This document shows, piece by piece, positions 1 through 64,000 of a stretch of 64,000 nt of DNA (positions are counted from its first letter, which is position 1; every line of letters begins with the position of its first letter). The translations under genes and the position numbers were made by a program. Below the pieces are notes generated by a model. That model was not told where the DNA came from and searched no databases. It was given only the letters and a program-made list of their open reading frames with translations. Source of the DNA: a bacterium (GTDB lineage Bacteria; ARS69); assembly GCA_025774805.1 (NCBI GenBank), contig JALGZR010000008.1, positions 1 through 64,000 of the forward strand, written 5' to 3'.

Positions 1-177
1 GGGGTCCTGCTCGACCGGAGGTACGACTTCCAGCTCGGTCGATCCTACGCGATCGCCATCTTCTATCCGCTGATCTACTGGATGTTCCTCGCACTCGTGA
101 CCGTCCGGTCGACGCCGGTGGGGATCTTCCGCCGCCCCGAACGGAAGGGGACCCAATGGAAGACGCGGCGAGACTGA
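1..177 (+). CDS. C-terminal end of a family 2 glycosyltransferase (PgaC-like), truncated by the window edge
   Basis: Only the last 58 residues are present, read in frame from base 1 to the TGA at 175-177. They include a hydrophobic segment around IFYPLIYWMFLALVTV followed by a basic tail RRPERKGTQW. This resembles the end of poly-beta-1,6-N-acetylglucosamine synthase PgaC, where a last membrane helix is followed by an R-K-R-x-x-x-W tail. The two genes downstream (export barrel and deacetylase) fit the same pathway. The next gene starts 22 bases before this stop, so the three are probably cotranscribed. Assignment rests on a short tail plus context; a cellulose-synthase-type enzyme is the alternative. 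Confidence 0.6.
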   Translation, partial: GVLLDRRYDFQLGRSYAIAIFYPLIYWMFLALVTVRSTPVGIFRRPERKGTQWKTRRD

Positions 178-1829
178 GGCGACCGGGACGGGCGCGGCTC
201 GGTCGGAGGGCGCTGTGCGCGGCGGGAGCGGGTCTCGTCCTGGCCGCCGGCTCCACGGCGCGGGCCGGCGTCGCGGACGCGCTCCTCGACGAGGCCCGCG
301 GGTACGCGGAGGTCGACCGCCACGGCCGGGCCGTGGCGTGCGCCCTGGCCGCACTGGAGGTCGACCCGACCCTCGAGTCGGAGGCGGCGCTTCTGATCGC
401 CTACCAGCTCACGTGGCAGGAGCGGGCGGACGAGGCGGTCCCCTGGTTCCGAAAGCACCTCACACACCACCCGGGCGACCCCGACGGCCACCGGGGTCTG
501 GCGCTCGCTCTCTCCTGGTCGGGGGAGCTGGAGGAGGCGCGCGAGGTGTACGCCGCGCTGGCCGAGGAGCACCCGGACGACGTCGAGGCCCGCCTGGGGC
601 TGGCGCGCATGGACGAGTGGCGGGAACGACACGGACGCGCCGCCGCCGGCTACCGGGAGGCCCTGGCCGTCGATCCGGGAAATCGCGAGGCGCGCCACGG
701 GGTGGCGCGGAGTGAGAACGCGCGAGGACGGCACCGCCGGGCGGCGACGCTTTACCGGGAGATGCTCGCCGGGGAGCCCGACGACGTGACGGCGCGCATC
801 GGACTCGCCCGGAGTCTCTCCTGGGAGGGGAGGCCCGACCCGGCCCTGAAGGCACTCTCCGGGGTCGAGGGAGCGGAGGCGGCCGATCTCCGCCGGGAGA
901 TCGAGCGGGACCGATCACTCCGGTTCGAGACCTCGTTCTCGCACTACGAGGACGTCGATGACCAGGTGGTCGAGACGTTCGGACTTCGGGCGGAGGAAGG
1001 CCGGTGGCCCCGGACGCGGGCGCTCGTCGAGTACCGGCGGGTGTGGACCGATGAGCCCGAGGTAGAGGAGATCTCCGCGGACCGACTGACGGGGGGAGCG
1101 TCCGTGCGCCTCTCGGCAAGCTTCGCGCTCAACGCGTATCTCACGATGGAGGCGGTTCGAGACCCCGAACGGGAGGTCGACGCCGGCGAGTTCCTGCTCA
1201 TTCCGGGGAGGGATGTCGCTGAGGCCCGGTTGCGCGGCGACGGCTGGCTGACCTGGTGGCCCGCGGACTGGACGCGTTTCGATCTCGGCTGGGGACGGAT
1301 TCCGATCGACACGCCCAAGTCCCTCGCGCGGGGGCTGGCCGTCGATCTTCTCTCGCTGAGCGCAAGCCGCCGCCTCTCCGATCGCTGGGAGGCTCGCGCC
1401 GAGATTTCCCGGGGCGATTACACGGACGACAACGTGCGGAAGGCGGTGAACGGGGAAGTGGAGTCGGGCCCGCATCCCGTCCGGGACGGACTCGAGGTCG
1501 GGGGCACGGCGGGGGCCTCCTGGCTCGCCTTCGACGAGTCGCCCGACCGCGGATACTACTCGCCCGAGGAGTACGATGCCCTGTTCGTGGAGGGGACCGC
1601 GCGGATCGGCCGGGGGAGCTTCACGCTGGAGGGGACGTCCCGCCTCGCTTCGGAGCGCGAGAACGAGGGAGATCGCTTCGGCGTCTGGTCGGGGGGAGTC
1701 GAGGCGCGCTGGTCGCCCGCGCTCCCGGTCGGGATCTCTCTCTTCGCCGCGCGGTCCACGTCGCGCTTCGACACCAGCGCGGGGTACGAGCGGGAGGGGC
1801 TCGGCGTCACCGTGTTCTGGCAGCCGTGA
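156..1829 (+). CDS. TPR plus outer-membrane beta-barrel protein, PgaA/BcsC-like polysaccharide export porin
   Basis: The 557-residue product starts with a signal peptide (basic RRPGRARLGRR, then a hydrophobic run ending near ARAG). Residues of roughly 40-245 form several tetratricopeptide repeats (for example DPGDPDGH, HPDDVEARLGLARMDEW, DPGNREARHGVARSENARG). From about residue 255 the pattern changes to alternating polar and hydrophobic strands typical of an outer-membrane barrel, ending in an aromatic-rich VTVFWQP. The motif RGYYSPEEY resembles the YYSPQ-Y element of BcsC/PgaA barrels. Such proteins carry a secreted polysaccharide across the outer membrane, the TPRs sitting in the periplasm. 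At 557 residues it is shorter than PgaA (about 800). The exact polymer is inferred from its neighbours. Confidence 0.7.
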   Translation: MEDAARLRRPGRARLGRRALCAAGAGLVLAAGSTARAGVADALLDEARGYAEVDRHGRAVACALAALEVDPTLESEAALLIAYQLTWQERADEAVPWFRKHLTHHPGDPDGHRGLALALSWSGELEEAREVYAALAEEHPDDVEARLGLARMDEWRERHGRAAAGYREALAVDPGNREARHGVARSENARGRHRRAATLYREMLAGEPDDVTARIGLARSLSWEGRPDPALKALSGVEGAEAADLRREIERDRSLRFETSFSHYEDVDDQVVETFGLRAEEGRWPRTRALVEYRRVWTDEPEVEEISADRLTGGASVRLSASFALNAYLTMEAVRDPEREVDAGEFLLIPGRDVAEARLRGDGWLTWWPADWTRFDLGWGRIPIDTPKSLARGLAVDLLSLSASRRLSDRWEARAEISRGDYTDDNVRKAVNGEVESGPHPVRDGLEVGGTAGASWLAFDESPDRGYYSPEEYDALFVEGTARIGRGSFTLEGTSRLASERENEGDRFGVWSGGVEARWSPALPVGISLFAARSTSRFDTSAGYEREGLGVTVFWQP

Positions 1830-2836
1830 GCGGAAGGCGCGCGCCTCGCGGGGGAGCGATTCTCGCCGTCGGCGCCATGGCCGCCGCCGTCGCGTGGTGG
1901 TTCTTCGCCGGGTCCTCCCCGGAGTCCGGGAGAGGGATCGAGCCCCCGTTGCTGTACGACCGCAACGAGCTGCGCGTCGGGAGCGGGAGCCTCGTGGACG
2001 ACCTGCCCGGGGGCGTCGCGGTCCTCTGCTATCACTACTTCCGACCCGGTCTCGACGCGGAGCGCCTCCTGCGGGTGATCGGGGCGGTCCTGCTCAACCT
2101 TCCCACCCTGCCCGACATCGGATTCTGGACGACCACCGTTCCGGAGTTCGACCGTCAGATGCGTTGGCTGGCGGACTCGGGATACCGCAGCCTGACCCTC
2201 GACGAGCTGGACGAGTGCCTCGCCGGGAACCGTCCCCTGCCCGAGCGGAGCGTGGTCATCACGATCGACGACGGAGATCGATCGGTGCTCGAGCACGCCG
2301 TCCCGGTGCTCCGGCGACACGGGATGAAGGCGACGCTGTTTCTGCTCACCGGTCGGGTCGGCGAGCGGGACTGGAACGGTCTCGACCTCGTCGACTGGGC
2401 GTCACTCCGCCGTCTCGAGGCGGAAGGGATCCTGCGGGTGGAGAGCCACACGCACCGGATGCACACGAAGGTCCGTCGGGGAGGGAGGGCGGTTCCCCTC
2501 TTCCTGACGGTGGCGCGGGACGGCCGCGGGCGGGTCTCCGCCGACTCGCCGCTCGGACGGGATCTCCGGGAGAGCCGGGCGGCGATCCGGAGACACCTGG
2601 GCCGGGAGCCCGCCTATCTGGCGTGGCCCTTCGGATTCGGGGAGACGGAGGTCGACTCCCTGGCCCACGCGCTCGGGTTCCGGCGCATCTTCACGCTACG
2701 AGCGCACCGCAATCGTCCGGATTTCGAAGACCCGTTCCGAACGGAGTCGGACAACGGTCTCGGGCGGTATGCGGTGACGGCTCGAACCAGCCTGCGCACG
2801 TTCCGCAACATGCTCGGAGAGACGGCGACGCGTTAA
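1826..2836 (+). CDS. Membrane-anchored polysaccharide deacetylase, PgaB-like N-deacetylase domain
   Basis: GTG at 1826 overlaps the upstream TGA by four bases and gives 336 residues; the open frame extends further upstream but lies inside the barrel gene. A single hydrophobic helix (about residues 11-27) looks like an uncleaved anchor or signal. The NodB-type deacetylase core shows ITIDDG with D148/D149 and SHTHRMH with H208 and H213. That five-residue histidine spacing is the one known for E. coli PgaB (D114, D115, H184, H189), not the usual four. A YLAWPFG segment follows. It would partly deacetylate poly-N-acetylglucosamine in the periplasm. The C-terminal hydrolase domain of PgaB is absent. 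Confidence 0.78.
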   Translation: MSGRRAPRGGAILAVGAMAAAVAWWFFAGSSPESGRGIEPPLLYDRNELRVGSGSLVDDLPGGVAVLCYHYFRPGLDAERLLRVIGAVLLNLPTLPDIGFWTTTVPEFDRQMRWLADSGYRSLTLDELDECLAGNRPLPERSVVITIDDGDRSVLEHAVPVLRRHGMKATLFLLTGRVGERDWNGLDLVDWASLRRLEAEGILRVESHTHRMHTKVRRGGRAVPLFLTVARDGRGRVSADSPLGRDLRESRAAIRRHLGREPAYLAWPFGFGETEVDSLAHALGFRRIFTLRAHRNRPDFEDPFRTESDNGLGRYAVTARTSLRTFRNMLGETATR

Positions 2837-2927
2837 GGCAAGACGGCCCTTGACGGAATCGCGTCCCGTCGTGCACCCATAGCCGGGCCCGATCCCGCCC
2901 CTTCCCCCACACTCCGAAAGGGAGTCG

Positions 2928-4688
2928 ATGCCGCGGACGCGCCGGCGACGGTTTCGCCTCGAGCGACTGCTGACCCGGGAGTACTGGCTGCACGAGGAGC
3001 GTTCGCTCGTCGGAACCGCTCTCACCATCGGGGTCCTCTCCGGCTTCGCGGCCGCCCTCCTCGTCTGGATGATCACGGGGATCGGCCACGCCCTTCCGCT
3101 CCCCGGGGAGGGGGGCCGGCCGCCCCTCTGGATTCTCTTCGTTCCGGCGCTCGGTGGTCTCCTCGTGGGTCCGATCGTGACGCGCGCCGCCCCCGAGACC
3201 CGGGGGCACGGGGTGCCCGAGGTCATGCTCGCGGTGGCGCGGAAGCGCGGCGTGATTCGGGCGCGCGTGGCCGTGCTGAAGGCGATCGCGTCGGCGATCT
3301 CGATCGGCACGGGCGGCTCCGCGGGCCGGGAGGGGCCCATCGTTCAGATCGGATCGGCCGTCGGTTCCGTCGCGGGCTCGGTCGTCCGGGTGAGCCCCGA
3401 CATTCGCCGCATGTTCGTCGCCTGCGGCGCGGCGGGCGGCATCGCCGCCTCGTTCAACACCCCCATCGCGGGGGTGATCTTCGCACTCGAGGTGATCCTG
3501 CGCGACTTCGCGGGGCGGGCTTTCGCGACGGTCGTCATCTCCTCGGTCACCGCGTCGGTGGTCTCACGGACCCTGCTCGGACAGGAGGCCTTCTTCCACG
3601 TGCCCCGGTACACGCTCCACAGCCACGGGGAGCTCGTTCTCTACGCGGCCCTGGGCGTCGTGGGGGCGCTCGTCGCCCGGGGGTTCGTCCTGGTCCTCTA
3701 CCGGACCGAAGACTTCTTCGACGATCTCCCCCTTCCCGCCACGCTGAAGCCGGCTCTCGGCGGGCTCCTCCTCGGAGCCCTGGGGTGGTTTCTTCCCGAC
3801 GTCTTCGGCACGGGTCACCACACGATCGAGCGGGCTCTCTCCGGGGAGCTCGCTCTCGGTCTTCTCGTCGTCCTGGTGGGCGGGAAGATCCTGGCGACGT
3901 CGTTCACCCTGGGATCGGGAGGGTCGGGCGGCGTGTTCGCGCCGTCGCTGTTCATCGGAGCGATGCTCGGCGGCGGCTTCGGGGAGCTGACGGCCCGTCT
4001 CTTCCCCGCGTGGGGGGTGGAGCCGGGCGCGTACGCGCTCGTCGGGATGGGGGTCGTCTTCGCGGGCGGAACCTGGGCGGCGATGAGCGCGATCCTGATC
4101 CTCTTCGAGATGACCCGAGACTACGGGCTCATCCTGCCGATGATGGCGGCCTGCGTGACGGCGCTCCTCGTGGCGAAGCGGCTCTCCCCCGACACGATCT
4201 ACACGCTCAAGCTGCGCCGGCGAGGAATCGATCTCGACGCGATCTCCGACGACCCGCTCCGGACGATCTCCGTAGAGTCGGTCATGACCACCGACGTCGA
4301 GACCATCCGGAGCGACGCGCCGCTCAAGGACCTGGTCCGGCAGGTGAAGGAAAGCGATCACTCCGGCTTCCCGGTCGTGGACGCCGCCCACCGTCTCGAG
4401 GGGATCATCACGTATGCGGAGCTCCGCGATGCGACCGCGATCATCGGAGACGACACGGAGTTCATCATCGCCTCCGACGTGATGCGCACGTTCCGCCCCG
4501 CGATCGATCCCCGGGCGAACCTGGCGGAGGCGGTCCACAAGATGAGGACGGCCGGAGTGCGACGACTCCCCGTGGTCGAGAGCGCCGGAGATCGTACGCT
4601 CCTGGGAATCCTCACGAATCACGACGTGATCTCGACGCTGGCCCGGGTGCAGGCGGACTCCCCCGAGACGGCGATCCCCGAGGTCTGA
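2928..4688 (+). CDS. ClC-family chloride channel/transporter with C-terminal CBS pair
   Basis: The 586-residue protein begins at ATG 2928 behind AAAGGGAG. Residues of about 28-425 form the multi-helix ClC core. Signature anion-binding elements are GHGVPE (93-98), GREGP (133-137, gating glutamate E135), GSGGSGGVFAP (about 329-339) and the Tyr in DTIYTLKL on the last helix. Two CBS domains follow (SVESVMTTDVETI and the second around SDVMRTFRPAIDP), which in this family sense nucleotides. At the internal proton-glutamate position of exchangers (E203 of E. coli ClcA) this protein has V189 in FALEVIL, as vertebrate Cl- channels do, so it may be a channel rather than an H+ antiporter. It stands alone with no obvious operon partner. 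Confidence 0.92.
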   Translation: MPRTRRRRFRLERLLTREYWLHEERSLVGTALTIGVLSGFAAALLVWMITGIGHALPLPGEGGRPPLWILFVPALGGLLVGPIVTRAAPETRGHGVPEVMLAVARKRGVIRARVAVLKAIASAISIGTGGSAGREGPIVQIGSAVGSVAGSVVRVSPDIRRMFVACGAAGGIAASFNTPIAGVIFALEVILRDFAGRAFATVVISSVTASVVSRTLLGQEAFFHVPRYTLHSHGELVLYAALGVVGALVARGFVLVLYRTEDFFDDLPLPATLKPALGGLLLGALGWFLPDVFGTGHHTIERALSGELALGLLVVLVGGKILATSFTLGSGGSGGVFAPSLFIGAMLGGGFGELTARLFPAWGVEPGAYALVGMGVVFAGGTWAAMSAILILFEMTRDYGLILPMMAACVTALLVAKRLSPDTIYTLKLRRRGIDLDAISDDPLRTISVESVMTTDVETIRSDAPLKDLVRQVKESDHSGFPVVDAAHRLEGIITYAELRDATAIIGDDTEFIIASDVMRTFRPAIDPRANLAEAVHKMRTAGVRRLPVVESAGDRTLLGILTNHDVISTLARVQADSPETAIPEV

Positions 4689-4810
4689 GCGTTGCGCTCC
4701 CCGCGATTGTTGCTCTACCCTCGGAATGTGGGACCGCCGGCCCGTGCCCGAAAACGGGTCGAGGCGGTGCGGTTCCGGTAGCTCCGTTCCCTCCTCTCGG
4801 AGAGGTCCTC

Positions 4811-5392
4811 GTGAGAAAGCTCGCCCTCGCCCTGGTCGGTCCCGCGGTCGTCGCGGTCGGCTTCGCCACCCCGGCCGGCCTCGCCGAGGAGAAGGTGGGT
4901 CCGGGCTCGCCCGCGACCTCCCGGGAGCTCCTCGACTGCACGGGAGCGCCGGACCGGACCTGCAACGAGACCGGCGGGGGCGTGGTTCCGGACAGCGGAA
5001 CCGTGGCCGTCTACGGCTGCAGCCCGCTGGAGTACGGCGGGTGTGGAGAGTCGGTCTACGAGATCTGCGTCGGAGACGAGACCGAGCTCACCGTCGAGAT
5101 GACCTACGACCACGTCACGGGAGTCAACGATCTCGATCTGTTCCTGCTCGACGGCTGCGACGAGGAGCGGTGTCTGGACCACTCCACGATGATCAGCGGC
5201 TTCGAGCGGGTGATCGCGACGGTCCCCGCGGGAAACTACTTCGCGGTCGTCGACGGCTGGACCCCCGTGGGCTCGGACGGTCGCTGCGACGGGTCGGGTC
5301 ATACGATTCTGGTCCTCTGTGACACCGCCTGCAGCACGGTCGCGGTCGATCCGGAGAGCTGGGGCGAAATCAAGGCGCGCTACCGCGAGTAG
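4811..5392 (+). CDS. Small secreted cysteine-rich protein with a pre-peptidase (PPC)-like domain, function unknown
   Basis: GTG 4811 gives 193 residues. The first about 24 form a classical signal peptide (MRKLALALVG to AGLAEE). The mature part carries about 12 cysteines (for example DCTGAPDRTC, YGCSPLEYGGCG, DGCDEERC, LCDTAC), suggesting several disulfides and export out of the cytoplasm. The stretch LTVEMTYDHVTGVNDLDLFLLDGC and VIATVPAGNYFAVVDGW resembles the beta-sandwich PPC domain of secreted proteases and adhesins: a strand, a D-L-D-L-F-L core and an aromatic pair near the end. No catalytic domain is attached. It lies between clcA-like and ettA genes, which says little about its role. 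Confidence 0.7.
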   Translation: MRKLALALVGPAVVAVGFATPAGLAEEKVGPGSPATSRELLDCTGAPDRTCNETGGGVVPDSGTVAVYGCSPLEYGGCGESVYEICVGDETELTVEMTYDHVTGVNDLDLFLLDGCDEERCLDHSTMISGFERVIATVPAGNYFAVVDGWTPVGSDGRCDGSGHTILVLCDTACSTVAVDPESWGEIKARYRE

Positions 5393-5408
5393 CCGGGAGG
5401 AACGAACC

Positions 5409-7085
5409 GTGCCCGCACAGTACGTCTACACGATGATTGATCTCTCGAAGGTGGTCCCGCCCCGTCGCAAGATACTCGAGGGGATCTCTCTCGCGTTTCT
5501 GCCGGGCGCCAAGATCGGCGTGATCGGTCTGAACGGTGCGGGGAAGTCCTCGCTTCTCCGCATCATGGCGGGCGAGGATCCGGATTTCGACGGAGAGGCG
5601 AGGCCCGCGGACGGGATCCGGGTCGGCTTCCTGCCGCAGGAGCCCCAGCTCGATCCCACGAAGGACGTCCAGGGGAACGTGATGGAGGCCGTGGGGGAGG
5701 TGACGGACCTGCTCCGGCGCTACGAGGAACTCAGCCAGAAGCTCGCGACCGATCTCTCCCCGGAGGAGATGGAGAAGACCCTCGAGGAGCACGGCCGGGT
5801 CCAGGACGCGATCGAGGCGGCGAACGGATGGGAGCTCGAGCGCACGCTCGAGATCGCGATGGACGCCCTGCGTCTTCCTCCCGGCGACACGGACGTGTCG
5901 GTGCTCTCGGGAGGTGAGAGGCGGCGGGTCGCGCTCTGTCGTCTCCTCCTCGCGAAGCCGGACCTCCTTCTCCTCGACGAGCCGACGAATCATCTCGACG
6001 CCGAGTCGGTGGGCTGGCTGGAACGCCACCTCCAGGAGTTCCCGGGGACGGTCGTGGTCGTGACCCACGACCGGTACTTCCTCGACAACGTGACCGGGTG
6101 GATCCTCGAGCTGGACCGGGGGAGGGGTATCCCCTGGAAGGGGAACTACACGGGCTGGCTCGTGCAGAAGGACACCCGGCTCGCCCACGAGGAGAAGGGG
6201 GAGTCGGCCCGGCAGCGGGCGCTCCAGCGGGAGCTGGAGTGGGTGCGCATGAGCCCGAAGGCCCGGCAGGCCAAGGGGAAGGCTCGGCTCCGGGAGTACG
6301 AGAAGCTCCTCGCCCAGGAGCGGGAGATGCGCGCCGAGCCGATCGAGATCACCATCCCGGTGGCGGATCGGCTCGGGAGCGACGTGCTCTCCGCGCAGGG
6401 GCTCGCGAAAGCGTACGGGGATCGTCTGCTCTTCGAAAACATGAACTGGAAGATCCCACCGGGGGCCATCGTGGGGATCATCGGTGCGAACGGAACGGGC
6501 AAGACCACGCTCTTCCGGATTCTCGTCGGACAGGAGACGCCGGACGACGGCACGCTCACGATCGGAGAGAAGGTGCGCATGGCGTACGTCGACCAGTCGC
6601 GGGACTCGCTGGACGGGGATCGCCTGCTCTGGCAGGAGATCGGGGACGGGGCGGAGTTCATCGATCTGGGAGGGCGCGAGGTGAACGTCCGGGCGTACGC
6701 CGCGACCTTCAACTTCAAGGGATCCGACCAACAGAAGCGCGTCAAGGATCTCTCCGGCGGCGAGCGCAACCGCCTCCACCTCGCGAAGGTGCTCCGCTCG
6801 GGAGGCAACGTGCTCCTCCTCGATGAGCCGACGAACGATCTGGACGTGGAGACCCTGCGCGCCCTGGAAGCCGCCCTCGAGTCCTTCGCGGGCTGCGCCC
6901 TGATCATCAGCCACGACCGGTGGTTTCTCGACCGCGTCGCGACCCACATCCTGGCATTCGAGGGAGACAGCCGGACCGTGTTCTTCGAGGGGAACTACCA
7001 GGGCTACGAGCGCGAGCGGCGGCGCCGTCTCGGAGACGACGCCGACCGCCCGCACCGTGTCCGCTACCGGCGCCTCGTGCGGTAA
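5409..7085 (+). CDS. ettA: Energy-dependent translational throttle protein EttA (ABC-F ATPase)
   Basis: GTG 5409 follows a GGAGGAA ribosome-binding site and gives 558 residues, close to the 555 of E. coli EttA. Two ABC ATPase domains are visible. Walker A motifs are GLNGAGKSS and GANGTGKTT, signatures LSGGERRRVALC and LSGGERNRLHLA, and Walker B motifs DEPTNHLD and DEPTNDLD. The second is the EttA-type variant. Between them is the charged linker with KARQAKGKARL typical of ABC-F proteins, and after the first Walker A lies the longer arm insertion. EttA binds the ribosomal E site and gates entry into elongation according to ADP/ATP ratio; it is cytoplasmic and has no membrane part. Confidence 0.95.
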   Translation: MPAQYVYTMIDLSKVVPPRRKILEGISLAFLPGAKIGVIGLNGAGKSSLLRIMAGEDPDFDGEARPADGIRVGFLPQEPQLDPTKDVQGNVMEAVGEVTDLLRRYEELSQKLATDLSPEEMEKTLEEHGRVQDAIEAANGWELERTLEIAMDALRLPPGDTDVSVLSGGERRRVALCRLLLAKPDLLLLDEPTNHLDAESVGWLERHLQEFPGTVVVVTHDRYFLDNVTGWILELDRGRGIPWKGNYTGWLVQKDTRLAHEEKGESARQRALQRELEWVRMSPKARQAKGKARLREYEKLLAQEREMRAEPIEITIPVADRLGSDVLSAQGLAKAYGDRLLFENMNWKIPPGAIVGIIGANGTGKTTLFRILVGQETPDDGTLTIGEKVRMAYVDQSRDSLDGDRLLWQEIGDGAEFIDLGGREVNVRAYAATFNFKGSDQQKRVKDLSGGERNRLHLAKVLRSGGNVLLLDEPTNDLDVETLRALEAALESFAGCALIISHDRWFLDRVATHILAFEGDSRTVFFEGNYQGYERERRRRLGDDADRPHRVRYRRLVR

Positions 7086-7168
7086 CGGAGGCCGCGACGT
7101 CGGAAGGCCTCGCCCCGGACGGGGCCGGGACGCGGCCACGACTGGCCCGTCGCGACGAGCCGCGGCCT

Positions 7169-7198
7169 CGCGACGAGCCTGGTGAGAAATGCGGGCTA
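7169..7198 (-). repeat. Interspersed repeat, copy A, containing the TAG stop of the YceI gene
   Basis: Read on the minus strand, the 30 bases begin with the TAG stop codon of the YceI gene and continue with CCCGCATTTCTC, then CAGGCTCGTCGCG. The same 30 bases occur without a change at 13602-13631 after another gene. A second GGCTCGTCGCGA lies just beyond, near 7151-7162. It sits in the gap between the convergent ettA and YceI genes. Confidence 0.85.
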
Positions 7199-7810
7199 GG
7201 ATGTCGGAACGACACCCTCGATGTGCACCGAGACGGCGACGTCCTCCCCGAGGAGCAGGCCTCCGGCGTCGAGCTTCTGGTTCCAGACCATTCCGAAATC
7301 CTTGCGATTGACGGTCCCGTTCAGCTCGAGTCCCAGGGTCGGCGTCCCCGTCATCGGATGGATGGCGAAGCCCAGCATCTCCACGTCGAAGGGAATCTCG
7401 CGGGTGACTCCCAGCAGGGTGAAGTCGGCGGTCACGACGTAGTGATCCCCCTTCTTCCGATCGACGGACTTCGTGACGAAGGTGATCTCCGGATGGTTCT
7501 CCGCGTCGAAGAAGTCCGGGCTCCGGAGGTGGTCGTCGCGCTTCCCGTTATTCGTGTTCACCGAGGCGGTCTTCACGGTTCCCTCGATCCGGAGGGTACT
7601 CTCGATCTTCTCGGGATCGACGGAGACGTGGCCGGTGAACTCGTCGAACCGGCCGGGCACCTTCGCGACGATGTGACGTACGCGGAATCCCACCTCGGAG
7701 TGGACCGGATCCACCGGGTACTCGATGGTGCCGGCCAGAAGCGTCGTGGGGACGAGGGCGAGAGCGAGGATCCCCGCCGTGGCGGCGGGTGAGAGCATCT
7801 TCCGGGTCAT
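7196..7810 (-). CDS. YceI-family periplasmic lipid-binding protein
   Basis: The 204-residue protein has a signal peptide ending near LLAG. It then shows the YceI lipocalin-like barrel: YPVDPVHSEVGFRVRHIVAKVPGRFDEFTGHV at the start, TASVNTNNGKRDDHLRSPDFFD in the middle, and FTLLGVTREIPFDVEMLG then KDFGMVWNQ near the end. These are the family's strongest conserved blocks. Members bind isoprenoid or fatty acyl chains in the periplasm; some are acid- or stress-induced. The gene stands alone, convergent with ettA and divergent from pgi. Its TAG stop is also the first codon of a repeat element. Confidence 0.93.
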   Translation of the reverse strand: MTRKMLSPAATAGILALALVPTTLLAGTIEYPVDPVHSEVGFRVRHIVAKVPGRFDEFTGHVSVDPEKIESTLRIEGTVKTASVNTNNGKRDDHLRSPDFFDAENHPEITFVTKSVDRKKGDHYVVTADFTLLGVTREIPFDVEMLGFAIHPMTGTPTLGLELNGTVNRKDFGMVWNQKLDAGGLLLGEDVAVSVHIEGVVPTS

Positions 7811-8040
7811 GCTTCACTCCTTCGGTCCAGAGATCTTCTTCAGGTTGACCGGTCCGGAGCGTCTCGGAGAACGGTTTCCGGACCACTGGATTTCCAACGA
7901 ACCCCGGGACCGGGCGCCGGTTCCGCCCCGCCGCGGGCGGGACGGCTGTCCGCATCGATTGGCCGGTCGGGGAGTGTTGCGGGGCACGAGTGAAGGTGAG
8001 AGGATCGCCGCGCCTCGAGGAAGGAAGACACAAGGAAGAC

Positions 8041-9705
8041 ATGAAGAGAGCGGCGAAACCCGGGTCAACCGACACGCGAGTCACCTTTTCGAATCGAGAC
8101 CTCACGGGCGACGGGGAGACGGCCCGCCGAACCGCGGCGATTCTCTCGACGCTCGATCGGGACGAGGCGATCCGACGTATCTGGCAACGGGACGCCACCG
8201 TCTGGCGCGATGACCCGACCGAGATCGACAACCGCCTCGGCTGGCTCACCGTCGTCGATAAGATGCGGCCCGAGCTGTCCGGGATTCGGGATTTCGCGGA
8301 CGGTCTCACGCGGAATCGCGTGGAGGACGTGATTCTGCTGGGAATGGGCGGGTCGTCGCTCGCACCCGAGGTGTTGCGTCGAACGTTCGGATCCGCCCCG
8401 GGACGTCCGCGCCTCCACGTTCTCGACAGCACTTCACCGGCGTGGATTCGACGGGTGAGCGAAAGGGTCGATCCCGAGCTCCTCCACGTTCTCGTGGCGA
8501 GCAAGTCGGGAACGACCGTCGAGGTCCAGACCCTCCACGCTCACTTCGACGAGCTCGTCCGCCGCGCCGGCCTCGAACGCGGGCCCCGCTTCAGCGCGAT
8601 CACCGATCCCGGGACGGCGCTCGCGGATCTCGCGGGGGACCGCGGATTCGCCCGCTGCTTCGAGAATCCTCCCGACATCGGCGGGCGGTACAGCGCGCTC
8701 TCTCTCTTCGGGCTCGTGCCGGCCGCCATCCTGGGCCTCGACCTCGAGGCGTTCCTGGAGCGGGCGGGTCGCATGGCGACGGCGTGCGGCGGCGACGTCG
8801 CCCCGGCCGAGAACCCAGGCGCGGTGCTCGGTGCCCTGCTCGGGGCGTGCGCCCTCGCCGGTCGGGACAAGCTCTCGCTGCTTCTTTCGCCCTCGATCGC
8901 GTCCTTCGGGCTGTGGGTGGAGCAGCTCGTCGCGGAGAGCATCGGGAAGGACGGAACCGGAATTGTCCCGGTGGTCGGCGAGACGATCGAGGATCCGGCC
9001 CGGCCGGGCGACGACCGCGTCTTCGTGACGGTCCGCGTCGCGGAGGACGAGCCCGGACCGACGCGCCTCGGTCCCGAACTCGCGGCCCGGGGCCATCCGG
9101 TCTACGCGATCGACCTGACCGACCCGCTCGATCTCGGGGCCGAGATGTTTCGTTGGGAGATGGCCACTGCGGTCGCCGGGCATGTTCTCGGGGTCCATCC
9201 GTTCGACCAGCCGGACGTCCAGTCGACGAAGGCACGCACCGAGGAGTTCCTGGCCGGCCTCCCGGCGGCGGGGGAGCGACCCGATCCGGCGGCCGGCGAC
9301 GCGAGCGCGATTCGGAGCGCCCTTCGCCCCGGAACCTACGTCGCGCTGATGGTCTTCGGCGACCCCGACGCGGGGCTCGAGGTCGCTCTCGACTCGCTGC
9401 GCCGGTCGCTGCTCGCGCGCTTCGGAGTCGCGACGACGCTCGGGATCGGCCCGCGCTTCCTCCACTCCACCGGACAGCTCCACAAGGGGGGAGGGGAGGG
9501 GGGCGTCTTTCTCCAGATGGTGCTGGAGGAGGAGCCGCTTCCGATTCCCGACCGTCCCTACGGCTTCCGCGAGCTGCTGAGGGCCCAGGCCGACGGGGAT
9601 CTCGCCGCGATCCGCGCGGCGGGGAGACGGATTCTCCGGGTCCCGCCCGTCCCCGATCCGGTGGCCGCGATCCGCTCTCTCACCGCGGAGCTCACCGGCC
9701 CATGA
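8041..9705 (+). CDS. pgi: Glucose-6-phosphate isomerase, of the type fused to transaldolase in other bacteria
   Basis: ATG 8041 has an AAGGAAG site upstream and gives 554 residues; an in-frame GTG at 7990 lacks one. Conserved blocks are ILLGMGGSSLAPEVL and LVASKSGTTVE (sugar-isomerase phosphate sites), and GIGPRFLHSTGQLHKGG near the C-terminus. The order and wording match the isomerase half of bifunctional transaldolase/Pgi proteins, but no transaldolase domain precedes it here. It interconverts glucose-6-P and fructose-6-P in the cytoplasm. Its last four bases overlap the glucokinase start, so the pair probably channels glucose into glycolysis or glycogen turnover. Confidence 0.9.
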   Translation: MKRAAKPGSTDTRVTFSNRDLTGDGETARRTAAILSTLDRDEAIRRIWQRDATVWRDDPTEIDNRLGWLTVVDKMRPELSGIRDFADGLTRNRVEDVILLGMGGSSLAPEVLRRTFGSAPGRPRLHVLDSTSPAWIRRVSERVDPELLHVLVASKSGTTVEVQTLHAHFDELVRRAGLERGPRFSAITDPGTALADLAGDRGFARCFENPPDIGGRYSALSLFGLVPAAILGLDLEAFLERAGRMATACGGDVAPAENPGAVLGALLGACALAGRDKLSLLLSPSIASFGLWVEQLVAESIGKDGTGIVPVVGETIEDPARPGDDRVFVTVRVAEDEPGPTRLGPELAARGHPVYAIDLTDPLDLGAEMFRWEMATAVAGHVLGVHPFDQPDVQSTKARTEEFLAGLPAAGERPDPAAGDASAIRSALRPGTYVALMVFGDPDAGLEVALDSLRRSLLARFGVATTLGIGPRFLHSTGQLHKGGGEGGVFLQMVLEEEPLPIPDRPYGFRELLRAQADGDLAAIRAAGRRILRVPPVPDPVAAIRSLTAELTGP

Positions 9706-10706
9706 TCCTCGCAGGCGACGTCGGCGGAACGAAGATCCATCTCGCCCTCTTCGAGGCCGGGCAAGGTGCGCCGGAAATGACCGTCGAGACGATGCGCGCG
9801 ACGGCGGACGTGTCCGATCCCGTCGCCCTGATGCGGGACTTCACGCAGGAGACGGGGGTCGTCCCGGAGGCCGTCGCCCTCGGGGTGGCGGGTCCCGTGA
9901 TCGCCGGCCGCATCGACGGCACGAACCTCCCGTGGTCTCTCGACGAGACGGCGATCGCGCGGGCGTTCCGCGGCGCGGACGTCCACCTGATGAACGACGT
10001 CATTGCCAGCGCCCACGGTCTCGACGACCTTCCCGCCGACGCCCTGCGGACGATCCAAGCCGGGGCGGAGTCCCCCGGAGCGAATCGCGCGATCGTGTCG
10101 CCCGGCACCGGACTCGGAGAGTGCCTTCTCGTCGGAAGGGGGAAGGCGCTCGTCGCGGTGGGAACGGAGGGAGGCCACGCCGACTTCGCCCCGACCACCG
10201 AGGAGCAGATCGAGCTCTGGCGGACGCTGCACCGCCGGTTCGGTCGCGTGAGCGTGGAGCACGTCGTGTCCGGACCGGGGATCGCGCACGTGTACGAGTG
10301 GCTGCGCGGCAGCGGACGGTTCGCGGGGGAATCGGAGAGCCTTCTCTCCCCCGATGACACCGAGGGGCCGGCCCGCATCAGCGAGGCGGCCCTGAAGGGG
10401 ACGTCGCCTCTCTGCCGCGAGACCCTGCGGGTGTGGATCGCCGCGTTCGGAGCCGAGGCGGGAAACGCCGCGCTGCGCGCGGTGGCCCTGGGCGGGGTCT
10501 TCCTGGGCGGGGGCATTCCTCCGAGGATCGAGCCCCTGCTCCTGGAGGCGGGCTTCCTCGAGGCGTTCGGCGCGAAGGACCCCTTCCGCGAGCTTCTGGG
10601 GAAGATCCCCGTCCACGTGGTGCGCGAGCCGGAGACGTGCCTGCGCGGGGCGGCCCGCTACGCCGCCGATCGCCTTGCCGGAATCACGAAGATCCGGGAT
10701 CCGTAG
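9702..10706 (+). CDS. glk: Glucokinase (Glk family)
   Basis: ATG 9702 overlaps the pgi stop (ATGA). The 334-residue protein has the N-terminal phosphate loop LAGDVGGTKIHLALF, the glucose-binding element GTNLPW, the catalytic-region sequence MNDVIASAHG and the ATP-binding block SPGTGLGECLLV. Next come GGHADFAP and GGGIPPRI. This is the non-ROK Glk family of about 320 residues. It phosphorylates free glucose with ATP, feeding the isomerase encoded just upstream. Its last 49 bases overlap the 3' end of the convergent glycoside hydrolase gene, so neither transcript can have a separate terminator there. Confidence 0.93.
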   Translation: MILAGDVGGTKIHLALFEAGQGAPEMTVETMRATADVSDPVALMRDFTQETGVVPEAVALGVAGPVIAGRIDGTNLPWSLDETAIARAFRGADVHLMNDVIASAHGLDDLPADALRTIQAGAESPGANRAIVSPGTGLGECLLVGRGKALVAVGTEGGHADFAPTTEEQIELWRTLHRRFGRVSVEHVVSGPGIAHVYEWLRGSGRFAGESESLLSPDDTEGPARISEAALKGTSPLCRETLRVWIAAFGAEAGNAALRAVALGGVFLGGGIPPRIEPLLLEAGFLEAFGAKDPFRELLGKIPVHVVREPETCLRGAARYAADRLAGITKIRDP

Positions 10707-12217
10707 CGCTCAACTTCCACAATAAGGCCATCTTCCGTCACTTCGTGAAGATCTTGGTCGAGGTGACGCCCCGACAGCTCGTCGCGGATCGTCAGCGTTC
10801 CCGGATCCCGGGATCGATCGCCCCGCGTCTCCCGGGAGCCCGCCGAGCGGAGGACGTCCGGGAGAGGGACCCGACCTTTGGCGACCGTCTCTCCGAGGTT
10901 CGCGACGGCCAATCGGATCTCCTCCGAGTCCCTCCAGACGCTGCCCAGGAGACCGCTCGCTTCGCCCGGGGGATCGGCGTCCCGGATCTCCAGCGGAGAC
11001 CAGTGCCCGCGATGGAACACCGGCGCGGTGAGCGCCTCGAAGAGCCGCTCGTAGAACGCGAGGCTCGCCTCGTCCACCGGCTCGACGGGGGCCCGGGCGA
11101 GTTGGACCGGGACGTGGATGCGACGCCCCGATTCCTGCCCCTCCTGGAAGAACCGGGCACCGGGGAGAGTCGCCGCGAGGACGGCGGCCGCCCGCGATCG
11201 TTCGGCCCCGAGCACCTCCATCGCCCGGGGCTCGTCGTGGTTCTCGAGGAAGCGGAGCCGGTGCTCGTGCCGCTCCCGCGGCTCCCCGACCCGGGCCCGG
11301 AGCCCATCGAGATCGCCGGCGATGATCTTGTCGGTGAAGTCCTTGTCGTAGGCGAAGTCGAAGCCGGCCGCGACGAGCCGCTCCTCGAGTCCCCAATAGA
11401 CCTCCGCGATCAGCACGATGTCGGGGTGTTCCCGGCGGAGCTCCGGAATCGCGGTCGACCAGAAGTCGCCGGCGTCATCTCCCGCCCCGCCTCCTCGCTC
11501 GCCCCAGGTCTTTCGGAAGATGTCCGGGAGAACGAGCATCGCGACGTCGCAGCGCAGCCCGTCGCAGCGCGACGCGAGATCCCGGAAAAGCTCACTCATG
11601 GCGCGCCGTGCCTCGGTGCTTCGGTAGTCCACCTGGCACGTGTCCGACCAGCCGGGGAAGTGCGGGTCGCGGCCGTGGGCGAGGACCCGGAACTCTCCGC
11701 CCGGCGTCGGGTGCGCGTACCAATTCTCCGGCTCCCGTGCGAGGTCGCGCGCACTGCCCTGCACGAGAAGCTCCGGCCGCTCGTCCCGCCAGCGGTGATC
11801 GCGAGCGAGGTGGTTGGGCACGAAATCCAGGATCAGACCCAGCTCCCGCTCGTGCATTCTCTCGCGGAGCCGGGCCAGTTCCTCGAGTCCCCCGAGGGCG
11901 GGCGGCGGCTCGTAGGAGCGGATCGAGAAGGGGGAGCCCTCAACGTCCGTCGGGTCCCAGTCGGGAAGGACCTTCTCGTACGCGGCCAGGAGGCCCGGGC
12001 TCCGGAGCGCCTCGGCCCGGCCGGCGGGTCCCGTCGACCAGACCCCCATCAACCAGATCCCGTGGAACCCTCGCCGGCGGATCGTATCGAGCGGCTCGTC
12101 GGGCACGTCGGCCAGGGTCACCGGCCTCCCCTCGGCCGTGCTCAGGGCGCTCAGCCAGGGGCGGACGGGAATCTCGAGGAGGAGCGGATGGGAGCTGCGG
12201 CGCAGTGGATTGGCCAA
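10658..12217 (-). CDS. Glycoside hydrolase family 13 (alpha-amylase superfamily) enzyme
   Basis: The frame stays open far upstream, but homology begins at HPLLLEIPVRPWLSAL, a common start for this group. TTG at 12217, with GAGG just before it, gives 519 residues and is my best start; it is not certain. The four GH13 regions are present: DFVPNH (D131), GLRCDVAM (R222, nucleophile D224), IAEVYW (acid/base E272) and FLENHDE (H327, D328). There is no signal peptide, so it acts on intracellular alpha-glucans or oligosaccharides. The neighbours, glucokinase and phosphoglucose isomerase, could use the glucose released. Substrate specificity cannot be read from sequence alone. Confidence 0.88.
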   Translation of the reverse strand: MANPLRRSSHPLLLEIPVRPWLSALSTAEGRPVTLADVPDEPLDTIRRRGFHGIWLMGVWSTGPAGRAEALRSPGLLAAYEKVLPDWDPTDVEGSPFSIRSYEPPPALGGLEELARLRERMHERELGLILDFVPNHLARDHRWRDERPELLVQGSARDLAREPENWYAHPTPGGEFRVLAHGRDPHFPGWSDTCQVDYRSTEARRAMSELFRDLASRCDGLRCDVAMLVLPDIFRKTWGERGGGAGDDAGDFWSTAIPELRREHPDIVLIAEVYWGLEERLVAAGFDFAYDKDFTDKIIAGDLDGLRARVGEPRERHEHRLRFLENHDEPRAMEVLGAERSRAAAVLAATLPGARFFQEGQESGRRIHVPVQLARAPVEPVDEASLAFYERLFEALTAPVFHRGHWSPLEIRDADPPGEASGLLGSVWRDSEEIRLAVANLGETVAKGRVPLPDVLRSAGSRETRGDRSRDPGTLTIRDELSGRHLDQDLHEVTEDGLIVEVERYGSRIFVIPARRSAA

Positions 12218-12334
12218 CTCGACCTCGGGAGGAGAAACCTGTCGGAACGCGGCCCGGGGGCCCCCGGGGGGTGCTCGAGCCCTTCCGGTCCGCGGGATCG
12301 ACCCCGGAGGGGCGTCCCGAGGGAGAGTTGTATC

Positions 12335-12348
12335 ACCCGTTATCGGGT
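12335..12348. promoter_or_regulatory. Inverted repeat in the divergent GH13/SatD-like promoter region
   Basis: ACCCG-TTAT-CGGGT is a perfect five-base-arm palindrome in the 193-base gap between the GH13 start (minus) and the regulator start (plus). A perfect 16-base palindrome of C and G runs lies at 12253-12268 in the same gap. The first could be an operator for the adjacent regulator; this is inference from position. Confidence 0.35.
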
Positions 12349-12410
12349 CTGGCGATCGACAATGAGGGGAAGTATTCTGTGGAGGTCCGTTCGGTGGACG
12401 GGGGGGTCGC

Positions 12411-13043
12411 ATGCCGCTCGAAACCGCGGGAGCCGTGCTGCTGGTGGAGGTTCGCGTCGCGCCGCGCACGCGGCTGGCCGACCCCGGCGCGATCGACGAG
12501 CGCCTCGCGGAAGCTCGGGTCCTCCTGGAAAACGCGGCCGAGAACGGGGAGTGGACCCGAGCCTCGGGTCCCGGTGTCTCGGGCACGCTGGTTCTCGCCG
12601 ATCCGGCCGAGGCCTTTCCTCTCCTTCACCGGGTCCGGACGGAGCTCCGATCCGATCCGGGCCGCCCGGCCGTCGCCGTCGCATCGGGGATCGGGCGCGG
12701 CGACGAGATGGAGGCGTCCCGCCTGGCGGGGCAGGCCTTTCGTTCGCTCGCCCGGAAGCGCGATCTGTTTACCCGGGCGCTGACTTCCGATCCGGACACG
12801 AACACGGTTCTCGGCGCGCTCTGCCGCACCCTGGACTCCCTGCACTCGGGATGGACCCGCGCCCAGTGGCAGGCCGTTCACCGACGGGACCGGGGCAGGA
12901 CGTTGCAGGAGATCGGTCAGGAGCTCGGGATCGCCTACCAGAACGTGAGCAAGCGCCTGATCGCGGCGCGGTACTCCCTCTACGGGGAAGTGCTGGACGC
13001 GGCGAGCCTCGTCTTTTCGAAGGCCCCCCCCTCGACTCCCTGA
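12411..13043 (+). CDS. SatD-like helix-turn-helix regulator
   Basis: The 210-residue protein ends with a clear sigma-70-region-4-like helix-turn-helix: GWTRAQWQAVHRRDRGRTLQEIGQELGIAYQNVSKRLIAA. The N-terminal half (LLVEVRVAPRT at the start, LVLADPAEAFPLLHRVRTELR, then VAVASGIGRGDEMEASRLAGQAF) follows the layout of the SatD family. SatD is a DNA-binding protein first found next to ffh in streptococci. No membrane segment or signal peptide is visible. It diverges from the GH13 gene, which may be its target. The start ATG at 12411 is supported by the SatD-like N-terminus, although no strong ribosome-binding site is seen. Confidence 0.6.
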   Translation: MPLETAGAVLLVEVRVAPRTRLADPGAIDERLAEARVLLENAAENGEWTRASGPGVSGTLVLADPAEAFPLLHRVRTELRSDPGRPAVAVASGIGRGDEMEASRLAGQAFRSLARKRDLFTRALTSDPDTNTVLGALCRTLDSLHSGWTRAQWQAVHRRDRGRTLQEIGQELGIAYQNVSKRLIAARYSLYGEVLDAASLVFSKAPPSTP

Positions 13044-13196
13044 GACCGCCACCCGGGCAACAACTCGTTCAACGACGCGAGGACCTACTTCCGGATCGAT
13101 CGGAACCGGCGATACGTGCAATCGCTCGGGTGCACCGGCGCGACCGGGATTTGGGAGGGTCCGATCGCAAAAAGAGATCGTCCCCTCTCAATCTGC

Positions 13197-13226
13197 AATG
13201 GCCGGCGGGCGCTCGCTCCGGCCATT
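13197..13226 (+). terminator. Nine-base-pair hairpin downstream of the SatD-like gene
   Basis: AATGGCCGG and CCGGCCATT form a perfect nine-pair stem around a 12-base loop, followed by CCTTTG. It is the first strong hairpin after the regulator's stop, 153 bases away. The T-run is weak, so it could equally be a binding site upstream of the sigma-54 promoter. Confidence 0.4.
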
Positions 13227-13232
13227 CCTTTG

Positions 13233-13264
13233 CCTCGGTTGACCGAGGGGCGGACAATTCCGCC
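13233..13264. promoter_or_regulatory. Two adjacent perfect palindromes upstream of a sigma-54 promoter
   Basis: CCTCGG-TTGA-CCGAGG (13233-13248) is followed at once by GGCGGA-CAAT-TCCGCC (13249-13264). Both have perfect six-base arms and four-base spacers, 16 bases each. They end about 20 bases before the -24 element. Sigma-54 promoters need an enhancer-binding protein, whose sites are usually inverted repeats, though commonly farther upstream. Assignment as operator or activator sites is inference. Confidence 0.45.
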
Positions 13265-13284
13265 ACTGGTCCGCTTCTTCTGCC

Positions 13285-13301
13285 TTGGCACGCGGCCTGC
13301 A
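13285..13301 (+). promoter_or_regulatory. Sigma-54 (RpoN) promoter, near-consensus
   Basis: TTGGCACG-CGGC-CTGCA matches the -24/-12 consensus YTGGCACG-N4-TTGCW at all but one of the defined positions, with exact spacing between the GG and GC pairs. Transcription would start near 13313. No open reading frame with a ribosome-binding site follows on this strand before 16054, and the M28 gene lies on the other strand. Confidence 0.6.
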
Positions 13302-13312
13302 AGTCCCTCGGC

Positions 13313-13580
13313 CCGGCCGGAGGCGGAGGGCCGGGCAGGCTTTTCCTCAAGGAAAGAGGCGCTTGGTTGCGTGAAAGTCGCTGCCCCATCGCGCCGCCTA
13401 CGACCTGACGTCGCACCTGCCTCGGCAGGGATTCGTCAAGAGAGCGGCCCCCTGCGATGGGCGTGATTCGCGGGCGCCCACTTGATCCGACTCAAGATTG
13501 CGTCTGGTGACCCGCGCACGCCATCAAGGTGGGGGGCCGTAGCCGACGGAGGGGGACGCGCAGCGTCCCCCTCCTCCTCT
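13313..13580 (+). ncRNA. Candidate small RNA transcribed from the sigma-54 promoter
   Basis: The stretch between the predicted start and the hairpin at 13548-13574 has no credible reading frame but contains several local stems. These are CCCGGCC/GGCCGGG near the 5' end, TTTTCCT-CA-AGGAAA, CCTGCC/GGCAGG, CTTGA/TCAAG, and a longer-range CCCATCGC/GCGATGGG pair enclosing the middle. It matches none of the standard RNAs I can recognise (RNase P, 6S, tmRNA, SRP, cobalamin or c-di-GMP riboswitches). The call depends on the promoter and terminator being real. The alternative is plain intergenic DNA with chance palindromes, which high GC content favours. Confidence 0.4.
13548..13574 (+). terminator. 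Strong 12-base-pair terminator-like hairpin
   Basis: GGAGGGGGACGC, loop GCA, GCGTCCCCCTCC form a perfect 12-pair stem followed by TCCTCTT on the plus strand. It would end the sigma-54 transcript. Read the other way it lies 55 bases past the M28 peptidase stop, so it may also serve that gene. Confidence 0.6.
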
Positions 13581-13601
13581 TGGTGCGCCGAACCGCCGCC
13601 C

Positions 13602-13631
13602 CGCGACGAGCCTGGTGAGAAATGCGGGCTA
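13602..13631 (-). repeat. Interspersed repeat, copy B, containing the TAG stop of the M28 gene
   Basis: Identical over 30 bases to copy A (7169-7198). On the minus strand it begins with the TAG of the M28 peptidase gene and continues CCCGCATTTCTC and CAGGCTCGTCGCG. Sequence past the 30 bases is not shared with copy A. Confidence 0.85.
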
Positions 13632-15731
13632 GCGGAGCCGGATCGACTTTCGCACCGCGTGACGGCCGTCCGCCTCCAACCGGAAGAAATACACGCCTGC
13701 CGCAGCGGGGCGCCCGAAGTCGTCCCGCCCGCGCCATCGGACCTCGTGGGAGCCGGGGTCGAGGGACCCGTCGAGGAGGGTTCTCACCCGCCTCCCGGCG
13801 GCCGAGTAGACGTTCAGCCGGACCTCGGCCTTCTCCTCGAGCCGGAATCGGATCCGGGTGGAAGGCAGGAAGGGATTGGGCCGGGGCGCTTCGAGATGGA
13901 GTCCGCCCCCGGTCGCGAGCGCGGGGCCCCGGGCGATCGAGGTGGCCTCCGTGGTGTCCGGGCGGGCGAGGGTCGAGATGGTCGGCAGGGCGATCCGCGT
14001 CACGTTGGCCAGGAGGGCCATGTCGAGCAGGCCGAGCGTATCTCCCACGGTGTGGATCTGTGGGGGGAATGGATTCCAGGACTCGATTCCGCAGATCGCT
14101 TCGAACCCGTGGTCCCAGAAGGAGGAGTGATCGCTCCACCGGCAGGACGGGCAGTGCAGGTGGGCGACGGGCAGTCCGGGGGCGTAGGTGGCCGCCAGGG
14201 AGGCGGCGAGGTCGCCGAGCCAGGCCGAATCGTCGTTCGACGCGATCCGCATCTCGTTGTCGTTCCACCCCACGCAGTCGAGGTTGAAGACCGCCACGAT
14301 CGAGTCGCCGCGCTCCTCCGCTCGGGCGGCGTACGCCTCGCTTCCGAAGAGTCCCTGCTCCTCCGCCGTGAAGCAGACGAATCGAATCGTCCGCTCGTGG
14401 GGCACGTCCGCCATCCGCCGCGCGGTCTCCACGATGACCCCGATCCCGGAGCCGTTGTCCTCGGCGCCCGGAGCCAGGAGCTCCGGGTGGGGGATGTTCG
14501 CGTAGGAGTCGTAGTGCCCGACGAGAAGAACCTCCTCGCCCGGGTTCCTCGTACCCGGTCGTACGGCGGTCACGTTCTGCCACCCGGCGAGAACCGTGTC
14601 GCGGCGGTGCTCCCAGCTCGCCCCCCCGTCCGAGGTCCGCGCGAAGAACCCGGCCACTCCCACGGCCCACACCTCGGATGGACTCCGGGATCGGACGCCG
14701 TGGACGGTGGTGCCGCCCGCAGGAGGGTCCTGCGGGGTCCAGGTCTCCCCGCCATCGGTCGTCGCGAGGATCGTCGAGTAGTCACCGACGATCCAGCCCT
14801 CCGCCGCGGTCGCGAAGGAGACTCCCCTCAGGGACTCCGTCGTACCGCTCGGCTCGGCCGTCCACGTGACACCGCCGTCCGCCGTCGCGCGAATCGTGCC
14901 CTCGGCCCCGACCGCCCAGCCGGCGGTCCCCACGAACTCGACGCGGGCGAAGGTCTGCGCCGCGCCACTCGCGACGGGGGCCCACGTGGCACCGCCATCG
15001 GACGTTCTCAGAATGAGACCGGTCTCGCCAACCGCGACCGCCGTCTGCTCGTCGAGCGCCGCGACGTCGTACAGGAACGAGAGCGTACCGCTCGCTTGAG
15101 CATTCCACGACGCGCCACCGTCCGTGGTTCGGAGGATCACCCCTTCCTTGCCGACGACCCATCCGACGCCCCCGGAGAGGATGTCCACGCCGTTCAGGCG
15201 CTTCGAGGCCGGGTTGGACCGGATCGTCCAGCTCACGCCCGAGTCGTCCGATGTCGCGATCACTCCCAGGTTCCCGACGACCACCCAGTCGCTTCCGGCC
15301 ACGGGATCGATGTCATGGAGGCCGGAGTCGACGCTCTCGAGGCCCTCGGAGACTGGAATCCACACTTCGCCCTCGACCGACCGCAAGATCATGCCGTCTC
15401 CTCCGACGGCGATGCCGACGCCGGAGGACGCGAACGCAATGGACTTGAGGCTGGCGACGGTGTGGAAGTAGTGGATCTCCACCGTGTACCCGAAGCTCTC
15501 GAACAGGTCGGCGAGGTGCTCGGCGGCCCACCGGTTGCCGTCGCTGTCCGTGTACCGGGAGAGGATGGTCACCGTGCCGGAGTCGACCTCGACCGGGAGA
15601 ATCGCGTCGGGAGGCGTGTGCTTGGACCGCGGGGAATCGGCCGGGGTCGACCCCGCGGACCACGCGACGAGCGCACAGACCACGAGGCCGCCGCGGGCGC
15701 CCCGCCCGAGGCGGCGCGTGGCACAGGGCAT
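13629..15731 (-). CDS. Secreted M28-family metallopeptidase split by a seven-repeat Ycf48/BNR-like propeller, with FlgD-like C-terminal tail
   Basis: ATG 15731 follows GGAGAGG and gives 700 residues with a signal peptide; an ATG 54 bases upstream lacks a site. A short M28 N-terminal piece (ILSRYTDSDGNRWAAEHL to about residue 90) is followed by about 285 residues with seven D/S-G-x-x-W type repeats (DGGASW, DGGATW, DGGVTW, DGGETW and others). The peptidase then resumes at WQNVTAVRPGT. Zinc and catalytic residues are in place: H406 (VGHYDSY), D425 (AEDNGSG), E457/E458 (TAEEQG), D485 (NLDCVGW), H560 (QIHTVGDT). The last 80 residues (PNPF-x3-TRIRF to YFFRLEADG) form a FlgD-like sorting or surface tail. 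It probably degrades peptides outside the cell. Confidence 0.85.
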   Translation of the reverse strand: MPCATRRLGRGARGGLVVCALVAWSAGSTPADSPRSKHTPPDAILPVEVDSGTVTILSRYTDSDGNRWAAEHLADLFESFGYTVEIHYFHTVASLKSIAFASSGVGIAVGGDGMILRSVEGEVWIPVSEGLESVDSGLHDIDPVAGSDWVVVGNLGVIATSDDSGVSWTIRSNPASKRLNGVDILSGGVGWVVGKEGVILRTTDGGASWNAQASGTLSFLYDVAALDEQTAVAVGETGLILRTSDGGATWAPVASGAAQTFARVEFVGTAGWAVGAEGTIRATADGGVTWTAEPSGTTESLRGVSFATAAEGWIVGDYSTILATTDGGETWTPQDPPAGGTTVHGVRSRSPSEVWAVGVAGFFARTSDGGASWEHRRDTVLAGWQNVTAVRPGTRNPGEEVLLVGHYDSYANIPHPELLAPGAEDNGSGIGVIVETARRMADVPHERTIRFVCFTAEEQGLFGSEAYAARAEERGDSIVAVFNLDCVGWNDNEMRIASNDDSAWLGDLAASLAATYAPGLPVAHLHCPSCRWSDHSSFWDHGFEAICGIESWNPFPPQIHTVGDTLGLLDMALLANVTRIALPTISTLARPDTTEATSIARGPALATGGGLHLEAPRPNPFLPSTRIRFRLEEKAEVRLNVYSAAGRRVRTLLDGSLDPGSHEVRWRGRDDFGRPAAAGVYFFRLEADGRHAVRKSIRLR

Positions 15732-15946
15732 GGGATCCTCTCCGGGAGGGGGTGCGAGAACTGCCGGGACGGGGAAGGCCAACACTCTACGGTAGCGGGT
15801 ACGGGGGCAGCCTTCAAGGCCGATGCGACCGTTCCCGGTGATCGCCCCCTCCGATCGCGCGGTCTCCGCCGCAGGAAATCCCGAGGAAAAAGGCCCGTCC
15901 GCGGCCCGGTGGCGCTGCTTCCCTCATCTCCCGGTGGTTGCGGCGA

Positions 15947-15976
15947 TTGACATACTCGCCCGGAACGGGATACATG
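15947..15976 (+). promoter_or_regulatory. Sigma-70-type promoter of the microcompartment operon
   Basis: TTGACA (15947-15952) and TACATG (15971-15976) are separated by 18 bases, about 70 bases before the first BMC-H start. The -35 is perfect; the -10 matches three of six. CCCG-GAA-CGGG (15959-15969) lies in the spacer and could be an operator. No other -35/-10 pair this good was noticed in the 322-base divergent gap. Confidence 0.55.
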
Positions 15977-16053
15977 AGGGATCGGCGGACGGGCTTCTAC
16001 GTCCGAACGCTGCGGTGGATCGGCCGACGGGTCGGGACGAAAGGGGGATACCG

Positions 16054-16326
16054 GTGGAAGGCCAGGCGCTGGGGATGATCGAGACCCGGGGCTACGTCGG
16101 GCTCGTGGAAGCGTCGGATGCCATGGTGAAGGCGGCGCGGGTGGAGCTCACGCGCTACGAGCGAATCGGCTCGGGCTACGTGACCACGCTGGTCCGCGGG
16201 GACGTCGGCGCGGTCAAGGCCGCCGTCGCCGCGGGAGAGGCCGCGGCCCAGCGGGTGGGCGAGCTGGTCTCCTCCCACGTCATCCCGAGCCCCCACTCGT
16301 CCCTGGAGCCCATCCTGTTGTCCTGA
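16054..16326 (+). CDS. Bacterial microcompartment shell protein, BMC-H (hexamer)
   Basis: GTG 16054 behind GAAAGGGGG gives 90 residues. The whole protein is one BMC domain: [27 protein letters not shown], then [25 protein letters not shown] and [14 protein letters not shown]. Such proteins form hexagonal tiles with a small central pore. It is the first gene of the operon and is nearly the same as the next gene in its N-terminal half. The frame is open upstream to 15823 but that extension is not BMC-like and no site supports it. Confidence 0.95.
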
Positions 16327-16400
16327 GCCCAGTCCGTGGAGGCGCCCGATCGGGGCGGTTCGAGGGGCGGGAGCGATTCCCGCGATGCGGGAGGTAGAAG

Positions 16401-16694
16401 ATGAGCGAGGCGCTGGGACTGATCGAGACACGCGGATTCGTCGCTCTCGTGGAGGCGTCGGATGCCATGGTGAAGGCGGCCAAGGTGACTCTGGTGGGTT
16501 ACGAGAAGATCGGCGGAGGATACGTCACCGCAGTGGTCCGCGGTGACGTGGCCGCCGTGAAGGCCGCCACCGACGCGGGCGCCGCCGCCGCCAACAAGGT
16601 CGGTGAGCTGGTGACCGTCCATGTGATCCCGCGGCCTCACCAAAACGTCGAGAAGATCCTCCCGGTCGGGCAGGCGGAGCCCGTCGAGGCCTGA
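16401..16694 (+). CDS. Bacterial microcompartment shell protein, BMC-H (second copy)
   Basis: ATG 16401 follows GGGAGGTAGAAG. The 97 residues form a single BMC domain ([68 protein letters not shown]). It differs from the first BMC-H mainly in the second half and tail, so it is likely a recent duplicate used for mixed facets. Two adjacent BMC-H genes at the head of the operon is also the arrangement described for the planctomycete/verrucomicrobial fucose/rhamnose microcompartment. Confidence 0.96.
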
Positions 16695-16783
16695 TCGATG
16701 ACGCCGGGGTCGGCGCTCCGGGCCGCCGCCGCGCGGGCCCGAGCGCGGCCCCGGTCCGCACGCCAAACCGCACGCAACGGCGG

Positions 16784-16802
16784 GGCGGCCTCCCCGGCCG
16801 CC
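16784..16802 (+). promoter_or_regulatory. Hairpin abutting the ribosome-binding site of the first BMC-P gene
   Basis: GGCGGCC-TCCCC-GGCCGCC forms a seven-pair stem with a five-base loop. It is followed directly by the GGAGAAGGAG site of the BMC-P gene and sits in the only sizeable gap (122 bases) inside the operon, between abundant hexamers and rare pentamers. It could protect the BMC-H message or lower BMC-P translation; this is inference. Confidence 0.45.
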
Positions 16803-16816
16803 GGAGAAGGAGCGCG

Positions 16817-17131
16817 ATGAACCTCGGGCGGGTCGTCGGAACCGTGGTGGCCACCCGGAAGGAAGAGCGTCTCCGAGGCTTCAAGCTCCAGGTCGTCGAG
16901 GTGGTGGACCTCGACGGGGAGCCGACCGGCCCCTTCGCGATCGCGGTGGACGCGGTCGGAGCCGGACCGGGCGAGATCGTGCTCACCGCCTCCGGAAGCT
17001 CCGCGCGCATGACCCGGCTCACGGACGGGTGTCCGGTCGACACCGTGATCATGGCCATCGTCGACTCGGTCGAGACGGACGGTCGCGTCCGCTACGACAA
17101 GTCGGGCGCGGTCGCCGGGGGGCGGGGGTAG
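16817..17131 (+). CDS. Microcompartment vertex protein, BMC-P (EutN/CcmL), first of three
   Basis: The 104-residue protein starts [31 protein letters not shown], continues with [25 protein letters not shown] and ends [14 protein letters not shown]. This is the EutN/CcmL fold, which forms pentamers capping the shell vertices. The start ATG follows GGAGAAGGAG. It lies between the second BMC-H and the aldehyde dehydrogenase. The paralogues at 20480 and 20779 share the LGRVIG and LDAT/T-I-x-G-I-V-D ends but are otherwise divergent. Confidence 0.95.
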
Positions 17132-17140
17132 GGGAGAGGC

Positions 17141-18622
17141 ATGGGAATCGACGCCGGCCGGATCGACGCCATCGTCCAGAGGGTGCTGAAGCGCCTCGAA
17201 GAGGAGGGAGCGGTGGATCGTGGGCCGGATCCGCCACCGCGAGACCCGGGGTCCGGGACGGGGGGCGGGATTGCGCCCGCGTCCTCCGTCCGCTCGACGG
17301 GCCCGATCTTCGAGACCGCGGACGAGGCGATTTCCGCGGCGCGGGCCGCGTTCCTCGACCTGATCGAGTGCACTCTCGAGACGCGGGACCGCATGGTCGC
17401 CGCGATGCGCCATGCCGTGGAAGTGCATGCCCGCGAGCTCTCCGAGATCGCGGTGCGCGAGACGGGCTTCGGCCGGGTCGAGGACAAGATCCGAAAGAAC
17501 CTCCTGGTCGGACGCAAGACCCCCGGCACGGAGGACCTCCCGCCCCGGGCCCGGTCGGGGGACAACGGACTGACGCTCGAGGAGCGGGCGCCCTACGGCG
17601 TCATCCTCGCGGTCACGCCGTCCACGAATCCCACCGAGACGATCATCAACAACGGCATCGGTATGGTCGCGGCGGGGAACACCGTGGTCTTCGCGCCGCA
17701 CCCGGGCGCGAAGGAGGTTTCCCACCGGGGCATGGTCCTGCTCGAGGAGGCCATGCGCGAGGCCGGCGGCCCGCCGAACGTCTTCACCACGGTGGCCGCG
17801 CCCTCGATCGAGACGACCCAGGAGATGATGCGCCACGCGGACGTGCGTCTCCTCGTGGTCACCGGGGGCGGGGCGGTCGTGAAGGAGGCGATGAGCGTCG
17901 GCAAGCGCGCGATCACCGCCGGTCCCGGGAACCCGCCCGTGGTCGTCGACACGACCGCCGATCTCGATCGCGCCGCTCGGGGGATCTACGACGGCGCCTC
18001 GTTCGACAACAACATCATCTGCACCGACGAGAAGGAGGTGATCGCCGTCGAGCGAATCGCTCCCGAGCTGATGCGCCGGCTCGTGGGGGTGGGAGCCTTC
18101 GAGCTGAAGGGGCCGGCGCTCGACGCGGTGCGAGGTGCCGTCTTCACCGAGGAACGGGGCCCGGGCCGACCCGCGATCATACGGCGGGATCTCATCGGGA
18201 GAGACGCGGGGGCGATCCTCGAGGCGGCCGGGGTGGACGGTCCACGCGACACGCGCCTTCTCGTGGCCGGAGTGGAGCCCGACCATCCGTTTCTATTCAC
18301 CGAGATGATGATGCCGGTGATCGGAATCTGCGGCGTCTCCGACGTCGACACCGCGATCGACTTCGCGAAGGAGGTGGAGGGCGGCCACCGGCACACGGCG
18401 TCGATGTACTCGCGCAACATCGAGAAGCTCTCCCGGATGGCGCGCGTCATCGACTGCTCCATCTTCGTGAAGAACGGTCCCCATTACAGCGGGCTGGGTG
18501 AGGGTGGCGAGGGGTTCACGAGCTTCACCATCGCGAGCCCGACCGGAGAAGGCATGACGTCGGCCGTCAGCTTCACCCGCTACCGGCGCTGCACTCTCAT
18601 CGACTCCTTCCGCATCGTCTAG
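17141..18622 (+). CDS. CoA-acylating aldehyde dehydrogenase (PduP/EutE type) with N-terminal encapsulation peptide
   Basis: The 493-residue protein carries an NAD-binding aldehyde dehydrogenase fold: PYGVILAVTPSTNPTETI, NTVVFAPHPGAKEVS, LLVVTGGGAVVKEAM and the catalytic cysteine C294 in FDNNIICTDEKEV, the PduP/EutE pattern. Residues 1-20 (DAIVQRVLKRL core) are an amphipathic helix followed by a Pro/Gly-rich linker to about residue 52, the usual form of a microcompartment targeting peptide. It would convert lactaldehyde to lactoyl-CoA inside the shell with NAD+ and CoA. The aldehyde is inferred from the aldolase in the same operon. Confidence 0.93.
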   Translation: MGIDAGRIDAIVQRVLKRLEEEGAVDRGPDPPPRDPGSGTGGGIAPASSVRSTGPIFETADEAISAARAAFLDLIECTLETRDRMVAAMRHAVEVHARELSEIAVRETGFGRVEDKIRKNLLVGRKTPGTEDLPPRARSGDNGLTLEERAPYGVILAVTPSTNPTETIINNGIGMVAAGNTVVFAPHPGAKEVSHRGMVLLEEAMREAGGPPNVFTTVAAPSIETTQEMMRHADVRLLVVTGGGAVVKEAMSVGKRAITAGPGNPPVVVDTTADLDRAARGIYDGASFDNNIICTDEKEVIAVERIAPELMRRLVGVGAFELKGPALDAVRGAVFTEERGPGRPAIIRRDLIGRDAGAILEAAGVDGPRDTRLLVAGVEPDHPFLFTEMMMPVIGICGVSDVDTAIDFAKEVEGGHRHTASMYSRNIEKLSRMARVIDCSIFVKNGPHYSGLGEGGEGFTSFTIASPTGEGMTSAVSFTRYRRCTLIDSFRIV

Positions 18623-18627
18623 CGAGC

Positions 18628-19869
18628 ATGGGACCCTCCGGCCTCGCCGAGCTGCTCCAGTGGGGGGGCGTGCGCGAGCGGTGGACACCGGCGCGGGCGC
18701 GCGTCCTCGTCGTCGCCGCGCTCGATGCGTTCCCGGGGCAGGCATCCTCCCGGGCGACGCTCGACACCGAGATCGAGGACGTGATCGCGGGGGCGGCCCG
18801 ACTCGCGGGGGGGGAGGCCGGCGAGAGCGTCCTCGCCGTCCGGGACCCGGAGGTCGAGGGGATCCGCACGCGGTTCGAGAGGCGGGCGGAAGCGGGTCTT
18901 TCGATTCTCGCCGTGCCCGACCTCCACCCTCTCGGGTCACCCGAGGTGCTGGCGGGGTGGCTCGCGTCCTGTCCCCGCTTCGACGGAGCCCGTCCCGCCG
19001 ACTTTCGCATCGTCGGGGTCGACACCGCCGCCGCCGTGGGGGCCGCGCTTCGGGGCCGCCCCCGACTCGATCGGTGGGTGACGGTCGCGGGGCGGGTTCG
19101 GTCTCCGGGCACGTACCAGGTGCCTCTCGGGACGACCGCCTCGACGTTGCGGGCGCTGTCGGGGGGGGGCGGGGGCGCGTCCGCCGTCTCCTACGGGGTG
19201 ACGCGCGGGCGGCTGCGGCGCATTCCCCTCTCCCGGGGCCTCGACCTCTCCGACGGTCTCGTTCTCTTCCTTGCCCCGGATCACCCGCTCGCGGCGAACG
19301 ATGCGCTCGCCCCCACGGCGGCGGTCCGGCGGCTCGCGGCCGGGTGCAGTCGCTGCGGCGTGTGCGACGCGCTCTGTCCGTCGTACGCGGCGGGGATGCG
19401 GGTCCGCGAGCTCGTGGACACGATTCGCTACGACCTCGGCGGTCCGGGGGACCCCGGCGGTCTCGGGACGTGCATCGGCTGTCGTCTCTGTGAGACCGCG
19501 TGCCCCGCGTTCCTTCCGGTGGGACGCATCGCGAGTGAGATCGCCGAGCGTCTTCGCGGAGGGGATGTGGCCGTCGGGCGCGCCGCCGGCCCCCGGCTCG
19601 TTCCCCGGGAGGCGTTGCGCGGACGCTTGGGTCTGGGTCCCGATCCCGACGCGCGTCGAGATGCCCGGCACCGGGTTCGGCGCGTGCGTCTCTCCCTGGC
19701 GTGCCGGACGGGACCGGCCGCCGTCCCCTGCCGACGACCGGGGGAGCGCGTGTGGCGCGGCGAGCCGGTCGCGCTCACCCCCGACGGCGCGGCGCGCGTC
19801 CTGGCTCCGATCTCGGGTACGGTCCGCGGAGTCGATGGGTGCGTGACGATCTCCCGGGGACGGCCGTGA
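18628..19869 (+). CDS. PduS/RnfC-like iron-sulfur protein of the microcompartment
   Basis: The 413 residues show an SLBB-like segment (VTVAGRVRSPGTYQVPLGTT) and two ferredoxin-type [4Fe-4S] motifs: C240/C243/C246/C250 followed by P and C282/C285/C288/C292 followed by P. A short barrel-like tail ends LAPISGTVRGVDGCVTI. This is the order found in PduS, a flavin/Fe-S protein that recycles redox carriers or cobalamin in microcompartments. The N-terminal glycine-rich GAGGAGFPTHVK loop that holds FMN/NADH in PduS and RnfC is absent; the region reads WGGVRERWTPARARVLVVAA. It sits between the dehydrogenase and BMC-T, with a GTGA overlap to the latter. Confidence 0.8.
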   Translation: MGPSGLAELLQWGGVRERWTPARARVLVVAALDAFPGQASSRATLDTEIEDVIAGAARLAGGEAGESVLAVRDPEVEGIRTRFERRAEAGLSILAVPDLHPLGSPEVLAGWLASCPRFDGARPADFRIVGVDTAAAVGAALRGRPRLDRWVTVAGRVRSPGTYQVPLGTTASTLRALSGGGGGASAVSYGVTRGRLRRIPLSRGLDLSDGLVLFLAPDHPLAANDALAPTAAVRRLAAGCSRCGVCDALCPSYAAGMRVRELVDTIRYDLGGPGDPGGLGTCIGCRLCETACPAFLPVGRIASEIAERLRGGDVAVGRAAGPRLVPREALRGRLGLGPDPDARRDARHRVRRVRLSLACRTGPAAVPCRRPGERVWRGEPVALTPDGAARVLAPISGTVRGVDGCVTISRGRP

Positions 19870-20483
19870 AGCTGCCAGGGGACGCGCTCGGCCTGCTCGA
19901 GACCGGTTCCATCGCGGCCGGAGTCCGGGCGGCCGACGAGGTGCTCAAGGCGGCGCGGGTCGTGATGGTGGAGGCCTGCCCGGTCTCCCCCGGGAAGTTC
20001 CTGGTCGTCTTCACCGGGGGCGTGGCCGAGGTCGAGGCCTCGCTCGAGGCGGGCCGGCGGATCGCGGCCGCGCACGTTCTCGACGAGCTGCTCCTCGCCC
20101 GCGTCCACCCCGACGTGGCCCCCGCTCTCGGCGGGTCGGACGAGCTCCCGGAACCGGGGCCCGCGCTCGGCGTGGTGGAGACCCTCACCGTCGCCTCGGC
20201 GATCGTCGGAGCGGACGCGGCGGCCAAGGCGGCGCGCGTCCGTCTGTGGGAGATCGCGCCGGGACGGGGGATCGGGGGAAAGGGGTTCTTCACGATGACC
20301 GGCGACGTGGCGGCGGTCGAGTCCGCGGCGGCCGCCGCGCGGGCGGTGATCGACGAGCGGGGGTATCATCTCCGCACGGAGATCCTGGCCGGACCGCACC
20401 CGGAGCTGGCGAGCCGGGTCGGTCGTCGTCTGCTGCGCCGCTTCGGAGCGACCGGGTCGAGGGAAGGGGAGGAGACCGGTTGA
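19866..20483 (+). CDS. Tandem-domain microcompartment shell protein, BMC-T (PduT-like)
   Basis: GTG 19866 overlaps the upstream stop; 205 residues hold two BMC domains (LGLLETGSIAAGVRAADEVLKAARV and LGVVETLTVASAIVGADAAAKAARV). Each trimer therefore mimics a hexamer with a larger pore. The length and wording (SPGKFLVVFTGGV, GIGGKGFFTMTGDV) follow PduT, whose pore holds a [4Fe-4S] cluster bound by three copies of Cys38 in ICPGKF. Aligned without gaps, that position here is Ser41 (VSPGKF), while a cysteine occurs three residues earlier (C38 in EACPVS). It lies next to the PduS-like gene, as pduS and pduT pair elsewhere. Confidence 0.92.
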   Translation: MKLPGDALGLLETGSIAAGVRAADEVLKAARVVMVEACPVSPGKFLVVFTGGVAEVEASLEAGRRIAAAHVLDELLLARVHPDVAPALGGSDELPEPGPALGVVETLTVASAIVGADAAAKAARVRLWEIAPGRGIGGKGFFTMTGDVAAVESAAAAARAVIDERGYHLRTEILAGPHPELASRVGRRLLRRFGATGSREGEETG

Positions 20484-20782
20484 ACTTCGCTCGCGTGATC
20501 GGGACCCTCTGGTGCACGGTCAAGGACGAGAGCCTCGAGGGCATGCGCTTCAAGGTCATCCGTCCCGAGGACGAGCGCGGGGAACCGCTCGGTGAGCCGA
20601 TCGTGGCGGCCGACGCGGTGTCGTCGCGTCCGGGAGACCGCATCTTCTTCGTGCGCGCGCGCGAGGCCGCAAAGGCGTTCCCCGGGAAGTTCGCTCCCCT
20701 GGATGCGACGATTCTCGGAATCGTGGACGACGTGACCGTCGACGGCGAGGCGTCGCCGCCCCCGCCGGAGGAAATCGAGTGA
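20480..20782 (+). CDS. Microcompartment vertex protein, BMC-P (second)
   Basis: TTG 20480, after GGAGG and overlapping the BMC-T stop (TTGA), gives 100 residues. The EutN/CcmL pattern is clear: NFARVIGTLWCTVKDESLEGMRFKVI, then VAADAVSSRPGDRIFFVRAREAAKAF and DATILGIVDDVTVDG. It forms pentamers for shell vertices. Three BMC-P genes per locus, rather than one, is also known from the planctomycete fucose/rhamnose compartments. Confidence 0.94.
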   Translation: MNFARVIGTLWCTVKDESLEGMRFKVIRPEDERGEPLGEPIVAADAVSSRPGDRIFFVRAREAAKAFPGKFAPLDATILGIVDDVTVDGEASPPPPEEIE

Positions 20783-21060
20783 AGCTCGGTCGGGTGATCG
20801 GAAAGGTCTGGGCCACCGCGAAGGAGGAGACCCTGGAAGGGCGGAAGATCCTCCTGGTCCGGCCCACCGACGTCCACGGGCGTCCCCACGGCGAGGCGCT
20901 CCTCGCTCTCGACACGGTGGACGCGGGGCCGGGAGATCCGGTTCTGTTGGTCGACGAAGGGGGGAGCGCGGGAATCGCTCTGGGTCTCGACAACCCGCCG
21001 ATCCGAACCGTGATCGTCGGAGTGGTCGACGAGGTGCGGATCGAGGAGGGCGAGGCGTGA
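20779..21060 (+). CDS. Microcompartment vertex protein, BMC-P (third)
   Basis: GTG 20779 overlaps the previous stop. The 93 residues read KLGRVIGKVWATAKEETLEGRKILLVRP, LLALDTVDAGPGDPVLLVDEGGSAG and PIRTVIVGVVDEV, a complete EutN/CcmL domain. It is the most canonical of the three by its GPGD-x-VLL-x-x-x-GSA loop. Its stop overlaps the aldolase start, so the three last genes are translationally coupled. Confidence 0.95.
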   Translation: MKLGRVIGKVWATAKEETLEGRKILLVRPTDVHGRPHGEALLALDTVDAGPGDPVLLVDEGGSAGIALGLDNPPIRTVIVGVVDEVRIEEGEA

Positions 21061-21851
21061 GCGCGCTTCACGAGGTCAAACGGGCCATCGTCGACGTCTG
21101 TCGGAAGATCGATGCCCGGGAGTACGTCGGAGGAAGGGACGGCAACGTCTCGGTCCTGGCGTCGAACGGCACGATCGTCGTGACGCCCGCGGGAATCCGG
21201 AAGGGAGACGTCACCGCGGACGATCTCCTCGTCGTCGATCGCCGGGGAGCCGTGCTGCAGGGACGAGGGGGTCCGTCGACCGAAACGCTGATGCACTTGA
21301 GGATCTACGATCTGCGCTCCGACGTCCGCGCGGTCGTCCACGCCCATCCACCGGTGGCGACCGGGTTCGCCGCGGCCGGCGTCGAGATGAACGAGTGCAT
21401 TCTTCCCGAAGTGATCGTCGGGCTCGGGCGCGTGCCGATCACGCGTTACGCGACGCCCGGGACCCCCGAGCTGTCGTCCTCGCTCGATCCCCTGATCGCG
21501 GAGCACGACGCCTACCTCTTGGCGAATCACGGGGTCGTGACCGTCGGCGCCGACGTCGTGTCGGCCCACCACCGTCTCGAGACGGTGGAGCAGGCGGCGC
21601 GAATCCTCCTCGTGGCGCGGCTCCTGGGAGGAGCGAACCCTCTCGGGCCGAGAGAGGTTCGCGAGCTGATCGAGGGGCGGTCGCGCTACGGGGTCCGGGA
21701 GGGGCTCGCAGGGTGCGAGCTGCCGGAGGCCGGCGCCGAGCGGGAGGACACGGAGGCGGCCGGACCGTCGGCCCCGCCGTCGACCCGGGCGGCCGAGGAC
21801 GAGCTCGTGGAGCGTATCGTGGGTCAGGTGCTCGAGCGCCTGCGAGGGTGA
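21057..21851 (+). CDS. Class II aldolase (L-fuculose/L-rhamnulose-1-phosphate type) with C-terminal encapsulation peptide
   Basis: The 264-residue enzyme shows the FucA active site at a constant offset of three: E76 (PSTETLMH), H95 and H97 (VHAHPP) and H158 (ANHGVV), matching E73, H92, H94 and H155 of E. coli FucA. G26-N30 supplies the phosphate loop (GGRDGNVS). It would split fuculose-1-P or rhamnulose-1-P into dihydroxyacetone phosphate and L-lactaldehyde. After the domain comes a Pro/Ala-rich linker (about 222-246) and a helix ELVERIVGQVLERL, a C-terminal encapsulation peptide as in PvmN. It is the last operon gene; a terminator hairpin follows three bases later. Confidence 0.93.
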   Translation: MSALHEVKRAIVDVCRKIDAREYVGGRDGNVSVLASNGTIVVTPAGIRKGDVTADDLLVVDRRGAVLQGRGGPSTETLMHLRIYDLRSDVRAVVHAHPPVATGFAAAGVEMNECILPEVIVGLGRVPITRYATPGTPELSSSLDPLIAEHDAYLLANHGVVTVGADVVSAHHRLETVEQAARILLVARLLGGANPLGPREVRELIEGRSRYGVREGLAGCELPEAGAEREDTEAAGPSAPPSTRAAEDELVERIVGQVLERLRG

Positions 21852-21853
21852 GT

Positions 21854-21875
21854 CCGCGCCGGTGAGACGGCGCGG
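21854..21875. terminator. Bidirectional hairpin between the aldolase and rpsT genes
   Basis: CCGCGCCG-GTGAGA-CGGCGCGG is a perfect eight-pair stem centred between two convergent stops (21851 and 21882), so it can end both transcripts. No T-run follows on either side, which is common in GC-rich genomes. Confidence 0.7.
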
Positions 21876-21881
21876 GGCAGG

Positions 21882-22142
21882 CTAGCCCTCCGCCTTCTTT
21901 CGGGCGAGCTGCTTCGCGAGCCGGCTCTTGCGCCGGTCCGCTCGATTCTTCGGGATCACGCCCTTCCGCGCCGCGCGGTCGAGGTCGGACACCACCTCGC
22001 GGAAGTCGGGCTCGAGGCTCTCTCCCTCGGAGTTCTGTAACTTCTTGATGGCGGTCTTGATGGCGCTCTTCATCGCCCGATTGTAGCGGTTCCGCCCGCG
22101 GCTGCTCCGCATCCGCTTCTCGCAGGACTTGTGCTGCGGCAT
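21882..22142 (-). CDS. rpsT: 30S ribosomal protein S20
   Basis: ATG 22142 follows GAGGAGAGGC on the minus strand and gives 86 residues. The sequence is lysine/arginine-rich with KRMRSSRGRNRYNRAMKSAIKTAIKKL near the N-terminus and RAARKGVIPKNRADRRKSRLAKQL near the C-terminus, the S20 signature. It binds 16S rRNA at the base of the small subunit. It is monocistronic, as in most bacteria, and divergent from murJ, the classic rpsT-murJ neighbourhood. The longer open frame upstream is a high-GC artefact. Confidence 0.96.
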   Translation of the reverse strand: MPQHKSCEKRMRSSRGRNRYNRAMKSAIKTAIKKLQNSEGESLEPDFREVVSDLDRAARKGVIPKNRADRRKSRLAKQLARKKAEG

Positions 22143-22314
22143 GCCTCTCCTCGCTCTCCGGCCCCACGCCCGGGGGGCGACCGGATTCTCGAGATTTCGG
22201 AATCTGAGTCGCGGGAGTGTAAGGCCCGGGGCGTCACGGGTCAAGGGCGGGGGGGGGAGCGTTGACGGTGCGGGGGAGGGCGTGGAATCCTGCGGGCTCC
22301 GCGGAGGCAAGGGC

Positions 22315-23925
22315 ATGAGGCAGGGCGGGGAGACGGACGACGGGGGCAAGACGGGGGGGATCACCCGCTCCGCCACGCGGTTGGGGGCCGCGACCTTTCT
22401 CTCCAAGGTCTCGGGACTCGCTCGGGACACCGCGTTCGCCGTCCTCTTCGGAACCGGGTTCGTCGCCGACGCGTTCAACCTGGCCTTTCTCCTTCCCAAC
22501 TTCCTCCGGAGCATCGTGGGGGAGGGGAATCTCAACCCCTCCTTCGTTCCCGTCTTCACCGAGATCCGCGTACGGCGGGGAGAGGCGGCGGCGGCCCGCT
22601 TCCACCGGCGCGCCATCGGCGCCCACCTCGCGGTTCTCGCTCTTCTGACCCTTCTGGGGATCGCGGCGGCGAGCCTGCTCGTCCGGATCTATGCCCGGGA
22701 CTGGGAGAAGGACCCGGAGGGGTTCTCGTTCGCCGTGTTCCTCCTGCGGATTCTCTTCCCCTCGCTGCTCTTCGCGGGAGGAGCCGCGCTGACCGCAGCC
22801 GCACTGAACGCCCGTCGCCACTTCGTGGTGCCCGCGCTCTCCCCGATCCTCCTGAATGTCTTCTTCCTGCTGGGCGCGGCGGCCGCGCTGCCGTTCGGCA
22901 CCCTCGAGGAGCGGGCCGTTCTCTTCTCGATCGGAGGACTCGTCGGGGGGCTCGCGGCCTGGATCGTGCAGTTCCCGAAGGCGAGATCCCTGGGAGTGCC
23001 CCTTCTGCCGGCGTGGAGACCGACGGATCCCGACGTGATCCGCATGGCTCGGCTGATGCTTCCGGGACTGGTGGCGCTCGGCGTGACGCAGCTCAATCTC
23101 TTCGTCGACACGCTTCTCGCCCTCCGCCTGGAGGAGGGATCGCTGACGGCCCTGCGGCTGGCGAACCGGGTCACGATTCTTCCGCTCGGAGTGATCGGGG
23201 TCGCCGTCTCCACCGCGTCGCTGCCCGCGCTGGCGCTGCGGGCCGCCCGCGACGACCGGCCCGCTCTCCTCGACGCGCTCGGACACACGATCCGACTTCT
23301 CCTTACGCTGCTGGTTCCGGCCGGAGTCGGGTTGATCCTTCTCGCCGAGCCGATCGTCACCCTCCTCTTCCAGTACGGGGAGTTCTCGGCGGAGCGGTCG
23401 ACCCCGATGACGGTGGGGGCGATGCGCATCTACGCGCTGGGACTGCCCGCGTACGGCCTGGTCAAGGGACTGGCGCAGGGGTTCTACTCGGTGCAGGACA
23501 CGAAGACGCCGGTGAAGATCGCCGCCGTCGCCACCGTCGTGAACATCGGGCTCAATCTGGTGCTGATGGGTCCCTTCGGGCTGCAGGGCCTCGCGCTGGC
23601 CACGGTGCTCGCGGCGTACCTGAACGTGAGTCTCCTGTTCTGGCAGCTCGGGCGCCGCGTGGGGCGCCCCCCCCGGGGAGCGGTCCGGCGTGCCGTGACC
23701 CGCTCTCTGATCGCGAGCGTGGCGCTGGCCGCGGCCGGATGGGCCGGGCTCGGGCTCGCGGAGCAGTTCGTCGTCGGCGGCTCCATTCTCGAGCGGGGCG
23801 CGCGGGTGTTTCTGGCGATCGGAGCGGCGCTCGCCGCGCTCCTCGCCGCCTACCGGGCGATGGGGCACGAGGAGATGCGCGAGGTCCTGGAGAGCCTTCC
23901 GGGTCGGAGAGGAGGGACCCGATGA
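22315..23925 (+). CDS. murJ: Lipid II flippase MurJ
   Basis: ATG 22315 after GGAGG gives 536 residues with about 14 membrane helices. Conserved MurJ blocks include TFLSKVSGLARDTAFAVLFGTGFVADAFNLAFLLPNFLR at the start, GEGNLNPSFVPVF and, near the end, YALGLPAYGLVKGLAQGFYSVQDTKTPVKIA. It moves lipid-linked peptidoglycan precursor across the inner membrane. The gene opens a run of overlapping genes (ATGA with uvrC). The frame upstream to 22129 is not conserved. Confidence 0.95.
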   Translation: MRQGGETDDGGKTGGITRSATRLGAATFLSKVSGLARDTAFAVLFGTGFVADAFNLAFLLPNFLRSIVGEGNLNPSFVPVFTEIRVRRGEAAAARFHRRAIGAHLAVLALLTLLGIAAASLLVRIYARDWEKDPEGFSFAVFLLRILFPSLLFAGGAALTAAALNARRHFVVPALSPILLNVFFLLGAAAALPFGTLEERAVLFSIGGLVGGLAAWIVQFPKARSLGVPLLPAWRPTDPDVIRMARLMLPGLVALGVTQLNLFVDTLLALRLEEGSLTALRLANRVTILPLGVIGVAVSTASLPALALRAARDDRPALLDALGHTIRLLLTLLVPAGVGLILLAEPIVTLLFQYGEFSAERSTPMTVGAMRIYALGLPAYGLVKGLAQGFYSVQDTKTPVKIAAVATVVNIGLNLVLMGPFGLQGLALATVLAAYLNVSLLFWQLGRRVGRPPRGAVRRAVTRSLIASVALAAAGWAGLGLAEQFVVGGSILERGARVFLAIGAALAALLAAYRAMGHEEMREVLESLPGRRGGTR

Positions 23926-25769
23926 GCCGCGGGGAGACGAGGGCGAAGCGGCGGGAGCGTCTGGCCGAGAGCGCGCGCCGTCTCCCGGCCAAGCCCGGCG
24001 CGTACCTCTTCGTGAACCCCGCCGGACGGGTGATCTACGTGGGAAAGGCAAAATCGCTCCGGGCGCGCGTCCGGTCGTACTTCGGGAAGCCCGCCGACCT
24101 CACCGCCAAGGTCCGGCGCACCGTCGAGGCGACGCACGACATCCAGTTCATCGTAACGCGCTCGGAGATGGAGGCGTTCCTGCTCGAGTACAACCTGATC
24201 AAGGAGCACCGACCGCGCTACAACATCGTGTATCGCGACGACAAACGGTATCCCTACGTCCGGGTCACCCTGGGAGAGAAGTTCCCCCGGGTCTTTCCGA
24301 CCCGGAGAATCGAGGACGACGGATCCCGGTACTTCGGTCCCTACACCGACGTCGGTGCCATGCGCCGGACGCTGAGCATCCTGAGGTCGGTCTTTCCGCT
24401 TCCGACCTGCTCGATCCGACTCGAGGAGGGCATGTCGGAGCGGGGGTGCCTCGACTGGTACCTGGGGCGCTGCCTCGGTCCCTGCCGGGGCGACGTCGAT
24501 CCGGACGAGTACCGCGCCATCGTCGAGGAAGTGATCCGCTTTCTGGCGGGAAAGCGCGAGGACGTCGTCGGGAAGCTCGAGCGGGACATGACGCGGGCGG
24601 CGCGCGACCTGCGCTTCGAGGACGCGGCAAAGCTCCGCGATCGCATCTTCTCCCTCCGTCGCACCGTCGCGAAGCAGCACGTGAGCATTCCGGGCGAAGG
24701 GAACGTCGACGCTCTCGGGATCGAGCGACTCGGACGCACGGCGATCGGAGTCCTGATCCAGCTCCGGAACGGACGCGTCATCGGACGGGAACGTCTCGAA
24801 ATCGGCTGCACTCCGGAGGACTCCGAGAGCGAGCTCGTGCGCGGTCTGCTCCTCGGCTTCTACGAGTCGCGCGAGACCGTGCCGCCCGACATCCTCGTTC
24901 CCGCCGAACCGGCCGACCCGGCTCTGTTGGGCGCGTGGCTGACCGGCAAGGCGGGGGCGAAGGTCCGTCTCCGGATCCCGAAGCGGGGCCGGCGGCGCCG
25001 ACTCGTCGAGATGGCCGAGGAGAACGCGAGCGTCGCGCTCGCCGGGGAGGCGGGCGAGGGGGCGGGGGGGGAAGGGGCTCTGACGGAGACGCGCGAGCTG
25101 GCCCAGGCACTCGGTCTGCCCGATCCGCCGCGACGAATCGAGGGCTTCGACGTCTCCACCATCCAGGGAACCGACACGTACGCCTCCATGGTCGTGTTCG
25201 AGGACGGCGTGCCGGCGAAGAGCGAGTACCGCACGTTCCGCATCCGGGAGGCCCCGAGACGGGACGATCCGCGGTCGATCGAGGAGGCGGTGCGGCGCCG
25301 CTCGCGGAGGATCCGGGCGGGCTGGGTCGCCCCCGACCTCCTGGTCATCGACGGCGGGCCGACGCAGCTGGGCGGAGCGACGCGGGCCCTCGAGGCGGCG
25401 GGCCTCGATGCCCTTCCCGTCGTTGCCCTCGCGAAGCGGGAGGAGCTCGTCTTTCGACGGGGGCGCACCGAGCCCCTGCGATTGCCCCGGGAGTCGGGAG
25501 CCCTGAAGCTGCTGCAACGCGTGAGGGACGAGTCGCACCGCTTCGCGCTGCGCGCCCACCGGCGACGGCGCGGAGGTCGGATCGCCGCGAGCGCGCTCGA
25601 CGAGGTCCCGGGAATCGGGCCCCGGCGACGGCGGCTTCTCCTCGAGCGCTTCGGATCGGTGGCACGGATCCGGGAAGCGGGGTTCGAGGAGCTCGCGGCG
25701 GTCCCCGGGATCGGGAGGCAGATCGCCCTGGCCCTCTGGACCCACCTCGGCGGGGCGGAGGAGACATGA
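23922..25769 (+). CDS. uvrC: UvrABC excinuclease subunit C
   Basis: ATG 23922 overlaps the murJ stop. The 615-residue protein has an N-terminal GIY-YIG nuclease (GAYLF at about 26-30, YVGKAKSLRARVRSYF) with EAFLLEYNLIKEHRPRYN. A cysteine-containing region follows (GCLDWYLGRCLGPCRG). Then come a UVR motif (DLRFEDAAKLRDRI), the RNase-H-like second nuclease (IEGFDVSTIQGTDTYASMVVFEDG, DLLVIDGGPTQLG) and a C-terminal helix-hairpin-helix pair (VPGIGPRRRRLLLERFGSV, VPGIGRQIA). It makes both incisions in nucleotide excision repair with UvrA and UvrB, neither of which is in the window. The length is typical. Confidence 0.96.
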   Translation: MSRGETRAKRRERLAESARRLPAKPGAYLFVNPAGRVIYVGKAKSLRARVRSYFGKPADLTAKVRRTVEATHDIQFIVTRSEMEAFLLEYNLIKEHRPRYNIVYRDDKRYPYVRVTLGEKFPRVFPTRRIEDDGSRYFGPYTDVGAMRRTLSILRSVFPLPTCSIRLEEGMSERGCLDWYLGRCLGPCRGDVDPDEYRAIVEEVIRFLAGKREDVVGKLERDMTRAARDLRFEDAAKLRDRIFSLRRTVAKQHVSIPGEGNVDALGIERLGRTAIGVLIQLRNGRVIGRERLEIGCTPEDSESELVRGLLLGFYESRETVPPDILVPAEPADPALLGAWLTGKAGAKVRLRIPKRGRRRRLVEMAEENASVALAGEAGEGAGGEGALTETRELAQALGLPDPPRRIEGFDVSTIQGTDTYASMVVFEDGVPAKSEYRTFRIREAPRRDDPRSIEEAVRRRSRRIRAGWVAPDLLVIDGGPTQLGGATRALEAAGLDALPVVALAKREELVFRRGRTEPLRLPRESGALKLLQRVRDESHRFALRAHRRRRGGRIAASALDEVPGIGPRRRRLLLERFGSVARIREAGFEELAAVPGIGRQIALALWTHLGGAEET

Positions 25770-26296
25770 GGCTCGGCCACGTCGCGGTCCGGGGGCGCGG
25801 CCTCGTCGTGCACGCCTGGGGCTCGGACCGGGGGCTCGCCGCGACCCGCCTCGGAGAGGTTCCGGACGAGGCGACGCGGCTCGGGGGGCAACCCTCCGAG
25901 GGACTCGTGATCGCGGAGCCGGACGAGCCGCTCCGGGAGCTCGCCCACGCGCTGGCCGGGTACCTCCGCGGTCGACCCCTGGAGTGGGACGGGAGCATCG
26001 ACCTTCGGGGAACGAGCGCGTTCCAGAGCGAGGTCTACTCCGAGGTGAGGAGAATCCCGTACGGAGAGTCGGCGACCTACGGCGAGATCGCGCGCCGGAT
26101 CGGCCGACCGAGCTCCGTTCGCGCAGTCGGTAACGCGCTCCACCGGAATCCGCTCCCCCTCGTGGTTCCGTGCCACCGCGTGCTGCGCGAGGGGGGCGGA
26201 CTGGGAGGCTTCGCGGGGGGGACGGCGCTGAAGCGTCGACTGCTCGCACTCGAGCGGGGGCAAATCGAGCTCGGACTCGAGGAGTGGGAGCGATGA
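25766..26296 (+). CDS. ogt: Methylated-DNA--protein-cysteine methyltransferase
   Basis: ATG 25766 overlaps the uvrC stop; 176 residues. The active-site motif PCHRVL contains the acceptor cysteine C136. Before it lies the winged-helix recognition block [49 protein letters not shown], and after it [19 protein letters not shown]. It removes alkyl groups from O6-alkylguanine by transferring them irreversibly to itself. Placement right behind uvrC forms a small DNA-repair cluster. The ada/ogt choice is based on the absence of an AraC-type domain. Confidence 0.95.
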
Positions 26297-27219
26297 GGAT
26301 CACGACCTGCGCCGGGCTCTACCTGGAGGAGCTCGGAATCGAACGGGGACTCTCGGCGAATACGCTCGACGCCTACCGTCGCGATCTCGAGATCTACTCC
26401 CGACACCTGAGCCGGGCCGGCATCGAGGAGGTCGCCGACGTCGGTCCGGACGTCGTGTCCGGTTTCCTGCGACGCGAACGGCGGGCGGGGAGAAGTCCGG
26501 CCACCGTGGGCCGGCGTCTCTCCGCCATCCGCGGACTGCACCGGTATGCGGTGGCGACGGGTGTCGCGCCGGACGATCCGACGAGCGAGGTCGTCGGTCC
26601 GAGAAAGGTCCGGCGCCTGCCCGACGCCTTGACCGTGCCCGAAGTGGAGCGGCTCCTCGCGTCTCCATCGGGGCGGGAGCCGCTGGCGCGGCGGGACCGC
26701 GCGCTCCTCGAGTTCGCCTACGCGACGGGGGTGCGGGCGTCCGAGGCCGTGGCGACCGACCTCGCGGATCTGGAGGACGATCCGGAGCTGCTCCGCGTGC
26801 GGGGAAAGGGAAGTGTGGAGCGATGGGTTCCGGTGGGCCGACCCGCCCGAAAGGCGATCGAGGCGTGGGTGGCGGGAGGGCGGTCCGGTCTCCTTCGGGG
26901 GCGCGCGGAGCCGGCGCTCTTTCTCAACGGTCGGGGGCGACGTCTGTCACGCACGGGTCTCTGGATGATCGTCAGACGTCACGCGAAGGCCGCGGGAATC
27001 ACTCGCCGGGTGTCCCCCCACACGCTCCGCCACTCGTTCGCCACGCACCTGCTGGAGGGGGGAGCCGATCTCCGCGTCGTTCAGGAGCTGCTGGGCCACG
27101 CCGATCTCACGACGACTCAGGTCTACACGCGCGTCGACACGACGTACCTGACCGAGGTGCATCGCACGTTTCACCCACGCGGCGGGGGGAGCCGGGTGCC
27201 GCGCGGGCCGAGCGCTTGA
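26293..27219 (+). CDS. xerD: Tyrosine recombinase XerD (or XerC)
   Basis: ATG 26293 overlaps the ogt stop. The 308 residues divide into a SAM-like N-terminal DNA-binding domain ([35 protein letters not shown]) and a catalytic domain. The full catalytic set is R148 (TGVRASE), K172 (RGKGS), H243 and R246 ([12 protein letters not shown]), H269 (LLGHAD) and Y278 (TQVYTRV). It resolves chromosome dimers at dif, with a partner Xer, during division. The neighbouring segregation genes scpA and scpB suit a chromosomal rather than integron or phage role. Confidence 0.93.
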
Positions 27220-27297
27220 CGCCCATCCGTCCGCTGTCTAGGGTGACGCAATGCGCTCCGGACGCCGCATCACGCGCCCCGACGCAGGAGCCTCCGC

Positions 27298-28101
27298 ATG
27301 TCGTCTTCGAGTCCGTCTCCCGAGCCGGCCGCCCGGGTGAGTCCTCCCGACCCCGTCGAGGGGAACGGGTACCGGGTCCGCCTCGACGAGTTCGAGGGCC
27401 CACTGGACCTCCTCCTCCACCTGATCAGGGAGGAGGAGGTGGACATCTACGACATCCCGATCGCGCGGATCACCGATCAGTACTTGGATTCGATCGGGGA
27501 CGTGGAGACGCTCGATCTGGATCGCGCCGGGGAGTACCTGCTGATGGCCGCGACGCTCATGCGCATCAAGGCCAAGATGCTGATTCCGCGGGATCCGGAG
27601 GAGGAGGAGGAGGAAGAGATCGATCCGCGGGCCGAGCTCGTCCGGCGACTGCTCGAGTACCGCGAATTCAAGCGGATCGCCGAGGACCTGGGCGATCGCC
27701 AGGAGGCGTGGCGAGGCGTGTTCGGCCGCGGGGTCGCGGCTCTCGGGGAGGACGACGGAAACGGCCTCGTCGATCCCGGGATCTCGCTCATCGACATCTT
27801 CCGTGCGTTCCGGGGAGTCCTCGACCGGATGGAGCGGGACGCCGCGTACGAGATGGAGACGGAGGAGTACTCCGTCGACGAGCAGATGGAGTTCATCCGC
27901 TCCTCCTGCCTTAGAGCCCCCGAGGGGCTGCCCTTCAGTCGTCTGTTCGAAGGGGTGAGGTCACGGAATCTGGTCATCACCACGTTTCTCGCTCTTCTCG
28001 AGTTGATTCGCGAGCGGGAGATCCTGGCGGTGCAGGCCGAGCGTTTCGGAGAGATCTGGCTGCGATACTCCACGGAGGTCACCGGCGCGAATGAACCCTG
28101 A
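27298..28101 (+). CDS. scpA: Segregation and condensation protein A
   Basis: ATG 27298 after AGGAG; 267 residues. It contains the ScpA N-terminal SMC-binding block YRVRLDEFEGPLDLLLHLIREEEVDIYDIPIARITDQYLDSI, then LLMAATLMRIKAKMLIP followed by an acidic run (EEEEEEID). The C-terminal part ends in the kleisin winged helix (ITTFLALLELIRERE). It bridges SMC heads with ScpB to form the condensin complex. It overlaps scpB by 11 bases. SMC is not in the window. Confidence 0.95.
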   Translation: MSSSSPSPEPAARVSPPDPVEGNGYRVRLDEFEGPLDLLLHLIREEEVDIYDIPIARITDQYLDSIGDVETLDLDRAGEYLLMAATLMRIKAKMLIPRDPEEEEEEEIDPRAELVRRLLEYREFKRIAEDLGDRQEAWRGVFGRGVAALGEDDGNGLVDPGISLIDIFRAFRGVLDRMERDAAYEMETEEYSVDEQMEFIRSSCLRAPEGLPFSRLFEGVRSRNLVITTFLALLELIREREILAVQAERFGEIWLRYSTEVTGANEP

Positions 28102-28888
28102 GCCGCACGAGACCGAGTCGCCCGACAGGACCCTCCCTGCGGGCGAAGAGCCGATGGCGGCGTCCCCCGAGACCGAGGCGAGCCCGAAGGCGGGACCCGC
28201 TTCGACCGCAGCGGCGGAGGAGAGCGCCGAAGAGCGGGAGCGACGGGTCGAACGAAAGGTCGAGGCGCTGCTCTTCTCCTGCGAGGTGCCGCTGACCACG
28301 CGTCGTCTCCTCGCGCTCACGGGATCGGGCAAGGCGGAGATCCTCGCCGCGATCGACCGCCTCAACGTCTTCTACGGAGAGACGGGACGCGCGTTCCGGA
28401 TCAGCCCCCTGGGCGGCGGATTCCAGGTGGTCACCCTTCCGGAGCACGCTTGCCTTCTCACGAAGCTCCACAAGGAGCGGATCCCCACCCGACTGTCGCG
28501 GGCCGCGCTGGAGACGCTCTCGATCATCGCGTTCAAACAGCCCGTGACCCGGGCGGAGATCGACGCGATCCGGGGGGTGAGCGCCAGCGACGGGGTGCTG
28601 CGACATCTGATCGAGCGGAAGCTCGCGCGGATCGCGGGTCGGGCGGAGGCTCCGGGACGCCCCCTCCTCTACGGCACGACCCGGGAGTTCCTCGCCTACT
28701 TCGGTCTGTCGAACGTCACCGACCTCCCCCGCACCGACGAGCTCGACGCGCTTCTCGCCGGTGAGGTCCCCGCCTCCCCCGAGCCCGATGAGGTGGGCCC
28801 CGGGGAGGACGGTGAGCTCTTCCCGGCGGAACACCGGTCTCACTCCGGAGAGGAGTCGGACGATCATGAGCGCGCCCCTTCGCCTTAA
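28091..28888 (+). CDS. scpB: Segregation and condensation protein B
   Basis: ATG 28091 after GGAGG inside the scpA end; 265 residues. The first about 50 residues are a low-complexity, acidic extension (ESPDRTLPAGEEPM and similar) not usual in ScpB. Then come the two winged-helix domains: KVEALLFSCEVPLTTRRLLALTG and LSRAALETLSIIAFKQPVTRAEIDAIRGVSASDGVLRHLIERKLARIAGRAEAPGRP, the family signature. TTREFLAYFGLSNVTDLPR ends the conserved part. It dimerises on the ScpA linker. Confidence 0.94.
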   Translation: MNPEPHETESPDRTLPAGEEPMAASPETEASPKAGPASTAAAEESAEERERRVERKVEALLFSCEVPLTTRRLLALTGSGKAEILAAIDRLNVFYGETGRAFRISPLGGGFQVVTLPEHACLLTKLHKERIPTRLSRAALETLSIIAFKQPVTRAEIDAIRGVSASDGVLRHLIERKLARIAGRAEAPGRPLLYGTTREFLAYFGLSNVTDLPRTDELDALLAGEVPASPEPDEVGPGEDGELFPAEHRSHSGEESDDHERAPSP

Positions 28889-29624
28889 CCGGTTCCTCGC
28901 CGCGGCGGGGGTGGCCTCGCGTCGGCGGTGCGACGACTTCATTCGTCGGGGTCGGGTCACCGTCAACGGAACTCCGATCGTCGAGCTCGGAACGCGTGTC
29001 GATCCCGAACACGACGAGGTCGCGGTCGACGGCGTGCGGGTCGAACCTCCGCGCGACCGGCGGACTCTGGCCCTGCACAAACCCCCCGAGGTGCTCGTGG
29101 CCGCGACCGATTCCCGCGGACGCGCGACGGTGGCGGATCTGCTGAACGACGTTCCGGGGCGGGTCTTCCCGGTCGGACGCCTCGACTATCGGAGCGAGGG
29201 CCTTCTCCTCTTCACAAACGACGGAGACCTCGCGTACCGTCTCACCCACCCGCGCTTCAAGGTCGAGAAGCTGTACCTCGTCGACGTCGCGGGGACCGTT
29301 TCGCCAGGCGTCATCGAAGGTCTGCGTCGGGGCGTGATGCTGGAGGACGGCCCGACCCAGCCGGCGCGGGTGCGGCTGCTCGATCGGCGGAAGCGCCACG
29401 ACGTCCTGGAGATCGAGCTGCGGGAGGGACGCAAGCGGCAGATCCGCCGCATGCTCGCCGTGTTCGGACACGAGATCCGGAGGCTGCGAAGGGTGCGCTT
29501 CGGTCCGATCGAGCTGGGCGGTCTGCCGCCGGGCCTTTGGAGATCCCTCGCGGCCGCGGAGGTTCTCGAGTTGAGACGGGCGGTCGGGCTCGCGGACGGA
29601 GAGGGGGAAGGGGGCCGATCGTGA
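28866..29624 (+). CDS. rluB: 23S/16S rRNA pseudouridine synthase, RluB/RsuA family
   Basis: ATG 28866 overlaps the scpB end by 23 bases; GGAGAGGAG precedes it. The 252 residues start with an S4 RNA-binding domain (LRLNRFLAAAGVASRRRCDDFIRRGRVTVNG). The catalytic domain has GRLDYRSEGLLLFTNDGDLAYRLTHPRF, with the catalytic Asp in GRLDY, and EGRKRQIRRMLAVFGHEIRRLRRVRFGPI. That order is typical of RluB, and scpB-rluB adjacency is widespread. It isomerises a uridine in the peptidyl-transferase region of 23S rRNA; RsuA or RluE-type specificity cannot be excluded. Confidence 0.9.
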   Translation: MSAPLRLNRFLAAAGVASRRRCDDFIRRGRVTVNGTPIVELGTRVDPEHDEVAVDGVRVEPPRDRRTLALHKPPEVLVAATDSRGRATVADLLNDVPGRVFPVGRLDYRSEGLLLFTNDGDLAYRLTHPRFKVEKLYLVDVAGTVSPGVIEGLRRGVMLEDGPTQPARVRLLDRRKRHDVLEIELREGRKRQIRRMLAVFGHEIRRLRRVRFGPIELGGLPPGLWRSLAAAEVLELRRAVGLADGEGEGGRS

Positions 29625-29651
29625 TCCTCTGGCCGCGCCCCGCCTGAGCGC

Positions 29652-30944
29652 ATGACGCGATCCTCTTCCCGCCTCAGCGGTCGGTTCTCCCCGCCGGGGG
29701 ACAAATCACTCTCGCATCGGGCGCTCCTGTTCGCCGCGCTGGCGGGAGGGGAGACGGAGCTGACCGACCTGAATCCGGGGGCGGACGTCCAGTCGACGGC
29801 GGACGCGCTCCGGGCGCTCGGGGTGGAGGTGGCCCGCCGCGGCCGTCACTGGCGAGTGCGGAGCGACGGGTTCGCGTCGCTGCGCCGGCCGCGGGCCGGG
29901 ATCGACTGCGGCAACTCGGGCACGACGATGCGCCTGCTGGCGGGGGTGCTCGCGGGCTGTCCGTTCGCGAGCCGGCTCACGGGCGACGACTCGCTGTCGG
30001 CGCGTCCCATGGGTCGGATCGTTCGCCCGCTTCTCGGGATGGGCGCGGACATCGACGGTCGCGAGTCGCGCGGCCGGGTTCTCCCTCCGCTCCGGATCCG
30101 CGGCGGGGACCTGCGGGCCCTCCACCATCGCTCCCGGGTGGCGAGCGCGCAGGTCAAGTCGGCGGTGCTCCTGGCCGGCCTCGTCGGGGGCGTCTCCGTC
30201 GTGGCCACCGAGCCGCATCGCTCCCGGGACCACACCGAGCGGATGCTGCGGGCCATGGGGGCGCGCCTGCGCCGCGTGAAGGGCGGGGCCCGCCTCGATC
30301 CGGGGGGCGAGCTCCGACCGCCCGACGGCCGTGTCCCCGGCGATCCGTCGGCCGGGGCGTTCTTCGCAGCCGCGGCGGCGGCGCTCCCCGGTTCCGACCT
30401 CACGCTCGCGGGGATCTGTCTGAACCCGACCCGCCTCGGCTTCTACCGGGCCTTGGCCCGGATGGGAGCCCGCACGGATCGGGTCGTCACCGGCACGTGG
30501 TGGGGAGAGCCGGTCGGAGACCTGCGGATCCGCGCCGCACCACTCGAGGGAATCCGCATTGCCGGCTCCTCCGTTCCCGCGCTCCTGGACGAGATTCCCG
30601 TGCTCGCCGTGCTCGCGGCGGGCGCCGCCCGGGGCCGGACCACGATCTCGGGGGCGGCCGAGCTCCGGGTGAAGGAGACCGATCGTCTCGCCGCCGTGGC
30701 CGACGGTCTGACCGCGCTCGGCGCCCGGGTGACCGAACGGCCGGACGGTCTCCGGATCGAGGGGGGAGAGCTCCGGGGGGGCACCGTGGATTCCCGGGGC
30801 GACCACCGGATCGCGATGGCGTTTCGCGTGGCGCGCCTTCTGTCCCCCGGACGCCTTCGCGTTCGGGGATCCGAGGCGACGAGAGTTTCCCACCCCTCCT
30901 TCGAGCGGGACTTGAGACGACTTCTGGCGGGGAGGGCCGAATGA
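29652..30944 (+). CDS. aroA: 3-phosphoshikimate 1-carboxyvinyltransferase (EPSP synthase)
   Basis: The 430-residue protein has PPGDKSLSHRALLFAALAGGET at the N-terminus, then GNSGTTMRLLAGVLAG and ARPMGRIVRPL. Further blocks are ASAQVKSAVLLAGL, DPSAGAFFAAAAAALPGS and LRVKETDRLAAVADGL with DHRIAMAF near the end. PGDKSxSHR and GNSGTTxRL place it nearer the Bacillus-type class II enzymes than the enterobacterial class I. It joins shikimate-3-P and PEP in aromatic amino-acid synthesis. It overlaps cmk by four bases, as aroA-cmk-rpsA order does in many bacteria. Confidence 0.96.
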   Translation: MTRSSSRLSGRFSPPGDKSLSHRALLFAALAGGETELTDLNPGADVQSTADALRALGVEVARRGRHWRVRSDGFASLRRPRAGIDCGNSGTTMRLLAGVLAGCPFASRLTGDDSLSARPMGRIVRPLLGMGADIDGRESRGRVLPPLRIRGGDLRALHHRSRVASAQVKSAVLLAGLVGGVSVVATEPHRSRDHTERMLRAMGARLRRVKGGARLDPGGELRPPDGRVPGDPSAGAFFAAAAAALPGSDLTLAGICLNPTRLGFYRALARMGARTDRVVTGTWWGEPVGDLRIRAAPLEGIRIAGSSVPALLDEIPVLAVLAAGAARGRTTISGAAELRVKETDRLAAVADGLTALGARVTERPDGLRIEGGELRGGTVDSRGDHRIAMAFRVARLLSPGRLRVRGSEATRVSHPSFERDLRRLLAGRAE

Positions 30945-31621
30945 GCCGATTCGTGGTGGCGATCGACGGTCCGGCCGGGGCGGGCAAGAGCACGACCGCA
31001 CGCCGGGTGGCGGAGCGGCTGGGGTTTCTCTATCTCGACACGGGAGCCATGTACCGGGCCCTGACCTGGAAGGCACTGGAGGGGGGGATCGACCTCGCGG
31101 ACGAGGAGGCGCTCGGGGAGCTGGCGGAGACGTCCCGGATCGACATCGATTCCGAAGGGCGGGGAGACCGCCTGCTCGTCGACGGCGACGACGTGACGGA
31201 GGAAATCCGCACCCCCGAGGTCTCGCGGGCGGTGTCCCACGTGGCGAAGGTTCCGGCCGTGCGCCGGGCGATGGTCCGACTCCAGCGGGCGATCGCCAAC
31301 GAGGGGCGCTTCGTGGTCGAAGGTCGGGACATCGGCACGGTCGTGTTTCCCGACGCGGACGTGAAGGTCTATCTCGAGGCGTCTCTGGAAGAGCGCGCGG
31401 AGCGGCGGCGGCGCGAGCTCTCGGACCGGGGAGTGCAGCAGACCCATGGGGAGCTCGTCGAGGAGATCCGCCGCCGCGACGAGATCGACTCGGGCCGGGA
31501 GGACAGCCCTCTGACCCGGGCCGACGACGCCGGCCCTCTCGATACGACCGGCCTCACGATCGAGGGGCAGGTGGACGAGGTGGTCCGCCGGGTGAGGGCG
31601 GCACTCGAAGCGCAGCGCTAA
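30941..31621 (+). CDS. cmk: Cytidylate kinase
   Basis: ATG 30941 overlaps the aroA stop; 226 residues. The P-loop is AIDGPAGAGKSTTARRVAERLGFLYLDTGAMYRALTW, the usual Cmk N-terminus. VSHVAKVPAVRRAMVRLQR and FVVEGRDIGTVVFPDADVKVYLEAS, then ERAERRRREL and a lid segment RRDEIDSGREDSPLTRADDA follow. It phosphorylates CMP and dCMP. It is followed by two hairpins before plsC. Confidence 0.96.
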   Translation: MSRFVVAIDGPAGAGKSTTARRVAERLGFLYLDTGAMYRALTWKALEGGIDLADEEALGELAETSRIDIDSEGRGDRLLVDGDDVTEEIRTPEVSRAVSHVAKVPAVRRAMVRLQRAIANEGRFVVEGRDIGTVVFPDADVKVYLEASLEERAERRRRELSDRGVQQTHGELVEEIRRRDEIDSGREDSPLTRADDAGPLDTTGLTIEGQVDEVVRRVRAALEAQR

Positions 31622-31639
31622 ACGGCGTCTATCCTCAGG

Positions 31640-31708
31640 CTCCCCGGGGGACCGGGGAGGGGAAGGCCAGCCTCCGAAATGTCTCCCAAGGGGCCTTTTC
31701 CCCTTGGG
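31640..31708 (+). promoter_or_regulatory. Two strong hairpins between cmk and plsC
   Basis: CTCCCCGG-GGGA-CCGGGGAG (31640-31659) has an eight-pair stem. CCCAAGGGG-CCTTTT-CCCCTTGGG (31685-31708) has a perfect nine-pair stem. Neither is followed by a T-run. They occupy most of the 153-base gap in an otherwise overlapping gene run and could be an attenuator, a processing site or a protein-binding site. Confidence 0.5.
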
Positions 31709-31774
31709 CCGCCCGTCCCTCATCCAGTACCATGTCCGATTGGCTGGCCCACGAACGGAGGATTTCGCCCCGAG

Positions 31775-32509
31775 GTGAGTCTCTGGTACCGGTTCTGCCG
31801 GAGCCTGGTGTTCGCTCTCGGGCGGACTCTCTGGGGGCTCCGGTTGGAAGGAAGGGAGAACGTCCCCGCCACGGGACCCCTCCTCGTGACCTCCAACCAC
31901 ATCAGCTTGCTCGATCCGCCGATCTTGGGCTGCGTGTTCCCGCGCGAAGTGGGGTTCGTGGCCAAGCGTGAGCTGTTCGAGGTGCGCGGGCTCGGTGCGC
32001 TGATTCGGTCGCTCAACGCGATTCCGGTCGACCGGGCTCGTCTCACCGTCACGACGCTGCGCGCCCTCGAGAGGTTTTTCTCGGCGGAGAAGGCGCTGGT
32101 CTACTTCCCGGAGGGGACCCGCTCGAAGAGCGGTCGCCTCGGGAATCCGAAGGTCGGGATCGGGATGGTGCTGGACCGTTTTCCGGTCACCATCGTTCCG
32201 GTCCACATCGAAGGCACGAACTCTCTCCTCCGGTGCCTGTTCCGGCGGGAGCGAATGCGTGTGACCGTGGGTCGCCCGTATTCGCTCCCGAGGGAGGAGG
32301 GGGCCACCTCCGAGCGGCGGGAACGCTACCGTCGCACGGCGGAAGCGGTCATGGACCGGATCCGCCGACTGAAGGAGAGGGTCCCCCGTGCCGACGATCG
32401 GGAGACGGGTCCGCCGGCCGGGCGGGAGGACGAGGCCGCGATGCGCGGAATCGCCGATGCCGGCCGATCGGCCCCGAATACGAAGGAAGGGATGGAAACG
32501 AGCGAATGA
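31775..32509 (+). CDS. plsC: 1-acyl-sn-glycerol-3-phosphate acyltransferase
   Basis: GTG 31775, with GGAGG 12 bases upstream, gives 244 residues; the frame is open from 31679 but homology begins at SLWYRFCRSLVFALGRTLWGL. The acyltransferase motifs are NHISLLDPP (H42-x4-D47) and FPEGTRSKSG (111-120), then IVPVHIEGT. It adds the second acyl chain to form phosphatidic acid at the inner membrane face. A charged tail of about 45 residues after the domain is unusual and overlaps the rpsA start by four bases. Confidence 0.9.
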   Translation: MSLWYRFCRSLVFALGRTLWGLRLEGRENVPATGPLLVTSNHISLLDPPILGCVFPREVGFVAKRELFEVRGLGALIRSLNAIPVDRARLTVTTLRALERFFSAEKALVYFPEGTRSKSGRLGNPKVGIGMVLDRFPVTIVPVHIEGTNSLLRCLFRRERMRVTVGRPYSLPREEGATSERRERYRRTAEAVMDRIRRLKERVPRADDRETGPPAGREDEAAMRGIADAGRSAPNTKEGMETSE

Positions 32510-34383
32510 CCGAGACGACCGGCACGGAGTCCACCTCCGTGCAGGGAAAGGGAAACCGAGAGTCGTCCCCGCGGACGATCGAGACGCGAGCTCCTCGCGT
32601 CGAGCCTCCGAAGTTCGTCAATCTGGCTGACGAGGAGGATGTCGACCTCGAGTCGCCCGAGATTCAGGAGCTGCTCGGGCTCTACGAGGAGACCCTGGGG
32701 GATCTGTCGGAAGGCCAGATCGTCCAGGGGAGCATCATCAGCGTGGGCGAGAAGGACGTTCTCGTCGACATCGGGTTCAAATCGGAGGGAGTGATCAACC
32801 TCTCCGAGTTCGCCGATCCGTCCGAGGTGAAACCGGGCGACGAGGTTGAGGTCTATCTGGAGCGGATGGAGAACAACGACGGCCTCGTCGTTCTCTCCAA
32901 ACAGCGCGCGGACTTCCTGCGGGTTTGGAACAACATCAAGGAGGCCTATGACGATCAGTCGGTCGTCGAGGGTCGTCTCGTGCGTCGGATCAAGGGTGGG
33001 GTGGTGGTCGATCTGTTCGGCGTGGACGCGTTCCTGCCCGGATCGCAGGTGGCGTTGCGCCGCGTACCGAATCTCGATGACCTGATCGGTCAGATTCTCC
33101 AGTTCCGTGTCATCAAACTGAACAAGCGACGCCGGAACATCGTCGTGTCGCGCCGCGTCGTCCTCGAAGAGGAGCGGGCCATCAAGCGCGCCGCCCTCAT
33201 CAAGGAGCTGGAGAAAGGTCAGATTCGGGAAGGGCAGGTCAAGAACATCACCGACTTCGGCGCCTTCGTGGATCTCGGGGGAATCGACGGCCTGCTCCAC
33301 ATCACGGACATGTCGTGGGGCCGCGTCAGTCACCCGTCGGAGATCGTCACCATCGGAGACACGATCAAGATCAAGGTGCTCGAGTTCGACAAGGAGCGCG
33401 AACGGATCTCCCTCGGACTCAAGCAGCTCACTCCCTATCCGTGGGAGAAGGTCGAAGAGAAGTACCCGGTCAATACCCGCATCCGGGGTCGCGTGGTCTC
33501 GATCACGGACTACGGGGCCTTCGTCGAGCTGGAGAAGGGCGTGGAGGGACTCATCCACGTGTCCGAGATGAGCTGGACCCGGCACGTGCGGCATCCGGCG
33601 AAGATCCTCTCCATCGGCGACGTGATCGATGCGGTCGTGCTGAAGGTCGACCAGGAGAACGAGAAGATCTCCCTCGGCCTGAAGCAGGTCGAACCCGATC
33701 CGTGGCTCACCCTCGACGAAAAGTATCCGGTCGGGTCGAAGTTCACGGGAAAGGTCCGGAACCTCACGAACTTCGGGGCTTTCGTCGAGCTCGAAGAGGG
33801 CATCGACGGTCTCGTCCACATCAGCGACATGTCGTGGACGAAGCGGATCCGTCACCCGAGCGAGGTGGTGAAGAAGGGAGACGAGGTCGAGGTCGTGGTC
33901 CTGAACATCGACAAGGAGGCCCGGAGGATCTCTCTCGGTCTCAAGCAGGTGCAGGACGACCCGTGGCTCGATCTCTCCGCGAAGTTCCAGCCCGGGTTCG
34001 ACACGCGGGGCACGATCAGCCGCGTGCTCGATCGCGGGGTCGTGGTGGATCTGGAGAACGACCTCGAGGGGTTCGTTCCCATCTCCCACCTGGGTTGGGA
34101 GAACATCAACTCGCCGGCGGATCTCTTCACCGAGGGGGACGAGGTTCCCCTCAAGGTGATCAGCCTCGATCAGCAACAGCGCCGGATCGTGCTGTCCCTC
34201 AAGGACCATCTCGCCGAGCTGGACGACGAGGAGGAGATGAACTTCCGGGCCGAGGTGCAGCGGCGCGCCGGAGAGCGGGCCGAGGCGGGCCGGGCCGAGG
34301 CGGCCGAGGGGAAGGGAAAAGGCGACGGAGATCCCGACGCCTCCACCCTCGAGGAGATCGAGAAGTCGCTGAGTCCGGATTGA
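32506..34383 (+). CDS. rpsA: 30S ribosomal protein S1
   Basis: ATG 32506 overlaps the plsC stop; 625 residues. A 40-residue charged N-terminal extension precedes six S1 RNA-binding domains, recognisable by repeated VKNITDFGAFVDLGGIDGLLHITDMSW, VVSITDYGAFVELEKGVEGLIHVSEMSW and VRNLTNFGAFVELEEGIDGLVHISDMSW and by RISLGLKQ at domain ends. The fourth and fifth are the most alike. An acidic/Lys-rich tail follows. S1 delivers mRNA to the 30S subunit. The plsC-rpsA pair and the cmk location are common in other phyla. Longer than the usual 557 because of the terminal extensions. Confidence 0.96.
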   Translation: MTETTGTESTSVQGKGNRESSPRTIETRAPRVEPPKFVNLADEEDVDLESPEIQELLGLYEETLGDLSEGQIVQGSIISVGEKDVLVDIGFKSEGVINLSEFADPSEVKPGDEVEVYLERMENNDGLVVLSKQRADFLRVWNNIKEAYDDQSVVEGRLVRRIKGGVVVDLFGVDAFLPGSQVALRRVPNLDDLIGQILQFRVIKLNKRRRNIVVSRRVVLEEERAIKRAALIKELEKGQIREGQVKNITDFGAFVDLGGIDGLLHITDMSWGRVSHPSEIVTIGDTIKIKVLEFDKERERISLGLKQLTPYPWEKVEEKYPVNTRIRGRVVSITDYGAFVELEKGVEGLIHVSEMSWTRHVRHPAKILSIGDVIDAVVLKVDQENEKISLGLKQVEPDPWLTLDEKYPVGSKFTGKVRNLTNFGAFVELEEGIDGLVHISDMSWTKRIRHPSEVVKKGDEVEVVVLNIDKEARRISLGLKQVQDDPWLDLSAKFQPGFDTRGTISRVLDRGVVVDLENDLEGFVPISHLGWENINSPADLFTEGDEVPLKVISLDQQQRRIVLSLKDHLAELDDEEEMNFRAEVQRRAGERAEAGRAEAAEGKGKGDGDPDASTLEEIEKSLSPD

Positions 34384-34402
34384 CTCCCCGGGGGGAATCA
34401 TC

Positions 34403-34431
34403 TTGACGTCGCCGGCCCGCGTGGCCAGATT
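34403..34431 (+). promoter_or_regulatory. Possible promoter of tRNA-Val
   Basis: TTGACG (34403-34408) and CAGATT (34426-34431) are 17 bases apart and would start transcription about 20 bases before the tRNA. The -10 is weak. A perfect palindrome GGCCAG-ATTA-CTGGCC (34423-34438) overlaps it and may instead be the rpsA terminator. Confidence 0.4.
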
Positions 34432-34458
34432 ACTGGCCGACACGTCGGGGGCGGGGGA

Positions 34459-34535
34459 GGGCGATTAGCTCAGTTGGTTAGAGTGCCTGCTTGACATGCA
34501 GGAGGTCACTGGTTCAAGTCCAGTATCGCCCACCA
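34459..34535 (+). tRNA. tRNA-Val (anticodon GAC)
   Basis: A complete cloverleaf with encoded CCA at 34533-34535. The acceptor stem is GGGCGAT/ATCGCCC, D-arm GCTC/GAGT, anticodon stem CCTGC/GCAGG with loop TTGACAT (anticodon GAC), and T-arm CTGG-TTCAAGT-CCAG. It reads GUC and GUU codons. It sits between rpsA and infC. Confidence 0.97.
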
Positions 34536-34753
34536 TTTTGCCTCTCGCCGGTCGGTTCGGCCGCCGATCGGTAGGGTGGGTTCGTGTCTTCCCGGACAGC
34601 CGGCCGGAAGGGTCTCTCCCGCGCCCCGGGTACGAGCCCTGCCGTGACCGGCTTGCTTCTTTCGGGGGAGCACGGTGGTGGCGTCGCGTCCGAGGCCGCT
34701 CCCGACTCGGGGAGGCTCCCGTCGGCGTTTCACCGCGATGAGAGACGAAGGCC

Positions 34754-34759
34754 AGGAGG
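34754..34759 (+). promoter_or_regulatory. infC: Ribosome-binding site that decides the infC start
   Basis: AGGAGG ends nine bases before the in-frame ATC at 34769, ideal spacing, and directly touches an in-frame ATT at 34760. No ATG, GTG or TTG in the infC frame is within reach; the first in-frame ATG (34841) has no site and would delete the conserved N-terminus. Confidence 0.7.
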
Positions 34760-34768
34760 ATTGAGTCC

Positions 34769-35338
34769 ATCGAACGAGAGCTGAGGGTCAACGAGAGGAT
34801 ACGCATCTCTCCCATACGCGTCGTCGACGAGGAAGGGGAGATGCTGGGAATCATGAGCGCGGACGAAGGCCGGGCCATCGCCCGCGAGCGGGGGCTGGAC
34901 CTCGTGGAGGTCTCGCCGAACTCCCGGCCTCCCGTATGCCGGGTCATGGACTTCGGCAAGTACAAGTACGAACAGAACAAGAAGGACCGCAAGGCCCGGA
35001 GCAAGCAGCACCAGCAGCAGCTCAAGGAAGTGAAGTTCCGCCCGAAGATCGAGCGACACGACCTCGAGGTGAAGGTGCGCAACGCGCGGAGATTCCTCGG
35101 CGAGAATCACAAGGTCAAGCTCACGATGAACTTCCGGGGGCGGGAGGTCACTCACTCGGAGATCGGGAAGGCCATTCTCGATCGCGTGGCCGAGGAGCTG
35201 AGCGACGTAGGCAACGTCGAGACCGCGCCCCGAATGGAAGGGCGGCACATGCTGATGCTCCTGAGTCCCAAGAGCGGCGGCGCGAAGAAGCGGAAGGAGT
35301 CTCCGGAAGCCGCCCCGGAGGTCGAAGCGGAACGCTGA
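34769..35338 (+). CDS. infC: Translation initiation factor IF-3, apparently starting at ATC
   Basis: The conserved IF-3 N-terminus ([25 protein letters not shown]) lies upstream of the first in-frame ATG, so translation must begin earlier. ATC at 34769 with AGGAGG nine bases before it gives 189 residues. The N-domain continues [32 protein letters not shown], and the C-domain has [35 protein letters not shown], then [13 protein letters not shown] Lys/Glu tail ends the protein. IF-3 rejects non-canonical starts, so a rare start codon gives autoregulation, as the ATT of E. coli infC does. The 233-base leader after tRNA-Val has no gene. Confidence 0.9.
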
Positions 35339-35350
35339 AATGGCGTTCCG

Positions 35351-35383
35351 GGTCCGGGACGCGAGAGTCGCGAGGTTCGGACC
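35351..35383 (+). promoter_or_regulatory. Nested hairpin in the infC-rplT gap, candidate L20 control site
   Basis: GGTCCG/CGGACC encloses CGCGA-GAG-TCGCG, giving a stem, an internal loop and a second stem. Another small hairpin CTCCCG/CGGGAG lies at 35410-35423, before the GAGGT site of rplT. L20 is known to repress its own message by binding leader structures in E. coli and Bacillus. The role here is inferred from place only. Confidence 0.4.
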
Positions 35384-35450
35384 GACACGGGAAAGGGGTC
35401 GTTCAAAGTCTCCCGCTCGGGAGCCCCCCCACCGAACGAGGTGCAACGTC

Positions 35451-35822
35451 ATGGCACGAGCCGGACGATCGTACGATTCGCGTCGTCGGCGCAAGAGGAT
35501 CCTCAAGGCCGCCCGAGGCTACTTCGGGGGCCGCCGCAAGCTCTACACCGTCGCCAAGCACGCCGTCGACAAGGGAAGGCAGTACGCCTACCGGGACCGG
35601 CGTGTGCGCAAGCGCGAGTTCCGGAGACTCTGGATCATCCGCATCAATGCCGCGGCCCGACTCCACGGCCTCTCCTATTCCCGATTCATGAACGGACTCA
35701 AGCAGGCGGGGGTGGACCTCGACCGGAGCGTCCTGGCCGATCTGGCGGTGCAGGATCCTTCGGCGTTCGCCGATCTGGCCCAGCTCGCCAAGGAACGTCT
35801 CGAAACCGCCTCCGCCGCCTGA
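35451..35822 (+). CDS. rplT: 50S ribosomal protein L20
   Basis: ATG 35451 after GAGGT gives 123 residues, close to the usual 117. The sequence is a typical L20: [96 protein letters not shown]. It organises 23S rRNA early in assembly and often regulates its operon. The gene for L35 (rpmI), which normally separates infC and rplT, is not there: the gap is only 112 bases. Confidence 0.97.
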
Positions 35823-35829
35823 GGCGCCC

Positions 35830-36858
35830 ATGTCCGAGTCGCCCCGGGAAACTCACGAGCAGGCCCTCCGGGAGATCGAGGCCGCCGAGACCCCCGAACA
35901 CCTGGAGACGGTCCGGAGGCGCTACGTCGGCCGCAAGGGAGAGGTCACCGCCTCGCTCCGGGCCGTCTCGGGCCTCGACCCCGCGGAGCGGCCCGCGGCG
36001 GGCCGTGCCTGGAACGAGGTCCGCAAGGAGATCGAGGGCTCTCTCGACGCCCGCCGCGCGGCGCTGGAGGCGAAGGCCGCGGGCCAGGCGAAGCGACCGG
36101 CGGTCGACATCTCCCTGCCCGGGCGGCGACCGGCCTGCGGCGTCCCCCACGTTCTCAGGAGAACGATCGACCGGCTCGTCGAGATCTTCACCAGGATGGG
36201 GTTTTGGGTGGCCGACGGACCCGAGGTGGAGAGCGAGCGCTACAACTTCGAGGCGCTGAACATTCCCGTCGATCACCCGACGCGGGACGAGCACGATTCG
36301 TTCTACCTCGGTCCCGGCGTTCTCCTCCGGACGCAGATGTCCCCCGTGCAGATCCACGTGATGGAGAAGACACCTCCCCCGGTCCGTGTCATCAGCCCGG
36401 GGCGCTGCTACCGCCGGGACAGCTTCGACGCGAGCCACTCCCCGTTCTTCTTCCAGATGGAGGGCTTTCACGTCGCCGAGAACGTGACCCTCGGGGATCT
36501 CAAGGGAACGTTGCGTGAGTTCGTCCTCCGCTTCTTCGGGCGGGGAGTCGAGATGCGATTCCGCGGCAGCTTCTTCCCGTTCACCGAGCCGAGCCTCGAG
36601 CTCGACATCTCCTGCACGGTGTGCGGCGGCGCGGGGTGCTCCGTGTGCAAGCAGACCGGGTGGGTCGAGGTGCTCGGGTGCGGCATGGTGCACCCCCAGG
36701 TGCTCCGAAACGTCGGCTACGATCCGGAGTCGGTCTCGGGTTACGCGTTCGGAATGGGGCCCGACCGGATCACCATGCTCCGCCATCGAATCCCGGACAT
36801 CCGTTACCTCTACGAGAACGACGTCCGTTTCCTCCATCAGTTCCGGGGTGCCCCGTGA
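35830..36858 (+). CDS. pheS: Phenylalanyl-tRNA synthetase alpha subunit
   Basis: The 342-residue protein has an N-terminal coiled-coil tRNA-binding region (about 1-85) and a class II catalytic domain: HVLRRTIDRLVEIFTRMGFWVADGPEVE (motif 1), LLRTQMSPVQIH, GRCYRRDSFDASHSPFFFQMEGF (motif 2) and GYAFGMGPDRITMLRHRIPDIR (motif 3). A four-cysteine cluster CTVCGGAGCSVC is kept, as in many PheS. It overlaps pheT by four bases (GTGA). The length is typical. PheS2PheT2 charges tRNA-Phe in the cytoplasm. Confidence 0.97.
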   Translation: MSESPRETHEQALREIEAAETPEHLETVRRRYVGRKGEVTASLRAVSGLDPAERPAAGRAWNEVRKEIEGSLDARRAALEAKAAGQAKRPAVDISLPGRRPACGVPHVLRRTIDRLVEIFTRMGFWVADGPEVESERYNFEALNIPVDHPTRDEHDSFYLGPGVLLRTQMSPVQIHVMEKTPPPVRVISPGRCYRRDSFDASHSPFFFQMEGFHVAENVTLGDLKGTLREFVLRFFGRGVEMRFRGSFFPFTEPSLELDISCTVCGGAGCSVCKQTGWVEVLGCGMVHPQVLRNVGYDPESVSGYAFGMGPDRITMLRHRIPDIRYLYENDVRFLHQFRGAP

Positions 36859-39248
36859 GAGTCCCGCTGTCCTGGTTGGAGTCCCTCGCGGAGATTCCGG
36901 GGGATCGGAACGATCTCGCCGAGAAGCTCACGGCGGCCGGACTCGAGTGCGAGCTGGAGACGCCGGCCGCCGTTCCGGAGACGGTGGTCACCGGCCGGAT
37001 CCTGACCTGCGAGAAACACCCGAACGCCGACCGGCTCTCGGTCTGCACGGTCGACGTGGGCGAGGAGACACCCCGCGAGATCGTCTGCGGAGCCCCGAAT
37101 GCCGCGGCCGGGGCCGTCGTGTGCGCGGCGCTTCCGGGCACCGATTTGGGCGACGGGCTCATGGTCGCGCGCCGCAAGCTGCGCGGGGTGTTCTCGGACG
37201 GCATGCTCTGCTCGGCGAAGGAGCTCGGCGTCGCCGAGGACGCGGACGGGATCCTCCTGCTCCCTCCCGAGACGCCGCTCGGGCGCCCGGTGGGCACGGT
37301 GTTCTCCGGGGAGATGGTTCTGGTGACGGAGCCGCCCTCGAACCGGGGCGACACGATGTCCGTCCGGGGCGTGGCGCGCGAAGTCTGCGCGCTCTCGGGA
37401 GGCCGCTTGGAGCGGCCGGTCCCCGACGTTACGGCGGTGGACGATCCGGGGGAGTGGTCGGTCGAGATCGAGGACCCCGCCGACTGTCCGCGCTACGCGG
37501 GACGGATCGTCAAGGGGGTCGTCCCCGGTCCGTCACCCACCTGGATGGCGGACCGGCTGGCGGCGGCCGGTGTCCGGCCGATCCTCAATCTCGTCGACGT
37601 GACGAACTACGTGCTCCTCGAGCTGGGCCATCCGCTGCACGCGTTCGACCTCGACAAGTTGACCGGACGCGCCATCGGCGTGCGCCGCGGAGAGCCGGGA
37701 GAGCGTCTGATCACGCTCGACGGCAAGGATCGCGCCACCGGGCCCGAGGTTCTCCTCATCACCGACGGAGCGGGAGGGATTGCCGCGGGGGGGATCATGG
37801 GAGGGGAGGCGACGATGGTCTCGGACTCCACGACCGGCATCTTCCTCGAGGGGGCGAGCTTCTCGCCGGTGCGCGTTCGCGGCGGGGCGCGCGCGATGCG
37901 CCTCGTCACCGACGCGTCGGCCCGCTTCGAACGGGGGGTCGATCCGGAGGGCGTGGCGCCGGCGCTCGATCGGTGCGTCGAGTTGCTGCTCGCGCTGTGT
38001 CCCGGCGCGCGTCTCGTCCACGGAGTCGACAACTATCCCGCCCCGCGGACGGGTCGGGACATCGGCCTGCGCCGCCGCACGCTGCGCCGCATCCTGGGGG
38101 TCGAGATCCCTCCCAAACACGTCCGGAGGATCTTCGCGAGTCTGGAGATCGAGGTGCGGGACGAGACGGAAGAGGGGTGGGAGGTCACCGCTCCGACGTT
38201 TCGTCCCGACCTTCTCGCGGAAGAGGACCTGATCGAAGAGGTCGCCCGGATCTGGGGGTACGATCGCATCCCGGAGCGGAGACAGATCCACGCTTCGGCG
38301 AATCCGGTGCTCGAGCGACGGGTCGAGGATCAGCGGCGGGCGCGCTCCGTTCTCCTCTCGCTGGGACTCACGGAGGTCGTCACTCCGACCATGGTCGACG
38401 GTGCGCGCGAAGAGCGGGCGGTCGCCGGCGACGACTTCTTCTCCGCTCCCGTCCGGATCGTGAACCCCCTCTCCCAGGATCGAGGCCATCTTCGGGGCTC
38501 ACTCGCGCCGTCGCTGCTCACGGTGCTGGCGGCGAATCGAGCCCGCTCGACCTCCGACCTCGCGATCTTCGAGGTGGGCCGCGCCTACGGCGGCGACGTG
38601 ACCGAAGGGATCGAGGAGGGTCACCGCGTGGGCGTATTGCTCGCGGGGAGGGGAGCGTCCCCCGGCGCGGTCGGAAGCCCGAAGTCCTGCGATTTCTTTG
38701 ACATGAAGGGTTTGCTGGAAGTATACGTCGAGGAGTACTGGGGTTCGTCGCTTCGTCTCGAGGCGTCGGCTCCGGCCCCCCTGGATCCGACCGGCAGCGC
38801 GATCATTTTCGTGGAGGGCGTTCGGGTCGGCTACTGCGGGGAGGTCGGAGCCGAGGCCCGACGGATCTGGGAGATTCCCCCCGATCTGCCGGTCGTGATC
38901 GCCGAGATCGATCTCGACGCCTGCCTGCCGCGACCACGGGTCGAGCCGACCTATGCGCCGCTTCCCCGGTTCCCCGGGGTCCACCGTGACCTCGCGTTCG
39001 TGGTCTCGAACGACGTGCGGCACGGGGAGCTCGAGGCGGCCTTGCGCGAAGCGGGAGGAGATCTCCTGGCGGAAGTCGACCTGTTCGACGTCTACGAAGG
39101 AGCTCCCCTGGCCGAAGGGGAGAAGAGCCTCGCGTACACTCTCGTGTTCCGGTCGACCGATCGCAGTCTCGCCGGCGAGGAGGTCGACGTTCGGATCGCG
39201 GACATCGTGAACCTCCTCGGGGAGAGACATGGCGCCAAGATCCGCTGA
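36855..39248 (+). CDS. pheT: Phenylalanyl-tRNA synthetase beta subunit
   Basis: GTG 36855 overlaps pheS; 797 residues. The domain order is standard. An EMAP-like tRNA-binding domain (VVTGRILTCEKHPNADRLSVCTVDVG) comes first, then the B3/B4 editing region (PRYAGRIVKGV, RPILNLVDVTNYVLLELGHPLHAFDLDKL). The B5 domain and catalytic-like core follow (FRPDLLAEEDLIEEVARIWGYDRIPER, NPLSQDRGHLRGSLAPSLL), and an anticodon-binding fold (PRFPGVHRDLAFVV) ends it. It also hydrolyses mischarged Tyr-tRNA. The stop overlaps a small coiled-coil gene by 20 bases. Confidence 0.97.
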   Translation: MRVPLSWLESLAEIPGDRNDLAEKLTAAGLECELETPAAVPETVVTGRILTCEKHPNADRLSVCTVDVGEETPREIVCGAPNAAAGAVVCAALPGTDLGDGLMVARRKLRGVFSDGMLCSAKELGVAEDADGILLLPPETPLGRPVGTVFSGEMVLVTEPPSNRGDTMSVRGVAREVCALSGGRLERPVPDVTAVDDPGEWSVEIEDPADCPRYAGRIVKGVVPGPSPTWMADRLAAAGVRPILNLVDVTNYVLLELGHPLHAFDLDKLTGRAIGVRRGEPGERLITLDGKDRATGPEVLLITDGAGGIAAGGIMGGEATMVSDSTTGIFLEGASFSPVRVRGGARAMRLVTDASARFERGVDPEGVAPALDRCVELLLALCPGARLVHGVDNYPAPRTGRDIGLRRRTLRRILGVEIPPKHVRRIFASLEIEVRDETEEGWEVTAPTFRPDLLAEEDLIEEVARIWGYDRIPERRQIHASANPVLERRVEDQRRARSVLLSLGLTEVVTPTMVDGAREERAVAGDDFFSAPVRIVNPLSQDRGHLRGSLAPSLLTVLAANRARSTSDLAIFEVGRAYGGDVTEGIEEGHRVGVLLAGRGASPGAVGSPKSCDFFDMKGLLEVYVEEYWGSSLRLEASAPAPLDPTGSAIIFVEGVRVGYCGEVGAEARRIWEIPPDLPVVIAEIDLDACLPRPRVEPTYAPLPRFPGVHRDLAFVVSNDVRHGELEAALREAGGDLLAEVDLFDVYEGAPLAEGEKSLAYTLVFRSTDRSLAGEEVDVRIADIVNLLGERHGAKIR

Positions 39249-39603
39249 CCGCAAACGGAAGACGTCCCGCCCCGCGAGTCGGGATCGCTCGACGTCGACG
39301 GCTCGGGCGGTGCCCGAAGGAAGGGGAGTGGATCTGGCACTCCTGGACCAGCTCGAGGGCAAGGTCGACGCCTGTGTCTCGACCATGGCCGAGCTGCGCA
39401 AGCAGAACGGTCTCCTCGAGGAGGAGATCGAGGGGCTCGAGCAGAAGGTCGCGGAGCTCACCGGCGCCCTTGACGAGGCGGGAGACTCCGGCCGCCGTTG
39501 CGAGGAGCTCCTGTCGCGGTGCACGGAGCTCGAGAAGAAGATGGCGCAGGTCCGCGGTCGGATCGGGCGCATGGTCGAGAGGATGAAGGCCCTCGAGGAG
39601 TGA
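39229..39603 (+). CDS. zapB: Small coiled-coil protein, ZapB-like
   Basis: The 124 residues begin with a basic, Ser/Arg-rich stretch of about 33 residues. They continue as one long coiled coil: LALLDQLEGKVDACVSTMAELRKQNGLLEEEIEGLEQKVAELTG, with leucines in heptads, then another heptad run to MVERMKALEE. Size, coiled coil and position immediately before zapA fit ZapB-type division proteins, which bridge ZapA-FtsZ to the chromosome terminus. Sequence similarity within coiled coils is weak evidence, so the symbol is provisional. The start overlaps pheT; GGGGAGAGAC is its binding site. Confidence 0.65.
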   Translation: MAPRSADRKRKTSRPASRDRSTSTARAVPEGRGVDLALLDQLEGKVDACVSTMAELRKQNGLLEEEIEGLEQKVAELTGALDEAGDSGRRCEELLSRCTELEKKMAQVRGRIGRMVERMKALEE

Positions 39604-39677
39604 CGCCGAAGAGCGGCACCGGCGCGTCGCCGGGCCGAACCGTTCCGGGCCCCACCCGGGAAGATCGAGGAGGTGAC

Positions 39678-40028
39678 ATGAGCTCCGATGCGCGGACGGT
39701 GTCGGTCCACATCCTCGGTCGCGAGTATCGGATCCGATCGACCGAGGACGGGGATTTCGTACGTGAAGTGGCCCGTTACGTCGACGAGCTGATGCGCCAG
39801 ATCTCGGAGAAGATGACGTCCGGCACGACGACGCAGATCGCCGTGCTGGCCGCGCTCAACGTGGCGGAAGAGCTGTTCCGGGGGCGGCGCGACGGGGGCG
39901 GCGAGGCCGCGCCCGACGAGCTGGAAGCGCGGATGCGGGGTATGCTGGAACGGCTCGACGAGATCGTCGATCCGACGAGGAAGAGCGACGCGACCGAATC
40001 CGTGTCGACTCCGCTCACCTCGCGATAG
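39678..40028 (+). CDS. zapA: Cell division protein ZapA
   Basis: ATG 39678 after GAGGAGGTGAC gives 116 residues. The ZapA fold is clear: VSVHILGREYRIRSTEDGDFVREVARYVDELMRQI, then TQIAVLAALNVAEELF and a C-terminal helix (ELEARMRGMLERLDEIV). It bundles FtsZ filaments at the Z ring. It follows the pheS-pheT-zapB genes and a short spacer of 74 bases. The 6S RNA gene that often follows zapA is not seen; the gap to the next gene is 72 bases. Confidence 0.93.
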   Translation: MSSDARTVSVHILGREYRIRSTEDGDFVREVARYVDELMRQISEKMTSGTTTQIAVLAALNVAEELFRGRRDGGGEAAPDELEARMRGMLERLDEIVDPTRKSDATESVSTPLTSR

Positions 40029-40100
40029 GGGCTCGCCCTGCCTAGTCTTCTCGGGGCCCCCTGAGACGCGGGAAGCGACAGGCACGTTCCGAGGGCCGGG

Positions 40101-40910
40101 GTGGGGAACTCGCCGAAATCGTTCCGAATTCTCTTCATCGCCGATGTCGTCGGGCGTCCGGGCCGGCGCGCGCTGCGGGAGCTCGCGCCCGAAGTCCTCG
40201 AAGAGGAGCGCCCGGACTTCGTGATCATCAACGCGGAGAACTCGGCCGGCGGGTTCGGGCTGAACCGTCGGTCGGTCACCGCGCTGTTCGAGGCGGGGGC
40301 CGACGTCCTGACGAACGGCAACCACACCTGGGACAAGGCCGAGGCCGTCGAGATCATCGACGAGGACGATCGGATCCTCCGGCCCGAGAACTACCCGCCG
40401 GGCACGCCGGGTCACGGGGCCGGGATCTTCGTCTCTCGCGACGGTACGAAGATCGGGGTCGTGAACCTCATCGGGCGCGTCTTCCTCGGCTCGCACGACG
40501 ATCCGTTTCGCGCCGGGCGGCTGGCGCTCGAGGAGCTGGGCCAGGAGACCCCGATTCTCGTGGTCGACTTCCACGCGGAGGCGACTTCGGAGAAGGGGGC
40601 GTTCGCCCACCACGTGGACGGGCTGGCCAGCGCGGTGATCGGCACGCACACGCACGTTCCCACCGACGATGCGCGCATACTCCGAAGGGGCACCGCCTTC
40701 CTGACGGACGCGGGGATGACGGGCGGCTACGACGGCGTCATCGGCATGAAGAAGGACGGATCTCTCCGCCGCTTCCTCACCGGATTCCCCGCGCACCTCG
40801 AGCCCTCGACCGCGGATCTCCGGATGGACGGGGTGCTGATCGACGTGGACCGCGACACCGGCCGGTCACTCGGAATCCGCCGGTTCCAAAGGCAACTCAA
40901 AGGAGATTGA
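40101..40910 (+). CDS. ymdB: YmdB-family metallophosphoesterase (TIGR00282)
   Basis: GTG 40101 gives 269 residues. Metal-site motifs are FIADVVGRPGRRAL, INAENSAGGFGL, TNGNHTWDKAE, VDFHAEATSEKGAF and GTHTHVPTDDARIL, then LTDAGMTGGYDGVIG. This is the YmdB family, which hydrolyses 2',3'-cyclic nucleotides and affects biofilm decisions in Bacillus. The usual neighbour rny (RNase Y) is missing; instead the gene lies between zapA and folD. Binding site GAGGG is modest. Confidence 0.93.
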   Translation: MGNSPKSFRILFIADVVGRPGRRALRELAPEVLEEERPDFVIINAENSAGGFGLNRRSVTALFEAGADVLTNGNHTWDKAEAVEIIDEDDRILRPENYPPGTPGHGAGIFVSRDGTKIGVVNLIGRVFLGSHDDPFRAGRLALEELGQETPILVVDFHAEATSEKGAFAHHVDGLASAVIGTHTHVPTDDARILRRGTAFLTDAGMTGGYDGVIGMKKDGSLRRFLTGFPAHLEPSTADLRMDGVLIDVDRDTGRSLGIRRFQRQLKGD

Positions 40911-40915
40911 CCTCG

Positions 40916-41821
40916 ATGGCCGCAAAGATCCTCGACGGCAAGCAGACCGCCCGCGAGGTGAGGCAGGAGCTCGGTGGGCGCGTGGAGCGGCTCGCGGAGT
41001 CCTTCCGCGCTCCCCGGTTGGCGGTGGTACTCGTGGGGGAGGATCCCGCCTCCCGCGTGTACGTCCGGAACAAGGGCCGGGCGGCGAAGCGTATCGGAAT
41101 CGACGCGGAGACGCACGAGCTGCCCGCCACCGTGAGCCAGGAGACGCTCGAGGCCCGGATCGGCGAGCTCGGAGCCGATCCCGGAGTCGACGGGATCCTG
41201 GTACAGCTTCCGCTGCCCGGCGATCTCGACGCGGAGAGGGTCGTTCGCCGCATCCCCCCCGAAAAGGACGTCGACGGCCTGCACCCGGTCAACGTCGGCG
41301 ACCTGGCGCGCGGGACTCCGCGGTTCGCCCCGTGCACCCCGGCGGGAGTGCTCGAGCTCTTGGACCGCCACGACATCCCGATCCGCGGCAGTCACGTCGT
41401 GATCGTCGGCCGGTCGAACCTGGTGGGCCGACCGCTCGCCTCGCTGCTGCTCCTCAAGGGGGACCGGGGGGACGCCACGGTCACCGTGTGCCACTCCCGT
41501 TCCCGCGACCTGGCCGAGATCGTGCGAACGGGCGACGTGGTGGTGGCGGCCGTCGGACGACCGCACACCGTGACCGCCGACATGGTGAAGCCGGGCGCGG
41601 TCGTCGTCGACGTGGGCATCAATCGCATCGACGACCCGACGACCGAGAGCGGGTCGCGTCTCGTCGGAGATGTCGACTTCGAGGCCGTTCGAGAGGTCGC
41701 GTCCTGGATCAGCCCCGTGCCCGGAGGGGTCGGTCCGATGACCATCGCGATGCTGCTGGCGAACACCGTCCGGGCTGCGGAGGCCCACGAGGGCATCGGT
41801 GACCTTGCCGGCTCCCGATGA
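40916..41821 (+). CDS. folD: Bifunctional methylenetetrahydrofolate dehydrogenase/cyclohydrolase
   Basis: ATG 40916 stands ten bases after AGGAG; an in-frame TTG at 40907 is too near the site. The 301 residues hold AAKILDGKQTAREVRQEL, the catalytic YVRNKGRAAKRIGI (Tyr and Lys), PLPGDLDAERVVRRIPPEKDVDGLHPVNVGDLARG, GRSNLVGRPLASLLL (NADP loop) and PVPGGVGPMTIAML. It interconverts methylene- and formyl-tetrahydrofolate. The stop lies inside the xseA gene (23-base overlap); the folD-xseA-xseB-ispA order is widespread. Confidence 0.97.
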   Translation: MAAKILDGKQTAREVRQELGGRVERLAESFRAPRLAVVLVGEDPASRVYVRNKGRAAKRIGIDAETHELPATVSQETLEARIGELGADPGVDGILVQLPLPGDLDAERVVRRIPPEKDVDGLHPVNVGDLARGTPRFAPCTPAGVLELLDRHDIPIRGSHVVIVGRSNLVGRPLASLLLLKGDRGDATVTVCHSRSRDLAEIVRTGDVVVAAVGRPHTVTADMVKPGAVVVDVGINRIDDPTTESGSRLVGDVDFEAVREVASWISPVPGGVGPMTIAMLLANTVRAAEAHEGIGDLAGSR

Positions 41822-43043
41822 GCTGATCTACACGGTCTCGGAGCTGACCCGGCGCGTGAAGCGGCTGCTGGAGTCGCACTGGGCCGCGCTCTGGGTCGAG
41901 GGGGAGCTCTCGAACGTAAAGCTCCACACGTCCGGGCACCTCTACTTCACGCTCAAGGACGAACAGGCCGCCCTGCGCGGGGTGATGTTCCGCGCGAAGG
42001 CATCCCGTCTGCGATTCGAGCCGGAGGACGGGCAGAAGGTCCGCGTGTTCGGAGGCCTCACCGTCTACGAGCGCCAGGGCTCCTACCAGATCCTCGCGAC
42101 CAAGCTCGACCCTTTGGGCGTCGGGGAGCTGGAGATCGCGTTCCGGCAGACCTTCGCGCGCCTGGAAAAGGAGGGTCTCTTCGATCCCGCCGGGAAGCGA
42201 TCGATTCCCCGCTTCCCGCGGGTCGTCGCGATCGTCACCTCCGAGACCGGAGCCGCGATCCGGGATCTCATCAGCGTTCTCGGACGGAGGGCGCCCCACG
42301 TCGACGTCGTCCTGCGGCCGGCGCGGGTTCAGGGAGAGGGGGCGGCGGAGGATATCGCCCGGGGCGTGGCCGAGGTCGACGCCTGGGGCGGGGCCGACGT
42401 CCTGATCGTCGGGCGAGGGGGAGGATCACTCGAGGACCTCTGGGCCTTCAACGAGGAGACGGTGGCGCGGGCCATCCACGCCAGTCGGACTCCGGTGATC
42501 TCGGCGGTCGGCCACGAGGTGGACAGGACGATCTCCGACTTCGCCGCGGATCTGCGGGCGCCGACGCCGAGCGCCGCCGCGGAGCTGGCCGCGCCCGACC
42601 GGACGGCTCTGCTCGAGGATCAGGCCGGCACCGCGCGTCGCCTCGCCGCGGCCGTGACGCGCCTCTTGCGCGACCGACGGGATCGGGCCATGCTTCTCTC
42701 GTCTTCAGCCGCGTTTCGAGAGCCCCTGGAGCTCTACCGTCGCCGTTCACAGGACGTCGACGGCCTGGCGGACAGAACGACCGCCGCGATCGACCGCATG
42801 CTCGAGCGGCGCGGGCTCCGCCTCACCGCCGCGTCGGGCCGGCTCTCGGCACTCTCGCCGCTGGCCGTCCTCGAACGGGGATACGCGCTGGCCCGCCGGG
42901 CCGACGGGAGAATCCTGCGACGCGAGGGGGAGGTCTCCCTCGGCGTGCGGGTAGACGTCCGGCGGGCGAAAGTGGAGATCTCGTGTACGGTGAAGAGCCT
43001 CCGGGAGGAGATCCCGGAGGAGGCGGGGGAGAATGAGCGCTAG
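41799..43043 (+). CDS. xseA: Exodeoxyribonuclease VII large subunit
   Basis: GTG 41799 gives 414 residues. An OB-fold starts it (YTVSELTRRVKRLLESHWAALWVEGELSNVKLHTSGHLYFTLKDEQAALRGVMFR). The nuclease core follows with VAIVTSETGAAIRDLISVLGRRAP, ADVLIVGRGGGSLEDLWAFNEETVARAI and PVISAVGHEVDRTISDFAADLRAPTPSAAAEL. The remainder is a long coiled coil and a C-terminal ERGYALARRADG strand. It degrades single-stranded DNA with several small subunits. It overlaps xseB by 11 bases. Confidence 0.97.
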   Translation: MTLPAPDELIYTVSELTRRVKRLLESHWAALWVEGELSNVKLHTSGHLYFTLKDEQAALRGVMFRAKASRLRFEPEDGQKVRVFGGLTVYERQGSYQILATKLDPLGVGELEIAFRQTFARLEKEGLFDPAGKRSIPRFPRVVAIVTSETGAAIRDLISVLGRRAPHVDVVLRPARVQGEGAAEDIARGVAEVDAWGGADVLIVGRGGGSLEDLWAFNEETVARAIHASRTPVISAVGHEVDRTISDFAADLRAPTPSAAAELAAPDRTALLEDQAGTARRLAAAVTRLLRDRRDRAMLLSSSAAFREPLELYRRRSQDVDGLADRTTAAIDRMLERRGLRLTAASGRLSALSPLAVLERGYALARRADGRILRREGEVSLGVRVDVRRAKVEISCTVKSLREEIPEEAGENER

Positions 43044-43302
43044 AGGGAAGAGGGGCGATGAGAAGGCGCCCGAACCCACGTTCGAGGAGGCCCTGAGCCG
43101 TCTGGAGGAGATCGTGGGGGATCTCGAGGGGGGGGAGGTCGAGCTCGATCGAGGACTCGAGCTCTTCGAAGAGGGGGTGAAGCTGAGCCGCCGGTGCCAC
43201 GAGATGCTATCGGCGGCGGAGCAGAGGATCCAGCGCCTCGTCCGCGAGGAGGAGGGGGGGCTCACGCTCGAGCTGTTTCCCCGGGAGAGCGATTCGGCGT
43301 GA
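43033..43302 (+). CDS. xseB: Exodeoxyribonuclease VII small subunit
   Basis: The 89 residues contain the whole XseB pattern: TFEEALSRLEEIVGDLEGGEVELDRGLELFEEGVKLSRRCHEMLSAAEQRIQ, a helical hairpin with alternating charges. It stabilises XseA and is needed for activity. The overlap with xseA (11 bases) and with ispA (GTGA) indicates coupled translation. Confidence 0.95.
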   Translation: MSARGKRGDEKAPEPTFEEALSRLEEIVGDLEGGEVELDRGLELFEEGVKLSRRCHEMLSAAEQRIQRLVREEEGGLTLELFPRESDSA

Positions 43303-44195
43303 CGACACGATCGGATCCGGCAGCAGGCGTCCTGGAGCGATACGGAGACCTGATGGCTCCGGCGCTGGATCGCGCTCTGCGGGAGGGCACAGGAACGCCG
43401 CGAACCCTGCACGAGGCGATGCGCTACAGTCTTACCGGGGAGGGGAAGCGAGTGCGCCCGGCGCTCTGCCTCGCGAGCTGCGAGGCGGTCGGGGGGCGGG
43501 TGGAGGACGCGCTGGCCCCCGCGGTCGGACTCGAGCTCGTACACACGTACTCGCTGATCCACGACGACCTCCCCTGCATGGACGACGACGACCTGAGGCG
43601 CGGCAAGCCGACGAATCACCGGGTCTACGGAGAGGCCATGGCGGTCCTCGCGGGGGACGCGCTGCTGACCCGGGCCTTCGAGGTGGTGGCGGAGGCGGAC
43701 CTTCCCGTGGAGGCCCGTCTCGACTGCGTGCGGATCCTGGCGGAGGCGGCCGGCCCCGCCGGGATGGTCGGCGGCCAGGCCCTGGACCTGGAGACGGAGG
43801 GATCGGAAGATGTCGATCTCCCGACTCTCCAGTACATTCACACGCACAAGACCGGGGCGCTCATCGGGGCGGCCTGCCGGCTGGGCGGTCGGGCCGGTGA
43901 CGGGCGGGCCGAGGAGATCGCGGAGCTGGGCCGGTACGGGGAGAAGATCGGTTTGGCCTTCCAGATCGTGGACGACATCCTCGACGAGACGGCCGGCCCG
44001 GACCAGCTCGGAAAGGAGTCCCACAAGGACCGGGCCCGGGGCAAGGCGACCTATCCCCGTCTGTTGGGGCTGCGCGAATCGCGGGCCCGCGTCGAAGAGC
44101 TCGGAAAGGCGGCCGTCGAGACGGCCGGGCGGTTCGGGGATCGGGGCATGAGCCTCGAGGTTCTCGCCCGGTTCATCATCCAAAGGTCGCGCTGA
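43299..44195 (+). CDS. ispA: Farnesyl/geranylgeranyl diphosphate synthase
   Basis: GTG 43299 overlaps the xseB stop; 298 residues. Aspartate-rich motif one is LIHDDLPCMDDDDLRRGKPTNH, the FARM region is preceded by ELVHTYS, and motif two is FQIVDDILDETAG. Also visible are YSLTGEGKRVRPALCLASCEA and TGALIGAACRLGG. It condenses isopentenyl diphosphate with allylic diphosphates, giving C15 or C20 products for undecaprenol and quinones. It is four genes upstream of nothing else in the pathway except dxs, two genes on. Confidence 0.94.
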   Translation: MTTRSDPAAGVLERYGDLMAPALDRALREGTGTPRTLHEAMRYSLTGEGKRVRPALCLASCEAVGGRVEDALAPAVGLELVHTYSLIHDDLPCMDDDDLRRGKPTNHRVYGEAMAVLAGDALLTRAFEVVAEADLPVEARLDCVRILAEAAGPAGMVGGQALDLETEGSEDVDLPTLQYIHTHKTGALIGAACRLGGRAGDGRAEEIAELGRYGEKIGLAFQIVDDILDETAGPDQLGKESHKDRARGKATYPRLLGLRESRARVEELGKAAVETAGRFGDRGMSLEVLARFIIQRSR

Positions 44196-44202
44196 GGATC
44201 GC

Positions 44203-44652
44203 ATGCCTTCGTTTCCGCTGAGTCTCCCGTTGGCCCTCGCGCTGGGGAGCTCGATCGCCGCCCAGTTGACCAAGTTCCTGGTGACCCTCGGACGGGATGG
44301 AACGGTCAACTTCAAGCGGTTGGTCGAACTCGGCGGAATGCCGAGCGCTCACTCGGCGTCGGTGGCGGCGCTCTCCACCGGCGTCGGGCTGGAACAGGGG
44401 TTCCAGTCGCCGCTCTTCGGCGTCACGGTGTTCTACAGCCTGATGACGATGTACGACGCCGCCGGAATCCGGCGTTCCGCCGGAAGGCAGGCCGAGGTGC
44501 TGAACCGGATCGTGGATGATCTGCAGGTTTCGGGGAAGGTCCGGGAGGAACGCCTCCTCGAGCTCCTCGGTCACACTCCCTTCGAGGTGCTCGCGGGGGC
44601 GGCCCTGGGCATCGCGTTCGCTCTGGCGGGCACGCAACTTCTCGAACTCTAG
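44203..44652 (+). CDS. DUF212/YuiD-family small membrane protein (acid phosphatase-related)
   Basis: The 149-residue protein has three or four hydrophobic segments and the family motifs GGMPSAHSASVAALSTGVGLEQGF, TMYDAAGIRRSAGRQAEVLNRI and LGHTPFEVLAGAALGI. It is related to PAP2-type phosphatases and vanadium haloperoxidases, retaining PSAHS and GHTPxEV. Function is not established. Its place between ispA and dxs suggests a link with isoprenoid diphosphates or undecaprenol recycling, which is inference. The gene starts seven bases after the ispA stop. Confidence 0.9.
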   Translation: MPSFPLSLPLALALGSSIAAQLTKFLVTLGRDGTVNFKRLVELGGMPSAHSASVAALSTGVGLEQGFQSPLFGVTVFYSLMTMYDAAGIRRSAGRQAEVLNRIVDDLQVSGKVREERLLELLGHTPFEVLAGAALGIAFALAGTQLLEL

Positions 44653-44687
44653 CCCGGACTCGTCATGAAGGATCTACTACGATCGCA

Positions 44688-44794
44688 GAGACGCTCCACC
44701 GGACGGGCGTCCTCGCAGTCCGTATTCTGCGACGTATCATCGAGATACGCCTCGGGTCCGGGCCCCTGCGGGCGCCCGACCGGTGGGCGTCTCC
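44688..44794 (+). ncRNA. Structured leader upstream of dxs, candidate regulatory RNA
   Basis: GAGACGC-T-CCACCGG (44688-44702) pairs with CCGGTGGGCGTCTC (44780-44793): 14 pairs with one bulged T. After an A/A mismatch the stem goes on with CGGGCG (44704-44709)/CGCCCG (44773-44778). The junction holds TCGCAG/CTGCGA (44713-44732, eight-base loop), CGTATC/GATACG (44733-44749, five-base loop) and a short GGG/CCC stem near 44754-44766. A GTCCGG-GCTAG-CCGGAC hairpin (44822-44838) then abuts the GGAGAC binding site of dxs. GGGTCCGGGC occurs both in the junction and in that hairpin, so alternative pairing is possible. It lacks TPP riboswitch motifs. Confidence 0.55.
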
Positions 44795-44848
44795 ACGATC
44801 TCGCAACGATCTTCGTGACGGGTCCGGGCTAGCCGGACGGAGACCTCC

Positions 44849-46759
44849 ATGGAACGAGTGCTCGATCGCATCGAAAGCCCTGCCGACCTGAAGACGCTCG
44901 AACCGTCCGAGCTGAACGCGCTCTGCGCCGAGATTCGCGAGCAGATCATCGAGACGGTCACCCAAACCGGAGGACACCTCGGCGCCAGCCTCGGCACGGT
45001 CGAGCTGACCGTGGCCGTTCACCGCGTCTTCGACAGTCCCCGCGATCGAATCGTCTGGGACGTCGGACACCAGGCCTACGGCCACAAGCTGTTGACCGGT
45101 CGCCGCGACCGGTTCTCCACGATTCGACAGTTCGGGGGACTGTGCGGTTTTCCGGTCCGGACCGAGAGCGAGCACGATGCCTTCGGAGCGGGACACGCGG
45201 GGACGTCGATCTCCGCCGGGCTCGGGATGGCGACCGCCTTGGAGGCGCGCGGCGAGAAGGCACGGGTCGTCTGCATCATCGGAGACGGAGGGCTGACGTG
45301 CGGCATGGCCCTCGAGGCCCTGAATCAGGCTGGCCATCTCCGAAAGAACCTGGTGGTCATCCTCAACGACAACGAGTGGTCCATCTCGAAGAACGTCGGT
45401 GCGCTGTCCACCTACCTGACCCGTCTGACCTCCGCCCCGCTCTACCGCCGTCTCGAGCAGGACGTCTACGAGCTGCTCGGGAAGATCCCGAAGGCGGGAG
45501 GAAAGGCCCAGGAGATCGGTCACCGGATCAAGGAGAGCCTCAAGAACCTCGTCGTCCCCGGGGTGATGTTCGAGGAGCTCGGGTTCAAGTACTACGGACC
45601 GATCGACGGGCACAACGTCGGCGAGGTCATCTCCACGCTCGAGCACCTCAAGGCCCTGCGCGGCCCCATTCTCCTGCACGCCGTCACGGAGAAGGGACGC
45701 GGCTATCCCTTCGCCCCGCAGTCGAAGACTCGATCGCACGCGTTGTCACCGCCGGTCCCCTCGGCGGATCGGTCGCGGAAGGACCCGCCTCCCGCCTATA
45801 CCCGCGTGTTCGGAGAGGCGCTCGTCGAGCTCGCGGAGCGGGACCCGTCCATCGTGGCGATCACTGCGGCCATGCCCGACGGGACCGGAACCGTGCAGTT
45901 CGCCGAGCGGTTTCCCGAGCGGTTCTTCGACGTCGGCATCGCGGAGCAGCACGCGGTGACGTTCGCGGCCGGTCTCGCCTGCGAGGGGATCAAGCCGGTG
46001 TGCGCGATCTACTCGACGTTTCTCCAGCGCGCCTTCGATCAGGTGATCCACGACGTGGCGCTCCAGAAGCTGCCGGTGACGTTCGTGCTCGATCGGGGAG
46101 GGGTGGTCGGAGACGACGGTCCGACCCACCACGGCGTGTTCGACCTCGCCTATCTCCGGTTGATCCCCGGCCTCGTGGTGATGGCCCCGAAGGACGAAAA
46201 CGAGCTCAGGAACATGCTCTTCACGCAGCTCCAGTATCGGGACGGGCCCACCGCGTTGCGGTATCCGCGGGGGTCGGGCCCCGGCGTCGAGCAGGAGAAG
46301 GAGTTCCGACTCCTTCCGATCGGAAAGGCGGAGTGCCTCCGGGACGGGAGCGACGTGGCCTTGGTCGCCCTCGGCTCCCTGGTCCACACGGCGGCGTCCG
46401 CCGCGAACCGCCTCGCGGAGGAGGGAATCTCCGCCGCGGTGATCAACGCGAGGTTCGTGAAGCCGCTGGACGAGGAGATGATTCTCGAGCTGGCGGCTCA
46501 GGTCGGTCGCATCGTGACCCTCGAGGAGGGAAATCGACCCGGAGGCTTCGGCAGCGCCGTCGCGGAGCTGCTCCAGGATCACGAAGCGGGGGAGACCCGG
46601 TTGGCGTCCCTCGCCCTTCCCGATGCGTTCATCGAGCACGGCCGACCGGAGGTTCTGAGACGGAACGCCGGTCTCGACGTCGAGTCCGTCGTCGCGCGCG
46701 TGCTCGAGCTTTTCCGGACGCCGAGCCGGGTGGAGGAGCCCGCGGGGCGCAGAGTCTGA
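44849..46759 (+). CDS. dxs: 1-deoxy-D-xylulose-5-phosphate synthase
   Basis: The 636-residue enzyme has the thiamine-diphosphate motif GDGGLTCGMALEALNQAGHLRKNLVVILNDN and the early block TGGHLGASLGTVELTVAVHRVFDSPRDRIVWDVGHQAYGHKLLTGRRDRF. Transketolase-like parts follow: DVGIAEQHAVTFAAGLACEGIKPVCAIYSTFLQRAFDQVIHDVALQKLPV, DRGGVVGDDGPTHHGVFDLAYLR and ALRYPRG. It condenses pyruvate and glyceraldehyde-3-P at the entry of the MEP pathway. The start follows GGAGAC; 196 bases of structured leader precede it, so it may be controlled separately from ispA. Confidence 0.97.
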   Translation: MERVLDRIESPADLKTLEPSELNALCAEIREQIIETVTQTGGHLGASLGTVELTVAVHRVFDSPRDRIVWDVGHQAYGHKLLTGRRDRFSTIRQFGGLCGFPVRTESEHDAFGAGHAGTSISAGLGMATALEARGEKARVVCIIGDGGLTCGMALEALNQAGHLRKNLVVILNDNEWSISKNVGALSTYLTRLTSAPLYRRLEQDVYELLGKIPKAGGKAQEIGHRIKESLKNLVVPGVMFEELGFKYYGPIDGHNVGEVISTLEHLKALRGPILLHAVTEKGRGYPFAPQSKTRSHALSPPVPSADRSRKDPPPAYTRVFGEALVELAERDPSIVAITAAMPDGTGTVQFAERFPERFFDVGIAEQHAVTFAAGLACEGIKPVCAIYSTFLQRAFDQVIHDVALQKLPVTFVLDRGGVVGDDGPTHHGVFDLAYLRLIPGLVVMAPKDENELRNMLFTQLQYRDGPTALRYPRGSGPGVEQEKEFRLLPIGKAECLRDGSDVALVALGSLVHTAASAANRLAEEGISAAVINARFVKPLDEEMILELAAQVGRIVTLEEGNRPGGFGSAVAELLQDHEAGETRLASLALPDAFIEHGRPEVLRRNAGLDVESVVARVLELFRTPSRVEEPAGRRV

Positions 46760-46803
46760 TCTCGAAGCCTGATTCCGTCGTCTCCCCGGGAAAGGAAGTC
46801 TGC

Positions 46804-48507
46804 GTGCTCACGGAGCTTTCCATCCGGGACATCGCGCTGATTCCCTCCGTCGTCATGCGGTTCGGTCCCGGTCTCAACGTTCTCTCGGGAGAGACGGGGG
46901 CGGGCAAGTCCCTCATCGTCGGCGGCCTCCGTCTCCTCTGCGGGGAGAGACCTCCCGAGGACTTCGTGCGCTCCGGCGCGGAGCGGGGCGTCGTCGAGGG
47001 TGTGTTCCGGCTCGATCCGGGAGGATGGATCGCCGGCGAGCTGGCGGAGATCGGCATCGAGATCCGAAAGGGTCGGCTCGTCCTCCGGAGGGAGATCCCC
47101 CTTCGGGGCAAGGGACGCGTCCGAGCCAACGGAGAGGCGATCACGCTCTCGACCCTGGCTCGGGCCTCGGAGATCCTCATCGACCTCCACGGGCAGCACG
47201 ATCACCAGGCTCTCCTGAGGCGCGAGCGCCAGCGGGAGGCGCTCGACGACTACGCGGGCGTGGCCGCGGCCCGGCTCGGGTTCGCCCAGCAGCTCGCCGA
47301 GTGGAAAGAAGCTGCCGCCCGCCTCCGGGAGGAGATCGCGGTGACCCGGGAGGAGAGCGGTCGCCAGGAGCTCCGCCGGTTCCAGCTCCGGGAGCTGGAG
47401 GCGGCGGCGGCGACGCCGGGCGAACTGGAGGCGCTGGAGATCGAGCGGGGCCGGCTGGAGCAGGCGGAGCTGCTGCGGACCACTGCGGCGCGCCTGGAGA
47501 ACCGTCTCCTCGAGGGCGAGGGCTCGATTCACGACGAGCTGTCGGAGCTGGCCGCCGGAGTCGATCCGGCCCGCACCCACGATCCCGCCTGGGATGGGGT
47601 GGCGGAGTCGCTGAGATCCCTCGCCATCGGAGCGGCCGAGCTCGCGCGGGACGCGCGAGCCCTGGGAGAGCGGGCGATCGACGACCCCGCGCGCCTCGAA
47701 GTCGTTCGGGAGCGGCTGCGTCTTCTCCGGGATCTTCTGAAGAAGTACGGTCCCGAGGAGTCCGATCTCTTTCTGTTTCGGGAGCGGCTGCGGAGCGAAG
47801 AGGCCGATCCGGAGGCACGCGACCGGAGGGTCTCGGCTTTGCGAGAGCGGGTCGGAATGATCTCTGATAGACTCACGACGAGCGGAGCGAGGCTCACGCG
47901 AAAGCGCTCGGCATCCGCGCGCCGCCTCCGACGGGCGATCGAGTCGGCCCTCGCGGAGCTCGGTATGGAGGGAACTCGATTCGAGCCACGGGTCGATCCC
48001 CGCACGACCGGAGTGGACGTCGGCGATGGAAGCGCGTCCCGTAAGGCCGGACCGTCGGGCTTCGATGCGGTCGAGTTCCTGCTCGCTCCGAACCGGGGCG
48101 AGGAAGCGAGGCCGCTTCGGCGGATCGCGTCGGGCGGAGAGATCTCCCGCATCATGCTCGCCCTCAAGTCGGTTTTGGGAGAGTCGCGCGGTACCGCCAC
48201 GATGGCCTTCGACGAGATCGATCTCGGCGTCGGCGGTCGCGTCGCCGGTCGGGTGGCCGAGACGCTCGCCTCGATCGCGGCGCGGCGACAGGTGCTCTGC
48301 GTCACGCACCTGGCGGTCATCGCGTCCCGCGCGTCCGTGCACCTGAGGGTGAGCAAAGACGAGGTCGGAGGGAGGACGATCACCCGCGTCGAGCCGGTCG
48401 AGGGTGAAGAGCGGGTGCGGGAGATCGCGCGGATGCTGGGCGGGGAGGAGACGGGGGGCGTGGTCGTGGAACATGCGCGGGAACTGCTGGCGGGGGAGAA
48501 GCCGTGA
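46804..48507 (+). CDS. recN: DNA repair protein RecN
   Basis: GTG 46804 behind AAAGGAAG gives 567 residues. SMC-like ends are present: N-terminal P-loop LSGETGAGKSLIVGGLRLLCG (about 28-48) and C-terminal signature FLLAPNRGEEARPLRRIASGGEISRIMLALKSVL with FDEIDLGVGGRVAGRVAE and VLCVTHLAVIASRA. The middle (about 165-390) is coiled coil. RecN is recruited to double-strand breaks. Its GTGA overlap couples it to the next gene. Confidence 0.96.
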   Translation: MLTELSIRDIALIPSVVMRFGPGLNVLSGETGAGKSLIVGGLRLLCGERPPEDFVRSGAERGVVEGVFRLDPGGWIAGELAEIGIEIRKGRLVLRREIPLRGKGRVRANGEAITLSTLARASEILIDLHGQHDHQALLRRERQREALDDYAGVAAARLGFAQQLAEWKEAAARLREEIAVTREESGRQELRRFQLRELEAAAATPGELEALEIERGRLEQAELLRTTAARLENRLLEGEGSIHDELSELAAGVDPARTHDPAWDGVAESLRSLAIGAAELARDARALGERAIDDPARLEVVRERLRLLRDLLKKYGPEESDLFLFRERLRSEEADPEARDRRVSALRERVGMISDRLTTSGARLTRKRSASARRLRRAIESALAELGMEGTRFEPRVDPRTTGVDVGDGSASRKAGPSGFDAVEFLLAPNRGEEARPLRRIASGGEISRIMLALKSVLGESRGTATMAFDEIDLGVGGRVAGRVAETLASIAARRQVLCVTHLAVIASRASVHLRVSKDEVGGRTITRVEPVEGEERVREIARMLGGEETGGVVVEHARELLAGEKP

Positions 48508-49031
48508 ACGGGCCGAACCTCCTCTCCCTGATCCGGCTCCTGCTCGGGCCGGCCGTGGCCGCGGCAATCCTCGCCGGCTCCGACACGTATGCGATCGTCC
48601 TCTTGGGCGTGGCTCTCGCCACCGACTTCCTCGACGGGTGGTGGGCCCGTCACGCCGGCCTCTCCACGGAGCTGGGCCGGGTGCTCGATCCGCTCGCCGA
48701 CAAGGTCCTCGTGGCTGCGACACTCGTGGCGCTCCTCCTGGAGTCCCGCGTACCGCGCGAGCTCGCGTTTCTCGTCCTGCTCCGGGACGCCACGCTCCTC
48801 ACGTTGGCCTGGCTCCGGATCCGCGGCGGGGGCGCGGTGCCGGCGGCCGAGCTTCCGGGCAAGGTCGGGTTCAGCGTGCTCGGGGGCTACGTGTTCGGAA
48901 TCGTGGTGGGGATTCCGTGGCCGTCCTGGGTGCCCGCCTTCGTCGGAGCGCTCTACCTGATTACCGGCGCGACGTACGCGAAGCGCGTTCCCGGACTCCA
49001 ACCGACCCGGGTGCTCGAGGAAGAGCGGTGA
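48504..49031 (+). CDS. pgsA: CDP-alcohol phosphatidyltransferase (PgsA-like)
   Basis: The 175-residue membrane protein has the full CDP-alcohol transferase motif D41-x2-D44-G-x2-A-R-x8-G-x3-D62-x3-D66 and about four to five helices. The N-terminal NLLSLIRLLLGP is the usual start of phosphatidylglycerophosphate synthase. It transfers a phosphatidyl group from CDP-diacylglycerol to glycerol-3-P or another alcohol; the acceptor cannot be told from sequence. The GTG start overlaps the recN stop. Confidence 0.85.
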   Translation: MNGPNLLSLIRLLLGPAVAAAILAGSDTYAIVLLGVALATDFLDGWWARHAGLSTELGRVLDPLADKVLVAATLVALLLESRVPRELAFLVLLRDATLLTLAWLRIRGGGAVPAAELPGKVGFSVLGGYVFGIVVGIPWPSWVPAFVGALYLITGATYAKRVPGLQPTRVLEEER

Positions 49032-49156
49032 TCCGATCCCTGCCGGAAAGTCCCCGGTGATCCTCGAAACCACCGAAGGGCGGAACATCCTCGAGAACTT
49101 CCTCGCCGTCTGAACCGGGCGTGCCGGGATTCCGACCGCACCTCCGGAGGGAGACA

Positions 49157-50545
49157 TTGATCCGATCGACCGCGCTCGTGACCGGCGTGGTGGGGGCCGT
49201 CCTGGCGGCGCTCCCCGGCTGCGATCGCGCGCGCGAGGACCCGCGACTTCCGAACGTCCTCCTCGTGTCGGTGGACACCCTGCGCCCCGACTTCCTCGGG
49301 ATGGGAGGGGATCCGAACGGAACGAGCCCGGTCCTGGATCGGCTCTCGGCCCGGGGAGTTCTCTTCACGGGAGCCCGGGCGACCTCCTCCTGGACGCTTC
49401 CCTCGCACATGTCCCTTTTCACCGGGCAGTACCCCTCGAGTCACGGCGTCTTCGGGGACGGACGCTCCCTGCCCTCCGACCGGCGGACGCTCGCGCAGCT
49501 CCTCCGGGAAGAGGGATATCGGACCGGGGGGTTCGTGAGCGGTCCCTATCTTCACCGGGCGTACGGCTTCGACCGGGGCTTCGACGTCTACGCGCACTGC
49601 ATGGACTACGTCGTGGAAGTGACCCCGGAAGGGAGGGTCGCGAACCTGCTTCGGGCGCGACAGCTCTCCCACCGGGGAATCACCGGTCCGGCCGTGGACG
49701 AAGAGATCGGCGAGTGGCTGGACGGAATCCCGCCGGGAGAACCCTACTTCCTCTTCGCCCACTACTGGGACCCGCACTACGACTTCGAGCCGCCGTTCCC
49801 GTGGGACACCTGGCTCGATCCGGATTACGGAGGCCGTTTCCGCGCGATCGGCTTCCTCAACAACCGCCGGATCTCTCCGGACATGCCGGCGGAGCGGAAG
49901 AAGCGTCTTCACGACCTCTATCGCGGTGAGATTCGATACACCGACGGGTGGATCGGAGCGCTCCTCGACCGGGTGGAGGCACGCGGCGAGACGGGCCGCA
50001 CGCTCGTGATCGTGGTGGGGGATCACGGAGAGGAGTTCTTCGAGCACGGGGAAAAGGGCCACCGCAACAACCTCTACGAGGAGACGCTGCGCATCCCGAT
50101 GATCGTCTCTCTGCCCGGTCTCTTCGCGGGCGGCCGGATGATCGCGGAGCCCGTCAGCCTCGTCGACGTGTGGTCGACCGTGGAGGGACTTCTCGGCCGG
50201 GCGCCGTCCGCCGAGGGACAGGGCGTCGATCTCGGGGCCGTCCTGGCGAGGTCCGTCCCGCGCGACGGGATCGTGGCGGAGCTCCACCGGGACCTCATCG
50301 CCTTCGTCACCGCCGGATGGAAGGCCATCGCCGATCGGGAGGGGGGAGGCGGGGAGCTCTACTCGCTCGACGACGACCCGGGGGAGAGACGCGATCTCCG
50401 GGAGACGGAGGGGGAGACCTACGGGCGGCTGATGTCCGAGCTCGAATCGACGCGGCACGATCGGTTCGCGCCGGAGGACCTTCCGATCCCGGCGCTCGAC
50501 GAGGGGACGGAGGAGAGACTGCGCGCGCTCGGCTACACCGAGTGA
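49157..50545 (+). CDS. Lipoprotein of the sulfatase/alkaline phosphatase superfamily
   Basis: TTG 49157 after GGAGGGAG gives 462 residues starting with a lipoprotein signal ending ALPGC (C22). The metal-binding start NVLLVSVDTLRPDFLG (D40) and the nucleophile region SSWTLPSHMSLFTGQYPSSHG are clear, as are YFLFAHYWDPHYDFEPP and LVIVVGDHGEEFFEHG. In true sulfatases the nucleophile position is Cys or Ser in C/S-x-P-S-R; here it is T80 in TLPSH, as in phosphotransferases and uncharacterised hydrolases. So a phosphoester or phosphoglycerol substrate is as likely as a sulfate. Anchored in the inner or outer membrane. Confidence 0.82.
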   Translation: MIRSTALVTGVVGAVLAALPGCDRAREDPRLPNVLLVSVDTLRPDFLGMGGDPNGTSPVLDRLSARGVLFTGARATSSWTLPSHMSLFTGQYPSSHGVFGDGRSLPSDRRTLAQLLREEGYRTGGFVSGPYLHRAYGFDRGFDVYAHCMDYVVEVTPEGRVANLLRARQLSHRGITGPAVDEEIGEWLDGIPPGEPYFLFAHYWDPHYDFEPPFPWDTWLDPDYGGRFRAIGFLNNRRISPDMPAERKKRLHDLYRGEIRYTDGWIGALLDRVEARGETGRTLVIVVGDHGEEFFEHGEKGHRNNLYEETLRIPMIVSLPGLFAGGRMIAEPVSLVDVWSTVEGLLGRAPSAEGQGVDLGAVLARSVPRDGIVAELHRDLIAFVTAGWKAIADREGGGGELYSLDDDPGERRDLRETEGETYGRLMSELESTRHDRFAPEDLPIPALDEGTEERLRALGYTE

Positions 50546-50581
50546 GTCCCGGCCGGGGCCCGGCGCGACGTGCCGCGGTGT

Positions 50582-50611
50582 CGCGACGAGCCTGACGAGA
50601 AATGCCGGCTA
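50582..50611 (-). repeat. Interspersed repeat, copy C, containing the TAG stop of aceE
   Basis: On the minus strand it starts with the TAG of aceE and reads CCGGCATTTCTC then CAGGCTCGTCGCG. It differs from copies A and B at three of 30 bases. It fills most of the 63-base gap between the convergent sulfatase-like and aceE genes. Confidence 0.85.
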
Positions 50612-53293
50612 GTCGCCCGCGCTCTCGGCGCCTCCCGACCCCGGGGGCAGCCCGAGCTCGGCCCGCGCTCGCGCGACGTCCTCGAGCGGGATCGCCCCGG
50701 CGAGACCGAGCCGGTGCAGCGTCGCCGCCGCGATTCCCTCGGCGTCGATGCCGAAGAGACGACGCAGGGCCTCCCGGGTGTCGCTCCGCCCGAAGCCGTC
50801 GGTTCCCAGGGAGTGGTAGGGACCGGGCACCCACCGCGCGATCTGATCCGGAACCGATCGCACCCAGTCGCTTGCCGCGATGGTCGGTCCCTCGAAATCC
50901 TGCAGAAGACGCGTGACCCGAGGCACGCGGGGTGGATCCGACGGGTGCTCGAGATTGTGGCGTTCGCACTCGAGCGCTTCGCGGCGGAGCTCGGTGAAGC
51001 TGGTCGCGCTCCAGACGTCGGCGGCCACGTCGTACCGCTCGGCCAGGATCTCCTGCGCGCGGAGCGCCTGATTGAGGATCGGTCCGCTGCCGAGGAGCCG
51101 GGCCCGGTGGACGCGGGGCTGCGGAGCGGGCCGGAAGCGGTAGAGCCCCCGGAGGATTCCCTCGCCGACCCCCTCGGGCATCGGGGGTTGCGTGTAGTTC
51201 TCGTTGTAGATCGTGATGTAGTAGGAGACGTCCTCGTTCTCGCCGTACATCCTCCGCAGGCCGTCCCTCACGATCGTCGCGAGCTCGTAGGCGTAGGCGG
51301 GGTCGTAGGCCACGACGGAGGGAACCGCGGAGGCGAGAAGATGGCTGTGGCCGTCGTCGTGCTGGAGCCCCTCGCCGGCCAGGGTGGTGCGCCCCGCGGT
51401 GGCCCCCATGAGGAATCCGCGCCCGCGGGCGTCGGCGAAGGCCCAGATCTGATCCATGGTCCGCTGGAAACCGAACATCGAATAGAAGATGTAGAAGGGA
51501 ATCGTGGGCTCGCCGTGCGTGGCGAAGGAGGTTCCCGCCGCGGTGAACGACGCCATGGACCCGGCCTCGGTGATTCCCTCCTCGAGGATCTGTCCGTCCT
51601 CTCCCTCCGAGTACGAGAGCAGGAGCTCCGCGTCCACGGGCTCGTAGCGTTGGCCGAAGGGCGAGTAGATCCGGAACTCCCGGAAGAGCCCCTCCATTCC
51701 GAACGTCCTCGCCTCGTCGGGAACGATCGGAACGACGCGGGGACCGAAGTCCGGAGTCCGCAGGAGCCCGCGCAGGAGCCGCACGAAGGCCATGGTGGTC
51801 GAGACCTCCTGCCCGGATTTCGTACCCGACTCGAACTCCGCGAACACGTCCTCCGTGGGCAACGGGATCGATGCGGGGCGCACGATCCGTTTCGGCAGAC
51901 AGCCGCCGAGCGCCCGGCGCCGCTCGAGGAGATACCGGATCTCCTCGCAGTCCGGGCCCGGCCGGTAGTACGGCGGGTGTTCCTCCAGACGGGAGTCGGG
52001 GATGGGAAGCTGGAGCCGGTCCCGGAACGCCATCAGCTCCTTGCGGCTGAGGCTCTTCATCTGGTGCGTGACGTTGCGGGCTTCGAACCCCTCGCCCAGC
52101 GTCCACCCCTTCACGGTCTTCGCGAGGATCACCGTGGGCGCGCCCCGGTGCTCGACCGCCCGCCGGTACGCGGCATAGAGCTTGCGGTAGTCGTGGCCTC
52201 CCCGTCTCAGCTTCGTGAGGGCGTCGTCGGAAAGGTCCTCCACCAGACGGGTGAGCCGGGGATCGGGTCCGAAGAAGTGCTCACGGATGAAGGCGCCCGA
52301 CTCGACGGTGTATCTCTGGTACTGGCCGTCGAGCGTGTCCATCATCTTCTGTCGCAGGGCCCCGTCGCCGTCGCGGGCGAGAAGATCGTCCCACTCGCGA
52401 CCCCAGATCACCTTGATCACGTTCCAGCCGGCGCCCCGGAACGTCCCCTCGAGCTCCTGGATGATCTTCCCGTTCCCGCGAACCGGGCCGTCGAGACGCT
52501 GCAGGTTGCAGTTCACGATGAAGACGAGGTTGTCCAGCTTCTCCCGGGCCGCGATGCCGAGCGCTCCGAGCGTCTCGGGCTCGTCGGTCTCCCCGTCCCC
52601 GAGAAACGCCCAGACCCGGGTCTCGTCGCTCCCCAGGATCCCCCGCGCCCTCAGATATCGATTGAACCGCGCCTGGTAGATGGCCGCGATCGGACCGAGA
52701 CCCATCGAGACGGTGGGGAACTCCCAGAAGTCGGGAAGGAGTCGGGGATGGGGATACGAGGGGAGACCCGGATGCGAGCCCGCCTCCCGACGGAAGTGAT
52801 CGAGGTCCTCTTCGCCCAGGCGTCCTTCGAGATAGGCGCGGGCGTACAGTCCGGGGGCGGCGTGTCCCTGGTAGAAGATCTGATCGCCCGGTGCCCCGTC
52901 CTTCCCCCGGAAGAAGTGGTTGAATCCGACCTCGTAGAGACTCGCGGCGGACGCGTACGTCGAGATGTGACCGCCGAGGCCCGGAGAGCGGTGGTTCGCG
53001 CGCGTCACCATCGCCATCGCGTTCCATCGTATGAGGCGGCGGATGCGACGTTCCATCTCCTCGTCGCCGGGGAAATCGGGCTCCTCCGCCGGGGAGATCG
53101 TGTTGACGTAGGCCGAGCGCGTGAGGGCGGGCAGATCCACTTCGCGGCGTCGGGCGTGCCGCAGGACGTGCAGGAGAAGATCGCGAGCCCGCTGGGGACC
53201 GGCGGTGTCGAGCACGGCGTCGAGGGACTCGATCCACTCTCCGGTCTCCTGCGGGTCGGAATCCGCGATGCGATCGGGGGACGGCGGCGACAT
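50609..53293 (-). CDS. aceE: Pyruvate dehydrogenase E1 component, homodimeric type
   Basis: ATG 53293 follows GGGAGT on the minus strand and gives 894 residues, near the 887 of E. coli AceE. The thiamine-diphosphate motif is [52 protein letters not shown]. The N-terminal [37 protein letters not shown], the middle [22 protein letters not shown] and the C-terminal [20 protein letters not shown] are AceE hallmarks. It decarboxylates pyruvate and acetylates lipoyl-E2. No E2 or E3 genes are adjacent, which is unusual. It is flanked by a tRNA gene and a convergent hydrolase. Confidence 0.96.
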
Positions 53294-53445
53294 GCGTGAC
53301 TCCCGTGAGAAGGAAGAGCGAGAGGGGAAGGGGTCCCCGGGGAGGAAGGGACCTCCTCGGGGGTCGCCGGGACGAGGTGAGCAAGATAGGGCCAAGCCCG
53401 GGACGCTGTCCACGGGGGCGCGGGGGCCGCGACGACCCCTCCGCC

Positions 53446-53474
53446 TTGACACCGGAGCGGGCAGCCCCTACCGT
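53446..53474 (+). promoter_or_regulatory. Promoter of tRNA-Arg
   Basis: A perfect -35 TTGACA (53446-53451), a 17-base spacer and TACCGT (53469-53474) as -10 place the start near 53481, six bases before the tRNA. The -10 matches three of six. Confidence 0.6.
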
Positions 53475-53486
53475 CTTCTGCCGCGC

Positions 53487-53563
53487 GGGCCCGTAGCTCA
53501 GTTGGATAGAGCGTTGGTCTCCGGAACCAAAGGCCGGAGGTTCGAATCCTCTCGGGCCCGCCA
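53487..53563 (+). tRNA. tRNA-Arg (anticodon CCG)
   Basis: Acceptor stem GGGCCCG/CGGGCCC, D-arm GCTC/GAGC, anticodon stem TTGGT/ACCAA with loop CTCCGGA (anticodon CCG), T-arm GGAGG-TTCGAAT-CCTCT and encoded CCA at 53561-53563. It reads the CGG codon, which a GC-rich genome uses often. Confidence 0.97.
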
Positions 53564-53572
53564 CGCGCTCCG

Positions 53573-53600
53573 CCGCGCCCGGCCGGTCGGTCGGGCGCGG
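53573..53600 (+). terminator. Terminator hairpin of tRNA-Arg
   Basis: CCGCGCCCG and CGGGCGCGG form a nine-pair stem around a ten-base loop, ten bases after the tRNA CCA. A short CCGCGTTTC tail follows. Confidence 0.6.
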
Positions 53601-53610
53601 CCGCGTTTCG

Positions 53611-53640
53611 GGCCCGCATGCCTCACCAGGCTTGGGCCCC
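53611..53640 (+). repeat. Degenerate relative of the interspersed repeat
   Basis: CCCGCATGCCTCACCAGG then CTTGGGCC resembles CCCGCATTTCTCACCAGG then CTCGTCGC of copies A and B. Here it does not follow a stop codon but lies between tRNA-Arg and the transporter operon, flanked by GGGCCC on both sides. It may be an old copy or chance. Confidence 0.4.
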
Positions 53641-53697
53641 GTTGCCTCCCGGGAGGGGCGATGCTAGATTGTTTCCTCCCAGTGCGGGGGGAAGTCG

Positions 53698-55287
53698 TTG
53701 AAGCGATTCGCCTTGTCGATCCTCCTCCTCGCCCTCCTCGGACGGGCGACTCCGAGCGAAGCCCAGGAACCCGACCCGGTGAGCGGGGGGACCCTGATCT
53801 ACGGTCGGGGCATGGACGCCGTGGGACTCGATCCCGCCCACGAGTCCGATGGGGAGTCGTTCAAGGTCTGCGACAACGTCTACGAGTGTCTTCTCCGCTT
53901 CGCCGACAACGGAACCGACATCGAGCCCGGGCTGGCGACGCACTGGGAGGTCAGCGAAGACGGGCGCGAGTGGACGTTCCATCTGCGGCGGGGGGTGCGT
54001 TTCCACAACGGAGACCCCCTCGACGCGATGGCGGTCGCGTACTCGTTCGAGCGCCAGTGGGGCGCGCGTGAGCCCCGGCACGAGGACTACGGCGTCGGCG
54101 GGCCGTATCCCTTCTGGGGATACCTCGGGATGGACGACATCCTGGAGAGTATCGAGATCCTCGATCACCTGACGGTCCGGTTCGTTCTCAAGACTTCGAG
54201 CGCCCCCTTTCTCTCCAACCTCGCCTGCAACTTCGCGGCCATCGTGTCGCCGCGGGAGGCGCACCGCTGGGGCGAGGAGTTCTTCCGCCACCCCTGCGGA
54301 ACGGGACCCTTTCGCTTCGAGGAATGGAAGCGGGCCGAGACGATCACCCTCGTTCGGAACGAGGACTACTGGGGCCTGCCGCCCTATTTGGACCGCATCG
54401 TCTTCCGGTCGATACCGGAGAACTCGACCCGCTTCTTCGAGCTTCTCTCGGGCTCCATCCACATGATGGACGGCATCCCTCCCGACGACGTCCCCGCCAT
54501 CCAGACGGACCGGAGCCTCAAGCTGCACGGGTCGCCGGGCATGAACGTCGCCTACCTGGCGATGAACCTCGATCACGAGCCGTTCGGGAATCCGCGGGTG
54601 AGACGCGCCGTGAACCACGCCGTCGACAAGGAGATGATCGTCTCCGCGCTGTACGGACATCTCGCGGAGATTGCTCTCGGCCCGCTCCCCCCCAATGTCT
54701 TCGGAGCGCACGAGGACCCGCCCGCGTACGGGTACGACCCGGAGTTCGCGCGCCGTCTGCTGGAGGAGGCTGGCTACCCCGACGGTTTCGAGACGACCCT
54801 GTGGACGATGTCGGGTCCGCGACCCTACATGCCGCAGCCGGTGCGCCTCGCCCAGGTGATTCAGGCCGACCTCGCGCAGGTGGGGATTCGGGCCCGGATC
54901 GTCTCCTACGAGTGGGGGACCTACCTCGGAAGGGTTCACCGGGGGCACCACGACATGGCCCTCCTCGGCTGGCAGGCGGACAACGGAGATCCGGACAACT
55001 TCCTCTTCGTCCACTTCGACAAGTCGTCCGCGGTCCCCCCCGCCGGCAACATCGCCTTCTACCGGGACGAGACGGTCCACGAGCTCCTGCTCGCGGGCCA
55101 GCGGACCGTGGATCCCGATCTCCGGTTGCCCTACTACCGAGAGGCCCAGGAGATCATCCACCGGGACGCCCCTTGGGTTCCCCTGGTACACACCATGGAA
55201 CTGGCAGCGCTGCGACGGGGAGTCTTCGGATACCGCCTCCATCCGACGGGACGGGTCCTTCTCTCTCGCGTCTGGCTCTCCCGGTGA
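53698..55287 (+). CDS. Peptide/nickel-type ABC transporter substrate-binding protein
   Basis: TTG 53698 gives 529 residues; GGGGGAAG precedes it. A signal peptide (KRFALSILLLALLG to SEAQ) without lipobox cysteine indicates a free periplasmic protein. The SBP family 5 fold shows GGTLIYGRGMDAVGLDPAHESDGESFKVCDNVYECLL, TFHLRRGVRFHNGDPLDA, GTGPFRFEEWKR, VRRAVNHAVDKEMIVSALY and GYDPEFARRLLEEAGYPDGFETTLWTM. It would bind oligopeptides or similar solutes. Two permease genes follow, overlapping, but no ATPase genes. Confidence 0.93.
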   Translation: MKRFALSILLLALLGRATPSEAQEPDPVSGGTLIYGRGMDAVGLDPAHESDGESFKVCDNVYECLLRFADNGTDIEPGLATHWEVSEDGREWTFHLRRGVRFHNGDPLDAMAVAYSFERQWGAREPRHEDYGVGGPYPFWGYLGMDDILESIEILDHLTVRFVLKTSSAPFLSNLACNFAAIVSPREAHRWGEEFFRHPCGTGPFRFEEWKRAETITLVRNEDYWGLPPYLDRIVFRSIPENSTRFFELLSGSIHMMDGIPPDDVPAIQTDRSLKLHGSPGMNVAYLAMNLDHEPFGNPRVRRAVNHAVDKEMIVSALYGHLAEIALGPLPPNVFGAHEDPPAYGYDPEFARRLLEEAGYPDGFETTLWTMSGPRPYMPQPVRLAQVIQADLAQVGIRARIVSYEWGTYLGRVHRGHHDMALLGWQADNGDPDNFLFVHFDKSSAVPPAGNIAFYRDETVHELLLAGQRTVDPDLRLPYYREAQEIIHRDAPWVPLVHTMELAALRRGVFGYRLHPTGRVLLSRVWLSR

Positions 55288-56288
55288 CCCCCTATCTCAT
55301 CCGGCGGATTCTCCTCATTCTGCCCACGCTGTTTGGGGTGTCGATCCTCGCCTTCCTGCTGATCCACTGGATGCCCGGTGACCCCGCGGAGATCCTTGCC
55401 GGGGAGCACGCCTCGCCGGAGGTCGTGGAGCAGCTCCGCAGGGACCTTCACCTCGACCGTCCGCTTCCCGAGCAGTACCTGACCTACGTGGAGGGGATCT
55501 TCCGGGGCGAGCTCGGGCGCTCCGCGAAGACGCACGAGGCCGTCGCGGACGAGATTCGACGCTACTTCCCGGCGACCGTCGAGCTGGCGACGGCGGCCCT
55601 GCTCATCGCCTGCCTGATCGGGGTTCCCGCCGGCTTTCTCGCCGCTCGGCGGCCGGGCGGTCCGGTCGACGCCCTCAGCACCGGTCTCGCCTCCCTCGGC
55701 GTCTCGATGCCGGTCTTCTGGCTGGGGCTGATCCTGATGTACCTGCTGGCCGTGCGCTTTCCGGTCTTTCCCGTCTCCGGTCGCGCGCCGGCGATCTTCT
55801 CCCATCCCCCGGTGACCGGGTTTCTCCTGCTCGACTGCCTGGTCGCGGGGGACGCGCGCATGGCCGTGCGGGTGCTGCATCACCTCGCCGTTCCCGCCTT
55901 CGTTCTGGGGACGGTTCCGATGGCGGTCATCGCGCGGATGACGCGCTCGAGCCTTCTCGAGTCCCTGGGTCGGGACTACATTCGCACGGCGCGGGCCAAG
56001 GGGTTGACGGAGCTTCCGGTGCTCCTGCGGCACGCGGGGCGCAACGGGATTCTACCCACCCTCACGGTGATCGGCCTCCAGTTCGGAGTGCTTCTGGGAG
56101 GGGCCATCATCACCGAGACGGTGTTCTCGTGGCCGGGAATCGGCCGCTGGATCCTCCTCGCCGTCGAGTCGCGCGACGCCCGGGTGCTCCAGGCCGGAGT
56201 GCTGCTCATGGCCATCTCCTTCGCGCTCGTGAACCTGGTGACCGATGCGGCGTACGCGGCGCTGGACCCGCGGATCAAGCTGCGATGA
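55284..56288 (+). CDS. ABC transporter permease, DppB/OppB type
   Basis: GTG 55284 overlaps the upstream stop; 334 residues. The N-terminal TPYLIRRILLILPTLFGVSILAFLLIHWMPGDPAEI and the EAA-loop RMTRSSLLESLGRDYIRTARAKGL, then HAGRNGILPTLTVIGLQFGVLLGGAIITETVFSWPGIG are standard for DppB. About six helices. It forms the membrane pore with the next gene product. Confidence 0.95.
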   Translation: MTPYLIRRILLILPTLFGVSILAFLLIHWMPGDPAEILAGEHASPEVVEQLRRDLHLDRPLPEQYLTYVEGIFRGELGRSAKTHEAVADEIRRYFPATVELATAALLIACLIGVPAGFLAARRPGGPVDALSTGLASLGVSMPVFWLGLILMYLLAVRFPVFPVSGRAPAIFSHPPVTGFLLLDCLVAGDARMAVRVLHHLAVPAFVLGTVPMAVIARMTRSSLLESLGRDYIRTARAKGLTELPVLLRHAGRNGILPTLTVIGLQFGVLLGGAIITETVFSWPGIGRWILLAVESRDARVLQAGVLLMAISFALVNLVTDAAYAALDPRIKLR

Positions 56289-56298
56289 GGCGGGGTCG

Positions 56299-57231
56299 AT
56301 GACAGATACGAGAAGCCGCCGGGCATTCGAGAGAGAGCTCCGGGTCCTCACCCGGCTGCAAAGACGGCGATCCACGGCCACGGCGATGGCCCTGCTCGCT
56401 CTCTTTCTTCTCGGGGCCATGTTCGGCCCGCGGGTGGCGCCCCGGGATCCGTACGAGCAGAACCTGGCGGAGCGCCTGCTGCCTCCGGGAGGGGAGCATC
56501 TCCTCGGAACGGACGAGTTCGGGCGCGATGTCTTCTCCCGTCTGGTTCACGGAACCCGGATCTCGCTCTTCATCGGGGTGGTGTCCGTGCTGATCGGAGT
56601 GACCGTGGGCGGTGCGATCGGACTCACGACCGGCTACTTCGGAGGATGGATCGATCTTCTGGGAATGCGTCTCGTGGATATCCTCCTGGCGTTCCCGAGC
56701 ATCCTGCTGGCGATCGTCGTGGTCGCCGTGCTCGGGCCGAGCCTCGAGAACGCGATGATCGCGGTGGGCATCGTGGGGGTGCCCCAGTACGCGCGCATCG
56801 TGAGGTCCGCCGTGCTCGCGGTGCGGGCGCTCCCGTTCGTGGAGGCGGAGCGGGCCCTGGGGGCCCGCGACGACCGCATCCTCCTCCGCACGGTGCTCCC
56901 GTTCTGCACGGCCCCGCTGCTCGTGCAGGCGAGCCTCGGCCTCGCCACCGCGATCCTGGACGCGGCCGGTCTCTCCTTCCTCGGGCTGGGGGCGCAGCCT
57001 CCCCTCCCCGAGTGGGGGGCCATGCTGGGCCACGGTCGGGAGTACGTCGTGCACGCCCCGTGGATCCTGGTGGCCCCGGGGGGGGCGATCCTTCTCACCG
57101 TGCTCGGGTTCAACCTGCTGGGCGACGGACTGCGCGACGCCCTGGACCCGCGGCTCGCCGCCACCTTCGGACACCGGCCGGCGGGCGGCCCGGACGTCCC
57201 CTCTTGGAAGCGAATCGAAAGGATGACATGA
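56299..57231 (+). CDS. ABC transporter permease, DppC/OppC type
   Basis: ATG 56299, 310 residues; GAGG precedes it. HLLGTDEFGRDVFSRLVHGTRISLFIGVVSVLIGVTVGGAIGLTTGYFGG is the DppC hallmark, and the EAA loop reads VRALPFVEAERALGARDDRILLRTVLP. AGLSFLGLGAQPPLPEWGAMLGHG is the conserved C-terminal block. It pairs with the DppB-like permease. The matching ATPase genes (DppD/DppF) are not in the window; the next gene is a TPR protein overlapping by four bases. Confidence 0.95.
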   Translation: MTDTRSRRAFERELRVLTRLQRRRSTATAMALLALFLLGAMFGPRVAPRDPYEQNLAERLLPPGGEHLLGTDEFGRDVFSRLVHGTRISLFIGVVSVLIGVTVGGAIGLTTGYFGGWIDLLGMRLVDILLAFPSILLAIVVVAVLGPSLENAMIAVGIVGVPQYARIVRSAVLAVRALPFVEAERALGARDDRILLRTVLPFCTAPLLVQASLGLATAILDAAGLSFLGLGAQPPLPEWGAMLGHGREYVVHAPWILVAPGGAILLTVLGFNLLGDGLRDALDPRLAATFGHRPAGGPDVPSWKRIERMT

Positions 57232-58931
57232 TCGCCACTCGCCTCCGGCGTCTCCTCGCGACCGCGACTCCCGCGCTTCTCTTCCCGCTCCTCCTCTCCG
57301 TCGCGGTCGGAGCGCGCGCCACGGAGCTCCCCGAGGAGAGTGCGCGCGAGGAGATCTCCTTCGACGCGCTCGAGCACTACTCGCTGGGCTCGCTCTTCGA
57401 GGCGCGGGATCGACTGCGGGAGGCGATCCACGAGTATCGTCTCGCACTTCAGCAGACCCCGGACAACGCGAACGTCTACGGCAGTCTCGCTCGCGTCCAC
57501 CTTCGACTGCAGGAGGCGGAGGAGGCCGAGGGCGCGGCCCGCCGAGCGCTCGAGCTGGACCCCTCGAACCGTGAGGCCCTCGACGTCATGGTCGATCTCC
57601 ACCTCGCGCGACGGGATCTGCCGGCCGCCGTGGAGACGCTCCGGCAAGTGGTGGCCTCCGATTCGACCGATCTCCAGACGCGCATCCGGCTCGCGGAGAT
57701 CCTCGAGCGCACGGGGGATCTGGAGGGGGCGCTCGGGGAGCTTCAGGAGGCCTCGCGGCTGAGCCCCGGGCTGGCTCACGTTCACTATCGAATCGGGTCG
57801 CTCTACTCCCAGCTCGGCCGGCTCGAGGAGGCGCTCGACGAGTTCGACACGGTGGTGCGGATCGATCCCTCGTTCACCGAGGCGCTCATCAACGCCGCGA
57901 CCGTGCGCGAGATGGAGATGAACCTGGAAGGCGCGGCCGATCTGTACAAGCGCGTGCTCGAGCTCGAGCCGGAGAATCTCGCGGTCCACCGGCGTCTGCT
58001 GCGGGTCCAGCTCCTGCTCGACGACACCGAGAGAGCGGGGGAGACCGCCCGCTGGATCCTCGAGCGGAACCCGGCCGACGCGGACGTGCGCGAGCAGTAC
58101 GGCCTCCTCCTGCTCCGTGCGGGCGACGTCGAGGGGGCGATCCAGGAGCTGGAGCGGGTCCGATCGGAGTCGGAGAAGCGAATGAGCGTGCGCCGCCACC
58201 TGGGCCGGCTCTACTGGGACGAGGAGGAGCACGAGAGGGCCCGCGAAGCGTACCGCGAGGCCCTCGAGATCGACCCCAGATTCACGGAGGGGTGGGTGTC
58301 GCTGGGCTACCTCCACGCGCAGCTCGACGAGCCCGCGGAGGCGGCCGCGGCCTTCGAGAGGGCGGTGGAGCAGACGCCCGGCCGGCCCGTGCTCCACTTC
58401 CTTCTGGGGGTCTGCCGGAACGATCTCGGCGAGTACGAGAGCGCCCGGGAGGCCTTTGAAGAATCACTCGAACTCCGTCCGGGAAACGCCCAGGCGCACT
58501 ATGGATTGGGCGTTGCCCTCGAACGCCTCGGCCGGACCGAGGACGCCGCGGCCGCTCTCCGCAAGGTCCTGGAGATCGAGCCGGAGAACGGGGAGGCACT
58601 GAACTACCTGGGCTACATGTTCGCCGAAAGAGGGGTGCATTTGAACGAGGCGGTCGAGCTGCTGGAGCGGGCGGTCGCTCTCGAGCCGGAGAACGGCTAC
58701 TACCTCGACAGCCTCGGTTGGGCCCACTTCCAGCGGGGGGAGTTCGAGAAGGCCCTGGGATACCTGGAGCGGGCGACGCGGCGGTCGGAGGGGGACGCCG
58801 TGATCCTCGAGCACTTCGGCGACGTGCTCGAGCGCCTGGGCCGGTCCGAAGAGGCCCGGGAGGCGTGGAAAAGGGCTCTCGAGGCTTCTCCGGACGCGGA
58901 GGGGGCCCGGCGGAAGCTCGGAAACCCTTAG
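57228..58931 (+). CDS. Exported tetratricopeptide-repeat protein
   Basis: ATG 57228 overlaps the permease stop. The 567 residues have a signal peptide (to about ARATEL) and then about 14 TPR units covering nearly the whole chain. Examples are DNANVYGSLARVHLRLQEAEEAEGAARRALELDP, GLAHVHYRIGSLYSQLGRLEEALDEFDTVV and GYYLDSLGWAHFQRGEFEKALGYLERA, which has the canonical W-L-G-Y-A-F-A-P spacing. No enzymatic domain is seen. A periplasmic scaffold, possibly for the transporter upstream, is the most that can be inferred. Its TAG stop begins repeat copy D. Confidence 0.85.
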   Translation: MIATRLRRLLATATPALLFPLLLSVAVGARATELPEESAREEISFDALEHYSLGSLFEARDRLREAIHEYRLALQQTPDNANVYGSLARVHLRLQEAEEAEGAARRALELDPSNREALDVMVDLHLARRDLPAAVETLRQVVASDSTDLQTRIRLAEILERTGDLEGALGELQEASRLSPGLAHVHYRIGSLYSQLGRLEEALDEFDTVVRIDPSFTEALINAATVREMEMNLEGAADLYKRVLELEPENLAVHRRLLRVQLLLDDTERAGETARWILERNPADADVREQYGLLLLRAGDVEGAIQELERVRSESEKRMSVRRHLGRLYWDEEEHERAREAYREALEIDPRFTEGWVSLGYLHAQLDEPAEAAAAFERAVEQTPGRPVLHFLLGVCRNDLGEYESAREAFEESLELRPGNAQAHYGLGVALERLGRTEDAAAALRKVLEIEPENGEALNYLGYMFAERGVHLNEAVELLERAVALEPENGYYLDSLGWAHFQRGEFEKALGYLERATRRSEGDAVILEHFGDVLERLGRSEEAREAWKRALEASPDAEGARRKLGNP

Positions 58932-59008
58932 CCTGCATTTCTCACCGGTCTCTGCTGCGCCGGCGGCTCGCCGCGTCCTCGTGACGAACCCGGCGAGGAA
59001 TGCAGGCT
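58929..59008 (+). repeat. Interspersed repeat, copy D, a full palindromic element after a TAG stop
   Basis: The element starts at the TAG of the TPR gene and reads AGCCTGCATTTCTCACCGG. It ends 60 bases later with CCCGGCGAGGAATGCAGGCT, the inverted copy with two or three mismatches. The ten terminal bases (AGCCTGCATT/AATGCAGGCT) are perfectly complementary. GGCTCGCCGCG in the middle recalls the GGCTCGTCGCG of the other copies. The shape suggests a small palindromic, possibly mobile, element or a 3' RNA hairpin. Confidence 0.8.
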
Positions 59009-59119
59009 CCGAGGGGGCGGGGGGGGGGCGGAGGGGTTAGAGTGAGTTCTGCGGACGCCGGACGGCCCTCCGGGCGGAACCTCACCCCGGGAGGGGGGTA
59101 TGCAGCGCAGGAGGTGGAC

Positions 59120-59860
59120 ATGCACCCGCTGCGCGTCGTTCGGCCGGTCTTGGAGGCGACAGAGCGCGTGAAGGACGAACGGGCCGACGAAGACCTGATG
59201 CTGGCGCTCAAGCGCGGCGAGGAGTCCGCGCTGACCGAGCTCATGCGGCGGCATCGGGGACCGATCGTGAACTACGTGAATCGGTTGATCGGTGACCGGG
59301 ACCGGGCCGAAGACCTCGCCCAGGAGGTCTTCCTCCGGGTCTACCGGCACGCCGGCACGTACCGTGTGACCGCCCGGTTCACGACGTGGCTCTATACGAT
59401 CGCGTCGAATCTCGGGAAGAACGAGCTGCGCAATCGGGCGCGCCGGCGCAACGTGTCGATGGAAGACACTCCCCGGGAGCTGAGACAGGAGGACTACCAC
59501 CTCGGAACGCGCGAGGACTTCCTGGCTCCCGACCGCATCACCGATCTGAACGATCGGCAGCGCAAGGTCCGGTGGGCGATCGACACCCTGCCGGAGCACT
59601 TCCGAATCATGCTCGTGCTACGGGATCTCGAGGGCTTCTCCTACGAGGAGATCGCGGGGATGATGGAACTTCCCCTCGGGACCGTGAAATCCCGGATCAA
59701 TCGGGCGCGGATGGAGTTCAAGAAGCGGGTCGAGCCGTTGCTCTCGGCCTCCCGGAGGAACGACCCGTCGATCTTCTGGAGGAACTCGCGCCCCGCCGCC
59801 GACCCGGAGGGAAGCAAGACGTCCCGGACGCGCTCGAACGATGGAGGGAAGAAGCATTGA
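59120..59860 (+). CDS. ECF-type RNA polymerase sigma factor (RpoE-like)
   Basis: ATG 59120 after AGGAGGTGGAC gives 246 residues; an upstream in-frame ATG lacks a site. Region 2 is ALTELMRRHRGPIVNYVNRLIGDRDRAEDLAQEVFLRVYRHAGTYRVTARFTTWLYTIASNLGKNELRNRARR. Region 4 is LPEHFRIMLVLRDLEGFSYEEIAGMMELPLGTVKSRINRARMEFKK. There is no region 1 or 3. A basic tail of about 35 residues follows. It overlaps an anti-sigma gene and precedes an HtrA-like protease, the layout of envelope-stress systems. GGAACC 17 bases before TATGCA (59076-59104) may be its own promoter. Confidence 0.94.
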   Translation: MHPLRVVRPVLEATERVKDERADEDLMLALKRGEESALTELMRRHRGPIVNYVNRLIGDRDRAEDLAQEVFLRVYRHAGTYRVTARFTTWLYTIASNLGKNELRNRARRRNVSMEDTPRELRQEDYHLGTREDFLAPDRITDLNDRQRKVRWAIDTLPEHFRIMLVLRDLEGFSYEEIAGMMELPLGTVKSRINRARMEFKKRVEPLLSASRRNDPSIFWRNSRPAADPEGSKTSRTRSNDGGKKH

Positions 59861-60702
59861 AGTGTGATCGGGCTCGGAAGCTCGTTTCTCACGCTCTTGA
59901 CCGCGCCCTGCCGGCCGGCGAGAGCGATGAGCATCACCGCCACCTGGAAGACTGTCCCCCCTGTCGCACGTTTGCCGCCGAGCTGAAGGAGTCGCTGCTT
60001 CTCCTCGAGGAGCTGCCGACGATCGAGGTGGACGAACGCTTCAACGCCGCCGTCTGGGCCCGGATCCGGCGCGACGATCGGGCGGTGTCGCTGGCCGCCC
60101 GCCTGAGGGAGGGATTGGCCGAGGTCGTCGACCGTCTCGATCTGTCGGGCGCCGCACTGAAATGGAGTCCGCTGGCGATCGCCGCGGCGCTTCTGTTGAT
60201 GTTCGGGATCTTCTCCGGGCCTCTGCCCGGGGACCAGGAGTCCTCTCTCGCCGATCGACGGGGAGATGCGAGGATCGGCGACTCCGCTCCCCCGGACGAG
60301 GGGAGACGGCCGTCCGACGGGCTTCGAGCGGGGGAGGAGTTGGCCTCCGCCGGAGCGGGCGACTTCGGCACGGCGGGGATGACGGGAGTGGAGGGCACGG
60401 TCGAGGAGGGCCGTCCGTACACCCTGGCGAGCGACGAGGAGACGCCGGGCGGGATCCCCGCCGCCGTCGAGCGCTATCTTCTGCGGAACTCCCGAGAGCT
60501 CCGAATCGACCGGGATCAAGATCACGACCCGGAGCGATTCCGCCGGGCGAACTACAGCTATCCGTTGCGTCGCGTTCCGGATCCCTCCGCGTTCTGGTCG
60601 GATTTCGGCATTCGCCCGGTGACGGGGGGAGCTCCCGCCTCGGCCTCCCCGCCGGTACTGCGTCCCGCCGGCGGCCCGAAGCCGACGGTCATCTCGTTCT
60701 GA
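59857..60702 (+). CDS. Membrane anti-sigma factor with zinc-binding N-terminus
   Basis: TTG 59857 overlaps the sigma stop; 281 residues. The ZAS motif H29-x3-C33-x2-C36 (HLEDCPPC) is present, followed by a helix ELKESLLLLEEL. One membrane helix lies at about 101-117 (WSPLAIAAALLLMFGIF). The periplasmic part is long, Gly/Pro-rich and not a known domain, ending in ANYSYPLRRVPDPSAFWSDFG. It would hold the adjacent sigma factor inactive at the membrane until a signal triggers its release or cleavage. Confidence 0.85.
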   Translation: MKCDRARKLVSHALDRALPAGESDEHHRHLEDCPPCRTFAAELKESLLLLEELPTIEVDERFNAAVWARIRRDDRAVSLAARLREGLAEVVDRLDLSGAALKWSPLAIAAALLLMFGIFSGPLPGDQESSLADRRGDARIGDSAPPDEGRRPSDGLRAGEELASAGAGDFGTAGMTGVEGTVEEGRPYTLASDEETPGGIPAAVERYLLRNSRELRIDRDQDHDPERFRRANYSYPLRRVPDPSAFWSDFGIRPVTGGAPASASPPVLRPAGGPKPTVISF

Positions 60703-60722
60703 CCCCGAGGGTCCTTTCTCCG

Positions 60723-61925
60723 ATGGGAGATCTCGTCCGACCCCGACTCCCGTTCCTGTTGGGCGGGTTGCTCGTGGCCCTCTGTCCGCTTCTCGTCACC
60801 GCGGGGGCGACCGCGCCGGCGACGCCTCCTCCGTCCGACACCCCCGAGCCCGGCCCGCTGCAGGAGGAGGAGATCCTCCGCGTGGCGGGGGGCTGGAAGG
60901 ACCGGGTCTTCCTGGTCGTCGCCGACGGAGGTCCGTGCCGGGTCCCCGTGCAGGAGGTGCTGGAGAATCCCCGGGCGCTGTTCCGGAACCGCCGGGTGGG
61001 GTGCGCGGTCTACGTGGGGCACGGAAACGAGTTGCTCACGACCTCCTCCGTCGTGCACGGCAACACCGAAGTCGAGATCTTCAGCGAGAGCGGATTCCAC
61101 ACCGTGGCGCGGGTGGCGGGACGCGATCCGTACCTCGACCTCGCTCTCCTCGTGGCCATGACGGAGCTGCCGGAGGTCGGATCGCTCTCTCCTCCGGAGA
61201 TCGCCTCGGATCCCGTTCCGGGCTCCTCCTGCCTGGTCCTCGGCAACGCGTACGGGCGCTCGCTGTCGGCCACGCTCGGCACGATCGGCTCCACCGTCGA
61301 GATCATGCCCACCGGCCTGCCCATCCGGGTGATTCGTGTCGAGGTGCCGGTCTTTCCGGGAGACTCCGGAGGGCCGATCCTCGACGGCCGGGGACGCTTC
61401 GTCGGCATCGTGACGGCCGCCATCCAGTCCGGCTCCCACCCCGGACTGGTGCTCGAGGGAACGATCGGGGAGCGGGAGATCCGGGCCCGGCACGCCGTTC
61501 CGGCCGGCCGGGCCGGATTCGCCGTTCCCGCCGCGCAGTGCGAACGCGCGTGGCAGGACCTGCGGCAGCACGGACGGGTTCGCCGCGGCTACCTCGGCGT
61601 TCGGATGGCGCTCGACGACGGCAGCGGCGGGGGGGCCCACATTCTCGGCACGCTGCCGAACAGCCCGGCGGAGGCGGTGGGCATCCAGCCCGGGGACCTC
61701 ATCGTCCAGTTCGGGTCGATCCGGATCACGACACCCCAGCAGTTCGTCGCCCTCGTCGCGGCGAACTCTCCCCGGACGCGCCTGGAGATCCATCTGATTC
61801 GTGATCGAGCGAAGCGCCGCGTCTCGGTGGAGCTGGGGGAGGCGGGCCGCCCGATGGGCCTGAGGTCGCTCGGCACGCCCTCCGAGCTCGGGGCGGCTCC
61901 GGAGACGGCGCGCACCCCTCGTTGA
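60723..61925 (+). CDS. Exported trypsin-like serine protease with PDZ domain (HtrA/DegP-like)
   Basis: ATG 60723 gives 400 residues with a signal sequence or anchor (about 10-30). The catalytic triad is H112 (SSVVHGN), D139 (YLDLALLV) and S215 (FPGDSGGPIL). A PDZ domain follows (RRGYLGVRMALDDGSGGGAHILGTLPNSPAEAVGIQPGDLIVQFGSIRITTPQQFVALV). The His block is TTSSVVHG, not the usual TNAHV, so it is a diverged member. It follows the sigma/anti-sigma pair by 20 bases, as mucD follows the algU genes, suggesting envelope protein quality control. Confidence 0.88.
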   Translation: MGDLVRPRLPFLLGGLLVALCPLLVTAGATAPATPPPSDTPEPGPLQEEEILRVAGGWKDRVFLVVADGGPCRVPVQEVLENPRALFRNRRVGCAVYVGHGNELLTTSSVVHGNTEVEIFSESGFHTVARVAGRDPYLDLALLVAMTELPEVGSLSPPEIASDPVPGSSCLVLGNAYGRSLSATLGTIGSTVEIMPTGLPIRVIRVEVPVFPGDSGGPILDGRGRFVGIVTAAIQSGSHPGLVLEGTIGEREIRARHAVPAGRAGFAVPAAQCERAWQDLRQHGRVRRGYLGVRMALDDGSGGGAHILGTLPNSPAEAVGIQPGDLIVQFGSIRITTPQQFVALVAANSPRTRLEIHLIRDRAKRRVSVELGEAGRPMGLRSLGTPSELGAAPETARTPR

Positions 61926-61973
61926 CCCCCTTTCCCCCCCATGCTAGCGTGCGGCCGCTTTCGGGAGAGCCCC

Positions 61974-62999
61974 ATGTACCGAACCGCCGCCACCCTCCTG
62001 ATTCCCGCACTCGGCGCGCTCCTCGGCTGCTCGGAAGGCAAACGGATTCCCGCGATCGGGCCGGGTTACGAAATCGTCATCCTGTCCCCCGCCGACGACC
62101 GGGCCCTGGGCAAGCGCGTCGCCACGATCCTCTCGAAGGAGATCCGTCTCGTCCGGTATGAGCCGACGTTCGCGACGATCGACGACGCGCTCGAGGAGTA
62201 CTCCTTCTACCGGACGCGCAAGCTCCTCTTCGCCGTCGCCCCCGCCGGTCACGATTCCCTCGTCCGGATGATGAAGCGCGCCACCGGAACCGAGGTGCCC
62301 ACGTCCTTCCCCGGTCTCTGGGTCGTGAAGGAGCCGTTCGCCGCGGGGCAGGTACTTCTCGTCCTCACCGGAGAGCGGCCGGCGCTCGTCGAGGTTCTCA
62401 CCACGCGGGGGGACGAGCTCCTCGAGATCGCGGAGGAGACGGCGGTGACGTTGTTGCTCACGAACCTCTTCCGGGCCGGCGAGATGGCCGGGGCGCGCGA
62501 GCGGATGCTCGATCTCTGGGGATGGGGCGTTCGCCTGCCGCCCGAATGGGTGGTCGACGATCGCTTCGCCTCGCAGAGCTTCGTCAGGGTCTGGCGGGAC
62601 GGACCGGTGGCTCAGCTCTTCGTATCGTGGGAGCCGGGGCGGGTCGAGCGATCGCCGCAGGAGTGGCTGTCGCGCCGCGACGAGCTGACCGGTCTGTTCT
62701 ACCAGGGAGACATGGTGTCGCGCGTTCCGGACCGGGTTCACGCGTCCCGAGGCGAGACGCCGTTCGGAATCGAGGGGGTCGTCCTGAGCGGTCTCTGGGA
62801 GAACGAGATCTACGTGATCGGAGGGCCTTTCGCATCCTGGACATTTCACTGTCCGCAGGACGATCGCACGTACTTCGTGGACATCAGCGTGTACGCACCC
62901 GATCGGGACAAACGGCCCCTGATGCGGATGCTCGAGGCGGTGGTCCGGACGTTCCGGTGCGGCTGCGTCGCGCCCCCGCCTCCGGAGGCCGCGACGTGA
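61974..62999 (+). CDS. DUF4837-family lipoprotein
   Basis: ATG 61974 after GGGAGAG gives 341 residues, with a lipobox LGALLGC (C19). The mature part is rich in aromatic/charged strands: GYEIVILSPADDRALGKRVATILSKEIRLVRYEPTFATI, FPGLWVVKEPFAAGQVLLVLTG and GWGVRLPPEWVVDDRFASQSFVRVWRDGPVAQLFVSW. This follows DUF4837, known mainly from Bacteroidetes and relatives, of unknown function. The C-terminal DRTYFVDISVYAPDRDKRPLMRMLEAVVRTF closes the domain. It overlaps the aroB start by four bases. Confidence 0.75.
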   Translation: MYRTAATLLIPALGALLGCSEGKRIPAIGPGYEIVILSPADDRALGKRVATILSKEIRLVRYEPTFATIDDALEEYSFYRTRKLLFAVAPAGHDSLVRMMKRATGTEVPTSFPGLWVVKEPFAAGQVLLVLTGERPALVEVLTTRGDELLEIAEETAVTLLLTNLFRAGEMAGARERMLDLWGWGVRLPPEWVVDDRFASQSFVRVWRDGPVAQLFVSWEPGRVERSPQEWLSRRDELTGLFYQGDMVSRVPDRVHASRGETPFGIEGVVLSGLWENEIYVIGGPFASWTFHCPQDDRTYFVDISVYAPDRDKRPLMRMLEAVVRTFRCGCVAPPPPEAAT

Positions 63000-64000
63000 C
63001 CCGGATTCCCGCGGTTCGGGTCGAGCTGGGAGAGCGGTCCTACGACGTCCTCGCCGGAGAGGGCGCCGCCGACGCACTGCTCGACCACGTGGCGAGCACC
63101 GACGCGGGCCGGATCGCCGTGGTGGCGGCGGGGAACGTGTTCGACATCCACGGAGAAGCGGTCATTGCCGGTCTCGATCGGCGGGGGAAGCGCTCGACCG
63201 TGCACCGCCTGCCGCCGGGCGAGCAGGGCAAGTCGCTCCCGGTCGTGGGCGGGATCATCGACGAGATCCTCTCCGAGGACTTCGAACGGCGGGACCTCGT
63301 ACTGGGGCTGGGAGGCGGCGCCGCCACCGACGTGGCGGGCTTCGTCGCCTCCCTCCTGTTGCGGGGAGTGCGGTGGGTGGTCCTGCCCACCTCCCTCCTC
63401 GGGCAGGTCGACGCCGCGGTCGGGGGCAAGACGGGAGTGAACGTCCGCCGGGGAAAGAACCTCGTCGGCACGTTTCACCAGCCGCGGGCGGTGGGTTGCG
63501 ACACCGGCTTCCTCGCGACTCTTCCCGCGCGGGAGTTCCGGGCCGGGATGGCGGAGGTCGTCAAGACCGCGTGGATCGGCGATCCGTCCCTCTTCGAGGC
63601 ATTGGAACGGGATCCGCCGAAGGACGCGTCCCATCCCCGCCTCCCCGAGACGATCCGTCGTTGCATCGCCGTGAAGGCCGACATCGTCTCACAGGACGAG
63701 CGGGAGGCGGGACGGCGGGCAAGTCTCAACTTCGGCCACACGCTCGGTCACGCGATCGAGACCGAGAGCGGGATGAGCTACCTCCACGGGGAGTGCGTGT
63801 CGCTCGGTATGGTGGCGGCCCTCCACATCTCCGTCGAGACCGGCCGTTGCGAAGCGAGCCTCCTCGAGCGTCTGCTCGCGCTGCTCGAAGACCTCGGGTT
63901 GCCCGTCCGCGATCCGTCGCTCGACACCGACGCGATCCTCGCGCGCACCCGCGCCGACAAGAAGCGGAGGGAAGGCGGCGACCGCTACCAGTTGACACGC
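62996..64000 (+). CDS. aroB: 3-dehydroquinate synthase, cut by the window end
   Basis: GTG 62996 overlaps the previous stop; 335 codons are visible and the frame is still open at 64000. Conserved blocks are LVLGLGGGAATDVAGFVASLLLRGVRWVVLPTSLLGQVDAAVGGKTGVNVRRGKNLVGTFHQP, LPAREFRAGMAEVVKTAWI and zinc-region LNFGHTLGHAIE then YLHGECVSLGMVAAL. It closes the first ring of the shikimate pathway from DAHP with NAD as catalytic cofactor. The usual length is about 360, so little is missing. aroA lies 32 kb away in the window. Confidence 0.96.
   Translation, partial: MTRIPAVRVELGERSYDVLAGEGAADALLDHVASTDAGRIAVVAAGNVFDIHGEAVIAGLDRRGKRSTVHRLPPGEQGKSLPVVGGIIDEILSEDFERRDLVLGLGGGAATDVAGFVASLLLRGVRWVVLPTSLLGQVDAAVGGKTGVNVRRGKNLVGTFHQPRAVGCDTGFLATLPAREFRAGMAEVVKTAWIGDPSLFEALERDPPKDASHPRLPETIRRCIAVKADIVSQDEREAGRRASLNFGHTLGHAIETESGMSYLHGECVSLGMVAALHISVETGRCEASLLERLLALLEDLGLPVRDPSLDTDAILARTRADKKRREGGDRYQLTR

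Follow-up and report, generated by a model that had tools for sequence, protein, structure and literature searches.

Palindromic repeats with IS1380-type ends at CTAG words and TAG stop codons of a bacterial genome

The repeats that border the TAG stops of four genes in the window (the whole stretch of DNA that was analysed, 64,000 nucleotides) are, with high probability, the ends of non-autonomous palindromic MITEs, which carry an IS1380-family terminal inverted repeat (TIR) and would be moved by an IS1380-type transposase into the word CTAG (YTAR). The stop codon is the target, kept intact by duplication, and no evidence of stop-codon recognition was found.

Repeat copies in the window

Exact matches to the core TAGCCNGCATTTCTC are present in the window at 7184-7198 (-), 13617-13631 (-), 50597-50611 (-) and 58929-58943 (+). 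A sequence-only reading had placed four copies at these sites, which holds; 0.09 matches with at most two mismatches were expected after shuffling. The reading's assignment of the TAG as the in-frame stop of the YceI, M28 peptidase, aceE and TPR genes was confirmed by the ORFs, which end exactly at the repeats (7196..7810, 13629..15785 and 50609..53452 on the minus strand; 56646..58931 on the plus strand). The first two copies are the same over 30 bases and the third has three differences, again as described. The copy at 58929 has an inverted partner at 58990-59008, 41 bases off, which had been overlooked; the repeat is thus one arm, or end, of a palindromic element. Only one complete copy, of 75 bp, is found in the window. 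The features are as follows.

7169..7195, minus: element end, truncated, made up of the terminal inverted repeat CCCGCATTTCTCACC and the bases after it; partner arm lost
7196..7199, minus: CTAG target word, the one copy of the duplication that remains; the YceI gene has its TAG stop at CTA 7196-7198
7196..7810, minus: YceI-family protein gene with the element at its end; YceI model matched to 189/191
13602..13628, minus: truncated element end, same as the 7169 copy over 30 bases including the TAG
13629..13632, minus: CTAG target word, in which the M28 peptidase gene has its TAG stop
13629..15785, minus: gene of an M28 peptidase that carries an Ig domain of the FlgD type at its C-terminus, element at the end of the gene
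50582..50608, minus: truncated element end, more diverged
50609..50612, minus: CTAG target word, TAG stop of aceE
50609..53452, minus: aceE (pyruvate dehydrogenase E1), element at its end
53612..53625, plus: possible decayed core copy with two mismatches and no CTAG; may be chance
56646..58931, plus: TPR-protein ORF, element at its end
58928..58931, plus: TTAG (YTAR) target copy; the TPR protein stops at the TAG at 58929-58931
58932..59006, plus: short element of 75 bp, complete, its arms inverted; right duplication decayed to CTCC at 59007-59010

Two tRNA genes are also found on the plus strand of the window (34459-34532 and 53487-53560).

Anatomy of the element and its probable mover

The whole genome (5.1 Mb in 284 contigs) contains 330 cores, scored over 14 bases with at most one mismatch; the reversed control gave 3. 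The elements are about 50 to 182 bp long, present in many copies and devoid of a transposase gene; paired elements fall into classes with about 175-177, 59-77 and 49 bases between the cores. Those that were folded form one long hairpin (-138 kcal/mol for the full-length consensus), and the elements end in the terminal inverted repeat CC[C/T]GCATTTCTCACC. CTAG is intact on both sides in 31 of 83 pairs and the remainder mostly have one-change variants; bases outside the flanking CTAG lack conservation, and back-to-back elements have a single CTAG in common. The flanks thus show an element bordered by a CTAG target duplication. The MITE sequences alone are compatible either with duplication of CTAG or with duplication of TA inside CTAG.

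The same ends and duplications are found in IS1380 elements. Complete copies on finished plasmids of Stutzerimonas and P. putida read CTAG-CCCGCATTTCTCACA...-CTAG, an IS1380 element on a Bradyrhizobium plasmid has a CTAG duplication, and that of R. leguminosarum reads TTAG-CCCGAATCTCTCA..-TTAG. The target duplication is 4 bp, YTAR and mostly CTAG. The TIR match amounts to 13-14 identical bases in two of these elements (L293, L294), with one mismatch at one end in another (L291), and nothing in common is evident between MITE and IS ends beyond ~17 bp; the end of the founding IS1380A type, CGCGGATTTCTCAC, is related but not the same. We conclude that the repeats are MITEs related to the IS1380 subgroup with this TIR.

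The transposase would act in trans. One of the other genomes, with 46 element copies (G275), has a full IS1380 transposase gene (PF13701, E 1.3e-155), and the exact end GGTGAGAAATGCGGGC, followed by TAA, lies ~220 bp downstream of it; the left end of this IS was not found, and IS3-type sequence lies upstream of the transposase gene. The window's own genome has one IS1380 (PF13701) transposase fragment (C17:1747-2085), with no matching element end near it. Other candidates were rejected: DDE_Tnp_1 (PF01609) and the RAYT domain Y1_Tnp (PF01797, with a positive control in E. coli) are absent from this genome, and IS630 DDE_3 (PF13358) is absent or lacks the element's ends. An autonomous copy was also sought between distant end pairs, and the intervening sequences (12.5-16.2 kb at L070; L100, L104, L112 and L160) proved to be ordinary genes. 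An IS110-like ORF was seen near L204, ~950 bp from an element end.

Five contigs of another genome (C1, C23, C25, C30 and C38 of G344; L136-L141) stop in the same 58 bases of an element end (CTAGCCCGCATTTCTCACCGCATAGGG...CCATG). Because the contigs break at the element, its interior is unassembled; the contig-end sequence probably belongs to a multi-copy, longer element that was left unbinned.

Stop codons, CTAG supply and alternative explanations

Position relative to genes was determined in 1.366 Mb, obtained by adding ~1.3 Mb beyond the window, with genes called by a codon model trained on long ORFs. The plain open-frame test is weak in this GC-rich genome, where other frames are also open, and gene calls were substituted for it. 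With at most two mismatches, 269 copies were found, corresponding to 84 paired and 101 single-end elements (185 elements in total); since the 1.37 Mb was chosen around copies, density and occupancy are inflated, and the stop proportions should be unaffected. An in-frame TAG stop was supplied by 78 of the 269 copies, the next commonest offsets accounting for 4 copies each, and no called gene ended at offsets +2 to +200. The enrichment at in-frame TAG that the sequence-only reading had named as support is therefore present; copies are not scattered without a fixed place relative to stops, though ~60% of the elements lie off stops. Six elements end two convergent genes, with one TAG stop at each end, as predicted from the palindromic nature of the target. 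In the other genomes, 50 of 181 element ends have an open stretch of 90 codons or more in the frame leading into the TAG, versus 25 and 25 for the other frames, and it was the exclusive open frame in 36 cases, versus 16 and 9. Single copies in G374 and G280 each also supply an in-frame gene end.

The proteins concerned end at their native C-termini. In the genes with an element that were tested, HMM models (NCBIfam/Pfam) match up to their last position or close to it: 328/328 for trpS, 393/393 for kbl, 189/191 for YceI, 43/43 for LysM and 341/343 for PilT. Among trpS orthologues lacking an element, that of the sister genus (G003) stops at the same residue, and those of G001 and G002 stop one or a few residues later, with TGA. 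The aceE orthologue of the sister genus, 73% identical, has a C-TAG stop and no element, i.e. an empty target word, and that of G004 ends in TGA. C-terminal T9SS-type or FlgD-type domains (GVYF...RK..V.R) end the genes at L105, L114, L069, L048 and window 13629-15785; such domains at element-bearing genes fit native ends.

These observations bear on the proposal that the 3' ends were exchanged by gene conversion or shuffling, or that insertions into coding sequence truncated genes and gave them a new stop. Although unrelated genes do end at the same base of the repeat, the native C-termini contradict it, similarity begins at the CTAG with none extending into the genes, and no gene uses the stops in the other two frames inside the element. 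For the cases tested the proposal is refuted, and overall it is the least credible of the readings considered here; gene conversion, put forward in the earlier reading, thus finds no support.

CTAG occurs 364 times in the 1.37 Mb, whereas 4038 (base composition) or 1038 (Markov) would be expected; relative to base composition it is depleted about tenfold in this sample. Outside elements, 97 free CTAGs are intergenic, 70 are TAG stops and 51 are coding. The stop share of the free non-coding CTAGs (70/167, 42%) equals that of the elements (72/185, 39%; P = 0.59), which argues that the target is CTAG and not the stop codon; the implied occupancy of C-TAG stops (72 filled, 70 free) is overstated for the whole genome, the sample having been picked around copies. 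Of the suggestions made in the sequence-only reading, targeted insertion therefore stands, with the word CTAG (YTAR) rather than the stop codon as such for its target. Inside genes, elements are rarer than free CTAGs (10/185 versus 51/218, P = 3e-7), and between convergent genes they are commoner (53/164 versus 17/154, P = 6e-6). The latter excess indicates that CTAG supply alone does not fix where elements persist. It could result if insertions that disrupt an operon or a promoter are lost, or from a bidirectional 3'-end role; either would do.

In the mechanism that we propose, an IS1380-type transposase acting in trans would put the MITEs into the 4-bp word CTAG (YTAR) and duplicate it. With CTAG strongly avoided in coding sequence, a large share of the tolerated targets would be gene ends, where a last codon ending in C meets a TAG stop. 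After insertion one of the two CTAGs would still adjoin the gene, leaving the protein unaltered and its TAG stop next to the element. The stop association would then reflect target choice together with the loss of harmful insertions, those within genes having presumably been purged.

Selection of the repeats just past stops as functional 3'-end elements, i.e. as terminators or mRNA-stabilizing hairpins like some REPs, is unlikely. The hairpins are very stable (consensus -138 kcal/mol), they are in excess between convergent genes, and their structure is kept across phyla with two-sided changes (see below). However, the elements off stops (~60%), a stop share the same as that of free CTAGs, the presence of TIRs and target duplications, and the absence of the element from four genomes of the same family are difficult to reconcile with such selection. 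No intrinsic terminator (hairpin plus T-run) was found at the four repeats of the window, nor did any Rfam model match there. A 3'-end function, which the earlier reading had also considered, is hence unneeded for the position of the repeats, but the excess between convergent genes permits a secondary 3'-end role, which the elements may have. Overall, the earlier interpretation is partly supported.

Two other types of mobile sequence were weighed against the IS1380-related MITEs. IS630 prefers TA within 5'-CTAG-3', according to the title of Tenzen and Ohtsubo (1991) as listed in PMC2170065, and an IS630/Tc1-mariner-derived MITE inserting at this TA would find the same word. Six genomes, including that of the window, contain no DDE_3 transposase (G000, G275, G121, G152, G344, G280), the two DDE_3 transposases detected (in G120 and G374) are without these ends, and the ends match IS1380 elements, which make 4-bp duplications; an IS630 origin is accordingly very improbable. 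REP/REPIN sequences of the GTAG type, moved by RAYT (Y1 tyrosine transposase), share with the elements their palindromic form, high copy number and intergenic position, and GTAG REPs are reported to give flanking ORFs TAG stops (PMC3733652). The genome lacks Y1_Tnp (PF01797), which was detected in the E. coli control, YTAR is present on both sides instead of GTAG on one, the unit exceeds 20-40 bp and the TIR is that of IS1380, which makes this origin more improbable still.

Host range and comparison with known systems

Of 385 other genomes, 7 contain the repeat end (e.g. 46 copies in G275 and 39 in G121), and none of these 7 belongs to the window's own family, and the element is absent from four genomes of that family. 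It is also present in records named Proteobacteria, Acidobacteria, Gemmatimonadetes, Verrucomicrobia, Planctomycetes, Eisenbacteria, Nitrospira and others. Many phyla have elements of 182-186 bp whose interiors have diverged while their ends, length and fold are conserved (L154, L155, L159, L162, L196, L213, L223, L243 and others), and a second size class, of 244-249 bp, occurs mainly in Gammaproteobacteria and Acidobacteria. Two IMG/VR contigs catalogued as viral (L134, L135) begin or end in an element end and may in fact be pieces of bacterial DNA with the repeat at their border. A blastn search of plasmids and phages with the MITE gave no match.

Across a non-redundant set of 25 elements, 183-190 bp long and drawn from several phyla, the mean identity is 59% and the minimum 40%. 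Consensus-pair cells are paired in 89%, versus 77% after shuffling, and two-sided changes are found in 25 of 39 pairs. Selection on the structure would give this, and so would correction of one arm by the other. That the 182-bp hairpin is no passive product of deletion but a single ancient lineage over many phyla, its full-length fold being selected (for transposition by an IS1380 transposase, or as an RNA structure for 3' ends in both directions that hosts retain between convergent genes), is conceivable but doubtful. The host range across many phyla and the diverged 182-bp hairpin with its two-sided changes are new here, and the latter is the part that merits more study.

Overall, a simple rule can let a transposon fill a gene-dense genome at small cost: if its target is a short word that is avoided in genes, often arises where C precedes a TAG stop and is duplicated on insertion, then many gene ends become sites where it does almost no harm. 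Apparent stop-codon recognition is accounted for by CTAG targeting, which suggests that CTAG-targeting elements (IS1380-type, MITEPsy1, IS630) may gather at TAG stops generally. TAG stops supplied by palindromic repeats were already reported for GTAG REPs (PMC3733652), and a CTAG-duplicating MITE was already known in MITEPsy1 (PMC3189936). The literature searched, which took in few subscription journals, yielded no account of IS1380-related MITEs that have this TIR.

Among known systems, the IS1380-family IS of Stutzerimonas (NZ_CP076684.1), P. putida (pKF715A) and Bradyrhizobium (pCB82_1) have the TIR CCCGCATTTCTCAC and the 4-bp CTAG/TTAG duplication in common with the elements described here. 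They differ in having a transposase gene and ~1.65 kb between the ends, whereas the present elements are ~50 to 182 bp, palindromic and non-coding, and only the ~17 terminal bases are common. MITEPsy1 of Pseudomonas syringae is likewise small and non-autonomous and duplicates CTAG or YTAA (PMC3189936), but it is 100 bp long, has another TIR (GGAAGGTCTGAAAAAGCC) and is thought to derive from ISPsy2. GTAG-tagged REPs are also palindromic and high-copy, and their ends often give flanking ORFs a TAG stop (PMC3733652); they differ in their size (20-40 bp), in the tag at one end and in their RAYT tyrosine transposases. The enterobacterial small mobile sequences of the RU/ERIC type, MITE-like intergenic repeats of ~100-170 bp (PMC2759123), have another sequence and are alike in form only.
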